DNA from: Gautieria morchelliformis
Lineage: Eukaryota; Basidiomycota; Agaricomycetes; Gomphales; Gomphaceae
Reading direction: 5' to 3'
Length of the DNA: 64,000 nt
Assembly: GCA_015179125.1 (NCBI GenBank)
Contig: WHVA01000077.1
Location: 124,001-188,000 of the forward strand
The notes below the pieces were generated by a model. That model worked only from the letters and a program-made list of their open reading frames with translations. It had not been told where the DNA came from and searched no databases. Positions 1 to 64,000 of the stretch are shown piece after piece (the stretch's first letter is position 1; each line of letters starts with the position of its first letter). The position numbers were made by a program, and so were the translations under genes.

Positions 1-900
1 GAAGGGGCAGAAGGCGCATATATGCACCAACTGCAAAAAGCCTGGACATTCTATCGAAAATTGCTGGGCTAAAGGAGGTGGTAAAGAAGGTCAAGGACCA
101 CGTCAGAAGAAAAAAACCAAAGCCAAGAAGAAGAAGAAGGGTAAAGCAAAAGCGAATGTTGCCGAAGAAGAGTCCTCTTCTGAGGAAAGTGGTGATGGGC
201 ATCTTGCCTTCACCAATTTTGACGAGTGCTCTAATTTCAATCTGAGCACATCCTCAGGAGTTATAGTTATACTCGACACCGGAACGACATCGCATATGAC
301 TCCTCATAAAAATTTATTGAGGAACTACTGTCAATTCTCACAGCCGAGGACTATCCGAGCAGCCAACAAAGGCACTTTTGATGCCTTCGGTTCAGGACTG
401 CTTGTATTATCCAACAAGGTTGGAGATAAAACAGTAGAAGTCACGTTGCAAGATACATATTATGCTCCAAAAATTGCTGCTACCCTCGTCTCGATCGGTC
501 GGTGCGATGATGCTGGCTACGACATTCGACTCGGTGGCCAGAAATGCACAATATCTAATGCTACTGGAAAGGTATTGATGCAAGCACTGAAGGTCAATGG
601 TTTATATCGACTAGACCTCCAGTCACCAAGTGCTCAAGCCCATATGTGTTTGTCTGCCATGGAAATTCATCAAAAAATGGGGCATATCTCACAGAAGTCC
701 CTACAACATCTATTAAATCATGGCATGATATTGGGCATTGAACTGAGCTCCACAGGCGATAGAATTGTCTGCGATGCGTGTATTCAGGCCAAGATTGCAC
801 GCAAACCTCTTCCTTGAGAACCCAGAGACCGAACGTCAAAATTCGGTGACAGAATTTATTCTGATGTCTGGGGACCTGCAAGGCACCTCACAATCGATAA

Positions 901-1399
901 GGCAACACCATTAGACTCTGGTGTGTCGTGTACCGTCAACTGATGCTTCGTGCCTTGTTTGGCTAGATGCTGTTCGAATTCAGAGCTCGTATACTCGCCC
1001 CCTCGATCAGAAACAAGTGCCTTCATGTGCACATTTCTCTGTCGAAGCATTAAAGCCTCATAGAGCTTGTACTTTGAGAATGCTTCTGATTTGTTCGCCA
1101 TGAGATAGATCACCGATTCTCTTGAGTAATCATCGATAAGAAGTCATATTCTGTCTCCTTTATCGATGATTACTCAAGAGAATCGGTGATCTATCTCATG
1201 GCGAACAAATCAGAAGCATTCTCAAAGTACAAGCTCTATGAGGCTTTAATGCTTCGACAGAGAAATGTGCACATGAAGGCACTTGTTTCTGATCGAGGGG
1301 GCGAGTATACGAGCTCTGAATTCGAACAGCATCTAGCCAAACAAGGCACGAAGCATCAGTTGACGGTACACGACACACCAGAGTCTAATGGTGTTGCCG
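901..1399. repeat. long inverted repeat (foldback) inside the copia fossil
   Basis: Bases 901-1138 read as the reverse complement of about 1162-1399, with roughly 22 bases between the arms. The match looks close to perfect over about 238 bp per arm. It may be a real foldback duplication or an assembly or library artefact. The sequence alone cannot decide. Confidence 0.85.
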
Positions 1400-3774
1400 A
1401 ACGTCTGAACCGAACTCTCACTGAGAGAACTCGTGCCATGCTGTTAGAATCAGGCCTTCCTAAGATATTATGGGGCTATGCAATACAGCATGCCAATTAT
1501 CTTAGGAACAGGACGCACACAAGAGCTCTACCGGATAAAACGCCCTACGAGATGATCCACCATGAGAAACCGAATCTCAAAGACATTCACGCGTGGGGAA
1601 TTGAAGTCTATGTTAAAGTCACTCAGGGAGATAAATTGGAAGCTCGTGCCAAGAGAGCTCGGTGGATAGGAATTTCTGCGCAGAGCCATGGTCATTATAT
1701 TTATTGGCCTGACTCGCACAAAGTTTCTGTCGAGCGGAACGTTATGTTTGATTCAGAGATGAAGAAGGGAAAGGTCCCAATCATTTCTATTGAGGAATCC
1801 AAGCTACCTACGTCTAGAGAAGAAAAGAAGGCCATTCCGGCATCAGTGCCTGTGCCCGGTCGCTTAGTCAGCGAAGAGGCAAAGATCGAAGAAATTGATG
1901 AAAGTGCACCAGAGGAATATCTTGAAAAGCTGCAACCTATTCAGGGAGTTGATGACAGACCTAGAGAAGCTGAACCGATAAGGAGAAGCGAAAGGATCCG
2001 TCAACAACAAGTGCAGCCGGCCCCATCAGGTCCCGTAACAAGATCTCAAACCCAGAGACAAGCTGGCACACATATGACTACGCTAGCTTACGAGGACGTT
2101 GAGGACCATAAAGAAGTTTTATTCGACCAAGAATTATCCTCCGAGATTGATGGCATCAGTAGCTATGAGTGTGCCATCAGTGCGTTTCTAATCGACGGTC
2201 AAAACAATAACAAGGCGCCGGATTTGAGTCAAATTGAACCTAGCAATGCAGACGAAGCTCTGAATAATCCTATATGGAAGAAATCAATGGACAAAGAGTA
2301 TGAGGCCCTAATCGACAAGGGAGTGTGGGAACGAGCCAAACCACCTCCTGGAGCCAATATTGTCGGTAATAAATGGGTCTACCTTTGGAAGCGTAATCCA
2401 GAAGGGAAACCAATAATGCCTAAATCGAGAATGGTCGCCCAAGGCTTCACACAGAAGTTTGGAGTCGACTATGATGAGACATACTCACCTGTTGCTCGGT
2501 TATCCTCCCTACGGATCATATGCGCCATTGCTGCTAGGAATGACTGGCCTATCCATCAAATGGACGTGGACTATGCATACCTCAATGCTACACTACCTGA
2601 ACCTATTTACATGAAGCAGCCGTATGGATATGAGTCTAGAGACAAAGACGAAGTGCTACTTTTGAAGAAAGCACTCTATGGCCTCAAACAATCTGGAAGG
2701 GAATGGTACAAACGTCTAAGTGGTGAATTCCACAAATTAGGATTCACTACGTCAGCCACAGATGGGGCTGTATTTTATAGACGTGGCGGAAAGGGGCATG
2801 TGATCATTGCAACAGCTGTGGATGATCTCACCATCACAGCTGAGAATCAGTCAGTCCTGGACGAAGTCAAACAAGATCTTGCTCAGGTCTTCAGTATGAA
2901 AGATCTAGGCGAGATTCATTGGCTATTGAATCTCAAAATCGAAAGAGACTGGCAGAAGAAAACTATTGCAATTTCACAACCTGCATACATCGAGAAGATC
3001 ATCAAGAAATTCAATCTCGAAGATGCAAAGACTTATGCTACGCCCCTTGATCCAGCTGTTAAATTATCAAAAGACCAGTGTCCTTCTACAGAGAGAGGCA
3101 AGAAAGCCATGTCGAAGTTTCCATACAGGCAAGCCATAGGATCACTGATGTGGGCAGCTGTAGCCACTCGACCTGACATTGCATTTGCGGTGTCATTGCT
3201 TTCGCAATTCCTCGAAAATCCAGGTGGCACACATTGGAATGCAGTCAAACGTGTCTTCAAATATTTGAAGGGCACGAAGCATTACAAGCTCACACTTGGA
3301 AGAAATCGAGACGGCTTGATGGGGTATTCAGATGCGGATTGGGGTTCACAGAATCATAGGCGTTCGTATTCGGCATACTTATTTCAGATTGATGGAGGCA
3401 CTGTTTCATGGAGTTGCCAGAAACAGTCGATAGTAGCCCTCTCATCAACTGAAGCCGAATTCGTCGCCCTGACCCATGCGGGCAAAGAGGCTCTTTGGAT
3501 GCGCCATTTTATTTCTGAAATATTCCAACCACTGAACAGACCCATCAAAATTTATTCAGATAATCAATCAGCCATTGCCATCACGTATGGCACTCAACAA
3601 CACACGAGAACCAAACATTTCGACATCAGATTATATTTCCTTCGAGATATAATCAAAAATCAAGTAGCCAAGCTCGTTTATTTGCCAACCGAACAAATGT
3701 TGGCAGATATCCTCACCAAAGGACTTCCTAGTCCTAGAGTGAAGATCCTCAACGAACAAATCGGAATATATTAA
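1186..3774 (+). CDS. copia pol stretch: integrase, reverse transcriptase, RNase H
   Basis: Open stretch of 862 codons in the copia fossil. The first part is the integrase core (SDRGGEYTSSEF, then ESNGVAERLNRTL). A charged linker of about 200 residues follows. The copia-type reverse transcriptase starts near residue 370 (NKWVYLWKRNPEG) and includes QMDVDYAYLNA and the catalytic AVDDL. RNase H is at the C-terminus (STEAEFVAL, DNQSAIAI, then HIR-like TKHFDIRLYFLRD, and ADILTKGLP). In a live element these parts would be cut from one polyprotein and would copy and integrate the element. It is listed as part of a fossil. Confidence 0.93.
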   Translation: MIYLMANKSEAFSKYKLYEALMLRQRNVHMKALVSDRGGEYTSSEFEQHLAKQGTKHQLTVHDTPESNGVAERLNRTLTERTRAMLLESGLPKILWGYAIQHANYLRNRTHTRALPDKTPYEMIHHEKPNLKDIHAWGIEVYVKVTQGDKLEARAKRARWIGISAQSHGHYIYWPDSHKVSVERNVMFDSEMKKGKVPIISIEESKLPTSREEKKAIPASVPVPGRLVSEEAKIEEIDESAPEEYLEKLQPIQGVDDRPREAEPIRRSERIRQQQVQPAPSGPVTRSQTQRQAGTHMTTLAYEDVEDHKEVLFDQELSSEIDGISSYECAISAFLIDGQNNNKAPDLSQIEPSNADEALNNPIWKKSMDKEYEALIDKGVWERAKPPPGANIVGNKWVYLWKRNPEGKPIMPKSRMVAQGFTQKFGVDYDETYSPVARLSSLRIICAIAARNDWPIHQMDVDYAYLNATLPEPIYMKQPYGYESRDKDEVLLLKKALYGLKQSGREWYKRLSGEFHKLGFTTSATDGAVFYRRGGKGHVIIATAVDDLTITAENQSVLDEVKQDLAQVFSMKDLGEIHWLLNLKIERDWQKKTIAISQPAYIEKIIKKFNLEDAKTYATPLDPAVKLSKDQCPSTERGKKAMSKFPYRQAIGSLMWAAVATRPDIAFAVSLLSQFLENPGGTHWNAVKRVFKYLKGTKHYKLTLGRNRDGLMGYSDADWGSQNHRRSYSAYLFQIDGGTVSWSCQKQSIVALSSTEAEFVALTHAGKEALWMRHFISEIFQPLNRPIKIYSDNQSAIAITYGTQQHTRTKHFDIRLYFLRDIIKNQVAKLVYLPTEQMLADILTKGLPSPRVKILNEQIGIY

Positions 3775-3787
3775 GCTTGAGGGGGCG

Positions 3788-3979
3788 TGTTGGGTGCATT
3801 GATGCTCCTGCACCAAAATCAAGCATAATATATCCAATTTGTTGTGTGCTTTCTCAATTTCTTCTCATGTTGTTCTTGTATCATGCATCCATTTCTCTGG
3901 TTATTTTCGAAATTTTCCACTCACTCCCTATCTCTCCATTTCATCTTGTTATTCCTACTTTCACAAGCGGCTGCACCCA
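3788..3979 (+). repeat. copia 3' LTR (right end uncertain)
   Basis: Starts TGTTGGGTGCA directly after the purine tract GAGGGGGCG that follows the pol stop. The mirror of that start, TGCACCCA, is found at about 3972-3979, giving an LTR near 190 bp. No clean ...CAACA terminus is visible, so the right border is tentative. A short piece with the same type of ends (TGTTGGGT ... CACCCAACA) lies at about 16514-16554. Confidence 0.6.
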
Positions 3980-4315
3980 GCGGAGTCTGAAATGACTTCG
4001 ACGCGCGAGCTCTTGGGCGCTAAAGGGCCGGGTAGTAGTACATGCGCAGTGAAACAGTTTCCCCTCTCTCAGTGACAACTAAATTCACTGAGAGAGGCAA
4101 GTAAATTAGTCTAGCATTCTTTCGATTTATTAACCTAGAAATCCTCTGTAGTGAATTGTTTTCTAGGTAGTGTATAATATATTTACAGTGACAACTAAAT
4201 TCACTGAGAGAGTGAATTGTTTTCTAGTCTATTCTTTTGAGCAAGAAGTCCATTCCTACTGCCTATAATTCCTGTCCTCTACAATCCTCGGATCGCGTGG
4301 TTCCGAGGTTGCTAC
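3980..4315. other. intergenic, small hairpin and short direct repeats
   Basis: No gene seen. A hairpin with 12-bp arms lies at 4064-4096 (CTCTCTCAGTGA / TCACTGAGAGAG). A 27-bp stretch containing most of it recurs at about 4186-4212. The 16-mer GTGAATTGTTTTCTAG occurs at 4151 and 4212. These could be MITE ends, but no full element can be drawn. Confidence 0.5.
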
Positions 4316-5365
4316 CTATTTTTTCACCTCCGTAATGGAGGCCGAAGTCCCCTCGTTAGGGGTCTTCGCTGCCCGACCTTTAGAACCGCTACCGCTGGTA
4401 GACTTGTTCTTCGGGCAGTCCTTGACGATGTGGCCTTTGGTGCCGCAAAGCAGACAAAGGCCTTGGTCGACCCGACGTTGGCGCTCCTCGGGAAGTAGTT
4501 TGCCATCCTTCCCGAGTTTGCTCGAAATGTTGGGCTGGCCCTTGTTGTTCGAAGAGTTGTTGTTGGAACCCTTGCCATTGTTGTTAGTCTTGTTGCGGTT
4601 CTTATTGTTATTAGAACCGCTGGACGACTGGTTGTTGTCAGTGGCATTGCTGCTGGACTGATTAGCAATGCGTGCCGGCTGGGAGCTACGACCATTGATC
4701 ATGGCGTCATATTCCTTACGCTCCCAGTAATGGCTGTCGCATTCCAGCGCGAAGTTCCTAAGCTCGGCGAGGCTGCAGAATCGAGGGAAGTGAAGCAAGT
4801 CGTCCTTGATTCTTTTGGCCAAGCCCTTGTAGGCGAAGTGTCGGAGGGCCGCATCGTTCCACTGAGTCTGAGTTGAAGCTCGGGCGAAATCGATAAAGAA
4901 TCGCGCGGCCTTGTGGTGCTCTTTCATAACGATTTTCTCGAGGTCAATCTCGGCTTGGGCAGCGTTGTCGTATGGGCCGAAGTTGAGCTCGAGCTCGGCC
5001 TTGAAGCTGTCCCAGTCCTCGAGCCAATCTGGCTCAGGTTGGACTTCGCCTAGGATCGCCGGCTCAAAATACTGTAGAGCTGAGCCGGACAGGTAAGAAA
5101 TAGCATACTGCACCTTCGAGGCCCCAGTTTTGAAAGCTGTGGGGCGATCTCGGAAGTTGAGTACGCATTGAAGGAAGAAGGTGCGAAGCTTGGCCTGGTC
5201 AGTACCGTCATAACTATCCGGTTCCTTGACCTTGGCTCGTGCTTCGGACTTGCGAGGTTTCGCGAGTTTGATGAACACTCGACGCATAAGCTCGTTGTCC
5301 TCGAGGTCACCGAGGTCCTCAGGTGGCAGGTTGGGGAGGTCCTGATCGTTGTCAGAATTTCCCAA
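4316..5365 (-). CDS. Gypsy family A gag (capsid/nucleocapsid) stretch
   Basis: 349 codons. An acidic N-terminus is followed by a retrotransposon gag domain (about residues 45-225). This includes PDSYDGTDQAKLRTFFLQC, a pattern typical of fungal chromovirus gags, and a W/F-rich core. An Asn/Ser-rich linker (about 230-285) follows. A CCHC zinc knuckle sits near residue 305 (CLLCGTKGHIVKDC). The role would be particle assembly and RNA binding. It belongs to the minus-strand family A fossil. Confidence 0.92.
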   Translation of the reverse strand: MGNSDNDQDLPNLPPEDLGDLEDNELMRRVFIKLAKPRKSEARAKVKEPDSYDGTDQAKLRTFFLQCVLNFRDRPTAFKTGASKVQYAISYLSGSALQYFEPAILGEVQPEPDWLEDWDSFKAELELNFGPYDNAAQAEIDLEKIVMKEHHKAARFFIDFARASTQTQWNDAALRHFAYKGLAKRIKDDLLHFPRFCSLAELRNFALECDSHYWERKEYDAMINGRSSQPARIANQSSSNATDNNQSSSGSNNNKNRNKTNNNGKGSNNNSSNNKGQPNISSKLGKDGKLLPEERQRRVDQGLCLLCGTKGHIVKDCPKNKSTSGSGSKGRAAKTPNEGTSASITEVKK

Positions 5366-5517
5366 GCCATTACCTGGATCACCTGAAGGATCACTGGGGT
5401 TAGCCCTACCTTTGCCTTTGTTACTAGGCTCGGCAGGGTCTGCGAGGGGTACCCCCGGAGACGGTGGTGAGTCGTCGGGGGCTTCCGAGAAACGTCGTTG
5501 TTCTGATATACCCCATT

Positions 5518-5971
5518 GGCTTCAGCTTATATGCTGCGCCGACCCTACGCACGAGTCCCAACTTCGGAGGTAAACGAATAAGAGGTGAGGTTTGGCTTAA
5601 GAGGCGAGGCTTAGAAACTAGCTAAGGATCAAAGGGATACGATAGTTGATTTTCAGACTGAGGAGTAGGAATGCATACAAGGGGGTTATATATGGGCGAG
5701 GGTGCGAGTCAGGGGCGAACATATTAGTGGAGGTCAGGGCGAGGTCAGGAGGCCGAGGTCAGGGCGAGATAATATACGAATGATGCGTGATGGAGCGGAA
5801 TCAGTAACTAAGGGGATACGGGCATGGGATCAAGGTCGGATATGAAACTCAAGCTCGGGCTCGGGCTCGGGCGCGGATATGGATCATATGTACTCGGGCA
5901 TGAATATCACACGGCTCGGGCTCGGAGAAGGTTTTACCGGTAAGTAACCGGCCAAAGGCCGGGTTCTTACA
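5518..5971 (-). repeat. Gypsy family A LTR, minus orientation
   Basis: Begins TGTAAGAACCC (minus strand, 5971) and stays alignable with the plus-strand LTR at 14284-14636 down to the block GCTGAAGCC near 5518. It is about 100 bp longer than that copy, mainly through extra CTCGGG- and GGTCAGG-type repeats, so the two LTRs are clearly diverged. The exact 3' border is uncertain. Confidence 0.75.
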
Positions 5972-6498
5972 GTATTGGGCAGTATTACTTTCAAGAGCAT
6001 CGACCTAACAACGACTCCAGCGACCACGGCGACATCAACCCGCTCAGCTTCGGCTACGACTTCGACCTCGCCTACGGCATCTTCGCCCCCACCTCCTCGA
6101 ACTCGCCTCCGAAGTTGCAAGCACCCTCGTTTCCCTAATCAATGCACCGCTTTCATGCGCGCATCAGATTAGAAGGATCTGAAGTGTTTCAGCTCAATCT
6201 GGCTTTGCCTGACCTCCTCGCCCGAGGGGCAACATCGAGAGAAAGCTCTCCCAAGCTTTCTGAGAACGTTAGAAACATGTTCCCGAAGTATATCACAAAT
6301 TTGCAGATGTGTTCAACAAAGCACGTGCTGACACTCTAGCTCCTCACCGACCCCATGATATCAAGATCAACCTTGAAGAAGGGACCTCGCCACCTATCGG
6401 TCCCATCTACTCTCTCTCAGCTTCCGAAATCAAAGCACTTCACTAGTTTATCAATGAGCACTTGAACATCAGTTTCATCCGACCTTCACGCTCGCCTC

Positions 6499-7452
6499 AT
6501 GGTGCACCGGTATTGTTTGTTCGCAAAAATCTCACTTTGGTTGTGTGTCGACTTCCGAGGTTTAAACAAGATCTCGAAAAAAGATCAGTATCCATTGCCA
6601 TTGATTGCTGACTTACTTGATGCTCCAAAGAATGCTCGCATCTATACAAAGATTGACCTTCGTCACGCTTACCACCTCATACGGGTGGCTGAGGGTGACA
6701 AATGGAAAACCGCCTTCAGGACTCGCTATGGGTCGTTTGAATGGTTGGTTATGCCATTTGGTCTTACTAATGGCCCCGCTGCTTTCCAGAGATTCATGAA
6801 TGAGATTTTCACCGACCTTTTGGACGTGTGTGTGGTGGTATACTTGGATGACATCCTAATCTATTCCAGTGACCCCTCCAAACATGTTGAACATGTCAAG
6901 GAAGTCCTGCGACAACTGCGACTCAACAACCTCTTCGCTAAAGAAGACGAATGCGAGTTTCATCGCGACTCGGTTGAATTCCTTGGCTACATACTCTCTC
7001 CCGAGGGCCTCACTATGGCAGACAACAAGGTCAAGGTCATTCAAGACTGGTCTGAACCTCGCAAAGTTCGCGACATCCAGTCCTTCCTCGGTTTCGCCAA
7101 TTTCTACCGATGTTTCATTCACAACTACTCAGAGATCACCATTCCTCTCACCCGACTTACCCGCAAGGGTACCCCTTGGAACTTTTCCGAGGATTGTCGA
7201 CTAGCCTTCAACCTGTTGAAAAAGGCTTTCACTACTGCTCCTATCCTTACCCACTGGATTCCTGACCTTCCACTAATCGTAGTGACTGATGGTTCAGATT
7301 ATGCTTTAGCGGCAATCTTATCGTTGCGAACCTCAGAAGGCGAACTTTATCCCGTCGCTTTCCATTCCTGCACATTCACCTCTACCGAACTCAACTATGA
7401 TGTTCACGACAAGGAGCTACTGGCGATCTTTGAAGCCTTTCAACGCTGGTGA
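6499..7452 (+). CDS. Gypsy family A reverse transcriptase / RNase H stretch
   Basis: 317 codons with the Ty3/Gypsy RT signature: CVDFRGLNKISKKDQYPLPLI, then KIDLRHAYHLIRV, MPFGLTNGPAAFQRFMN and the catalytic YLDDILIYS. FLGYILSPEGL and the start of RNase H (VVTDGSDYALAAILS) follow. In a live element it would make cDNA and remove template RNA. Part of the family A fossil. Confidence 0.93.
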   Translation: MVHRYCLFAKISLWLCVDFRGLNKISKKDQYPLPLIADLLDAPKNARIYTKIDLRHAYHLIRVAEGDKWKTAFRTRYGSFEWLVMPFGLTNGPAAFQRFMNEIFTDLLDVCVVVYLDDILIYSSDPSKHVEHVKEVLRQLRLNNLFAKEDECEFHRDSVEFLGYILSPEGLTMADNKVKVIQDWSEPRKVRDIQSFLGFANFYRCFIHNYSEITIPLTRLTRKGTPWNFSEDCRLAFNLLKKAFTTAPILTHWIPDLPLIVVTDGSDYALAAILSLRTSEGELYPVAFHSCTFTSTELNYDVHDKELLAIFEAFQRW

Positions 7453-7707
7453 CACTACCTCGAGGGTTCTGGTGACCCTGTCGACGTTATCACCGATCAC
7501 AAGAACCTCAAATACTTTTCAACAATGAAGCGCTTGACCCGTCGACAAGCTCGGTGGTCAGAATACCTTTCCCAGTTCAACCTCACCATCCGTTTCCAAC
7601 CTGGTCACCTCGGAACGAAGCCTGACTCTCTCACTAGATGATGGGACGTCTACCTTAAAGAGGGGAATAGCGACTATGCCACCATAAACCCACAGAACCT
7701 ACGGCCA

Positions 7708-8553
7708 GTGTTTACTCAACACCAGCTGGCATCGTCCCTTAGAGCTACTAGCCTCGCCCCTGTTGTCCTCCGAGCCGGTTCGCTGCTTGATACCGAGCAG
7801 ATCCGAGCTGACATACTAGCGAACCTCCCCTCGGACCCCATAGCCAAGTCGCACCTCGGCTTGGTTTCTGACCCGAGGTGGACCACAGACCCCAAGGGTT
7901 TCCTCAAGCTGGATGACCAAACCTATGTTCCAGTGGCCCAAGACCTTCGACTTTGCATCCTGCAATACAAACACGACCACATTCATTCGGGACACTTCGG
8001 GGTCAATAAGACCTTGGAGTTGATCCGACGAGACTACACTTGGCCAGGGATTAGATCCTTTGTCAAGGAGTATTGCAAGACTTGCACTACTTGTATGTGA
8101 AGCAAGCCGCAACGTCACAAGCCCTATGGTCTCCTCAAACAACTCCCTGTTCCCAAGAAGCCTTGGAATTCCATGTCTATGGATTTCATTGAGCAGCTCC
8201 CACCTTCATCCGAGTTCAACTCCATACTAGTGATTGTTGACCGCTTCACTAAGCAGGTTATCTTCATCCCAACCACAGACAAGATAACCTCGCAAGAGCT
8301 CGCTCACCTCTTCGTCCTTCATGTCTTTTCCAAGCATGGAGTCCCCTCACACGTCACCTTGGAAAGGGGTTCCGAGTTTGTCTCGCACTTCTGGCGTTCT
8401 CTAGGGAAAGCCTTGGACATGCGGTTGCATTTCACCTCAGGATATCATCCGAGGGTGACGGACAGACCGAGCGTGCTAACCAGACCCTGGAACAGTACCT
8501 CAGGATTTACTGCAACTATCAGCAGTCCAACTGGGCTTTGCTCCTTCCCCTAG
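7708..8553 (+). CDS. Gypsy family A integrase region
   Basis: The N-terminal part carries the HHCC zinc-binding pattern ([16 protein letters not shown] ... CKTCTTC). The catalytic-core part starts [16 protein letters not shown], with the first Asp, followed by [18 protein letters not shown] and a YHP motif. These are the usual fungal chromovirus integrase landmarks. Its product would insert the cDNA into the chromosome. Part of the fossil and not one continuous frame. Confidence 0.88.
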
Positions 8554-8936
8554 CCAAGTTCGCTTACAACAATGCGCCTAGCGCAACCACTGGTATATCC
8601 CCGTTCTTTGCTAACAAGGGTTACCACCCGAACCTCGCGGTTCACCCCGAGCACGACCTCGCCTCGGCATGAGCTCGAGACTTCATGGTTGACCTGGACG
8701 AGCTTCACCAAGAACTTCACCGCGCCATCCTCAAGGCTCAGGAGACCTACCAAGCCTCGGCCGATGTTCGTCGCAAGCCCGCCCCTGATTTCCAAGTAGG
8801 ATCCCTCGCCTTTGTAAAGGCACAGTACTTCAGAACAACTTGGCCTACTAAGAAGCTTGCCGTGAAGTTTTTGGGTCCTTTTGAGATCATTTCCTGAGCG
8901 GGTACTCACTCCTTCACCCTTCGACTTCTAGAACAC

Positions 8937-9260
8937 ATGCATTCAGTCCATCCAGTATTCCACGTATCCATGCTCGAACCAGCCTTGCCCAACACCATCC
9001 CGAACCGAGTTCAGCCACCTCTGCCCCCAGTCATTATCGACGGCGAGCCTGAGATCGAAGTCTCCGAAATCCTCAACTCGAAGATCGATAATAGACGAAG
9101 GAGCTGCAAGCTGCTCTATCTTGTTAGGTGGACTGGTTACGAAGGTACCAACGAAGAAACCTCGTGGATCCTCGCTTCCGAGCTTGATCATGCCTCGGAG
9201 CTGGTCACTGACTTCCACCAGTCTTATCCAGGCAAGCTGGGACCGTTGACTGCTCTATGA
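8937..9260 (+). CDS. Gypsy family A integrase C-terminus with chromodomain
   Basis: 107 codons. It starts with the usual linker HPVFHVSMLEPALPN. The chromodomain spans about residues 40-95 (EVSEILNSKID, YLVRWTGY, then TSWILASEL), with the aromatic residues typical of methyl-histone readers (Y, W, W). In chromoviruses this domain is thought to steer insertion to heterochromatin. Confidence 0.9.
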   Translation: MHSVHPVFHVSMLEPALPNTIPNRVQPPLPPVIIDGEPEIEVSEILNSKIDNRRRSCKLLYLVRWTGYEGTNEETSWILASELDHASELVTDFHQSYPGKLGPLTAL

Positions 9261-9292
9261 TCATCCCCATGTTTAACCCCAATGACCCCCAG

Positions 9293-9782
9293 TGTCAGGG
9301 GACACCCTGTTTTCCATTTCCAGTTCCGACACCACACCCAGTTCCGCCTCCATTTCCGACTCCGCTTTTGGTTCCGATTCCATCTCCGCCTCCGCTTTCG
9401 GAAATGATTCCGCTTCTGGGAGAACTTCCACCAGTTCTGTTCGCCTTGCCAGTTCCACTCCAATTTCCAACTTCCACTCTCGGAACAGTGTCGGAAATCA
9501 AGCAACTCGCGTAATAGGTGGCATCAAGGGTCGATCAAGGGTCAGGGTGGTCAGGGAGATGCAGGGTTGATGGCGGGTGCCAAGTGTTGTCCCTGGCTGC
9601 GCAGCGTAGTATAATACGGGCTCACTGACATTGGGGGTCCTTAGACTTTTCTCTTTGGATTTCCCCTTGTCAGGTGAGAATCCCCTCTCTTGTATACTCT
9701 GTTCATTTATACATACTTTGGATTTCCCCTTGTCAGTTGTGTGGTAGTGTGATCTCCACAACTAGCCAGGGTTTCCCTTACA
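9293..9782 (+). repeat. Gypsy family B 5' LTR
   Basis: 490 bp, TG...CA ends. Nearly identical to the LTR at 12416-12905. The first half is a TTCCG/ATTTCC-rich stretch. A promoter-like AGTATAATACGG block lies near 9606. Two further, more diverged copies sit at 17973 and 44157. Confidence 0.95.
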
Positions 9783-9897
9783 GCAGAAAAGTCTCTCCCC
9801 TAGAGGACCGGCGGTCGTACCGCTCGTTGCATTCGCCATAGGTGGGTTCGGAATCGGAGACAGCGACTCGGAAATTGCAACCTCTTCCGCACACACA

Positions 9898-10869
9898 GTG
9901 TACAACAGCCCCTCTTCTTACGTCGAGCTCCCAACCTCGGAAATCCTGTCACATATTTCTCCTTCCGACATGGATCCGGACGATCGTCTTCGGAATATGG
10001 AGGAGGAATTGACACGGAACCGGATGAAGACCGACGCGATTGAAACAGCCTTACAAGCGATTTTGGCTAAGTTAGATATTCCACAAAGTGGTGGAAATGG
10101 AATGCTAGATGATCCGGATTTCGGAAAAGTGGAACTAGCGGAAGAGAGAAAGTCGGCGAAGTTAGCAAAGGTCAAACCCGCAACTCCGGCGGACTTTGAC
10201 GGAGATCGGGAGAAGGGACGCGCCTTCTTCAACACATGCAGCATCTACTTCGCAATTGTCGGAGACCTCTTTCCGAACGACCAGGCTCGGATTCACTGGG
10301 CATTGTCCTTTTTCAAATCGGACCGCGCAGCCCGTTTTGCAAACAAGGTGATCCGACATGAAGCAAAGGGCAAGGGGAACTACTTCCGGGACTGGGACGC
10401 GTTCGAGAAAACATTTTCCGACCAGTTCTGCCCGAAAAACGAGCAGCTCACAGCCCTTACGAAGCTCGAGGGGACAAGCTGGTACCAGGCCAAGGATCTG
10501 GTCGATGACTACATCGATCGCTTCCAGGAGCTCATCAACCTTGCGGAATATGACGACAACAAGACGATTGTCATCAAATTCCGACGAGGACTTGATCTGA
10601 CACTCCAGAACCAAGTTGCGCTGCTTGGGGATGGAGCTCCGGATTTTGATGACCCGGAAGGGTGGTACCAAGCTGCGCAGAAGGTGTCTCGGAACAGGGA
10701 GGCAAATGAGGCCTTCGTGGAGACGAGCCGGAACACGACATGCAGTTCCACTCGTCCTACTCCACCTATGCCAAAACCCGGAAGCGCATTCATTCCCGCA
10801 CGGAAAATATTTCCGATGCTTGCTCCGCCTGCTCCTATTAGGAACCACAGCCCTCTGCAGAAAAATTAA
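9898..10869 (+). CDS. Gypsy family B gag stretch
   Basis: 323 codons. An N-terminal helical region (DPDDRLRNMEEELTRNRMKT) leads into a Ty3/Gypsy gag domain (TPADFDGDREKGRAFFNTCS, then IHWALSFFKSDRAARFANKV, FEKTFSDQFCP). These are typical for basidiomycete chromovirus gags. No zinc knuckle is seen in this stretch. Role: particle formation. Part of the family B copy. Confidence 0.88.
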   Translation: MYNSPSSYVELPTSEILSHISPSDMDPDDRLRNMEEELTRNRMKTDAIETALQAILAKLDIPQSGGNGMLDDPDFGKVELAEERKSAKLAKVKPATPADFDGDREKGRAFFNTCSIYFAIVGDLFPNDQARIHWALSFFKSDRAARFANKVIRHEAKGKGNYFRDWDAFEKTFSDQFCPKNEQLTALTKLEGTSWYQAKDLVDDYIDRFQELINLAEYDDNKTIVIKFRRGLDLTLQNQVALLGDGAPDFDDPEGWYQAAQKVSRNREANEAFVETSRNTTCSSTRPTPPMPKPGSAFIPARKIFPMLAPPAPIRNHSPLQKN

Positions 10870-10937
10870 TAAAAGAGCTCCAAAAAATACATCGGGATAT
10901 CTGGAGGCAGTACCGGAATGGAGAGAAGGAGGAGTCG

Positions 10938-11783
10938 GTGGTGAAGGCAGTGGAGGAACTTCGGAAAGGGCACTCACAGTCTGTACGGGCAGTGGAATGG
11001 TCGGAACGTGATGGACTGCTCCACTTCAGAGGCAAGGTCTATGTTCCAGGTGGGGCGGACCTCCGCCGCCGCATCGTGTCCCAGCACCACGACACACGAG
11101 TCGCTGGGCATGCTGGCAGGTGGAAGACGCTGGAGTTAGTGGCTCGGAATTACTGGTGGCCTCAGATGTCCCGCTACATTGGACAGTACGTGAAGACATG
11201 CGACCTTTGTCTCCGAACCAAAGCGCAACGACATCCACCCGTCGGAGAACTTGTTCCGCTCCCTATTCCCGAATCCCGCTGGGACACCATCAGCGTTGAC
11301 TTCATCGTTGAACTCCCAGAGTCTCATGGCTACGACGCAATCATGAATGTCGTGGATTCGGTAAGCAAGGTGTCCCACTTCATTCCAACGCACACAACGA
11401 TCACAGCCCTGGGAGCGGCCCGCCTGTTCCTTGCACATGTCTGGAAGTTGCATGGGCTCCTGAAGCAAGTCGTTTCCAACCGAGGTCCGCAGTTTGTTGC
11501 AGAACTGACTCGGGAGCTCTACCACCTGCTCGGCATAAAGCTGGCTACCACCACAGCGTACCATCCGCAGGGTGACGGACAGACGGAACGGGTCAATCAG
11601 GAGTTGGAGCAATATCTCCGCCTCTTTGTCAATGAGAGGCAGGATGACTGGGATGAGTTACTTCCACTGGCGGAATTCCAATACAACAACCATGTCCATT
11701 CCGCCACACAACAGACTCCCTTCATGCTTGACTCCGGACGACACCCGCGGATGGGCTTTGAACCGCGCCAGGCTGAGTCCTGA
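10938..11783 (+). CDS. Gypsy family B integrase stretch
   Basis: 281 codons. The HHCC zinc-binding domain is VAGHAGRWKTLELV ... CDLCLRTK. The catalytic core follows: DTISVDFIVELP with the first Asp, VVDSVSKVSHFIP, VVSNRGPQFVAEL, AYHPQGDGQTERVNQELEQY with the Glu region, then WDELLPLAEFQYNN. Close in layout to family A integrase. Confidence 0.92.
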   Translation: MVKAVEELRKGHSQSVRAVEWSERDGLLHFRGKVYVPGGADLRRRIVSQHHDTRVAGHAGRWKTLELVARNYWWPQMSRYIGQYVKTCDLCLRTKAQRHPPVGELVPLPIPESRWDTISVDFIVELPESHGYDAIMNVVDSVSKVSHFIPTHTTITALGAARLFLAHVWKLHGLLKQVVSNRGPQFVAELTRELYHLLGIKLATTTAYHPQGDGQTERVNQELEQYLRLFVNERQDDWDELLPLAEFQYNNHVHSATQQTPFMLDSGRHPRMGFEPRQAES

Positions 11784-11926
11784 CTCGAGATGGTCAATGA
11801 GTTCCGAGACCGCATGGACTCCACCCTTTCGGAAGCCAAGTCGGCCCTTGCGAAGGCCAAGGATGACATGGCAAGGTACTACAACCAACGCCGGGTTCCT
11901 CCCCGGAGTACCAAGTTGGAGATAAG

Positions 11927-12415
11927 GTGTATCTAGATGCAAGTGACATCCGCACCACACGCCCTTTGCAGAAGCTTGCCCATCGCTACCTTGGGCCCTT
12001 CACAGTGACACGGAGGGTTGGACGGAATGCATACCGCCTCCAACTTCCGATGTCCATGTCCCGCCTCCACCCCGTCTTCAACGTGGTGAAGTTACTCCCT
12101 ATGCTTGAGGACCCAATTCCAGGTCGGAAGGCTCGTCTGCCACCTCCGCCGGAAATTGTAGATGGGGAAGAGCACTATGTGGTGGAACAGATCCTGGACA
12201 GCCGGTTTGTGCGAGGACGACTCCAATTCCTCATGAAATGGGAAGGGTATGGATACGAGGAGAATTCATGCATCCCGGAGCAAGATGTTTCCGCTCCAGA
12301 CAAACTCCGCGAGATCTATAGGACACACCCCGGTGCCCCTCGCCGATCCGCTCGCTGGCATTTCAATCCCTCGTGTCCTGTGCTTCGAGGACGCAGCACG
12401 CTAGAGGGGGGGTGA
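11927..12415 (+). CDS. Gypsy family B integrase C-terminus with chromodomain
   Basis: 162 codons. It starts with a linker (KLAHRYLGPFTVTRRVGRNA, RLHPVFNVVKLLP). The chromodomain is EEHYVVEQILDSRFVRG ... FLMKWEGYGYEENSC. The stop lies just upstream of the 3' LTR, as is usual. Confidence 0.9.
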   Translation: MYLDASDIRTTRPLQKLAHRYLGPFTVTRRVGRNAYRLQLPMSMSRLHPVFNVVKLLPMLEDPIPGRKARLPPPPEIVDGEEHYVVEQILDSRFVRGRLQFLMKWEGYGYEENSCIPEQDVSAPDKLREIYRTHPGAPRRSARWHFNPSCPVLRGRSTLEGG

Positions 12416-12905
12416 TGTCAGGGGACACCCTGTTTTCCATTTCCAGTTCCGACACCACACCCAGTTCCGCCTCCATTTCCGACTCCGCTTTTGGTTCCGA
12501 TTCCATCTCCGCCTCCGCTTTCGGAAATGATTCCGCTTCTGGGAGAACTTCCACCAGTTCTGTTCGCCTTGCCAGTTCCACTCCAATTTCCAACTTCCAC
12601 TCTCGGAACAGTGTCGGAAATCAAGCAACTCGCGTAATAGGTGGCATCAAGGGTCGATCAAGGGTCAGGGTGGTCAGGGAGATGCAGGGTTGATGGCGGG
12701 TGCCAAGTGTTGTCCCTGGCTGCGCAGCGTAGTATAATACGGGCTCACTGACATTGGGGGTCCTTAGACTTTTCTCTTTGGATTTCCCCTTGTCAGGTGA
12801 GAATCCCCTCTCTTGTATACTCTGTTCATTTATACATACTTTGGATTTCCCCTTGTCAGTTGTGTGGTAGTGTGATATCCACAACTAGCCAGGGTTGCCC
12901 TTACA
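12416..12905 (+). repeat. Gypsy family B 3' LTR
   Basis: Direct copy of the LTR at 9293-9782 with two visible differences. It is followed at once by the CCCAG target duplication, after which family A sequence resumes. Confidence 0.95.
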
Positions 12906-12980
12906 CCCAGTAGTTAGATAACAAAAACAATCCTCGCAATAAGAAATAACACCAAGAAATTCCTTTATTCCCTTAGTCAG

Positions 12981-13460
12981 TTACTCTAACATCCTCATAT
13001 CTTCCCCCTCGCTCCCCTCGCTATCCTCGCCTGACTCCTCCTCATTACTACTGCTACTTCGCTCCACCAGACCCCCATGTCCCCCATAATCTCCCAAGTC
13101 TCTCGCCCCCTGCATCCGCTTCAAGTGATTCCACCTCCTCCTTATCCTCATGAACTCCACATCCGCCTTGTTTATCCTATCATTCGCAGCCCTAAACTCC
13201 CCCAACAACTCGCACACCCTTTCCCCAACCTCGCCAACCTTCTGTCCCACATCCCTTACCGCCGCTATCAATTCCCTCATCTCTGCACTTCGCTCTGACC
13301 TTTTCGTCTTCTTGTCCTTCTTCGCCCTCCGACCTTCCCCCACCTTGGCTTCCTTCCCCTCACTCTGCCTCGCTTGCCCGGCCTCTCTCCCCTCACTCTG
13401 CCTCGCTCCCCCAGTCCCCTTACCCTTCTCCTCACTCAACCTCGCTTCCATCCGCTCCAC
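12981..13460 (-). CDS. antisense coiled-coil ORF inside Gypsy family A (aORF)
   Basis: 159 codons on the minus strand between family A pol and the 3' LTR. The product is Lys/Arg/Glu-rich with a likely coiled coil (AEMRELIAAVRDVGQKVGEV) and an acidic Ser-rich tail. Upstream on the same strand, to about 13850, related coding sequence includes a Cys-rich segment (CTCCEERDYTC, then CIWC) that resembles a fungal zinc-cluster-like pattern. An antisense accessory ORF between pol and the 3' LTR is known from some LTR elements. I infer this is one. A captured host zinc-cluster protein is the alternative. Function unknown. Part of a broken element. Confidence 0.6.
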   Translation of the reverse strand: MERMEARLSEEKGKGTGGARQSEGREAGQARQSEGKEAKVGEGRRAKKDKKTKRSERSAEMRELIAAVRDVGQKVGEVGERVCELLGEFRAANDRINKADVEFMRIRRRWNHLKRMQGARDLGDYGGHGGLVERSSSSNEEESGEDSEGSEGEDMRMLE

Positions 13461-14283
13461 CCTCGTCTCAAGGTTCCGCTCGACCCAGTCACTTGAGTCG
13501 TCGTCATCCTCAACCTTGTCCCAAACCTTGGCCTCTTTCCTCGGCCTCGGTCCATCCTCGGTGTCCTTGCTCCTCGCCCGCTTCCTGCCCGCCGTGCTCG
13601 CCTGACCTTTCCCTGGGTTCGCCTTGCAGGGCTATCTGCAGCCCAATGATCACGTCTTGCACCATATGCAAGCACCCTGGTCGGCCATGCTGAAGTTGAG
13701 GCTGATGGTCCGGAGGCAGGTATAGTCGCGCTCTTCGCAGCATGTGCACCTCGCCTCAGCCTTCATCCCAAGCAGCCACTCGCGAGGTCCTCCGTCGGCG
13801 AGCTTGTACCCGTACAGGGTCAAGTCGGATGGATGATATGCGAATAGCATCCGTTTGTACTACTCAAATCAGCACCAATTAATGACGAGACCACTACGTA
13901 CTCACCTTCTTGCCTTTTGGCCCCTCCTGCCACGGTTCCCGCATGTCGATAGCCCCCACATCATCGATGGGCCATTGGGCTGCCTCGGGTCGAACCTCGG
14001 GCCTAACCTCACCCGAGGAACCATCCTCCTCGACAGCAGGGTCTGGTCGAAGGCGTTGCTGGCGCTGTGTTCGTCGACGGCATAATTGAAAAGGGCTTGA
14101 GGGCGCACCATATTCGTTGGCACTTGGGTTTGCTGCCTCCTACCCTGCCTTTTACCTAACCTCGGCTACGATGTAAGCTTCGCCTTGCCGGCTACTTAAC
14201 ATCGGGCCGGGATCTAGATTTGAGGATAGGTGAACCTTGTTCATATTACGGCCTCGAGGGTCTCAGCCATAAGGAGGGGATAC

Positions 14284-14743
14284 TGTAAGAACCCTGAGCC
14301 TGAGCCCGAGCTAGAGCTCATATCCGACCTTGATCCCATGCCTGTATCCCCTTAGTTACTGATTCTGCTCCATCACGCATCATTCATATATTACCTCGCC
14401 CTGACCTCGCCCCCCCCTGACCTCCCCTAATATGCTCGCCCCTGACTTGTACCCTCGCTCATATATAAACCCCCTTGTATGCATTCCTACTGCTCAGTCT
14501 GGAAATCAACTAATGTATACTTTGATCCTTAGTTAGTTTCTAAGCCTCGCCTCTTAAGCCAAACCTCGCCTCTTATTCGTTTGCCTCCGAAGTTGGGACT
14601 CGTGCGTAGGGTCAGCGCAGCACATAAGCTGAAGCCTAGTCCCTCTCGGACTTCCCTATCAAAACATCGCCCCGTAACCTCGGGCCTTGCCTCGGGTTCC
14701 GCTCCTGAGCTCGGTCAACCTTACGAAGGATTGTATCGTAACA
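14284..14743 (+). repeat. Gypsy family A 3' LTR
   Basis: Starts TGTAAGAACCC. Alignable with the minus-strand LTR at 5518-5971 up to about 14636. A TATA-like block (CATATATAAACCCCC) lies near 14460. The right border is uncertain. The outer limit given is where DNA-transposon sequence becomes recognisable. Confidence 0.7.
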
Positions 14744-14773
14744 GGGCTGGATGACACATTCAAGGTATTTGTA
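14744..14773 (+). pseudogene. Tc1-like transposase C-terminal relic
   Basis: A reading frame gives GWMTHSRYL followed by TAA. The same nine residues and stop end the Tc1-like transposase gene at 18860. Only this last piece is visible, directly beyond the family A LTR, so the LTR element may have landed in an older transposon copy. The following sequence to about 14940 is not otherwise recognised. Confidence 0.6.
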
Positions 14774-15895
14774 AAAATAAGTATCCTGCTGTAGAAACAT
14801 GGTGACATTATTTGTTGTTATAATGTGTAACTGTACAGCATACTTGTTATATGATGCTTTATGTGATGGTGCAATGAATACTGTGTTTGTCAGCTCAGTA
14901 TTTGTGCTAGGATAGATCAGCAAGGATTATCAGGGGATGCCCTCCTCTCCAGTTCTGCTTCTGCTTCCCATCTGGCCACTTCTGCTCTCAGAGCAGTATG
15001 TTCATGAAGACGACATACCAACATGGGTCTCACGGCCCCCACATAGCCTCCAGCCCCTCCAGACCAGAACTGAGGTGTCTGCGTTGCTAGTAATACACCT
15101 AGGTGCTGCTGGTATGGCTAAGTATGCCACCATGAGGAGCAACCACATGGTAAAGCTACCCACATGAGGTGATGAAGAAGGTGTGGCAGTAAGACTGTTG
15201 ACAAAAGCAGAAAATATGCCAACACCGCATGCTGTGGTACACAAATCACCTGACACAAGGAAGACAACACGACATGTTCATCCAAAAAAGGCAGAAACCA
15301 CCCATACATGTAATACATACTGATTATGTCCAGGATCACTGACCCATGGTGGATGCCCACAACTTTTTATTACCCGTAGCTTCACCCATTTTATTCTCAG
15401 ATTATAGAAAAGAAGAGGGTGAAAATACATGGCAATATTATTGTTGGGATATAAATAAATTTTCTTTTGTCCCTCCCCGAGCGGCAGCTCCACCGATGAG
15501 AACACCTCTTCTTATTTTTATGCCTCTTCTTATTTTTTCTACCCACTTTTAATATACACTATATCATTATAACTATTCATATATATTACAAATATCTAGA
15601 CAACTACTATTACTCCATATGGTAGTCTAATACTCTCTCATTATAACTAGTCATACTAATACTCCTACTCATATCTGTTAGAAGTATCTCTCCAAGTATC
15701 TGTTACTCTATCTTGTAGTCTAATACTCTCTCATATGTATATATATATCTTCGAGATGTTTAAATATATACAGAATCACCTAATAACATCTATTATTCTC
15801 CTTATAAATACTACTGTATATTCCTATATGTTGTTATTAATACTCTTATAGTATATATTATATACTCATATATGCTGTATTATATAACCATTATG
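14774..15895. other. no recognised gene; AT-rich, low complexity to the right
   Basis: Nothing recognised. A minus-strand ORF at 15002-15256 contains one hydrophobic segment (FTMWLLLMVAYLAIPA) but matches nothing I know. From about 15500 to 15895 the DNA is strongly AT-rich with many TAT/ATA runs. Confidence 0.4.
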
Positions 15896-15901
15896 ATTAT
15901 C

Positions 15902-16702
15902 CTCCCATATAAGCTGTACAAATATGTTCATCCCTCTGAAGTTGTGTCCAGTATTGGTGGTATGGGAGGAATGACTAGCATTGCCACCATGTTCAAATAT
16001 TGTAGGGAGGAGCTTGAAGTACAGAAGGGTATACTACAGGAGACATCTGTGCTCTTATGTTAGCCTTTGATCAATGCATACTGATGCTTATGGGACAGCT
16101 TTATCAAGACTGTAGTGAGGTAATATGCTTCTGCTTTGGCCTGCAGGTCCTATCAAGATTCCCATTGGTGCTTGGTATGTTCTTGTATGCATGGATAGAT
16201 TCAGCATATTCATGTAGTAACTCGGTATGGACACAGTGGAATATTATAGACCAGTAGTTCAATGGATGGAACCTTCAGGAGACTATTTAGTGTTCTCCTC
16301 AGTGATAATCAACACTAGTAATATAAGGGAAAGCTACCTATTTTACGAAGATACACTAATAAACTCACCTCCTCAGTGATAGTCAACACTGAGGAGGGGA
16401 GGCTGCACATGCGCCTGTTTCACTTGCATATACTTGGTTCCGGCCATTTATGTAAGCACCTGTCAGGCAATGGGATTGCCTAGGAACATAATTTAGGCAC
16501 CCATGCAGAACACAATGTTGGGTTTGAAGTCTGGTGCATATATGCACCCAACAATTCATTGAAATATATTCAGTGTAATGGCTCTGCAATCCCTTGACAT
16601 TGCATACTTAGCAGTAAAGCCAAAGTCATGCTTGCCAGAGGCTTCAATGATTTTGTCAAAGAGGGATCATGTGAATTTGCGAAGATGAAGGCCATGAGCA
16701 AC
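15902..16702 (+). pseudogene. FAS2: FAS2 fragment (fatty acid synthase alpha, ketoacyl synthase region)
   Basis: Three blocks match fungal type I fatty acid synthase alpha in order. Block 1 (15902-16061) reads PYKLYKYVHPSEV, GGMGGMTS, EVQKGILQET. Block 2 (16147-16174) reads GPIKIPIGA and follows an intron-like ...CTGCAG end. Block 3 (16574-16702) reads ALQSLDIA and then, after a shift of frame, SSKAKVMLARGFNDF and CEFAKMKAMSN. The codon of the ketoacyl synthase active-site Cys (GAC in the motif) is split by an intron (16175-16573) with GTATGT and CAG ends. In a working gene this domain condenses malonyl units onto the growing acyl chain in the cytosol. Here the reading frame is lost in several places and only about 100 residues remain. 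The retained intron shows it derives from genomic DNA and not from mRNA. A hAT-like MITE abuts its right end. Confidence 0.85.
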
Positions 16703-17292
16703 TAGGGCTGCACACAGTCCATATTACAGCTACAGCCGTATAATGTACAGCAAGTTGACAGATACGGCAGACTGTATACTATCCATAGATCAACACCTCA
16801 CCCCCTCTGACAGTACGGTATGGGTACAGTACTGTCCGTATTATGGTTGACGGATTTATATGGCTGATCTATTATAGCTTGGCCTAAACTTAGAGCAGAT
16901 ATGAGAATTCCTTACTGCACGCGACCGGCGGCCAAACTATATTGATAATATCACACCCAGCTGCTTGCTACGGTGTGTGCATGCGTGGCAGAATGTCAGC
17001 AGGGGGTGAATGGGAGCATGGGCGCCACATAAATCTGGCCTGCCTACCAGCAGTAGCGCCCATCGGCAGATGGACTTTTGGGCTTGGCTACAAGGTTTTC
17101 GGGGTTTGCCCATTCCATACCATATACCCATATACATACTGTACACAGTCATATTTTTACGGTATCATACAGCGTCAAACCGTACCATATACCATACCGT
17201 CGGCAGCACACACAGACCCTTGATGGTATGGGTGCCATGGCCATAATATGGCACCATACAGCCGTGGTTGTATGGCACGGTGTGGAGCCCTA
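16703..17292. mobile_element. hAT-like MITE with 8-bp target duplication
   Basis: 590 bp. Terminal inverted repeats are TAGGGCTGCACACAGTCC at the left and, reverse-complemented, TAGGGCTCCACACCGTGCC at the right. The flanks are TGAGCAAC (16695-16702) and TAAGCAAC (17293-17300), an 8-bp duplication with one mismatch. This length is diagnostic of hAT transposons. No transposase inside. The interior is rich in CGTAC/GTATGG motifs that repeat in both orientations. It sits in or at the end of the FAS2 fragment. Confidence 0.85.
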
Positions 17293-17300
17293 TAAGCAAC

Positions 17301-17764
17301 TCCATAACCAACTGTGGTGTTATCCATGATCCTACAAGACCACCAGGGATAATGATTTCTTCAGACTCTATCTGGGAATCCTGATAATAGCTCCCTGGAT
17401 GAATATACCAACTGGCCGCCTCAGGAGACAGGCACAGAGACAGTGAACTCCTTTCCAAGTGCCTGCATATATGCTATTTTATCACTGTATGACTTAGCTT
17501 GCAACACTTTTACTACTATTACTTGATACTCTACACTGCTACAAAAGTGAAAGCTTTAGGAGATCCTTTCCATTGATGAACACCGTTTCCTCGTTGACTT
17601 AGTCATGTGGCTGATGCTGAACGCTGACAGACGCAGCTTTGTCCTATTTTTTTTTTTTTTTTTCATGCATATATCATGTACCAAGGTGCACATCATCACA
17701 CTCATTCCCTGAAAGCCCCAAATGATATTTTCATCTAAATACCAAGTCATAGGTTTGTGCTGTA
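17301..17764. other. no gene recognised
   Basis: Nothing recognisable on either strand. A T-run of about 17 bases lies near 17647. A minus-strand ORF reaches across the MITE border and is therefore not a gene as such. Confidence 0.4.
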
Positions 17765-17972
17765 TCAAAATGTATTACCAAAACATCTAATATCTGGCTT
17801 TCTTGACCTCTGCCTGTCATCATCCTCAGCACCTACCGCAAAACCATACCTCTTCCCTGCCACTTCAAGCTGTTCCAAGATAAACAGTGCATCAACCATC
17901 TTGAGACTATACCCAACCTTCAAGTTCACAAGCGATAGCCTTGTGATGCTGCTAATGAGCATATCCATTGAC
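17765..17972 (-). pseudogene. gene X copy 2, C-terminal exon part (cut off by the 26.7-kb block)
   Basis: On the minus strand this reads SMDMLISSITRLSLVNLKVG, then MVDALFILEQLEVAGKRYGF and a basic tail. It matches the C-terminus of gene X copy 1 (VVDALFLIEQLEEAGKRYGF at about 43440-43500). Its upstream part lies at 44638-47595 on the same strand. The TTGAC that borders this piece (17968-17972) recurs at 44638-44642, and the coding sequence is collinear across the two. So both are one gene split by everything in between. Function unknown. Confidence 0.8.
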
Positions 17973-18455
17973 TGTCAGGGGACACCCTGTTTTCCATTTC
18001 CAGTTCCGACACCACACCCAGTTCCGACTCCATTTCCGACTCCGCTTCCGGTTCCGATTCCATCTCCGCCTCCGCCTTCGGAAATGATTCTGCTTCTGGG
18101 AGAACTTCCACCAGTTCTGTTCGCCTTGCCAGTTCCGACTCCATTTCCGACTTCCACTCTCAGAACAGTGTTGGAAATCAAGCGACTCACGTAATAGGTG
18201 GCATCAAGGGTCGATCAAGGGTCGGGGAGGTGCAGGGTTGATGGCGGGTGCCAAGTGTTGTCCCTGGCTGCGCAGCGTAGTATAATACGGGCTCGCTGAC
18301 ATTGGGGGTCCTTAGACTTTTCTCTTTGGATTTCCCCTTGTCAGGTGAGAATCCCCTCTCTTGTATGCTCTGTTTGTTTATACATTCTTTGGATTTCCCC
18401 TTGTCAGTTGTGTGGTAGTGTGATCTCCACGACTAGCCAGGGTTGCCCTTACATC
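17973..18455 (+). repeat. Gypsy family B LTR (left border of the 26.7-kb block)
   Basis: 483 bp, TGTCAGGGGACACCC to ...GCCCTTACA. About eight differences from the LTR at 44157 and clearly a different subgroup from the 9293/12416 pair. Flanks differ (TTGAC left, TCACC right), so it is not a simple solo LTR. Confidence 0.93.
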
Positions 18456-18735
18456 ACCCACATCACCCACATCACCCTCATCACCCGCATCAACCTGCAT
18501 CACCTGCATCACCCGCATCACCCGCATCTCTGCACTTCTGCTTCATTCATGCCTTCTATTATTTCCCCCGCATCACCCGCACTCTGCACTTCCACTTCAT
18601 TCATGGCTTCTATTATTTCCCCTGCATCACCCGCACTCTGCACTTCCACTTCATTCATGGCTTCTATGATTTCCCCTGCATCACCCACATCCCTGCACTT
18701 CCACTTCATTCATGGCTTCCATTATTTCCCCTGCA
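18456..18735. repeat. 9-bp (CATCACCC-type) satellite and four 54-bp units
   Basis: Begins with CATCACCCA/CATCACCCG repeats. Then come four units of about 54 bp, each CATCACCC + CTGCACTT + TTCATTCATG + TTATTTCCCC. Because 54 is a multiple of 3, both strands stay open (DAGEIIEAMNEVEVQSAG on the minus strand), but I see no evidence of a real gene. One similar unit lies at about 43917-43960, next to the same 9-bp satellite. Confidence 0.85.
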
Positions 18736-18859
18736 TCACTCACATCACCCACAAAGTGCAGAGCTGTGGGAATAGCATAGTCATAATATTTGACCAAACT
18801 GATTGGTATACTGGTGTTGACACTAGCTGCTGGTACAGGGATAGGACAGATGTGTACAT

Positions 18860-20085
18860 TTACAAGTACCTTGAATGTGTCATCCAACCTTTACAGTGTT
18901 CAGCTGATATTGAAGACATAGCAGTGTGAATGAATAACAAAATAGCCATCTCATCTTTGCCATCTACCGCTTGCCGAAATTCTGCGCCATGGCAGCGAAG
19001 GTATGCCTTCAGGTAAGAAAAGGCCTCCTCAATCAGGTTCATGTCGGGGGAGTATGGTGGTAAGTAGTAGAGGCGCACACCACTGCATAACAGATATTTT
19101 TGAGAATACTTGGGAAATTTGTTAGGATTGCTTACTGTTTTTGGCAAATTGCAGCAACCTCAGGACCATGGTGAATGGTGCAGTTGTCCATCACCAAGAC
19201 ACTGTGCGGCTGGGGCCATGGGTTCAGATATAGCATGAGGTTCGTGATGAATGTCAGGAAGGTGTCAGCGTCATATGATCCCTCGCGGACATCGGAATAA
19301 ATTATCCCCTCATCACAGAGGGCGGGTAGAAGGGAGTACCTACACTGATGTAAATATTAGAGGAAAGTAAGACATGGAAGGAGACATACACTGTGCCACG
19401 CACAAACCTAGCCTTTGATCTTGCTCTTTTCCCTTTCTGCGCCCATCCATTCAAGCAATATGTGGTGCGGAAATCGATCCGGCTCTCATCAATGAATACA
19501 AGACGGCTGGGGCTTTCGTGACCAATTCGGAAACGGAAAACCTGTCGGAGGTCTTCATTTTGCTCCGCAGCAACCTTTAACAACTAACGAGGGAGTAAAT
19601 AAGTTGAAGAATCACAAGAAAAAAAAGGACATACTCGTTTCCGTGTGAGCCCGAGTTCTGTCATTGTATCCCAGAGAGTGCTAACTCCAACAGTTATTCC
19701 ATATAGATGCTGCATGACACCCTGTATTTTGTCGAGGTAGAGGTCCGGGAAGTGTTCTACAAGCCGAATTAGGAACTAGGAGAGAAACCAGATAAGAGTC
19801 AGCGTAATCCGGTATCATCAAGGTTCGCTGCTTGCTTACCTGCATTTCCTCAGGATCCATGATTTTTCTCCTTTTACCCTTCTTGCAGGGTTCCGGTGGC
19901 ATAACCTCACCGGTAGTGCACCATAGTTGCAGAACGTGTTCAACGACGCGTTGCGACATGTTGAGATCCACTGCGATATCAGCAATCTTCTTTTCACGTG
20001 TATACCTCTGATATATAACATGTTTTTGTAGATCCTCTGAGTACGTTTGTCGTTGTCGTAGGTGTTCTGGGATGTATCTAGGCAT
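18860..20085 (-). CDS. Tc1-like (DD34E) transposase, five exons, apparently intact
   Basis: Exons on the minus strand: 20085-19840, 19775-19635, 19583-19390, 19339-19136, 19082-18860. Introns are 64, 51, 50 and 53 bp with GT...AG ends. The exons add up to 1008 bases, or 335 residues plus stop, the usual size for Tc1/mariner transposases. The N-terminal helix-turn-helix region starts MPRYIPEHLRQRQTYSEDL and includes IADIAVDLNMSQRVVEHVL. Catalytic residues: Asp in LVFIDESRID, Asp in VLVMDNCTIHHG, and Glu in PPYSPDMNLIEEAFSYLK, with 34 residues between the last two (DD34E). The enzyme cuts and pastes its element at TA sites in the nucleus. The start is the Met nine codons into a longer frame, chosen because MPR-type starts are usual. 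Terminal inverted repeats were not located, so the element borders are unknown. A host-domesticated gene is possible but not favoured. Confidence 0.88.
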
Positions 20086-20112
20086 CGATGGGACAAGTAC
20101 AACATGTAACAC

Positions 20113-20483
20113 CTGTCACGTGACGTGGTCGCGCATGATGTCATGACATCATGCCAGCAAGACTTGCAGATGAAGAAATATAGTGTCACATCATTGTAAT
20201 TAGAGTATATATAGAGGTTATATTATATTTAAGTCCTTAAACCTGAGGCTTTGGCTATGTAGAAGGCTAAAAAGGCTGTGAGAAGGCAAACAGACATGCA
20301 CCCCTCCCCCCTTCCATAACCTGGATATTACATCATTGTTTTCTATTTCCAACATTTATACATGTATATTACTATAATCTGAGAAAGTTACAGACCTTAC
20401 TGAAAGAATTTGAGTGCATAATGAAGCATATAAGTGAAATTATCCAAATATTCAATAACTCAGAATAAGCCAGGTTTTGTATA
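20113..20483. other. spacer with a perfect 20-bp palindrome at 20134-20153
   Basis: Upstream of the transposase gene lies a 20-bp perfect palindrome (centre GTCATGAC) and nearby CACGTGAC. This could be a transposon-end or transcription-factor site. Otherwise nothing recognised. The sequence is AT-rich with no ORF. Confidence 0.5.
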
Positions 20484-21512
20484 TCAGAGGGTAGCTACTA
20501 CATAGTACAGAATATATACAAAGTACCAGCCCTTAATCATCAATTGCTGTGGAGATACAGCTTGATCCTTTCGAGCGGCACCGGGCGGCATGTATTTCAG
20601 ACTCCGCCCTATGTACCTGAAACAGCTGTAAGCATACGCTGGATTTGGTGTGTGTGAGCAGAGGGAGGATATGGATGGGAGTTTGGATGATGAGGCTACA
20701 GGGCTACGGTCTTCCTGCTTCGGCGAGTCTATGGAGTTGGAATGAAGGGAGGAGCGGAGGTAGGGTGAGGAATACCTGGTGGAATTGGAGTCTGGGGAGC
20801 GATAATGTGTACCCTCGTCCCACCTGCCTTGCGACGGAGTTGACCTATATCCAGAGTCAGGAGTACGTGTTCGACGTGATCGCAGACCCATTACTTGATA
20901 CATATGCAAATCCCGTTCAGCATTGTCGGCGCGGCGACTTTCACGATCCAGCTGGCGTTGGACTTCAAAGAGTTGCTCACGAAGGTGGCGCACCTCAGCA
21001 TCCTGGTCTCGAAGCTGGGCGGTGAGATGCTGCATATGCATAGATTCGAACTGGCGAGCCCTTTGACTTTCATCACGGGCCGCTTGAGCGTTGGGGTCGA
21101 ATGCTTGGGCAACACTTTTCAGGGCTCCCCGGAGCTGCGCGGTGCTGTTTCGAGACCTACCCTCCAACCCCGCCTCGACTTTGACATGTTTAGCAATATA
21201 TGTATTTTTTTGCAGGTGCTTGCGGGGGTTTGTCGTCTGATGAAATCTCGATGATTTCATGGTCTAGGTCATCATTGCGCACGGTTCCAGATGCCACTCG
21301 ATTGGAGATCAAGTGCTCCAGCTCATGTGCATGTTCAATCTCCGGGGACATTCCGCATTGCCTGTGGGCTTCGAAGTGCGCACAAGCTGCGGTTATCATT
21401 GGAAGTCAGTTCACACAGAGAGAGACAGAAGCTGAGCCACTGGCTTACCACCTTGAAGTGCTTCTCTATCGTATCACATGAATGCAGTGGGCGATCATTC
21501 TCTGCAGCCCAG

Positions 21513-22543
21513 TGTCAATATTGGTTTTCAGGTGTTAATATCGTGTATTAGTGAACACAGTGAATGCCTGAATAACTTGTGCGAATAAGTATGCCGTTCG
21601 GCGAATAGGTGAACCAATGAATGTTCACAAGGTAAGAGGGTTTGCCCAAACGGGGCTCACCCTATCTACAGTCATAGCGAAATAGCCCGCGGCTCTTGAC
21701 GATGTAACGTGCAAGGTCTCACGGAAGGGCTGTCTAAGTCTCAACAATCCCTTCGCTGGTAAAGGTGCTCCTTCAGAGCCCTTCGCCAACAGCACAGAAA
21801 ATGGTTCGAAGGCTAAGGTAACGAAGATGAAGTATGGGACTCACCAGTGATGCCTAAGTCCTCTGCTAGTCGAAGATGGAAATCTCCAAGAGAAGGCTTA
21901 AGACGATGACCACGGCGAGGTCAAAGCTGCACAAGATGAACGACATATGATAATTGAACTGGGGAATATACATGCGAATGTAAACTACTTATATTGAATG
22001 CTCGTAAGGTATCAGCGAATAGGAAAGAGGCCGTTGTGAGTCAGGGTTGGATAGGGGTGCGCGGTCATGATACTAGGTAGATGGAATAAACATACAATAG
22101 AGTGAGGGGAGAATGTGAACATGAAACGATGGAGAATAAAGGGAGCGAAGGCACTTATGGACAAAACCATGTCTTGGGACCCGCATACATGCTACACTGC
22201 ATGGGCTCTTTGTTTACTGGGTTGATCCTGCACGACCTATGGAAGGGACGTCCTGCGAACACACTTTGGCCATACGAATCGCCCAATGGGGTTGGATTAA
22301 GAAGATGATGGGGTTAATGATGAACCATCATGCCGGGTGACTGGTATCGATCATATTTGATCGCGTGCCTGCTGGCGAAATGCGCGAGCAGCGAATAGCG
22401 GTTCGGAGAATGCGGCGAACAGCAGGTAGGGTGGACGTAGAGGGGGAGTGGTCGGAGGGTGCGGTGAACTCTGGTGAAGATGCTAGGGAGTGATGAGGGG
22501 AACATAGAGGTAGCGCGATAGGAGAAATAAACCGGTCGTGACA
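21513..22543 (+). repeat. solo LTR, family C (short form), target duplication CCCAG
   Basis: 1031 bp, TGTCAATATTGG to ...CCGGTCGTGACA, flanked by CCCAG at 21508-21512 and 22544-22548. A minus-strand copy with the same ends is at 48812-49840. Longer relatives are at 45252 and 47771. TG/CA ends, short inverted termini (TGTCA/TGACA) and 5-bp duplications indicate a solo LTR. No internal coding region is seen in the window. Confidence 0.9.
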
Positions 22544-22926
22544 CCCAGCTGGCAAACTGCCGGTACAATCTCTCCTACTCCTTCTTCCCGGCTGGCAGCA
22601 GCTCCTCAACGATATCAAGCATAGCTGTAAAATCCTCATCCCGCCAATTCGTAGCCCCGCGAGCCCGTCCCCCCTTTTTACCAACTCCAGCATCATCGTC
22701 CTCGGTATTACTTCCATGCGCCTTCTTGGCCGGTGGCTGCTTTTCCCGGACCGCACCCAGTTTAGCCACTTTGGCCGGGACTAGACCATCTCCCGCTCGA
22801 GCGCGTTTGACCTCCTTGCCGGCCATGACTGCAGTGGATGCTTTCCGCTTACCTGCGATAGCATCGAATGCCAATGGCGGTTCGTTCTCGTCATCCGCAC
22901 CTGCAAAGCTAGTGTAGATAGGTTGC

Positions 22927-24404
22927 TGTTTTGGAACCCTTCAAGACTTTGGTATTATTGATAACACTTCAATCTATCAGAACATGTCGTTTAGAGACTC
23001 AAAGAATATTAAACAATGCTGCAGCACAACTCTGGAAATAATTTAATATTTGTACCTTGGTTGCAATCCGCGTAAAAACTAGTTCAAGTTAATACGGATG
23101 GAAGGCAATGCGTTTCTTAGCAGCACTGAACAATACACTAAAAGACTGTAGGTTAAAGGACACTATTGGGGTCCAAGCATATTGCAAAATATAAAGGGAT
23201 GTACTTAGCAGGCGAGTTTATAAATGGACTGCCCTGATAATCTACCAGCGCACAGCAATAAAACGAGAGGCAAAGAATAGAATCTAAAGCGGCTTTTACA
23301 AGTAACAGGAATTGACTTGTGAAAGATATTAACCAGGAAAATCAACTGATCAACTCTCTCAGGTATTGGAGTGCGAATGGCAAGACTATCAATTGACAGA
23401 CTCACTCTGTAGAATTACACCCGGAGGATTAGTCTAGGTGGCTAAGCAGAAAAGTATCTACTTAACAAGGAATTAGACACTAAAGTAAGTGAATAACCCT
23501 AGCTGGGATTAGCTGCTTAGTAAGATGCAAGTCACACGAGTCATGTGTAGGATAGAAGCAGTAGATTGCTAGATTGGATGATTCTCCTGGGGGTCAGAAT
23601 GGCCTCCTTTTATATTGTAAATTACACAGGATTACATAAAATGGGGAGCTTCTATCTATTAGGCGAGTGATGTCATAAGTAAATATTTGTACAGCTAAAA
23701 CACACCCTTGTAACTATAGTGGTGTGTTTGTGCAAGGAAATTAAGAATAGCTAGCCAATCACCTTCCTTGATTCGCACTGCCTAGCATAGCCTTACACAG
23801 CCCTGCATAGCCCTGCATAGCCCTATGACATCAAGGGTCCTATTTCAGGGGTTGCAGCACTGAGCTTGGAGGCTCATTGTCCAATAGGATTGATTGAATA
23901 TACACCCTAGTTTTGGCCCTGCATATCATTGGGCAGTCTTGCACACAGCCTTACACAGCCATGGTTGCTATGAAGCAGGTCATGCGTCTGCTGGGTTTGA
24001 ACTATATTTAAGTGTACAGGCTTGTGTAAGCTGCACCGGATATTCCCAATCTCACTGGCTGAGGTTGAAAGAGCCTAGGTGTCGGAGTTGTGGGTGTTTG
24101 AGGACGTGCGGCTCTGAATTAGCGCGTTCGAGGATCGCTCCGGTCGGAGTTCTAAATTGAGCGCCGATGACAAAGTTATGGACTCTCATGGGTTCATAGC
24201 CTTTGTCAAACACAATAAAGCAGTTTTGAGCCAAGGCGGTCAGGACAATTGGCGAAAAAATGCAAGAAAATTCAAGGAATATTCTAAAGACAGTTCCCCA
24301 TCAAAGCTGGATGTATTGGCTGATGTTAAGATGGGAAAAAGGTTTTTACAGACTTTTTAAAGCTTTTTTCGACATTTTTAAACTAGAAAGCTGGTTCCTA
24401 CACA
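22927..24404. repeat. solo LTR, family D, target duplication GTTGC
   Basis: 1478 bp, TGTTTTGGAACC at the left and GGTTCCTACACA at the right (near-mirror ends), flanked by GTTGC at 22922-22926 and 24405-24409. A truncated second copy is at 52027-52638. Small ORFs inside (for example 23894-24160) have no recognisable product. Inserted in the first exon of the SANT-like gene. Confidence 0.87.
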
Positions 24405-24549
24405 GTTGCAGGTGGGGTTTAGCCTTAGATATGTTGCTGGGCGCCATTTCCAGATTACCGGTAGGAAGGAGGGACTGAGAAAAAGAGGAAACCGTACTAG
24501 GATGAGGAATCGGACGAGACATATGATTATTTTGAGAGAGTGTTGCCAC

Positions 24550-25094
24550 TGGAACGGTGGGAGTTCAAAGTTAGAGCGGTTATAAAATGTCGCGATACCG
24601 GGAACCAAGGAACCATCCTGAAGGGGGGCAGTAGGAGCTTTCTTGTATGCCATAGAAGTCAGTAATGACGCAGAAAAAGGATGTATGATGCGGAAAAAGA
24701 ATGTACAGTTGTTAGAACATCAAACACAACATGAACCTCCTCTCTTATAGTAACTGTGGTTTGCATGTGTTTGGGGTGACACTCGAGTTTTTTCATGATG
24801 TCTGTGACATGATCATGGAGTTAGACGATGAAACATGGAAGAAAGTGAAATTTTACCATTGTTAGGTGTTGCATATTTCACATTCAACATCAAGGGAGAA
24901 TGAGCGCAAGTACACGGGTGTATGGGATCCTGCTTTGCCAGTCAAATAGGTGAATTTCCATGTATTTTCGATATAGTGACCTTAAAATATAGCATACAGG
25001 TATTGCTATCAGTGGGGATGAACTATTTAAACTTCCTCTAACTTCCTACCATTTCTTTGCCATTTTTAACGAAGTCTTTGGCTCAAAACACTTC
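24550..25094. other. upstream region of the SANT-like gene
   Basis: No gene recognised. It would be the promoter side of the minus-strand SANT-like gene. A short ORF starting MAYKKAPTAPLQ (24653, minus) overlaps the gene start in another frame and could be an unrelated leader. I give it no function. Confidence 0.4.
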
Positions 25095-26008
25095 TAAGAT
25101 AGAAGTCATCTTAAACTGGCACCCCTTATGTAAGCTGAGCACAGTCCAATGGCGAGCTCAATAACACTCGAAGGCAAACACTTTTTGCCAAATGGCTTCC
25201 TAGAGTCTCTTTGGGACATGTCTACCTACAATCCTTAGGAGAGACTTAGGATATATCTATATTTATTGAGGAGATATATAGCATCCAAAATGTGACATAG
25301 AAAAAATATCAAATTATTTTTCCAATGTCTAGAATGATTTCCTGCAATTTTGGTTTTTCGACCGATGGAATTTGGCGGTCACGTGATAGGTCACGTGACC
25401 TATTTGTCAGCCTTTCGAACCTTTGGACAATGCACGAAAAAAGCTTCCAACCACTCTGGGGCCCTTGCTACACATTTCTACTGCTTAAATTGGGGTTTAG
25501 GTAGGTACAACCTTACACTAGGTGAGTTCCACTGCAGGCAGCTTACTTAGTCGTCACTTTGACCGCCCGGCAGGTTGTTCTTGACCCCGTTCACACATTC
25601 AGGCCTCAGGGGTCGTGGCTGTCTAGATGATGTCCCCTTGGTACAGATTCAGAGGTGTGTGAGAATTGTTTCCTATCAGCAGATTCTAACTCCTCAACAG
25701 GTATGCTAATAGGTTGGCCCGATTTATAGATGCCTACAAAAAAGGGTTGAATGGGGCACAAGCTGTCTGGGCAAACCCTAAATACCATGCCCATTATACT
25801 TTACCTCCAAACATTATGTCTGAGTTGGACAAGGAATTCATGTAATATGATTCAATGTCACTAATTATATTATAGAACATGTCATTGCACCAAGGTGCCT
25901 TCTGAAAGGGGGAAAAAAAAAAAAATCCCTGAGGCGAGGATTTGGCCCATCACGTGACCTAAGCGCCCGCTTACATAAAGGTGCCAGTTTAAGATGACTT
26001 CTATCTTA
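25095..26008. mobile_element. MITE with 40-bp inverted ends and TA duplication (Tc1/mariner-type)
   Basis: The left end 25095-25135 and right end 25969-26008 are inverted copies (TAAGATAGAAGTCATCTTAA ... and its mirror) over about 40 bp. TA lies at both outer edges, as left by Tc1/mariner insertions. The element is 914 bp with no transposase. Inside are a CACGTGA pair near 25379-25400 and an A-run near 25912. Confidence 0.78.
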
Positions 26009-26598
26009 TTCTGTTGCAGCAGAGTTATGAATCCACATGTATCCACAACTCTGCTTATTCAAACTCCGACACATGCGAGCCCGAACTTGAGCCTGTGGAC
26101 ACTTACGCACCCACAAACTCTGGCCAACCTACCGGTTCAGACTCAGCACTCTGGAAATAGCAATTTATTCCCAAGCCTCCACAACACAGTTTGTGCAATA
26201 CAAACTCAGCCCAACCTATGCTAGGCTGTGCTGTGCTATAGCTACACTCACATTGGGTCCACAAGATACAACAATCTCTTGATAGTTTATCTAAGAAGCC
26301 CCCATGGTCACATGACTATCACATGACCTCAAAAACAGCTCAAAGTCACCTGATCATCCACAGTCACCTGACAATCACCTGACCTCAAAGTCACCTGATT
26401 ATCTACAGTCACCTGACAATCACCTGACCTCAAAGTCACTTGATTATCTACGGTCACCTGACAATCACATGACACCATCACATGACCTCAACAGCCTGAA
26501 GTCACATGACTTTCCTTCGTCACATGATAATCACATGAGCGTGGGAGTTTCTTACAAACTCTTAGCTTTACTGTCACAGAGCTGTGACTTTAACCCAA
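26009..26598. repeat. spacer with 45-bp tandem repeat (about 26322-26490)
   Basis: About three units of CCTCAAAGTCACCTGATTAT... plus CAGTCACCTGACAATCACCTGA, ending against the 3' end of Helitron A. Many TCACATGA/TCACCTGA words. No gene seen. Confidence 0.7.
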
Positions 26599-29500
26599 CT
26601 AGCCAATAGACCCGTGCTTCGCACCGGGTTATTTAGGGTTAACATTGCACATGGGTAGTTAATAGAATAAAAGAATTATTTGGTGAAATGAAACTACATG
26701 CATTAAATACAAAAGGAAATACATATTTAATCAGGCTTCAGCAACACTTCTTTGTATACAATATTAGAAGTTTTGTTCCCCTCCCCTAAAAGAATATGGA
26801 CTCTGTTCCAATTAGTGCCTCTTGACACTGCAACATACAACTGTCCATGTGAAAATACCACGTATCGCAAGTCTATGCCTACCGTGCCAAGAGACTGCCC
26901 TTGAGACTTGTTGATAGTCATGGCAAAGGCCAGCCTGACAGGAAACTGGCGACGCTAGAGCTCAAATGGCAATTGGTCTGAGGTGGGTGTCACTGTCATC
27001 CTAGGGATAAATGCAGTCTCTCCTGCAAATGGTCCAGAAATGATCCTCAGTTGGTCATATTGATGAGACGCAACCTTGTACCATTGCAGAGTCCATGACC
27101 AAGGTCAATATTCCGAAGAAGCATGAGTACCACTCCAGGTTTAAGCCTGAGTTGAGATGGAGGAAGCCCACCCATGTTGAGTGAGTTAAGATACTCCACA
27201 GGATACACATTGCCATCTTCATTTCCTTTGACCGAGTCTGCACTGGGATAGAGATGCTCATCCCCAGGGAATACATTGAGCACCTCAGCATTAATCTCAT
27301 CCATTTCCATATTGCGAGGGCAAAGGATGGCACGTTCCAAAAAGTATTTGTCTTGGAGTGCCTCCCCAGTACCAATGTTAGGATAAATAGCTGCAATGAG
27401 ATCTGAGACCTGTGGTCCACAGATCATGTGCTGAGGAAGTGTGAATGAATTGTCCAAAGGGCGATCCTTTCCCTGACCAACATCAGAGAGCCACTGAGCA
27501 AATTGTTCACTCTGGGGATCATGAGGGTCGACCCACATATTTTGAGTAAGATGGAGGACCTTGACATGATGCCACAAAGGGGATCTTTGGATAGAAGCAC
27601 CTATGATCTCCTCCTTGTTACCTTGAGGAACAACAGGCAGAGTTTGCTGGAAATCTCCACCCCAAGCCACAGTAATACCACCAAATGGACGATCTGGACG
27701 CTCTAGGACATCCCTGCAGGTTCTGTCGACAGCTTCAACTACATGATGATGCTGCATAGGCACCTCATCCCATATGATCAAATGGACCTGCTTGAGAAGT
27801 TTTGCCAGTGGTGAGCCTCTTTTGATGTCACATAGAGAACCCTCATGAATCAGAATTGGTATCTTGAGCATAGCATGTGATGTTCTGCCCCCAATCAGAA
27901 GCAATGCTGCAATTCCTGAAGATGCAATGCATAGGACAATAAGACCCCTTCCTCTGATAGAATGAGCCAGGGTATTCCAGGTAAAGGTTTTGCCTGTACC
28001 ACCAGGGCCATTGACAAAGAACAGAAGACCCTCTCCATTTATGGCTGAATGGAGGATCTCATCATGGACACACCTCTGTTCTGCATTAAGCTTGTCAATA
28101 TTGGTGGCAGCTTTTTCCAGCTCTGTAGCTGGGTCATAGTCCCGCTGCTCAGATATCCAACGGTTCCCTACCAATCCCTCCCAGTGCCCCATTATCTGTG
28201 GCATATCTGGGAACTCATCCAGAGACTTCCCCCCTGACGTATGATCTTGTCAATGAGAAAGAGACCAAAGTCATAGATTTGATCATTGGTAGGATGGTGA
28301 ATGCCATGCCTATTTTGAAGCTGATGCTCAAGGTCATCACAAATACACTCTCGAAACTCCTCCCAGATTTGAGCAGGCTGAGCAGGGTTACACCGAAGGA
28401 GAATAGTGACAAATAACCTCCTGAGCTGGAAACCTGTTTGTATATGTGCAGCCTCCTGAAGACACTGCGTCCACTCCGAATCATCTTCTAACAGGCCCCT
28501 TGCCAGGCATGCAGCCTTGTAGGTAGGTCAAAGGACACCATCATATGATATAAGCTCCTCAAATGACGTTGCTCCTCTGACAACTGTAAGGAGGGTTCGC
28601 AAGTAAAAGCGCTCTCCAGAGGCTGGACTTGCAAAATGAAGGCGACCGAGACTGAAACCCTGCTGGCGAGGTTTCCACCGCTTGGGTGACTTCTCCCAGA
28701 CATAGTGCTCAGGAAATTCCACATAGAGTCGTTCACGTGCCTCAGGATATCTGTGATTGGCTTCAAAATAGGCCATGAGCATGGTCTTAGCACCCTCTTC
28801 CCTCTGCAAAGCCATGCCTGGATCCATATGAGGATCAAATATCACATTGTGCTGGCCTGGCAAATGGACTGGAAGTGCCATAACAGCAGGGACCTGAACA
28901 TGCATTTTATATTCCAGCAGTCTCCAAGCACCTTCATGTGAGCTGACATAGCGTGCATCGAGGTACTGTTTAACCTCATCCCTCTCCTTATTAATGGCCA
29001 TTGTTGTCCTGTCAGGCCCCTTGTACATATACTTGTGAATGTACTTGATAGAGCGCACATTGAAAGTGGGTTCCACATTAATATGGCATTCAAATTCCAA
29101 GAGGAGGGTGGGACAATAAGGAACCACGTCACAGTTGTCCATGATGTTGCCTCTGACATTATGCTGTCTGCCATCATTAGGACGGCGATACTGTGGATAG
29201 CCATCTTCAGTGACAGATGTCACCTCATGAAATTCCTTTGGGAAATGTTTAGAACACTTGCCCTCTGTCATGCAAGAAGCCCGAGGACGCGCTTGTCCAC
29301 AGGGGCCATGAGTCATTAGATCACAAACTAATTTGTAGAGCCTTGGATGCTCTTGCTTATCAGGAAAGACAGCCCAAACCAAAGCATCCACAGCTTCCGG
29401 TGTCCTGATCTTATCCTCCTCTTTAAACCATATAAGAAGATGCATATGAGGGAGCCCCCGCTTCTGGAATTCGATCACATGGACATGTGCAACTGCGCGA

Positions 29501-32440
29501 CCAAGGATACCATCCTTCATGATACGTTTGATCAATTGCTCCTTCTTGAGATGAAAAACCCTTGCAACCAAGTCAGGACGATCACTGGGAGTCTGGCCTG
29601 GCTTGAGAGCATCTTTGATTTCCTTCCACTGGGGGTTTGCTGTCATTGTCACAAAGATATCTGCTGGACCATGCTTCCTAGTGATCGCCATTGAATTTTG
29701 AAAATTCTCATTCATATCCCTGGCGCTCCCAGTAAATATAGCAGGCAAGATGACCTTTTTTCCCAAGTTAGCTGGATTGGGCTGATTGTGCTCAGGTCCA
29801 AATGTATCAATCATCTGATTGTAGACCTCAGCTCGCAGCTCATGTTGATGGTATTTGATCCAATTTAGCTTCTGCTGTTCAGTCGCTGCCCAAGCATCCA
29901 CAATGTATTGCTGAAAGAGCTTGCCAGCCAGGAAGAGAGTTTCAGCTTCACCCTCCCTTGGAAAAAGACGATAACGATAGTATTTTGACATGGTCACATG
30001 CCTGTCACTTGAAGGGTCCTCCCCCTCCTCCTCCTGGCCTTGTTGTGGAAGAGCTTGGCCTATCCGTGGAATGTCCCAATCCCAGCCTGATTCACCTCTG
30101 GGAAAGAGAAGGACATGGTGTAGTGGCGCATACAAAGCATGCTCGGCCTGAATTCATTGCAGTTCTCCACCTCTAAGCTGAATGACAATGTCTCTAGTGC
30201 CTCCAGGCACACCTTCTCCAGGGAGCACAATGGCAATCTCATCCGCTGTAGGAATATTATATCTTCTCTGGTCTGTATGTACTCTATAGGTGAGTCTGGC
30301 CTCCACATTTAACCTATCTGGCTGGTTCCTAAGCCTTTCCATCGCCTGCTGATAGATGGGAACCAATGGATTGTGAGCCTGCATCATTTCCTGGAGGTCA
30401 CTTAAAACATCTGAATCCAAAGGATCAAATATGTTATTGACCTCCCTACGCCGCAAAGCCTCTGCTGGATCATAAAAGTAGAGCTGCGCATAGCTGGGTT
30501 TCCTATCCTGACCCTCAGCAGGAAGAAGAGCACCATGAATATGATAGAGACCTCCCTGAATTTTGAAGACATATGGCCCAGGTCTATTCACGACCTTGTG
30601 ATCTATGTTCACTCCCACAGAGACAAATGCCAGTGCAGCATTATAGTTCCGAATCTTTTCCCTAAACTGTTTGCCACGCCTGTCTTGGCTGGTCAAAAGA
30701 GTCTTTAATGGATCTGGAGGTTCCATCAACAATTAAAGGTGTATCTGGCCCTTTGAACAACATATACCAAATTTGGGCTCGGCAATATTAGACTTGGTCA
30801 GACACTCTGCCATCCAATGCCATGCTTTACATTTTGGACATTTGTTATCCATAGCACCAAGGTCATGGGGTGCAATCTGTTGTTCAATCAAAGGGCAACG
30901 TGCTAGTGGAAGGTTTCTTAAAGGCATTGGTGGAGGCAGTGGAAGTGGAGGGGGCTGAGGAGGAGCAGGTGGATGCAGAGGCTGTGGAGGCACAGGGGGC
31001 CCTGGAGGCAGAGGCACCGGTTGTTGTGGTGCAGGCTGCTGCTGGAGTGGCCTTTGATCCGGGAGAGGTTCAGGGTGCCGTGCACGCCGTCGTCCCTGTC
31101 TCTGTTGTGCCAGAGGTCTAGGATTGATATTAGCAGCCTGTGCCCGCAACGCAGCTACCACTGCAGAGCCTACAGGGACAGGAGGAGGAGGTGCTATCTG
31201 GGCATTAGCAGCCTGTGCCTGCAATGCCACTACTGCTGCAGAGCCTACAGGAACAGGTGGCGGTGCTAACAGGGGATGTCTCTGATGCACAGGTGCCAGA
31301 GGCATATCAGCTAACTGTTCCTGTATGGCACGTACAGCATCCCGAGGACTTAGATCAGGTGGAATGGCATTTGAAGGTCCAGCCACAGGAGGCCAAGGAA
31401 TGGCATTGTCCTGAGGGAGTAGAGGTTGAGGAAATGGCTGAGGAGGTGGAGGGTCAGGATTTTGAAGACATTCTTGAGCTGCAGCGAGAACCCTATCCCA
31501 ACGACGCACAGAAGGGGATGTCATTGGCAACCGCTGCTGATGCTCCAGAGCACACTCCTCCTGCCTATCACGCTCTGGTGTAGAGGGCTCCCTTGAATTA
31601 CAGTCAGTTTCAAATCAAGCCAATATATATATATATATAATATAAAGGATACTCACATTTTCACAATGACTGTAGCTCACGACCAACAATAGGGGATACC
31701 AGGGAGGCAGTCAATGTCCACCTAAACCGTCTAAACCCAATGTGTGCCACCAAACCAATCCTAGTTCACAGACCACACTGGCTATCAGAGTTGTAACTCT
31801 GGCCGGAATCAAACTGCAATGCAAGCTCCCACTGCACAATCCAACCAACCGACCACCCAACCAAACAAATCCACCACAGATACCAGTGAGATGGTCAATC
31901 TGCCTAAATTCAATGTGCACCACCAAACCAATCCTAGTCCACAGACCACACTGGAGTTGTAACTCTGGCCAGAATCAAACTGCAATGCAAGCTTCCAGTG
32001 CACAGTCCAACCAACCAACCACCTCAATCACTCTAGGCAGGACAGAGAGATTAGCACCGCACAGAGCCCAGCAAAAACCAAGGAGGGCAACTAATGGCCA
32101 AGTCAACATTAGCTTGAAAATACAACATACAAATGGCAAAACCGTACTGAATAGCTGGGACCGAAAGAAATAGCAAACTGATCAGTTAAGGTCAAACCCA
32201 AAATTGGTGCCAAAAAGGAAATTGCTATGAGAATAGGAACATACCTAAGTAAGCTTGAAAAAAAGCCAAATAAACTTAAAATCAAAAGAGAAAAAACATA
32301 CCCAAGGCACTGCAGAGCTGCTAGCATGAGCAAACCACCCAAAAAAGCAAAAATAAGGGCAGGATGCTCACCAGAATTCAGACAGACACCCACAGGTAGC
32401 AAGTGCATTCAAGCTCATCTCATGGGTCCCCGGTGGTCCC
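26599..32440 (-). mobile_element. Helitron A (autonomous type, decayed), minus strand
   Basis: The 3' end on the minus strand is a hairpin (CCCGGTGCGAAGCACGGG), then TCTATTGG and CTAG at 26602-26599 followed by T, which is the classical Helitron terminus and A/T target. The Rep-helicase gene occupies 31530-26727. The leader (about 32440-31600) has two ~165-190-bp direct repeats (31709-31873, 31893-32040) and a unit shared with other Helitron leaders (TGGTGAGCATCCTGCCC). No clean 5' TC end is found. The copy appears cut where a plus-strand Helitron piece begins near 32460. Confidence 0.88.
26727..31530 (-). pseudogene. Helitron A Rep-PIF1 helicase, decayed
   Basis: Minus-strand pieces: proline-rich N-terminus with VGSAVVAALRAQAAN repeats and a zinc-finger-like CPKCKAWHW (31530-30733), then Helitron-like N domain (30732-30154). 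The Rep domain (30135-28528) has the HUH motif GLPHMHLLIW and the two-tyrosine motif YIHKYMYKG. The PIF1-type helicase (28204-27047) has Walker A GPGGTGKTF, DEVPMQ and GGDFQQTLP. The C-terminus carries [18 protein letters not shown]. Compared with Helitron C the frame is broken about six times: in-frame stops near 30733, 30154, 28530 and 26955, and frame slips near 28225 and 27050. A working product would nick, unwind and re-ligate the element during rolling-circle transposition in the nucleus. Confidence 0.9.
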
Positions 32441-32459
32441 TACCCAGCGCTGTGCCACA

Positions 32460-32701
32460 TCCTGTTGTGCAGCAGAGGGGCATGGTAGGAATAGACTTGC
32501 GATATGCAGTATTTATCATAACAGAGTCCATGTTCTTTAGGGAAGGAGAACACAACATCTAATATTATATACAAAGATGTGCTGCTAAAGCCTGATTAAA
32601 TATGTAGCTTCATTTCACCAAATAATTCTGTAATATATTGACTACCCCTGTGCAATGTTAACCTTAACTAACCCGGTGCGAAGCATGGGTCTATTGGCTA
32701 G
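32460..32701 (+). mobile_element. Helitron A-type 3' end fragment
   Basis: Plus-strand remnant of the helicase C-terminus (VGIDLRYAVF, then a shortened tail). The same 3' untranslated part as Helitron A follows, then the hairpin CCCGGTGCGAAGCATGGG and CTAG at 32698-32701. The next Helitron begins with TC at the very next base. Confidence 0.8.
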
Positions 32702-33337
32702 TCAATAGTATAAAGATGGGTGCGTGGGTGGTCGTGAGGGTGTTTGCATTTTACGTAATCCTGACTAAGATGCAAACAAACCACGCATCCTGACTAAGAT
32801 GCTGCGCACGACGCGTGTTCTCTCCCTCTGCCATCATCCTCCCACCGTCCTCCCAGCGTGCTTCTTTCACATCTATTTCTGTCTCAGGTATGTTCTCACC
32901 TCCTGGATCAATTGACTGACCCTGATGAGGCATGCAGAAGCTTTTAATTCACTGGTGTGTCTCTCATTTAATTTTCGCTTTTTTAGCTCATTTTTGGCCC
33001 CTTTTTAAGCCAGATTACACCTCTCAGCTCCTCTTCACTCTACCTGTGGGTGTCTGTCTCCATTCTGGTGAGCATCCTGCCCTCATTTTCGCTTTTTTGG
33101 ATGGTTTGCTCATGCCAACAGCTCTGCAGTGCCTTGGGTATGTTTTTCTCTTTTATTTTCGCTTTTTAAGGCTTATTTTGGTCTATCTTATGCCAGATCT
33201 ACCCTCTCAGCCTCATATCTCTTAGGTATGATTTCATGCTCAGAGCAATTTCCCTTTTCTGTGTTAATTTTCGCTTTTTTTGCTCTATTTTCCCCCCTTT
33301 TCAGGCCAGATTACACCTCTCAGCTCCTCTTCCACTG
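32702..33337 (+). mobile_element. Helitron 5' end fragment with leader units
   Basis: Starts TCAATAGTATAAAGATGGG, a typical Helitron 5' TC start, directly after a CTAG terminus. It then carries leader units each with TTTTCGCTTTTTT (near 32967, 33089, 33161, 33272) and GGTGAG-like words. It is cut by the 3' end of a minus-strand Helitron near 33338. Its first ~100 bp are the inverted counterpart of 35900-36004. Confidence 0.72.
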
Positions 33338-36004
33338 CTATGGTGGATACCCGTGGTTAGGTCCAACACATTGGGTAAATAAAACATGGGATAAGTACAA
33401 TCATTCATATAAGTAAAACACATCTTATCACAATTGAAAGTAGCTCTAAATAATACATCAGGGTAGGTAATATCACCACCCATTTCTCCCATGTCTGTGT
33501 GCCCCTCATGGGTAGCATGTCCCTATGTATGGCATGTGTTCCCAGAGTGTAGTGTGTCCCGCAAGTATAGTGTGCATAGCATGTTCCCCATGTGTAGCGT
33601 GTTCCACATTTGTAGCGTGTTCCCCATGTGTAAGGTCTCTCCCATGTGTAGTGTGTCCCCCATGCGTAGTGTGTCTCCCAAGTATATCATGTGTATTATG
33701 TCCCTTTGTTATGACCCTGCATTTCCAACTTCTGACACTCAGTTCTGCCTCCTTTCCGACATCCCAGTAATTCTGACAATCCCGCCCCTTGTTATATCCT
33801 TTCTTCTTTCGACTCTATTACTTGGACCGGACTCAACTCGCAGCACAGCAAGACCATATGGCCAGCCCCTCTGGAGTCCCATTGTTCCGTTATGTCAGAT
33901 ATGCTTTCTGTCCCCTTGTTCTTTTGCCCATTGTTCTTGAATCTACCCTGCACCCCCTTGTAGTCCTTTGTTCTCAATTAGTTACTTACCCCATATATCT
34001 TATCCGACTTCCACTTTCCTTGGAATAGGCTTAGTACTACTCAATTACCTGTTGTCTCAGCTCTTTGTATGAAAGGCCTCACGTATGCTCGTTATTCTGG
34101 AATCAGATAATCACCTTTGATACATGATTTCCTTTGCTCTATCTCCTGCTCTTAGCATAGCGAGTAGTGCAGCACCTCCATCTCTTAGCCTTCCACCTTT
34201 CAACTTAACTCTTGCCCTTTAACTTACTTTGATACTTTCCGACTTCCGACTTACAATGTGAAATACTTAGGACAATAGTTCATTGGGGACGCAACACATA
34301 GGTTGAAGCCACTGTCCTTTCTAGTTCCAACTTCCGGGAATCACAATACATAACACCCTTGTGCATAGCATGTCTCTTGTTTGTAGTGTATCTCCCATGT
34401 GTAGCATGTCCCCCAAGTATAGTGTGCAGAGCATGTCCCTTGTTTGTAGTGTGTAGCATAACCCTAAGAGCCTAAAAGTGAACTTATTGTAGGGGCAGAG
34501 AAAATAAATAAATGTCAGAGGGTTTACAATGGATAATAGAGAAATAGACTTATATTTTGCAAGCAGAGGCTGTTGTCATTAATTTTTAGCAAAGTCAAGG
34601 AAATTTTTTGATATCTATTTTGACAAATATACAGTATATATATACATAAAAAATAAATAAAAATAGATAAATAACAATTTAAAAAAAAGAGACACTGATC
34701 CTAATAAATATCAAAAAAGGAGACATGAGAGCAAGAAACATACTACACACAGGAATGGTGGGAGCCCTGGACCTGGGCTAGATAAAAAAAATAAACAAAA
34801 AAAGAGGATAAAAAAGCGAAAACTTATTGCAAGAAATGTCAGAAAAAAACACACCACAGGCAGTGATGATGATCAAGAAAGGTGGGAGGCAATAAGAGGA
34901 GCAGCCCAGGCTGAAAGGAAGTCAAAAAGTGGTTAAAAAAGCGAAAATGTTGAAAGAAATACCATGGAGAGAAGCTGATCCTAATAAATGTCAAAACAAC
35001 ACAAATATGATACCATGACACACACCAGACGCAGCAATGGCAGACAGGAAAGGTGGGAGGCACTGAGAGGAGGAACCTGGGCTGAAAAGATGGCAAAAAG
35101 AGGATAAAAAAGCAAAAATTAGGGGAAGAAATGACAGATATGATAAGGAAAGAACACACAGGAGGCAGTAGTGATGACCAAGCAAGGTGGAGGCAATGAG
35201 AGGAGCCACCTAAGCTGAAAAGAAGTCAAACAGAGATTAAAAAAGCGAAAATTATAGCAAGAAATAGCAATATTTACCATGGAGAGAAGCTGATTCTAAT
35301 AAATATCAAAACATGATAGCAAGACACATACCAGATGCAGCAATACCAGACAGGCAAGGTGGGAGGCATTGAGAGAGGGTGCTGAAAAGAAGACAAAAAG
35401 AGGATAAAAAAGCGAAAATTATTGGAGGAAATGATAGATATGATAGGAAAAAACACACCAAAGCCAGTAATGACCATCAAGAAAGGTGGGAGGCTATGAG
35501 AGGAGCAGCCTAGGGTGAAAAGAAGCCAAAAGAGGATAAAAAAGCGAAAATATTTACCTGAGGGGACTGTAGAGAGACAGAGAGCCCCAGTAACAGACAC
35601 AAAAAGACCCAGACACAGAGAAAGCTAGTAGCAGACACAGAGAGAGCCAGACACAGAGAGAGCCAGCAGCAGACACAAAGATCCAGCAGCAGACACAGAG
35701 ATCCAGTAGCAGACACAGAGATCCAGCAGCAGAACAGATCCAGCAGCAGACAGACAGATCCAGCAGGCACAGAGACAGTGGTCAGGAGAGCCAGAGGTTG
35801 CCAGTTGAACCGGAGGAAATGGCAGCAGGAGGGTTGAGGGAAGGTGGGCGCGCGCGCAGCAGCGTTGGACGCGAACTGGTCACGTGACCAGGGCTGCTCG
35901 CCAGTATAGAAAGTTGGATGCGTGGTTTGTTTGCGTCTTAGTCAGGATTACGTAAAACATGAACACCCCCACAACCTCCCACCCACCTATCTTTATACTA
36001 TTGA
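33338..36004 (-). mobile_element. non-autonomous Helitron, minus strand, with nested solo LTR
   Basis: The 5' end TCAATAGTATAAAGATAGG starts at 36004 (minus), directly after the CTAG of the neighbouring Helitron. Then come a CAGAGA/CAGCAG-rich leader (35580-35780), six leader units marked by GCGAAAA (35539 down to 34811) and a minisatellite of TAGCATGTCCCC-type words (34460-34360 and 33720-33490, interrupted by solo LTR F). The tail ends in GGGTATCCACCATAG near 33338. The 3' end lacks a clear hairpin, so that border is tentative. No Rep gene. Confidence 0.65.
33707..34355. repeat. solo LTR, family F, target duplication CCCTT
   Basis: 649 bp, TGTTATGACCC to ...ACATAACA (inverted ends TGTTATG/CATAACA), flanked by CCCTT at 33702-33706 and 34356-34360. 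It sits inside the minisatellite of the minus-strand Helitron. No internal genes. Confidence 0.88.
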
Positions 36005-37581
36005 CTAGGTGGGTACCCGCGCTTCGCGCGGGGGTGTAGGTCAAATGCCTCAGTAAGGTCAAACGCATCAGTAAGGTCAAGTGCATTGTGGCAAATAAAA
36101 AGCATCATGCAAATTATATCCCTGTTCATATATTATCATGAATCATGTATGCCCCCCTGGAACAGCTGAACATGCAGACCTCCCTCTTGACCTCTGGGAT
36201 GGCCTTCCCAGCGACTCTAGACATGAAAGTGGTAATGGTCTTGACTGAATCATCAGAGATTATAAGATTGCGCCTATTGTCATAATCCACAGGTTTCAAA
36301 GCTTGTGCATTGTGAAATAGATCCAATAGTGATCTTGGGGATCCTGAATGTTAACAATGTGGTTATATGGATATGCCAGATGATCCTCCGGTGACACTCT
36401 CACAGAACCAGAAACAATACCAAAATCAGAAATGGGGGAAGACCCAAAGTGCAGTTGGATAGCATGTCCTCACAGGTAGCGTGTCCTCACACGTAACGTG
36501 TCCTCACAGGTAGCATGTCCTCACAGGTAACGTGTCCCCACAGGTAGCGTGTCCTCACAGGTAACGTGTCCTCACATATAATGTGTCCCCACAGGTAGCG
36601 TGTCCTCACATGTAACATGTCCTCACACATATCAGGGACATGTATCAGTATCTATTTTGTGACATATATAGGCATAAATAAAATAGCAAAAGAAACCACA
36701 TTTAAGCAGCTGTTGTCATTAATTTTAGCAAAGCCTGGATAATTTATTGATATCTACCTTTTGAAAAAATGTCAGAAAATGTACAGTACATTTAACCTGA
36801 AGCTGGTATTAATTTCAGCAAAGTCAGGATAGTTCATGGATATCTATATTTATTTTTCAAAAAAAGAAAGTCAGGATAATTCATTGATATCTATATTTAT
36901 TTTTCAAAAAAAGATAAAAAAAAAACACACTACATTAAAACAGAAGTTGTTATTAACTTGAGCAAAGAAGCTATTGATATCCATTTGCGAAAAAATGTCA
37001 AAAAAATGTACATGATATTTAAGTTGGCTGTTATTGAGGTTAGCAAGTTTGATTTATTTATGTCCATTTGCGAAAAAATATCTAAAAATGTACAGGATAT
37101 GTAAGTTGGCTATTGTTAAGGTTAGTAAGTTATGTTTATTCATAGCTATTTGCGAAAAAATATGGAAAAAATACACAGGCCATTGAAGCAGAAGCTGGTG
37201 TCAATTCACAGCCAATGGCAGAAAAGCCCAGAGATGCCCAGAGACACGCAGAGACACACACAAAGACACCTAGAGCCAAGCCAAAGCAATAGTAAGCCCA
37301 CCAGTACAGCCAGAACACAGAAAGACACCGGTGGGGAGTGTGCTTCTGCAGCATCGCTCTCTTTATACCAAGCAAAGGGTCGTGCACAGACCACCCTTGT
37401 ATGCTCGCGTGAACCGGTCACGTGACCTGGAACGCGCGCAGCCTCAATGGTCTGGCCTGGGCCAGGGGCCTAGGGCTCGCAGCTGCGCCGCTCGCGTCCG
37501 ATTGGCCAGCTGACTAATGCTGACCTAAAATCTGACATAAGCACACCCACAACCACCCACCAAGCACGTTTAACTCTTAGA
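36005..37581 (-). mobile_element. complete non-autonomous Helitron (1577 bp), minus strand
   Basis: The 5' end TCTAAGAGTTAAACG starts at 37581. The 3' end is hairpin CCCGCGCGAAGCGCGGG + TACCCAC + CTAG at 36008-36005. Both ends abut other Helitrons with no base between. Order inside: GC-rich leader, short repeat units with TGTCAAAAAATGTACA (37150-36690), minisatellite TCCTCACAGGTAGCGTG (36660-36450), and a remnant ORF (36440-36130) with HFGSSPISDFGIVS and ALKPVDYDNRRNL, shared with the Helitron at 52639-55302. Confidence 0.85.
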
Positions 37582-40500
37582 CTAGGTGGGTACCCGCGCT
37601 TTGCGCGGGGGTGTAGGTCAAGCACCTCAGTAAGGTCAAATGCATCAGTAAGTCTAACATATCAGTAAGGTCAAGTACATTGGGGAAAACCAAAGTAATC
37701 AATTTGCATCCAGTAAAATGAAGTCAAACACATAAACCATATCAAGAGAAGTGGATAAAAAAAAAATCAAGGAGCTCTAAGTAATACATCTTTATATACT
37801 ATGTTGGTTGTGTCCAAACCCTCCTCAAGCAAGACCTTCACTCTGTTCCAATTGGTCCCTCTTGATACACCAACATACAACTGACCATGTCCAAACACTG
37901 GATATCTCAGGTCCAGCCCAACCGTACCCAAAGACTGTCCCTGAGACTTGTTGATAGTCATTGCAAATGCCAAACGCACTGGAAACTGCCTCCTTTGCAG
38001 CACAAATGGCAACTCTCCCTCTGATGGCTTAATGATGATCCTGGGGATGAAAGCAATATTTCCTGCACATGGACCTGAAATGATCCTGACCTCCAACACT
38101 CTAATGCTTATCCTCACCAACCGCAACCTTGTCCCATTGCATAGTCCTTGCTTCTGATCCAAATTGCGCAACAGCATCAGAGGCACTCCAGGCTTGACTT
38201 CCAAGCGAGCAGGAGGAAGACAGCCCATCTCTATGGAATTCAGATACTCCACAGGATACCGATCTGCATCGTCGGATTCTTCAATGGAATTTGCACAGTG
38301 CAAGACCTGAGCATCACCTGGAAACTCCCTAAACACCATGGAATTGATCTCATTGACCTCAGTGTTTCTGGCACAGAGGATGGCACGCTCCAGAAAGTAA
38401 TTGTCCTGGACAGGGACTTGATTGCCAATGCCAGGGTATATTTCCTGGATCAGATCTTCAATTCCAGGGCCACACACCATGTGAGGAGGCAGTGAGAACG
38501 TATGATCTAGTGGGAGATCCTTTCCCTGGCCCACATTCTGCAGCCATTCTGCAAACCTGGCTCTGTCAGGGTCATTTCTCACCCGCATGTTCTCTGTCAG
38601 ATGGATGACCTTGATCTTTGGCCACAGATATGACTTCTGAAGGGTAGCTCCCACGATATCCTCCTTGGAGCCTTTAGGGACAATTGGGAGAGTCTGCTGA
38701 AAGTCACCTCCAAAGGCGACTGTGATGCCACCAAAGGGTCTGTCAGGCTGGTCAAGGAAATCCCTCAGTGTCCTGTCAATGGCCTCTATGGCATGGCGAT
38801 GCTGCATTGCAGCCTCATCCCAGATGAGAAGACTGGCCTGTCTCAGCATGTCAGCCTTGTCAGAGTTCTTTTTGATGGAGGAGAAAGAGCGCTCATGGAC
38901 AGGAATGGGAATTCCAAGCATGCTATGAGAGGTTGTACCCTTAGTGAGGATAAGTGCAGCCATTGCAGATGAGGCTACTGCAATCACAATGAGGCTCTCT
39001 GCTCTACAGGAGTGGATTAGAGTGTTCCATGTGAATGATTTCCCGGCGCCACCTGAGCCAGTGACAAAAAACATTTGTCCATCAGGTTTCCCATGAGCAT
39101 CTCTGGTCAGTGCCGACCGTAATATCTGATCATGCGTGGACATTTGCCCCTCATTCAGCCTGGGAACCTCCTCATCAGCTATGTTCCTCTCTTCAACAGG
39201 GTCATAGTCCCTCTGCTCAGCTATGAACCTGTTTCCAATGAGGGCCTCCCACTCGCCTGCCACCGAGGCATATCATCAAAGCTGCTCAAGGACATTCCAC
39301 CCTGCTGGAGGATGTTTTCCAAGAGAAAGAGGCCAAAATCATAAACCTGATCATCCTGTGGATCCTGCATACCGTGTCTGATTTGCAGCTGATGTCTGAG
39401 ATCATCACATATGTGCTCCCTGAAGCCATCCCATAGTCTGCCAGGACCCGATGGATTGCAATGGCCAAGGATGGTGGCAAAGAGATGTCTGAGCTGAGCA
39501 CCTGTTTTCATGCCACTGGCTTCCTGGAGACACAACCTCAGCTCCTGATCATCATCCAGAAGTCCCCTTGCACGACAGGCCTCCTTGTAAGTAGCATATT
39601 GTATGCCATCCACTGACCTAAGCTCCTCAAAGGATCTAGCCCCCTTGACCACTGTGAGGAGAGTGCGCACAAAAAATCTCTCTCCTGATTTAGGGTTTGC
39701 AAAGTGAAGGCGACCGATGCTATAACCTCTTTGGCGTGGTGTCCATACCTTTTCCTCTGATTGCCAGGTAAAATGCTCAGGAAACTCCACATAGAGCAGA
39801 TCACGTGCTTCAGGGTAGATATCATTGGCCTCAAAGTAAGCCATGAGCGGTGTCTTTTTCGCCTCAGCCCTTTCCAGGATGTTGTCCACATCCTGGTTGG
39901 GATCAAAGATGATTGTGTGATGGTCCTTTTCATGGACTGGCAGTGCCATGACTGCAGGCACCTGGGTGTGGATTTCCCGCTCCAGCAACCTCCAACAGGC
40001 CTCATGAGCACTGACATAGCGAGCGTCCAGGTACTGCTTAATTTCATCCTGGGTGCGACCAAACTCCATGGTGGTCCGATCATGGCCCTTGTAGAGATAC
40101 TTGTGGATATACTTGATACACCTCACATTGATGGTGAGTTCAGGGTTGATGTGACACCAGAATTTGAGCAAGAGCAGAGCAGAGTATGGCACAACCCATC
40201 TGTTGTCCACCATGTCACCTCTGACATTGTGCAGCCTTCCATCATTGCGACGATGATATTTTGGATATCCATCCTCATTCAGACTGGCTTCCTCACAGAA
40301 TGGCTTTGGGAAGTTTTTCTTGCACTTGCCATTTTCCATGCAGGGTGCGTTTGGTTTCATTTCTCCACAGGGACCATGTGTCATCAGCTCACAGACCAAC
40401 CGGTAGAGGACAGGATGAGTCTCTGGATCAGGGAACTCTGCCGAAATCATTGAATCCACCTCATGTGGATGTCTTATCTTGGAACCTCTTTCAAACCAGA

Positions 40501-41890
40501 TAAGAATATGCATGTGTGGGAGTCCCCTTTTCTGGAATTCAATGGTGTGGACGCGAGCGACAGTTTCCCAAAAAATCCTTTCCTTGACGATCAAGTCAAT
40601 GAGGTATTTCTTTTTGAGCTGGAACACCCGCGACACCAGGTCAGGCCTGTCCTGAGGAGTTTGTCCAGGCAACAATGTATCCAATACCTCCTGCCAGTTG
40701 GGATTGGCAGTCATGGTAATAAAGAGATAAGCCACACCATACTTCCTTGAAATGGCCAGAGAGTTCTGCAGGTTTTCCTGCATGTCCCGTGTCCCCCCTG
40801 AAACGTGGCAGGCAGAATGGATCTTGTGCCCAAGTTGTTTGGATCTCTGTCATTGTCATTGCGATGAAAGGCATCCATCATCTGGTTATACATCTCAGCA
40901 CGGAGAGTGTGTTGATTTGTCCTGATCCACCACAGCCTGCTTTGCTCTGCAGCGGCCCAAGAGTCTACAATGTACTGCTGGAATAATTTGCCAGCACGCA
41001 GGAGTGTTGTAGGTTCTTCTGATCTCTGGAAGAGACGATAGGAATGGAACTGAATTTGGGTGACACACCCCCGTCGCTCACGCCCGCCTGGTAATTGGCG
41101 ATAGCGAATACCAGGTTGCCACCCCAACTCTCCCCTGGGAAAGAGCAAGACATAGTGAAGAGAGGCATAGTTTGGATTCATATCGGATACCCTTCAAAAG
41201 CATCCACCTTTGAGTTGGACAATAACATCCCTAGGTTCAGGGTTGATGCCATCTCCAGGAAGAACCACCGCAATCTCATCCGCAGTAGGGATATTATACC
41301 TCCTAGGATCCCTGTGTTCCCTGTATGTGACCCTAGCCCGGATCTCACCATTCTGTCCCTGAGCTCTGAGCCTCTCAGCCGCTTGTCTATATATGGGAAC
41401 ATGAGGATTGCATAGGAGGAGCATTTCCTGCAAGTCTCCCATGATAGTTGGAGACAGACCTGGGTTACGTGCATTCCTCTGTGCCAAAGCCAATGCTGGA
41501 TCATATATATAAAGTTGGGCATACTGTATCTGCCTCCCAGGGTTAGGGATGAGAGAGCCATGAATATGATACAGCTCGCCCTGCAGCTTGAGGACATATG
41601 GACCATGACCCTCCCGAAGCAAATTGAGGTCAAAGTCGGCACCCAAGGAAGTGAATGCAAATCCCGCATTATACTGCCTGATGTTCTGGCGAAACTGTTT
41701 GGCCTCAGGGTCCTGGCCCTCTAAGAGCCGTCTCAATGGCTGAGGGAGCACTGGCAGCTCTGGAAGCTGCACCTTTCCTTCTAAACAGCAATCGCCAAAT
41801 CTGGGCCGCCGATTTGAGGAATTCAGCAGGCGTTCTGCCATCCAGTGTAATGCTCCACAGTCAGGGCAGGGAATAACCATGGGACCCAAA
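37582..41890 (-). mobile_element. Helitron B (autonomous type), 5'-truncated, minus strand
   Basis: The 3' end on the minus strand is hairpin CCCGCGCAAAGCGCGGG, then TACCCAC and CTAG at 37585-37582. The Rep-helicase gene covers 41890-37767. Homology to Helitron C stops abruptly near 41890 (DLGPMVIP), where gene X copy 1 begins on the other strand. The leader and proline-rich N-terminus are therefore missing. Confidence 0.88.
37767..41890 (-). pseudogene. Helitron B Rep-PIF1 helicase, lightly damaged
   Basis: Minus-strand pieces: zinc-finger-like CPDCGALHWMAERL ... FGDCC and Helitron-like N domain (41890-41194), then middle part (41181-40711). Rep follows (40783-39221) with HUH motif GLPHMHILIW and YIHKYLYKGHDRTTME. 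The PIF1 helicase (39263-37767) has [53 protein letters not shown] and VSRGTNWN. Against Helitron C there are three breaks: one in-frame TGA near 41195 and frame slips near 40790 and 39250. It is clearly the same family as Helitron C. The first part is lost with the 5' truncation. Confidence 0.92.
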
Positions 41891-41946
41891 TCACCAAAGA
41901 ACCCACCTCCACAAAAACGCGCCAGGCCGCTGATATCGCAGGCAAG

Positions 41947-43548
41947 ATGCACCTCAGCATGGTGCCCGAGGACGATGAGGACGAGCTCAACGTCCCCATT
42001 GTGAATGATGGTCCGGGATATGCTGAGATACTCGACATTGGTGATGATGATATCGAGTATGTGGATGAGGAGGGAGTGTCTAGCAGCGATGATGATCGTG
42101 ACGGTATGATGGAACCCTCGCCATCTCCACCTCCAGCTCCAAAGAAGAAGGGCAAGGCTGTGAGCAAAGCCAATGCAGTGGCAAAGGATCCTTTGCCTGC
42201 CTGTGCGTATTTTTCTTTCTTTTGTGTTTCCTTTTTTTCTTTTCTTATTTTATGCTTACTGACTAATTCTTTCATATAAATGAAATTTCCTATACCATTC
42301 CGTAACCAAATCGGGGTGATTGCTCATCGAACGCAGCTCGTCAATCCGATGACCACTCTTGACGAGGTGAAGGGGACGCTCCACTTCATACTCGGCCTGT
42401 ACACGATCTCCGAAGAGAAAAGGATCGGCCTCGTAACTCATTTCTACAAGGACCCAGCAAAGCGCTGCTTTGCGTTGGAGACTGAGGACGACTGGATGGC
42501 CTTGAAGGCTGAGTGGGTAAATCAGGTGGCGAAGAGGCCTGTATCAACATCGTTCTTCCCCCCAAGGTCAGCTTTTCTTTCTTTCTCATCATTGATTCAA
42601 ACTAATATACTCTAATTCACAGTTCTTTCAATTTTTAGAAGAGGCAGTCAAAGCACAGACTGGAACCACAGGTAAACCGAAGACTAAAAACAAAGAACTC
42701 GTCAACCCGTTCCTTTCGCAGAAAGAACCGGTTGAACCTGAAGTCGTGGACAGGCGAGCCCTCAATGCCACAAACTTGGATGGATACAAAGTGCAGCTGG
42801 AGAAGCTGCGCGACGTCTGGACTTGCGCTCAGCACGCCAGGTCAATTTGCATGGCGCGTGCCCTCAATGGGCACCATAAGGTCATCAGCAATGAAGGGGA
42901 GCTGGTGTGGGTATTAGAATTGGTATAGTTTTGTGTTTTCTTTCCATAACATGTGTATACTCACCTATTTGTCAATAGATGGATCATAAACCGTGCGTTG
43001 ATCTCAACACACCACCAAATGTGGAGTATTTCAGATTTTTTCACTCCAGCGCGAACCCGGCGGCATCTGAGCACGCACGTCGCGGTGGAACGAGGTACGC
43101 TAGCACTGAGCCCCGCAACAGCCCGCCCCCACCCCTGCCATCAATATCAACTTCCCACTGGAAGTGTTTCAGGCATTTTGCGCTGCCTCACAACCCGCAA
43201 AACGATCTCATTCGCCGGTGTCCACAATGAGTACCGCTGGTAATGCTGATACTCATACACAGGTTGTACCAACAATTCAGGACTGGCTCATGGAGTTGAA
43301 GGGCAAGCAAGAGCTCAGTCATTACACCAGGTGGGAGTTTCTGCGCAGCAGATTTGAAGCTGAGGAATGCCTCAATATCACCCTTACACGCATTGCATGG
43401 ATGTCTCTGGAGACCCTGAAGATATCCTTTGAGCTCAAAGTAGTAGATGCATTGTTTCTGATAGAGCAGCTTGAAGAGGCTGGCAAGAGGTATGGTTTTG
43501 GAGTGGGAGGTGGGCAGAAGGGGTCCAAGAAGGCTAGACACCACTAGA
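41947..43548 (+). pseudogene. gene X copy 1, spliced gene of unknown function
   Basis: Exon 1 (from 41947 or further left) is acidic: VPEDDEDELN, DIGDDDIEYVDEEG, then PPPAPKKKGK. Exon 2 (about 42280-42568) carries the conserved core TTLDEVKGTLHFILGL and RCFALETEDDWMALK. Exon 3 (about 42620-42925) starts FFQFLEEAVKAQTG and ends EGELVWVLEL. Exon 4 (42979-43548) starts VDLNTPPNVEYFRFFHS and ends DALFLIEQLEEAGKRYGF plus a basic tail. Gene X copy 2 has the same exon order. A slip in a C-run at the end of exon 2 and a changed 5' end next to truncated Helitron B mark it as a pseudogene. I do not recognise the family. No membrane segment or known catalytic motif is seen. Confidence 0.7.
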
Positions 43549-43737
43549 ACAGCATAGATAATTAGGAGTGGTACTCATATCAATCTATATTTTGTGCCAT
43601 TGGCAAAATTCAACACAGTACCGTGCATCACCCACATCACTGCACTTCTGCATCACCTGTATCACCATTCAAAGAAAAGGCTGTTATTGACAACAACTTG
43701 ACAGAGGCTAACACACTCCCTGGCAACACATGTCGAC

Positions 43738-43898
43738 CTTACCCCTGCCACAGAAGTCTCTACATTACCCAATGGACTCACAGTTGCTACTGAGGCACAT
43801 CCTCATGCCCAGACCATGACAGTTGGTGCATGGATTGATGCTGATTCTCATGCCAAAACCAACACCATGAACTGCACCCTTCCTTGAACACATGGCAT
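43738..43898 (+). pseudogene. mitochondrial processing peptidase beta fragment
   Basis: The reading frame from 43738 gives STLPNGLTVATEAHPHAQ, MTVGAWIDADSHA and KTNTMN. This is the N-terminal core of the M16 peptidase MPP-beta (usual form: TLPNGLTVATE, TVGVWIDAGSRAE, NGTAHFLEHM). After the NGT position a few bases are missing. The zinc-site sequence FLEHMA is then readable in another frame at about 43880-43898. The complete enzyme removes presequences from proteins imported into the mitochondrial matrix. Here only about 50 codons remain, next to a satellite, so it is a gene fragment. Confidence 0.88.
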
Positions 43899-43908
43899 GC
43901 AGTGATGC

Positions 43909-44156
43909 GGGTGACAGAAGCTTTTATTTCCCCTGCACCACCAGCATCACCCACGTCACCCACATCCCCATCACCCACATCACCCGCATCACCCGCATCA
44001 CCCGCATCACCCGCATCACCCGCATCACCCGCATCACCCGCATCACCCGCATCACCCGCATCACCCGCATCACCCCGCATCACCCGCATCACCCGCATCA
44101 CCCGCATCACCCGCATCACCCTCATCACCCGCATCACCTGCATCACCCACATCACC
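43909..44156. repeat. CATCACCCG satellite (9-bp unit), right end of block
   Basis: About 20 units of CATCACCCG with CATCACCCA and CATCACCTG variants, preceded by one 54-bp-type unit. It ends in TCACC at the family B LTR. The same satellite restarts in register at 18456 behind the other LTR. Open frames through it (PASPASP) are satellite translations. Confidence 0.92.
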
Positions 44157-44637
44157 TGTCAGGGGACACCCTGTTTTCCATTTCCAGTTCCGACACCACA
44201 CCCAGTTCCGACTCCATTTCCGACTCCGCTTCCGGTTCCGATTCCATCTCCACCTCAGCCTTCGGAAATGATTCCGCTTCTGGGAGAACTTCCACCAGTT
44301 CTGTTCGCCTTGCCAGTTCCGACTCCATTTCCGACTTCCACTCTCGGAACAGTGTCGGAAATCAAGCAACTCGCGTAATAGGTGGCATCAAGGGTCGATC
44401 AAGGGTCGGGGAGGTGCAGGGTTGATGGCGGGTGCCAAGTGTTGTCCCTGGCTGCGCAGCGTAGTATAATACGGGCTCGCTGACATTGGGGGTCCTTAGA
44501 CTTTTCTCTTTGGATTTCCCCTTGTCAGGTGAGAATCCCCTCTCTTGTATGCTCTGTTTGTTTATACATTCTTTGGATTTCCCCTTGTCAGTTGTGTGGT
44601 AGTGTGATCTCCACGACTAGCCAGGGTTTCCCTTACA
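44157..44637 (+). repeat. Gypsy family B LTR (right border of the 26.7-kb block)
   Basis: 481 bp, same ends as the LTR at 17973 and about 98% identical by eye. Flanks TCACC left and TTGAC right, the mirror arrangement of the left-border LTR. Confidence 0.93.
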
Positions 44638-47595
44638 TTGACTCTTCCTCGGCAACCTTTGTTGCAGAAGATCCCACCTGTTGTACGCGAGGCGCTGCAT
44701 CTCCAAGTGCGTGATCCACTCCCCGGGGGTAGGCGAGTCATCCACTGGCAGATGTGCATTGTCATCCGGACTTGCCACATAATCACTGGATGATGGGGAG
44801 CAGCCCCGTTTGGGATGAGAGTGGTGAGAAGCCTGTAGATGCTGAAAGATGTCGGTGGGGAAATTGATGTGGATGGGGGGAATGGCAGGCATAACAGGAG
44901 GAGCAGCGTCAAGAGGCATGCTAGTAGGTGGCTCACTATAATGCCGCGTGCCACCTCGATGAAGGACTGGGGCACTGCTGCCATCTTGGGTGTGGAAGAA
45001 CTTCAAATATTCAATCTTGGGAGGGGTGTTGATGTCCACGTCGCTTGTACCACCTATCTATTACAATGTTAGCGCATGAAATAAAACAGATCAAAGAAAA
45101 CCTTACGAGCTCTAATACCCAGGAAAGTTCGCCCTCGAAGTTCAGTACCTTGTGGTGGCCTCTCAATCCATGTGCCATATTGACTTGGGGTGCTGGTCAC
45201 AGGACCAGGCTTCCCTGAGCTTCCTGAGTCATGCTGACCTTGCCATATCAGTGTCAAGATTGGTTTTTAGGCGTTAATATCATGTATTAGTGAACACAGC
45301 GAATGCCCGAATAACTTGTGCGAATAAGTATGCCGTTCGGCGAATAGATGAACCAATGAATGTTCACAAGGTAAGAGGGTTGCCCGAACGGGGCTCACCC
45401 TATCTACAGTCGTAGCGAAATAGCCCGTGGCACTTGACGATGTAATGTGCAAGGTCTCACAGAAGGGCTGTCTAAGTCTCGACAATCCCTTCGCCGGCAA
45501 AGGTGCTCCTTCGGAGCCCTTCGCCAACAGCACAGAAAATGGTTCGAAGGCTAAGGTAACAAAGATGAAGTATGAGAACTCACCAGTGACGCCTAAGTCC
45601 TCTGCTAGTCGAAGATGGAACTCTCCAAGAGAAGGCTTAAGACGATGACCACAGCGAGGTCAAATTTGCACAAGATGAACGACGTATGATAATTGAACTG
45701 GGGAATATACATGCGAATGCAAACTACTGATATCGAATGCTCATAAGGTATCAGCGAATAGGAAAGAGGCCGTCACGAGTCAGGGTTGGATAGGGGTGCG
45801 CAGTCAGGATACAACATAGAGGGAATAAACATACAATAGAATGAGAGAAGAGGGAGAACATGAAATAACGGAGAGTGAAGGTGGCGAAGACACCTGTGTA
45901 CGAAATCATGTCTTGGGGCCCGCATATACACTGCCCTGCACGGGTTCTTCATCTACTGGGTTGATCCCAGATGACCTATGGGTAGGACGTCCCGCGAACG
46001 CACCCTGCTCATATGAACACCAAAAGGGGGTTGGATCGAGGAGCTGATGGAGTTACTGATGAGCCATCATGCCGGATAGGGATGTCAATTGTCATTTGAT
46101 GGTGTGCCTGCTGGCGAATGATGCGAGCAGCGAATGGTCGTTCGGCGAAATGCAAGGAAGGGCGAACAGAGGTGACATAGAGGAGGAGAGGTCGAGGTGG
46201 AGGGCGAAGCCGAGCGAACACTGGGGACGAGTAGCGAAAGGGGAAATGGGGATAACAAGGTGCAGGAAATACACAGGTCATGACAATCCAATTACCAGAA
46301 CACCATTGGAAGAGGGTCGAGCAGAGGAGGTGGGAGACCCAGCGATGACTGCCAAGTCAGTCCAAAGACGTCGATCGTGCGTTTGATGGTGTGGCTATGG
46401 TAATCGGTGTGAACAGCGAGAATCGGTTGCCGAACACAACAATGGTGATCGGAACTAACATGGAAATGGGGTGAGAAATGGCAGGACAGAGCACCTGAGT
46501 ATGAGAAATAAACGTGTCATGACAATCAGCTGCACCTAGCTTTACCACCGACTCAGACTCAATGGCTGCATCATCCGGAAGAAAGGGGTTAACAGCAGGC
46601 TTGGCCTTTCCTTTAGAGCCACAACGGCCTCCTCCAGAAAGTCAAAAAACTATCACAATTTTAGCTTTAGAAGAACAAAATAAAATAAAAACATACCTTG
46701 GGACCAGTTACTTCACCCTGTTTTGCTGCCCGTTTCCTCCATTTGTCCTTAAGGGCCTCCCAGTGATTGTCAGTGTTGGGAGTGAAACAAAGCTTGGCCG
46801 GATTGTGTTTGATATGCATAACAAGGGGAGGGCGCTTCACGGCTGGTATCGCATCCAGGCCGAGGATGAGGTGAATGGTCTCCTTCAGGTCGGCTATGGT
46901 TGTTGTCGGCTCGACATGGTGTGTACACCATATGACCTGTTTGAGTCCGAAATGGGAGGGGATACTAAACTTAATAGCTGTATATAAATTGTTAGTGTGC
47001 AAAAAAAAGGTGAGAATAATAAGCATACTGTGAGGCAAGGCAACCGCTGCCTTGCTTGCTCCTTTGCCAACCTTTCTCACCACTATAGCCTTTGACGTCT
47101 GGTCCGAAGGAGATGGGAGTTCGATGTCCAATGGTTCAAGGCCTGAAAATATATCTTTGTCGCTGCTCATTGAGGGGTGGTCCATGTAAAGATCCTCGTC
47201 GTCCGCATCAATCTCTTGATTAGTTTTGATTAGGGACTCCTGTTCTTCTAGAATCATACTGAGTGTGACAGTAGTAACAGGGCCAGGCTCCTGGATGTCA
47301 GGGGCAGGCGCAGGCGCACGGGAAGTGGTCACGGCCTTGGGAGCAGTAGAGGGATGAACCGGGGGGGGGGGGGCTTAGATGGTACAGCTATAGTCCCTGC
47401 TGTCTCTGAGCCGGTCACCGGCTTGGAGACCCGTTTTGCATCACTTGACTGGAGTAGGCGACTGGAAGGGGTCCTGGATCGATGTCCCTTGACTATGTGT
47501 GAGGGATCTACCAAGTCCCGCTGACGGGTTTTCAGTTTGCTGGGAGGTGGCTCCCTGGGTGGTTTGGTGGTTACTTTGCCCTTTTGATGGGCCAT
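44638..47595 (-). pseudogene. gene X copy 2, main part, split by solo LTR C
   Basis: Starts MAHQKGKVTTKPPREPPPS at 47595. Exon 1 runs to about 47029, with a C-run near 47362 where the frame slips, then EEQESLIKTNQEIDADDEDL. Exon 2 (46977-46697) has the core TTTIADLKETIHLILGL and WEALKDKWRKRAAKQ. Exon 3 (from 46649) starts FFDFLEEAV, contains VNPFLPDDAA and is cut by a 1273-bp solo LTR at 46524-45252. It resumes after the LTR to EGELSWVLEL. The last exon starts DINTPPKIEYLKFFHT and runs to 44643. It continues beyond the 26.7-kb block at 17972. Exon borders match copy 1. At least three frame slips make it a pseudogene. Function unknown. Confidence 0.75.
45252..46524 (+). repeat. solo LTR, family C (long form), target duplication ATCAG
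   Basis: 1273 bp, TGTCAAGATTGG to ...CGTGTCATGACA, flanked by ATCAG at 45247-45251 and 46525-46529. Compared with the short form it carries an extra ~240-bp 3' module (CCCAGCGATGACTGCC...). Inserted in exon 3 of gene X copy 2. Confidence 0.92.
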
Positions 47596-48811
47596 TAGAC
47601 AGAAAAAGTGGTCTGATAAAAGCTGAGCAGAGAAACAATGGGTGGGGAAAACAAGAATCAAGAGGAAGGCGGCAAGGCCACATTGCAGCACGAGGCTTTG
47701 TGCGGTCATGTGACCTAGTGAACGGAGCAAACATAGAGGTGGAGGGATAGAAAGGGAAAATGGGGGTAACTGTCAAGATTGGTTTTTAGGGGTTAATATC
47801 GTGTATTAGTGAACACAGCAAATGCCTGAATAACTTGTGCAAATAAGTATGCCATTCGGCGAATAGGTGAACCAATAAATGTTCACAAGATAAGAGGGCT
47901 ACACGAGCGGAGCTCGCCCTATCTACGGTCGTAGCAAAATAGCCCATGGCACTTGACGATGTAATGTACAAGGTGTCACGGAAGGGTTGTCTAAGTAGCG
48001 ACAATCCCTTCGCCGTCAGCACAGAAAATGGTTCGAAGGCTAAGGTAACGACAATGAAGTATGAGAACTCACCAGTGATGCCTAAATCCTCTTCTGGTCG
48101 AAGATAGAAATATCCAGGAGAAGGCTCAAGATGATTATCACAGCGAGGTCAAGTTTGCACAAGATGGACGACATATGATAATTGAACTAGAGAATATACA
48201 TGCGAATGTAAACTACTTATATCGAATGCTCGTAAGGTATCAGTGAATAGGAAAGAGGCCGTCATGAGTAGGGGTGCGCAGTCATGATACTAAGTAGATG
48301 GAATAAACATACAATAGAGTGAGGGAAGAGTGCGAACATGAAACGACGGAAAGTAAAGGTGGCGAAGGCACCTATGTACGAAACCATGTCTTGGGACCCG
48401 CATACATGCTACCCTGCACGGACTCTTCGTCTACTAGGTTGCTCCCGCACGACCTACGGAAGGGACGTCATGCGAACACAATTTGGCCATATGAACACCC
48501 AAAGGGGTTGGATTAAGAAGATGATGGGGTTAGTGATGAACTATCATGCTGGGTAAATGGTATCAATCATATTTGATGGCGTGCCTGCTGGCGAAATGCG
48601 TGAGCAGCGAATAGCGGTTTGGAGAAATGCGAGGAAGGGCGAACGGAGATCACATAGGGGACAAGTGGTTGAAGTGGAGGGCAAAGCCGAGCGAACATGG
48701 GGGAAAAGTGGCGAAAGGGGAAATGGGGATAACAAAGTCCAGGAAATACACAAGTCATGACAGTCCGATCATAGGAACACCATCGAAAGAGGGTTGAGCA
48801 GAGGAGGTGAT

Positions 48812-49840
48812 TGTCACGACCGGTTTATTTCTCCTACCGCGCTACCTCTATGTTCCCCCTCGTCACTCCCTAGCATCTTCGCCAAATTTCGCCGCACCTA
48901 CCAACCACTTCCCCTCTACATCCACTCTACCCACTGTTCGCCCCATTCTCCGAACCGCTATTCCCTGCTCGCGCATTTCGTCAGCAGGCACGCCATCAAA
49001 TACGATCGATACCATTCACCCAGCATGATGGTTCATCATTAACCCCATCATCTTCTTAATCCAACCCCATTGGGTGTTCGTATGGCCAAGGTGTGATCGC
49101 AGGACGTCTCTTCCATAGGCCGTGCGGGATCAACCCAGTAAACGAAGAGCCTGTGCAGGGTAGCATGTATGCGGGTCCCAAGACATGGTTTTGTCCATAA
49201 ATGCCTTCGCTCCCTTTATTCTCTGTCGTTTCATGTTCGCATTCTCCCCTCACTCTATTGTATGTTTATTCCATCTACCTAGTATCATGACCACGCACCC
49301 CTATCCAACCCTGACTCACAACGGCCTCTTTCCTATTCGCTGATACCTTGCGAGCATTCGATATAAGTAGTTTACATTCACATGTATATTCCCCAGTTCA
49401 ATTATCATACGTCGTTCATCTTGTGCAGCTTTGACCTCGCCGTGGTCATCGTAAGCCTTCTCTTGGAGATTTCCATCTTCGACTAGCAGAGGACTTAGGC
49501 ATCACTGGTGAGTTCTCATACTTCATCTTTGTTACCTTAGCCGTTGAACCATTTTCTGTGCTGTTGGTGAAGGGCTCTGAAGCAGTACCTTCGCCAGCGA
49601 AGGGATTGTCGAGACTTAGACAACCCTTCCGTGAAACCTTGTACGTTACATCATCAAAAGTCACGGGCTATTTCGCTACGACTGTAGATAGGGTGAGCCC
49701 CGTTTAGGCAAACCCTCTTATCTTGTGAACATTTATTGGTTCACTTATTCGCCGAACGGCATACTTATTCGCACAAGTTATTCGGGCATTCGCTGTGTTC
49801 ACTAACACATGATATTAACGCCTAAAAACCAATCTTGACA
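48812..49840 (-). repeat. solo LTR, family C short form, nested, duplication GTGAT
   Basis: 1029 bp in reverse orientation (TGTCACGACCGG to ...CCAATCTTGACA), flanked by GTGAT at 48807-48811 and 49841-49845. The host LTR resumes exactly behind it. Confidence 0.92.
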
Positions 49841-50007
49841 GTGATAGGCCCAGCGATGACTGCCAATTCAGTCCAAGGACGATGATCGTGCTTTGATGGC
49901 GTGGCTATGGTAAATGGCACGAATAGCAAGGATCGGTTGCTGAACATGGCAAGGGCGATCGGAACGAACACGAAGGTGGAGTGAGAAATGGGAGAACAGA
50001 GCATCTG

Positions 50008-50221
50008 TGTAAATAACCTGTGTATCTACATGTACAATAGTTATTACATAATCCCAGTGGGCCCCTTAGGGACCCACTGTATAGTTTATGCGTGGGAACC
50101 GGCCAGAGGTTCCCATCGCATCTTACTCTTACCTGTCACTACGTAGCATTCAGAATACCACTCATTGGTCAAGTTCTGCAGTGCCCTTGTGATACAAGGT
50201 CCTAAGATCGACATCTTTACA
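50008..50221. repeat. small solo LTR, family E, nested, duplication ATCTG
   Basis: 214 bp, TGTAAATAACC to ...GACATCTTTACA, flanked by ATCTG at 50003-50007 and 50222-50226. It contains a GGGCCC-centred hairpin (near 50060) and a GGGAACCGGCC...GGTTCCC hairpin (near 50094). Size and TG/CA ends fit a small LTR element. Confidence 0.85.
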
Positions 50222-50274
50222 ATCTGAGTATGGGAAATAAACGCATCATGACAATAGTGAGCAATCAAAATATA

Positions 50275-50420
50275 TACAGTCTATATTATACTATGAATAT
50301 ATATACTGTATATACTGTATATACTGTACATACTGTATATACTGTACATACTGTATATACTGCCAGTGTATGTACAGTGTGTACAGTATATGCTTTATGT
50401 ACAGTATAGATATGTATCCA
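50275..50420. repeat. TACTGTATA microsatellite
   Basis: Repeats of TATACTGTATA / CATACTGTA with TGTACAGT words over about 145 bp. No gene. Confidence 0.8.
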
Positions 50421-50667
50421 TAGAACAATATAGACTGTACTATCACTGAGCAGGACATGGATCAATCTCCTCACACTTTATGCAGCATTGCAAACTCCAT
50501 AGAACTTGGCAAGGGTATTTGTATAGAACATGTATCTATAGTATGTCCTTCAGTTGAACCATCTATCAATTATCAAAAGCAAGGGACAGAGGAGCCACCT
50601 GCCAGGGGCCTCCAAATGCCTGAAATCAGGAAGTGGTTCACTGTACTACTAGTAGGCTGTTTTTACC

Positions 50668-51112
50668 ATGCACTATCTTACTACACAGGTCATTTTTATT
50701 CCCACAAAAAATTGGGCAACATTGGTTTATATTTATCAAGAATTAAGAGCTATTGAACCATCCCTAGCAGATGGTATTGGAGTGATTCACATCCTGAACT
50801 CATTCCATTTCCTACTAAGTGATTGGATATATTTTGATTGCTCACTACTCAAAGCATATTAATAAGCTTGATTGTATAGCATTAGATGGAGGATATACCC
50901 AGTATCTTGCAAAGATAACAAGTACTACTGAATTAGATATGCTTAATTTCTGTATACCTATACGTAAATCAAAAGGAATAGACCTGTCAAATGAAGAAAA
51001 AATATTCAACAAAACTTTTGGAAGCTTTAGGTCTAAGATTGAAGCTTCCTTTGGAGAACTAGTTACGACATTTAAGAAACTCAGCAATGAAGGAGGTATA
51101 AGAGTTTTCTGA
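50668..51112 (+). pseudogene. PIF/Harbinger-like (DDE_Tnp_4 type) transposase relic
   Basis: The best frame (50819-51112) reads KLDCIALDGGYTQYLAKI, then LNFCIPIRKSKGIDLSNEEK and FGSFRSKIEASFGELVTTFK. The Asp-Gly-Gly-Tyr followed by a FGSFRS...E..FG block is the usual second half of Harbinger/IS5-like fungal transposases (last Asp and Glu of the DDE set). Upstream frames to 50668 may be more of the same protein but are not clear. No inverted repeats found. Only the C-terminal third is convincing. Confidence 0.65.
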
Positions 51113-51366
51113 TGCTGAGGTATTCACAATCCAATTTAGGCCTGCATGCCTCTTGTCAAATAAACATTGTGAGATCCTGAGGACTGAACATAAACCTTAC
51201 TTAGTATTAGCTAAGGCGTCACCTCCAGCCTGAGGCATCTGATGGTGGCAGTAACTCAGGTGGGAAATTTTCACTCCATTTCTGGTCATCGACCTTGACG
51301 ATACCTATACGCATCTATCATATCATGACGGCATGCATCAGAATCGCACTGAGCACAACTCTCATT

Positions 51367-51778
51367 GGGTGACTTTCCGTAGCCTTAAATTCCTAAACCC
51401 GTGGTTCTAAACTGGCTCCGCGCAATAGCTGTCGAATTTAGGACCGATTTCGAAACCGTAACACCAAAGCAATGGCGGAAGTGCTCAGACGCAAGCTGTC
51501 ATTGGCATCCGGCCGGCATGAATAAGTAGGGCAAGAAATTGCCACGTTTGGCCAAACCTGTCACTATATCTCATCAAACATCACATTTTTGGTTTAGGAA
51601 GCAGCAAATAGGTTAGAGCAGGGGTCACGACCCCTGCTCTAGATTTTTGGTTTAAAACATTAATTTCCATCAGAGCGGACTTGTAAAACACTTCCCTGGC
51701 ATCGGCTAGTACTCAGCTCGATGTTCCGCGACGTTTAGAATGTGGAATTTAGGAATTTAGCTCTATGGAATGTCACCC
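51367..51778. mobile_element. 412-bp MITE with GGGTGAC ends and ATT duplication
   Basis: Ends GGGTGAC...GTCACCC, flanked by ATT at 51364-51366 and 51779-51781. A 3-bp duplication is typical of PIF/Harbinger insertions. In the middle lies a hairpin (51615-51640, AGAGCAGGGGTC with its mirror). No coding sequence. Confidence 0.75.
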
Positions 51779-51786
51779 ATTACAGT

Positions 51787-52026
51787 GGGTGACTATCCGT
51801 AAGCCCAAATTCCTAAATTCGTGGTTCTAGATCATTCGGATACCCGCTCTGGTCGTTAGCCGATGATCACATGACCAATTCAAGCCCCGCTGATGGCGAA
51901 CGCATGATCCTAAATGCAACATCTAGGAAGGGGGTCCGGACCCCCTTCCTAGATTTTTGTTGCTGTTCCAAACCTTAATGATCACTTATTTGACCATGAA
52001 AAACCCTTTTCTGGATTTGCTCCCGT
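51787..52026. mobile_element. second, related MITE, right side cut by LTR D
   Basis: Starts GGGTGACTATCCGTAAG and repeats the first ~45 bp of the neighbouring MITE (AAATTCCTAAA, CGTGGTTCTA). It carries a perfect 34-bp palindrome at 51921-51954 (ATCTAGGAAGGGGGTCC and its mirror). It ends where family D LTR sequence starts. Confidence 0.65.
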
Positions 52027-52638
52027 TGTTTTGGAACCCTTCAAGACTTTGGTGTCAGAGCTAACACTTTGGTCTATCAGAATGTGTCGTATACGAAACT
52101 CAAAGAATATTAAACAATGCTGCAGCACAACTCCGGAAATAATTTAATATTTGTACCTTGGTTGCAATCCACATAAAAACTAGTCCAAGTTAATACGGAT
52201 GGAAGGCAATATGTTTCTTAGCAGCACTGAACAATAAACTAAAAGTCTGTAGGTTCAAGGATGACTATCGGGGTCCAAGTATTCCAAAAAGGTAGGAATG
52301 GCTTCACAGGAGAGTTTGTAAGTGGACTGACCCGATTAACGTCAATGCACTGCAATAAACGAGCGACTAGGGTTTAAGAAGTGACTTGTGAAAGTCACTG
52401 AACAGGAAAGTCACTGATCAGTTCATCTCAGGTATTGGAGAGCTAATTGACAAGGAAATCGATTGTCAGACTCACTCTGCAGAATTTCACCTGGAGTGTT
52501 AGTCCGGGTGGCTAAGTAGAAACGCAACTACTTAACTGAGAATTAATACACTAAGTAAGTGTAATAACCCTAGCTGGGGTTAGCAGCTTAGTAAGCTGTG
52601 CAAGCTTGGTAAGTCACACGAGGTATGTGGATAGTAGA
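52027..52638. repeat. family D LTR, truncated copy
   Basis: TGTTTTGGAACCC start and long similarity to 22927-23530, ending abruptly at the 3' terminus of the minus-strand Helitron at 52639. Confidence 0.85.
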
Positions 52639-53357
52639 CTAGGTGGGTACCCGCGCTTCACGCGGGGGTTTAAGTCAAATGCATCGGTAAGGTCAAATGC
52701 ATTGGGGTAAATAAAATGCATCTTGTACAATATATCCTCTTCTCATGTTTCCCATGTCCCCTTTATGTCATGTGCTCCCTGTGTGTATATCCTCAAAAGG
52801 TGTGATGATTATACGTATTTTCTCCGTATGGGATGTTTATATATACCTATCATCTACTTCATAAAGGTCTGGGTCATATGCCTCATTATCAGCTGGGTTA
52901 CCCAAGGTGCAGGGATACCGACTTAAGGGCCTTGAGGAGCTTTGATAAAGTGTTTCTGTGCTGCAACCTGCACTGCGGTTCTCCTAGTGCACCCTAGTAT
53001 ACATAGGGTGTTCCCTGGTGTAGTGTGCGTACACAGATACGAACATGCAGACCTCCCTCTCTACATCTGTGATGGTCCTCGCAGCAACTCTAGACATGAA
53101 AGTGGTAATAGTCTTGACTGAATCATCAGGTATTATAAGATTGCGCCTATTATCATAATCCACAGGTTTCAAAGCTTTGAGAAGGCTTTCATCTTGAAGA
53201 ACAGAAAAGTGGCTCCATTCTATAGTTGATGTGCCACTTTGGGAGTCACTGCACTGTCTTGGAACCATGCAGGAATGCCATCAGGAAATCCATCATGAAA
53301 GGACTCATCAAAATAATGGAATCCATGCACACCAGACACATGTCAAAAGTGAACTGT

Positions 53358-53909
53358 TTACATGTTACATTCCAGTAGCAATTCCTTGCCCTTGTGCATT
53401 GTGAAATAGATCCAATAGTGATCTTGGGGATCCTTAATTTTGACAATGCTTGTATATATATATGCCAGCTGATCCTCCAGTGACACTCTCAGAGAAATAG
53501 AAACAATACCAAAATCAGAAATGGGGGAAGACCCAAAATGCAGTTGGATTTGATGTGCTCTGTCCCTTCCTTGGTTGTTGTTGAGTAAATCCCAACCATG
53601 AGTCCCAAGGCAGACATATGTGATGATAGGCAGGACATTTCCTTCTCTTGTGATGCATGTCCTCATTTTACTCTGCACAGCTCCGGTTGGTGCTGTAGGC
53701 CACCTATTGCTCCCATCCAAGTTGCCTTCATTGACTGGTGTTCCAAGCTTGACAATAAAAGCAGTTGATCCATCAGGGAGTGGTGAATTGATTGGATAGT
53801 ACAAAGTCAGATCTATGCGATCTGTTTTGCCTGGTGACCGAAGAGACGGTTGAACTGCTAACAACCTCAGTAGATAGCATGTCCTCACCCATAGCGTGTC
53901 CTCACCCAT
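53358..53909 (-). CDS. conserved ORF of the non-autonomous Helitrons, unknown function
   Basis: 183 codons starting MGEDTLWVRTCYLLRLLAV at the edge of the minisatellite. Middle part: LYYPINSPLPDGSTAFIVKL. C-terminal part: IQLHFGSSPISDFGIVSISL, then DPQDHYWIYFTMHKGKELL. Downstream pieces (53268-52990) include LLKALKPVDYDNRRNL and TITTFMSRVA. The remnant at 36440-36130 holds both pieces directly joined, so an extra ~230 bp separates them here. Conserved residues in two copies suggest it once coded for protein, perhaps a captured host gene. I do not recognise it. The start lies in satellite DNA and may be artificial. Confidence 0.6.
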   Translation of the reverse strand: MGEDTLWVRTCYLLRLLAVQPSLRSPGKTDRIDLTLYYPINSPLPDGSTAFIVKLGTPVNEGNLDGSNRWPTAPTGAVQSKMRTCITREGNVLPIITYVCLGTHGWDLLNNNQGRDRAHQIQLHFGSSPISDFGIVSISLRVSLEDQLAYIYTSIVKIKDPQDHYWIYFTMHKGKELLLECNM

Positions 53910-54540
53910 AGCATGTCCTCACCCGGAGTGTGTCCTCACCCATAGCGTGTCCTCACCCGTAACGTGTCCTCACCTGTAACGTGTCTTCACCCATAGCGTG
54001 TACTCACACGTAGCGTGTCCTCACCCGTAGCGTGTCCTCACCCGTAGCGTGTCCTCACCCGTAGCGTGTCCTCACACGTAGCGTGTCCTCACCCGTAGTG
54101 TGTCCTCACCCGTAGCGTGTCCTCACCCGTAGCGTGTCCTCACCCGTAGTGTGTCCTCACCCGTAGCTTGTCCTCACACGTAGCATGTCCTCACCCGTAG
54201 CGTGTCCTCACCCATAGCATGTCCTCACATGCAGTGTGTCCTCACACACAGCATGCCCTCACAGGTAGCATGTCCTCACATGCAGTGTGTCCCCAAACAT
54301 GTAGTGTGTCCCCAAGTATAGCATGTGTAGGGTAGTCTGACCCTCAAGTATAGCATGCGTGGCATGTCCCCCATGCAAGTATCCCCCAAGTATAGTGTGC
54401 ATAACATGCCCCTTGTTTGTAGCATGTCCCCCATGCATGGTGTGTCACCCTGTAGTGTGTAGCTTGTCCCTTGTTTATAGCATGTTGCCCTATAGTGTGC
54501 ATAGCATGTCCCTATAGTGTGTGTAGCATCCCCATGTTTA
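53880..54540. repeat. minisatellite TCCTCACCCGTAGCGTG (17-bp type)
   Basis: About 25 units of TCCTCACCCGTAGCGTG, then more degenerate GTAGCATGTCCCC-type units. The same word family occurs in the other non-autonomous Helitrons at 33490-33720, 34360-34460, 36450-36660 and 63000-64000. Confidence 0.9.
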
Positions 54541-54907
54541 ACATATCCCCAAGAGCCTCAAAGTGAATTTATTGTAGGGGCAATATAACAGAGGGTTTAT
54601 AGTGAATATATTAGAGGAATAGACTTATTTATATTTGCAAGCAGAGGCTGTTACTTATCATTAACTTTAGCAAACTCAGGGAAATTTATTAATGTTTGTT
54701 TTAACATAGACAGTATACAAAATAAAATAATAACAAAAGAAACTACATTGCAAGCAGAGCCTGTTGTCATTAATTTTAGCAAGTTCAGGATAGTGTATTA
54801 ATATCTATTTCTCGAAAAAATGTCAAAAAATATACAGTACATATGGTAAAATACAATAACAAAGGAGATAAAATAAGATTACTACATTGGATCAAATAGC
54901 AATATTA

Positions 54908-55019
54908 GTACACTCTTTTACCCCCTAAGGAGCCCCAGCAACAGCAAGAGACACCCAGAGAAAGTTTCTCTGGGTGTCTCTTGCTGTTGCTGGGTCTCCT
55001 TGGGGGTAAAAGAGTGTAC
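54908..55019. repeat. 112-bp near-perfect palindrome in Helitron leader
   Basis: Arms of about 55 bp (54908-54963 and 54965-55019) with a one-base centre and very few mismatches. It could extrude as a cruciform or fold as a hairpin RNA. It may also arise from a foldback during replication or assembly. Confidence 0.85.
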
Positions 55020-55302
55020 AGCAGCTAGAGAGGAGTGCCCGGTGATGGCTTTCCAGCGTTGCCCTCCGAGTCTTTATACTGAGCGAAGCCCGTGCACGGA
55101 CCACCCTCGTGTATGTGGTCGCGAGGGACGTGAGTGGGTCGCGTGACCAGCCACGCTGACAGCGTCAACTCGCGGCTGCGCCGCTCGCTCGCAATTGGAC
55201 TGGGAAGTGGCGCTGGCTCGCGATTGGTCGGCTGACTAAGCTTACCAATCATGACATAAGCGACGCCCACAACCACCGTTACCTGCGCTTTTAACTTTTT
55301 GA

Positions 55303-55491
55303 TGATGATGTATTGGCTGATTCACTGCTAAAACTGCAGGCTATTTATACTGCATCTATCTAGCTTATGTAACTACTGCTAGGAACCTTGTAGAGGCTTC
55401 TACTACTGTGAAGAACCTTGTGGAAGCTTAGAGAAGCTTCAGGAAAGGTTTGGAAACTATTGGAAGGCTGTGGAAGGTTCTATTGCTATAT
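55303..55491. other. short spacer between Helitrons
   Basis: Contains GAAGCTT/GAACCTTGTGGAAG-type imperfect repeats. No gene and no element ends. Confidence 0.5.
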
Positions 55492-55854
55492 TCCTATAGG
55501 TGAAAGCGGCTCGGTGGGTTGTGGGCGTCGAGCTTATGTCAGCTTTTAGGTCATCAGTTTGTCAGCGGAGCGCGCGAGCGGCGCAGCCGCGAGCCCCTGG
55601 CCTGACCGGTTGACGCCGGTCTACCGGTCCGGCGCTGGCTGCGGTCCAGAACCGGTCTCGCGAGGACCCATCGGTCTTCCGTTCCTCCGCAGGAACAGCT
55701 GCGCAGCCTGCCGCCCATTCTTCCCTCCCACCACCACCATCCCCACCTGTTAGCATTCTACTGGGGTGTTATAGTGCCATTCTGGTGAGTTTTGTACCTG
55801 CCTTTTGTTGTCATGTTTCTTATGTGGCTATGTCGCTTTTTTTGGCCTTTTTTA

Positions 55855-56400
55855 GGCTCTTTGCAGGTGGCATAGGTCCTTCCACTCCTGTACTTCCTAC
55901 CTGGGCATTATACCCCACTCCTGGTGAGCTTTATGCTACTGTTTCTGCCTTTTTAATGTCTGTTTTGTTTTTATTTTCTTATATTTTCGCTTTTTTTGGC
56001 CTTTTTTAGGCTCTTTGCAGGTGGCATAGGTCCTTCCACTCCTGTACTTCCTACCTGGGCATTATACCCCACTCCTGGTGAGCTTTATGCTACTGTTTAT
56101 GCCTTTTTAATGTCTGTTTTGGTTTTATTTCTTATATTTTCGCTTTTTTTTGCCTTTTTTAGGCTCTTTGCAGGTGACATAGGTCCTTCCACTGCTGTAC
56201 TTCTTACCTGGGCATTATACCCCACTCCTGGTGAGTTTTATGCTGCTGTTTCTGCCCTTTTAATGTCTGTTTTGTTTTTATTTCTTACATTTTCACTTTT
56301 TTTGGCATTTTTTAGGCTCTTTGCAGGTGACTTTGGTCCTTTCACTGCTGGCCATTCTACCTGTGCATTATTCCCCTATTCTGTGAGTTTGATGCTACTG
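55855..56400 (+). repeat. Helitron C leader: four 153-bp units with splice-like signals
   Basis: Unit starts at 55855, 56009, 56162 and 56315. Each has a T-rich tract, TTTTTTAG, GCTCTTTGCAG, a ~60-bp stretch ending CACTCCTG, then GTGAG. Each unit thus looks like a small exon flanked by intron ends. Similar units with TTTTCGCTTTTTT occur in the leaders at 32960-33290 and, inverted, 34811-35545. Confidence 0.8.
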
Positions 56401-56669
56401 TATCTGCTATTTAAGTATTTATATGAGGACCAGTGTCTCTGCAAGCCCTCTGGTAAAGGTTATTGTTTTATTTGGCCTTTTTAGGCTTATGTAGCCTCTC
56501 ATGCCAGATATACCCCCCCTGGCTGCTCCCCTTGGGTATGTTTTCATGCTCCTATCATTTTCCCTCTTTTAGGCTAATTTTGTTTCTGTTTCTGTTTGAA
56601 ATAGATATCTTTAAATTTGTGCTTGCCATGTATGTCTGATATTGGCAGCTTTATTGTCGCTCTACTCTT

Positions 56670-59600
56670 ATGCCTGCATTCCTCAGGGATCCATCTACTC
56701 CACAGAGAAATCGCCAGCAGCAGCGTCAAAGGGCAAGGGAGGTGTGGGAAGGTCATATGACGTCGCCCAATGATCGTAGAGGACGTGTGCTTGCTGCTGC
56801 TGCTGTCAGAGCTCAGGACCAGCCACCCCCTCCACCGCAGCCTTTCGCCATCCCTCACCCTCCTCCTAGAAGTGATGTTGCTGATCCTTTTCAACAACCT
56901 GTGGCTGGGCCATCACGTCCTCCTGATCCCAGTCCGGGAGAGCAGGTGGCAGCCCTTCGTGCTCAGTTAGCAGCTATCCCAGGAGCACCACCCTTGAGAA
57001 GATACAGGCAGGAGCCTATACAGCCACCTCCTATTCGTCCTATAGTTGGTTCTGCTGGAATTGCACAGTTGCGTGCTCAGGCAGCTGCATTGCAGCCTTT
57101 GGGAAGGCACAGGCCAGCATCTGTACAACCACCACCACCTCCTCCTGTAGTAGGTTCTGCAGCGGTGGTTGCTTTGCGGGCTCAGGCTGCAGCTAATCCA
57201 CTCCCAGCTCCCAATCCTCAACCAGTCGCTGCTCCCCAGCTCCCCCCTCACCCGCCTTTCCCTGTCCCTCCTCAGCAGCCTCCTCAGCCTCCCCCTGTCC
57301 CTCAGCAGCCTCCTCAGCCGCCCCCTGTCCCTCCACAGCGTCCTCCTGTCCCTCGGCAGCGTCCTATTCCACTTGGTCGCTCTAGAATAATTGAGGCAGA
57401 TGTGCAGCATCATGATTTGGGTCCCATGGTTATTCCCTGCCCTGACTGTGGAGCATTACACTGGAGGGCAGAACGTCTGCAGAAATCCTCAAATGTGCGG
57501 CCCAGATTTGGTGATTGCTGTATGGAAGGAAAGGTGCAGCTGGAAGACCTGCCAGAGCCCCCTCAGCCGTTGAAACAGCTCTTAGAAGGCCAGGACCCTG
57601 AGGCAAAAGGATTTCGCCAGAATATCAGGCAGTATAATGCTGCGTTTGCATTCACTTCTGTGGGGGCCGACTTTGACCAAGATTTGCTTCGGGAGGGTCG
57701 TGGTCCATATGTGCTCAAGCTACAGGGTGAACTGTATCATCTCCATGGCTCTCTCCTCCCTGACAATGAAGACGATCCAAAGTATGCCCAGCTTTACATA
57801 TATGATCCTGCACTGGCTTTGGCAAAGAGAAAAAATCGTAATGAGCGTCTGTCTCCAACTATCATGGGAGACTTGCAGGAAATGCTCCTGCTATGCAATC
57901 CTCATGTGCGCACATATAAACAAGCAGCTGAGAGGCTCAGAGCTCAAGAACAGAATGGTGACATCCAGGCAAGGCTCACATACAGGGCACACAGGGATCC
58001 TAGGAGATATAATGTCCCAACTGCAGATGAGATTGCAGTCGTTCTTCCTGGAGATGGCATCGACCCTGGACCTAGGGATATTATTGTCCAGCTCAGAGGT
58101 GGACGTTTCAGAAGGGTATTGGATACCAATGCAAACTATGCCTCTCTGCACTATGTCTTGCTCTTTCCCAAGGGAGAGTTGGGATGGGAACCAGATATTC
58201 CTTATCATGAGCCAGAGCGTGCTCGGCAGGCCAATCCCAATCCAAACAGACGGACACAGGTCACCCAAATACAGTACCATGCGTATCGTCTGTTCCAGAG
58301 AGCGAGAGAACCTACAACACTCCTGCGTGGTGGCAAATTGTTCCAGCAGTACATTGTAGACTCCTGGGCTGCTGCAGAGCAAAGCAGACTGAGGTGGATC
58401 AGGGCCAATCAACACACTCTGCGTGCTGAGCAGTATAACCAGATGGTAGATTCATATGGAGGCTTGGACAATGACATTGGAGATGCAAACAGCTTGGGCA
58501 TAAAAGTCATTCTGCCTGCGACATTTCAAGGGAGTACACGGGACATGAATCAAAACTGCCAGAACTCCCTGGCCATTGCAACAAAGAAGGGTCCCCTGAT
58601 TTATTTATTACCATGACTGCCAATCCAAAGTGGGATGAGATAGTGGCTGAGTTGCTCCCTGGACAAACTGCTCAGGACAGACCTGACCTGGTGTCGCGGG
58701 TGTTTCACCTCAAAAAGAAATACCTCATTGACTTGATCGTCAAGGACAAGATCTTTGGAGAAACCGTCGCTCGCGTTCACACTATTGAATTCCAGAAGAG
58801 GGGGCTCCCACACATGCACCTGCTTACCTGGTTCGATAGGGAGTCCAAGGTCAAACATCCACATGAGGTGGATTCTATGATTTCAGCTGAGTTCCCTGAT
58901 CCAGAGACACATCCTGTCCTCTACCAGTTGGTCTGTGAGCTGATGACACATGGTCCCTGTGGACAAATGAATCCAGATGCACCCTGCATGGAAAATGGCA
59001 AGTGCAAGAAAGGCTTCCCAAAGCCATTCTGTGAGGAGACCGTTGTGAATGTAGATGGATATCCAAAATATCGTCGTCGCAATGATGGAAGGCTGCACAA
59101 TGTCAGAGGTCACATGCTGGACAACAGATGGGTTGTGCCATACTCTGCTCTGCTCTTGCTCAAACTCCGGTGTCACATCAACCTTGAATTCACCTTCAGT
59201 GTGAGGTGCGTCAAGTATATCCACAAGTATCTATACAAGGGCCACGATCGGACCACGATGGAGTTTGGTGTCGACCATGATGAGATAAAGAAGTACCTGG
59301 ACGCTCGCTATGTCAGTGCTCATGAGGCCTGTTGGAGGTTGCTGGAGCGGGAAATCCACACCCAGGTGCCTGCAGTCATGGCACTGCCAGTCCATGAAAA
59401 AGACCAGCAATCAGTCGTTTTCAATCCTGATGCTGATCCGCTCACCATCATGAACAGGGTTGAGGGGTCAAAGACAGCGCTCATGGCTTACTTTCAGGCC
59501 AATGCTGCCTACCCTCATGCATGCGATGTGCTCTATGTGGATTTTCCTGAGCATTTTACCTGGCAAAAAGAGGGAAGGGTATGGACACCACGTCAAAGGG

Positions 59601-61561
59601 GATATAGCATTGGACGCCTTCACTTTGCAAGCCCAAAATCAGGAGAGAGATTTTATTTGCGCACTCTCCTCACGGTGGTCAAGGGGGCCAGATCCTTTGA
59701 GGAGCTTAGGACAGTGGATGGCATACAATGTGCTACTTACAAGGAGGCCTGTCTTGCCAGGGGACTTCTGGAGGATGATCAGGAGTGGAGGTTGTGTCTC
59801 CAGGAAGCCAGTGGCATGAAAACAGGCGCTCAGCTCAGACATCTCTTTGCCACCATCCTTGGTCATTGCATTCCCTCACAGCCTGACAGACTATGGGACG
59901 CCTTCAAGGAGCACATATGTGATGATCTCAGACATCGGCTCCAAACCAGACACAATATCCAGGAGCCACGGGATGATCAGGTCTATGATTTTGGCCTCTT
60001 TCTCTTGGATAAACTCCTTCAGCGTAATGGAATGTCCTTGAGCAGCTTTAAAGATATGCCTCGGGTGGTAGGCGAGTGGGAGGTCCTGATTGGAAACAGG
60101 TTCATAGCTGAGCAGAGGGACTATGACCCTGTTCAAGAGAGGCAGATGGCTGATGAGCAGGTTCCCAAGCTGAATGAGGGGCAAAGGTCTGCGCATGACC
60201 AGATATTACGGTCGGCACTGGACATAGATGCTCAGGGGAAACCTAACGGACAAATGTTTTTCGTCACTGGCTCAGGGGGCGCTGGGAAATCATTCACATG
60301 GAACACCCTAATCCACTCCTGTAGAGCAGAGAGTCTCATTGTGCTTGCTGTAGCCTCATCTGCAATGGCTGCACTTATCCTCACTAATGGGACAACCTCT
60401 CACAGCATGCTTGGAATTCCAATTCCTGTCCATGAGGGCTCTCTCTCCTCCATCAAAAAGAACTCTGACCAGGCTGATATGCTGAGACTGGCCAGGCTCA
60501 TCATTTGGGATGAGGCTGCAATGCAGCATCGCCATGCCATAGAGGCCATTGACAGGACACTGAGGGATTTCCTTGACCAGCCTGACAGACCCTTTGGTGG
60601 CATCACAGTCGCCTTTGGAGGTGACTTTCAGCAGACTCTCCCAATCGTCCCTAAAGGCTCCAAGGAGGATATCGTGGGAGCTACCCTTCAGAAGTCATAT
60701 CTGTGGCCAAAGATCAATGTCCTCCATCTGACAGAGAACATGCGGGTGAGAAATGACCCTGACAGAGCCAGGTTTGCAGAATGGCTGCAGAATGTGGGTC
60801 AGGGAAAGGATCTCCCACTAGATCATACGCTCTCACTCCCTCCTCACATGGTTTGTGGCCCTGGAATTGCAGAGCTGATCCAGGAAATATACCCTGGCAT
60901 TGGCAATGCAATCCCTGCCCAGGACAATTATTTTTTAGAGCGGGCCATCCTCTGTCCCAGAAATATTGAGGTCAATGAGATCAATTCCATGGTGTTGAGG
61001 CAGTTTCCAGGCGATGCTCAGGTCTTCCATTGTGCAGATTCTGTCAAGGAAACCGACTTTGCAGAGCAGTATCCTGTGGAGTATCTGAATTCCATAGAGA
61101 TGGGCAGTCTTCCTCCTGCTCACTTGGAAGTCAAGCCTGGAGTGCCTCTGATGATGTTGCGCAATTTGGATAAGAAGCAAGGACTATGCAATGGGACAAG
61201 GTTGCGGTTGGTGAGGATGAGGAATAGAGTGTTGGAGGTCAGGATCATCTCAGGTCCACGTGCAGGAAATACTGCTTTCATCCCCAGGATCACCATTTCA
61301 CCATCAGAGGGGGAATTACCATTTGTGCTGCAGAGGAGACAGTTTCCAGTGCGTGTGGCATTTGCAATGACCATCAACAAGTCTCAGGGACAGTCTTTGG
61401 GTACAGTTGGGCTGGACCTGAGATATCCAGTGTTTGGACATGGTCAGTTGTATGTTGGTGTTTCAAGGGGAACAAGCTGGAACAAAGTGAAGGTCTTGCT
61501 TGAGGAGGGTTTGAACACAACCAATATTGTATATAAAGATGTATTACTTAGAGCTCCTTGA
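56670..61561 (+). pseudogene. Helitron C Rep-PIF1 helicase (one frame slip)
   Basis: First frame 56670-58616 (648 codons): proline-rich N-terminus with three VGSA..ALRAQAAA-type repeats, zinc-finger-like CPDCGALHWRAERL ... FGDCC (about residue 252), and the Helitron-like N domain. Second frame 58613-61561 (982 codons): HUH motif GLPHMHLLTW (residues 65-74) and two-tyrosine motif KYIHKYLYKG (201-210). The PIF1-type helicase has Walker A GSGGAGKS (about 553), [36 protein letters not shown] and VSRGTSWN. The two frames meet at about 58600, where one small slip separates them. Elsewhere it is open, with all catalytic motifs kept. Whether the slip is real, a sequencing error or spliced out cannot be told. 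The product would carry out rolling-circle transposition. Confidence 0.93.
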
Positions 61562-61723
61562 TTTCTGATATCTACTTGATGTAAATTGATTACTTTGATT
61601 TTCCCCAATGCACTTGACCTTACTGATATGTTAGACTTACCGATGCATTGGACTTACTGATGTGTTTGACCTTACTGACGCGTTTGACTTGCACCCCCGC
61701 GCGAAGCGCGGGTATCCACCTAT

Positions 61724-64000
61724 TCCTATAGGTGAAAGTAGCACGGTGGGAGGTTGTGGGTGCGCTGACCAATGCTGACCAATGCTTGGTCATTAGTTTG
61801 TCAGCGGAGCGCGCGAGCGGCGCAGCCGTGAGCCAAGAACGCTGCGCAGCATGGTCACGTGACCGTTTGCATTCCAAATTAGGTCAGCGGCGAGCGGCGC
61901 AGCCGTGAGAGAACGCTGCGCAGTGGTCACGTGACCCGTTCGCGACTAGAGCGCCCATACGCGAGTGTGGTCCGTGCACGACACGCGCGCACGGTATAAA
62001 GGCCGAACGGTAAGGACATAACACCAAGAACCTGCCCAACCGGCGATTCCTCTGTCTGCTGTCTGCTATGTGCTCTGTCTGCTCTGTGCTCTGTGCTGTC
62101 TGCTCTGTGCTCTGTCCGCTGTCTGCTCTGTGCTCTGTCTGCTCTGGGTGCTGTCTGCTGTCTGCTCTGTCTGCTGTCTCCTCTTTTAGCTGGCTGGCTG
62201 TCTATGGCTTTGGTTGGCTGACTATCTATTGGTAAGTAATATCTCTTTTTAATGCATTCCAATGTATTTTATTTGATTTGTGTTTGTAATTTTATTGGTT
62301 CCTTTTTTTTATCATATTGTATTCACATTTGCTTTATATTTTTGTTATTTTTTTTGAAAATAGATTTAAATAAAATCCCAAGACTGCTGAAAAAAATGTA
62401 TTTTGATATATATATTTTTCAGGTTTTTTCGAAAATAGGCATCAATAAGTTTCTTCTAAAATTAATGGCAATATGTTCTGCTTTTAAATGTGGTTTGTTT
62501 TGTTGTTTTATTTACTGTAAAGCTGCCAGGCACTCCTTCTCTGGCTATACTGGTGGCTGGCTTACTATGGCTTTGGCTGGGCTCTGGGTTTCTCTGTCAG
62601 TCTCTGGGCTTCTCTGGCTTTGGCTGGGCATTAATAACAACTTCTGCTTCAATGTACTGTACTTTGTTGACATTTTTTCGCAGATAGATGTCAATAAATT
62701 ATCCTGACTTTATGAAAATTGACAACAGTTGGAGCTTAAATGTACAGTGCATTTTTTTGACATTTTTCAAAAAATACATAATCTTGACTTTGCTAAAATT
62801 AATAACAACTTCAGCTTAAACGTACTGGACATTTGTTTTGAGATAATCCTGACTTTGTTAAAACTAATGACAGCAGCTGCTTAAATATGGCTTCCTTTAC
62901 TATTTTATTTATGTCTGTATATGTCACAAAATAGATATTGATACATGTCCCTGAGTTTGCGAAAAGTAAATGATAAGTAACAGCCTCTGCTTGCTTCACT
63001 TTGAGGCCCTTGGGATATGCTACACATGCCATTGGGACATGCTACACACACTATGCATGGGGACACGCACGCTATGCATGGAGACACATATGTTATGCAT
63101 GGAGACATGTATGTTAGGCATGAAGACATGCATGTTAGGTGTGGAGACATGCACGTTAGGCGTGGAGACATGCATGTTGTGCATGGGGACAAGCATGCTA
63201 TGCATGGGCACACACACACTATGTATGGGGATGTGCACACTATATGGTGGGATACACTATGCTTGGGGACATACTATGCTTGGGGACAGACACACTATGA
63301 TTGGGGACACAGTACAAACAAGAGACACACTACGCACACTATGCATGGGGAAAAACAAGGGACATTCTATACGTGCTATCCTTGGGGACATGTTATGCAT
63401 GGGGGACACACTGTGCACACTATACTTGAGGGAGAGGCTACACACACTATGTGTAGGGAGATGCTACACATGTGGACATGCTATGCATGGGGGACACACA
63501 TGCTATAATTTAGGGACATGCTACACACAAAATACTTGAGGGATATGTTATGCATGTGGGACATGCCACACACGCTGTACTTGGTGACATGCTGCATGTG
63601 GGGACACACTATGCTTGGGGGATGGGACACACAGGCTATGCATGGGCACACGCACACTATGCATGGGGATGTGCACACTATATGTGGGGACACACTATGC
63701 TTGGGGGACACGGTACAAACAAGGGACACACTACAGGGGAAAACACTACAAACAAGGGACATTCTACACATGCTATACTTGGGGGACACGCTACAAACAA
63801 AGGACATGCTATGCACACTATACTTGGGGGACATGTTATGCATTGGGACACACTTTGCACACTATATTTGAGGGAGATGCTACACACTACATGTAGGGAC
63901 ATGCTACACATGTGGACATGCTATGCATGGGGGACACACATGCTATAATTTATGGACACACTATGTTTGGGGACATGCTACAAACCAGGGACATGCTATG
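61724..64000 (+). mobile_element. non-autonomous Helitron, 5' part, runs out of window
   Basis: Starts TCCTATAGGTGAAAG directly at the 3' end of Helitron C. The leader has GAGCGCGCGAGCGGCGCAGC and CACGTGAC words, and a CTGTCTGCTCTGTG microsatellite (62046-62180). Repeat units with TTTGACATTTTTC and AATAACAACTTCAGCTTAAA (62390-62990) follow, then a long minisatellite. The order matches the non-autonomous Helitrons at 36005 and 52639. Its ORF and 3' end would lie beyond 64000. Confidence 0.82.
63000..64000. repeat. minisatellite GGGACATGCTATGCAT type
   Basis: About 1 kb of degenerate 14-20-bp units (GGGACACACTATGC, GAGACATGCATGTTAGG and similar), reverse-complement relatives of the GCATAGCATGTCCCC words at 33490 and 54300. 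All ORFs across it are satellite translations. Confidence 0.88.

Follow-up and report, generated by a model that had tools for sequence, protein, structure and literature searches.

The window, a 64,000-nucleotide stretch of the Gautieria morchelliformis genome, contains 26 kb of DNA set between two long terminal repeats (LTRs) inside a copy of the dispersed repeat X, which raises the question of how this block came to lie there. All comparisons were made within one assembly of 122 Mb and 1113 contigs, in which contig C859 carries the window. The features of the locus are collected in Table 1.

Table 1. Features of the rearranged locus, in window positions unless a contig is named
Feature	Position	Strand	Description
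Window	C859:124001-188000		
Left half of repeat X	15031..17972		Dispersed repeat; ends in target TTGAC (17968-17972)
LTR-L	17973-18453	+	481 bp; TTGAC outside, TCACC inside (18454-18458); no primer binding site after it
Rearranged block	between LTR-L and LTR-R		26 kb, inside repeat X
Right half of Y	18454..20631	+	In order: satellite, body, intact right terminal inverted repeat (20115-20631)
DNA right of Y	20632..37473		Nested repeats, another Helitron, three low-copy stretches
3' (C-terminal) Helitron part	37474..41893	-	Broken mid-gene at 41893
Joint a	41893..41894		Blunt Helitron-Y joint without microhomology
Left half of Y	41894..44156	+	Lacks ~920 bp including left terminal repeat; satellite and TCACC (44152-44156) at its end
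LTR-R	44157-44637	+	481 bp; inside flank TCACC, outside flank TTGAC; not preceded by a polypurine tract
Right half of repeat X	44638..45251		Includes TTGAC copy (44638-44642)
Z	C859:210060-211676		1.6 kb unrelated to Y, at the scar in place of the expected 920-bp Y tip

Mismatched target duplications serve as evidence of inter-element LTR recombination. An earlier note on this DNA had placed TTGAC outside and TCACC inside at both LTRs, and all four 5-mers were confirmed; the flanks, the outer empty sites and the register of the satellite agree in showing target duplications exchanged between two LTRs. The outer join was tested with an empty-site query made from the two flanks, against 17 distinct fetched copies of X. 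Sixteen of these align across the site with a single 5-mer (TTGAC in eight, TCGAC in eight) where the window has an LTR, 26 kb and a second LTR, and the 17th, at C670, has no homology on the left side. The collinearity of the outer flanks once joined, as the earlier note had claimed, was thus borne out in 16 of the 17 fetched copies in the same genome. Because the empty sites hold a single 5-mer, insertion with a 5-bp duplication at X is well supported, and the outer match, backed by these sites, is strong evidence. A segment of the window's X copy, 15348-15903, is missing from the other X copies.

An outer 5-bp duplication, together with the private changes common to both LTRs that are described below, would also be left by a single huge composite LTR retrotransposon inserted at TTGAC. 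We examined 28 LTRs of the family with their flanks, besides the window's two. The primer site GCAGAAAAGT follows seven of the 28, a purine tract precedes eight, and 13 have neither; in real elements the 5' LTR is followed by GCAGAAAAGT and the 3' LTR is preceded by a GGGGTGA tract. The block has neither priming site nor tract, it has satellite on both sides, and a composite element leaves the split Helitron, described below, unexplained, making this origin scarcely credible. Among the 13 LTRs without a priming site, ten have a perfect 5-bp duplication (including the copy at C756), one has an imperfect duplication (CTCGG/CTCAG) and two have exchanged duplications. Both of the latter sit at C191 (C191:73214-74233), inverted and 49 bp apart; when the 49-bp spacer is turned round, both duplications return, as CTCCC/CTCCC and GTACT/GTACT. 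The arrangement at C191 agrees with an LTR-LTR inversion and gives this family a second example of recombination between LTRs. The family also has a copy with both LTRs in the window at 9293-12905, 3.6 kb long, with duplication CCCAG and LTRs 99.6% identical; given paired LTR matches ~6 kb apart at C182 and C308, it looks like an internal-deletion derivative.

The inner flanks of the LTR pair are the two halves of a second repeat, the transposon-like Y, which has terminal inverted repeats of ~517 bp (TTACAGCTGTTTCGG...), a central CATCACCCG satellite and a right end that is sharp, at 20631. At least 11 Y copies have 42200..43914 followed by satellite and then 18454..20500, with the match to the second part limited to its first 766 bases in the copy at C352. 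Compared with Y, the block shows circular permutation, with a closing joint, and the 9-bp satellite register is kept across the inner join after one TCACC is dropped. The satellite continuity and 9-bp register claimed for the inner join were therefore upheld, the two halves being joined in at least 11 Y copies. As 30 of 293 satellite 5-mers are TCACC, about one tenth, the inner TCACC match taken alone is weak to modest evidence (~1 in 10). An LTR flanked by TCACC on both sides within satellite was sought elsewhere through CATCACC-LTR junctions, allowing up to two mismatches, and 42 junctions were found. In this set, the sole exact junction besides the window is that at C756, an ordinary insertion outside satellite, and none of the other 40, placed by coordinates only, falls inside a listed Y copy. 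Extrapolation from this junction search gives an estimated 1,700-2,500 LTR copies genome-wide; a first look listed 2549 candidates. Several Y copies have the satellite in both orientations, and no Y target duplication was evident at C133, C590 or C637.

The left half of Y stops at 41894, ~920 bp short of the Y end, and abuts a Helitron cut inside its gene. A search with this joint returned 554 candidates, of which 40 matches were scored: in 32 Helitrons the match stops at the joint (at 41893 in 31 and at 41889 in one), and in seven Y copies it starts there (at 41894 in six and at 41895 in one). No second copy of the joint was found among the 40 scored of 554 candidates, both sides being present in the window alone. 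All 22 of the 32 Helitrons that were read across the break base are unbroken there.

A paralogue of the block's low-copy DNA, at C404, led to C859:209000-214500, where the counterpart of this break was located. A Helitron 5' part lies at joint b, the scar between C859:210059 and 210060; it runs in opposite orientation, and its first base is precisely the one that follows the break. The two Helitron parts therefore meet at the same base on the same chromosome (41893 and C859:210059), and the distance from C859:210059 to LTR-R, on the same contig, is 41,422 bp. Unbroken sequence at the break base was seen in 25 of 25 other Helitron copies checked (20 fetched, those at C987 and C732, and three on C859). 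Against the C987 and C732 copies, the block part is 99.0-99.2% identical over 199-262 bp, and the scar part is 98.7-98.9% identical by substitutions only, or 93.9-94.2% with a ~60-bp gap counted; against a nearby intact copy, the values are 96.3% for the block part and 96.9% for the scar part. The two parts thus match the references about equally, the ~60-bp gap aside, as would fit a single subfamily, and we strongly infer that both come from one Helitron. The neighbourhood of the scar is dense in Helitrons, with a cluster of copies and fragments of one family at C859:192000-210059, two of them unbroken at the break point. It is nevertheless unlikely that the scar is an independent truncated copy that happens to break at the same base.

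Two further explanations bear on these joints. Since LTRs are repeats, reads might have been misjoined at them during assembly. Joints a and b are blunt, lie outside any shared repeat and match to the base, as a repeat-driven misjoin would not, and we regard an assembly artefact as highly improbable. Alternatively, a break in the X LTR may have been repaired from the Y LTR, with copying outward for 23 kb on one side and 2 kb on the other and joining of the ends at 41893/41894. Such copying would be expected to leave the locus looking as it does, with a blunt joint and LTRs that have been homogenised. It predicts an intact donor, yet the break in a Helitron on C859 falls at the base where the block's Helitron part ends, and the source has apparently lost the segment. 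Beyond the absence of another exact satellite-LTR junction from the search above, a second near-identical copy of the block's low-copy DNA was not found among 40 scored of 198 candidates, which argues that the block was probably moved, not copied. Copying is accordingly a very doubtful account of the locus.

All two-step cut-and-join histories were enumerated from an assumed ancestral order, with X, Y and the Helitron as anchors. Exactly two histories emerged: in one, a circle is excised and integrates by LTR-LTR recombination; in the other, an LTR-LTR inversion precedes a second inversion. We consider it probable that the 26-kb stretch was relocated by ~41 kb through LTR-LTR recombination and one clean break, in the form of an LTR-LTR inversion and then an overlapping inversion. 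The starting point would have been two solo LTRs of one family, in inverted orientation and ~65 kb apart on the chromosome, one in X with TTGAC duplicated and the other in the satellite of Y with TCACC duplicated, near an intact Helitron. The ancestral order would have been X-left, LTR, X-right, and further along Helitron 5', Helitron 3', flank, Y-right, inverted LTR, Y-left and Z. A crossover between the two LTRs would have inverted the intervening DNA, with gene conversion making the LTRs nearly identical. A second inversion, by blunt non-homologous joining, would then have cut the Helitron mid-gene and the DNA beside the left part of Y. The outcome would be a 26-kb block between two direct LTRs in X, with the other Helitron part 41 kb off and reversed. 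What is observed comprises the exchanged duplications, the empty sites, the joint and, elsewhere on that contig, a Helitron break that matches to the base; to these, the two inversions would add the origin of both Helitron parts from one copy, the order of events, the nature of each step and an ancestral adjacency of Y and Z. Undoing both inversions restores X and the Helitron, and Y-left then meets Z rather than its 920-bp tip. As Z, and not the Y tip, lies beyond the scar, a loss or an insertion there must be added to the inversion history.

The earlier note had proposed that a 26-kb circle entered by LTR-LTR recombination. The recombination between LTRs, the transfer of a whole block and the permutation stand, but the circle is not required, since inversions are an equally short route. 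In the circular version, the 26-kb segment would have been cut out beside C859:210059, closed into a circle at 41893/41894, and returned at the solo LTR in X by one crossover. Its two steps account for the scar and the blunt joint as well as for the exchanged duplications and the circular permutation; the route agrees with a block whose low-copy DNA was probably moved, and circles could reinsert locally. It also demands two rare events within one short-lived episode, as we reconstruct it, and a landing 41 kb from the scar among the estimated 1,700-2,500 LTRs would be an unexpected coincidence. We therefore hold the circle to be unlikely; were it true, LTRs would be docking sites for circular DNA in fungi, with the excision scar still visible. 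Inversions are preferred because all four junctions lie in cis within ~70 kb of one contig, set against the many LTRs open to a free circle, and the LTR-LTR inversion at C191 in the same family is a further reason. The preference over an equally short route is a judgement of likelihood, based on distance and priors.

The LTRs themselves carry traces consistent with recombination. LTR-L and LTR-R are 98.3% identical (8 differences over 481), and they share 11 sites that depart from the family majority, of which five are absent from 30 other copies (one copy being gapped at two of these sites). Five of the 11 shared sites, three of them private, fall in one short stretch and amount to one base gained and one lost; the private changes common to the two LTRs therefore represent at most four events. 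Among ten other solo LTRs, compared as 45 pairs, the number of private sites per pair is at most one, and the excess in LTR-L and LTR-R is as expected had these two recombined. The eight differences between them are rare states (found in 0 to 6 of 30 copies), four in each LTR. Near identity of the LTRs after the event would fit crossing over with gene conversion. Their distance (8 of 481) is ordinary for the family, with 5 of the 45 other pairs equally close. The changes common to both LTRs span site 104 to site 459 and no mosaic is visible; in the lack of a clean reciprocal mosaic, the inversion history requires homogenisation of the LTRs, a point against it.

The circle reading has a close precedent in apes. 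There, a permuted block bounded by SVA elements, with target duplications on their inner and outer sides, was interpreted as circle integration (PMC9132208; PMC7450558). As the ape SVA case is described, two mobile-element copies likewise flank the block, with the duplications of one insertion inside and those of another outside, and part of the block is shifted to the opposite end (PMC9132208). Unlike the present locus, that case is reported as a duplication with reciprocally chimeric SVAs (PMC9132208); here, the segment is apparently gone from its source, the two LTRs have been homogenised and the same contig carries the scar, and for these reasons inversions fit equally. The circular intermediates described for human segmental duplications similarly show reversed block order and non-homologous breakpoints (PMC7450558). 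For fungi, the account in PMC9694575 gives a wine yeast case of translocation mediated by extrachromosomal circular DNA and none found in 306 genomes of the rice-blast fungus M. oryzae. That search, as described, sought the same reversed order of adjacent segments as is found here, and it masked transposable elements, leaving it blind to LTR-mediated events like the present one (PMC9694575). In the reported cases of inter-element LTR recombination, LTRs are likewise the sites of exchange (PMC2672092); the present locus differs from those described in that its reciprocal junctions are still in cis and can be matched.

At this locus, the junctions of a relocation mediated by mobile elements are well resolved and can be matched to one another within one genome. 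Exchanged duplications with circular permutation can be produced equally by two overlapping inversions where the segment is missing from its source on the same chromosome, and claims for circular DNA therefore need the scar and its distance, as inversions give the same signature. Screens that mask transposable elements would miss such relocations.

Finally, we note several other features of the window. Within the block, the segment 32400-33332 (~0.93 kb) has the opposite orientation to its paralogues on many contigs, and inverted repeats at 32258-32399 and 33040-33179 lie near its edges. Two long palindromes were observed, one of 0.5 kb at 901-1398 with 98% self-complementarity and one of 2 kb at 47769-49842 with 80% self-complementarity. 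The window also encodes a Copia protein, whose named relatives include Meripilus and Sparassis, both Agaricomycetes.
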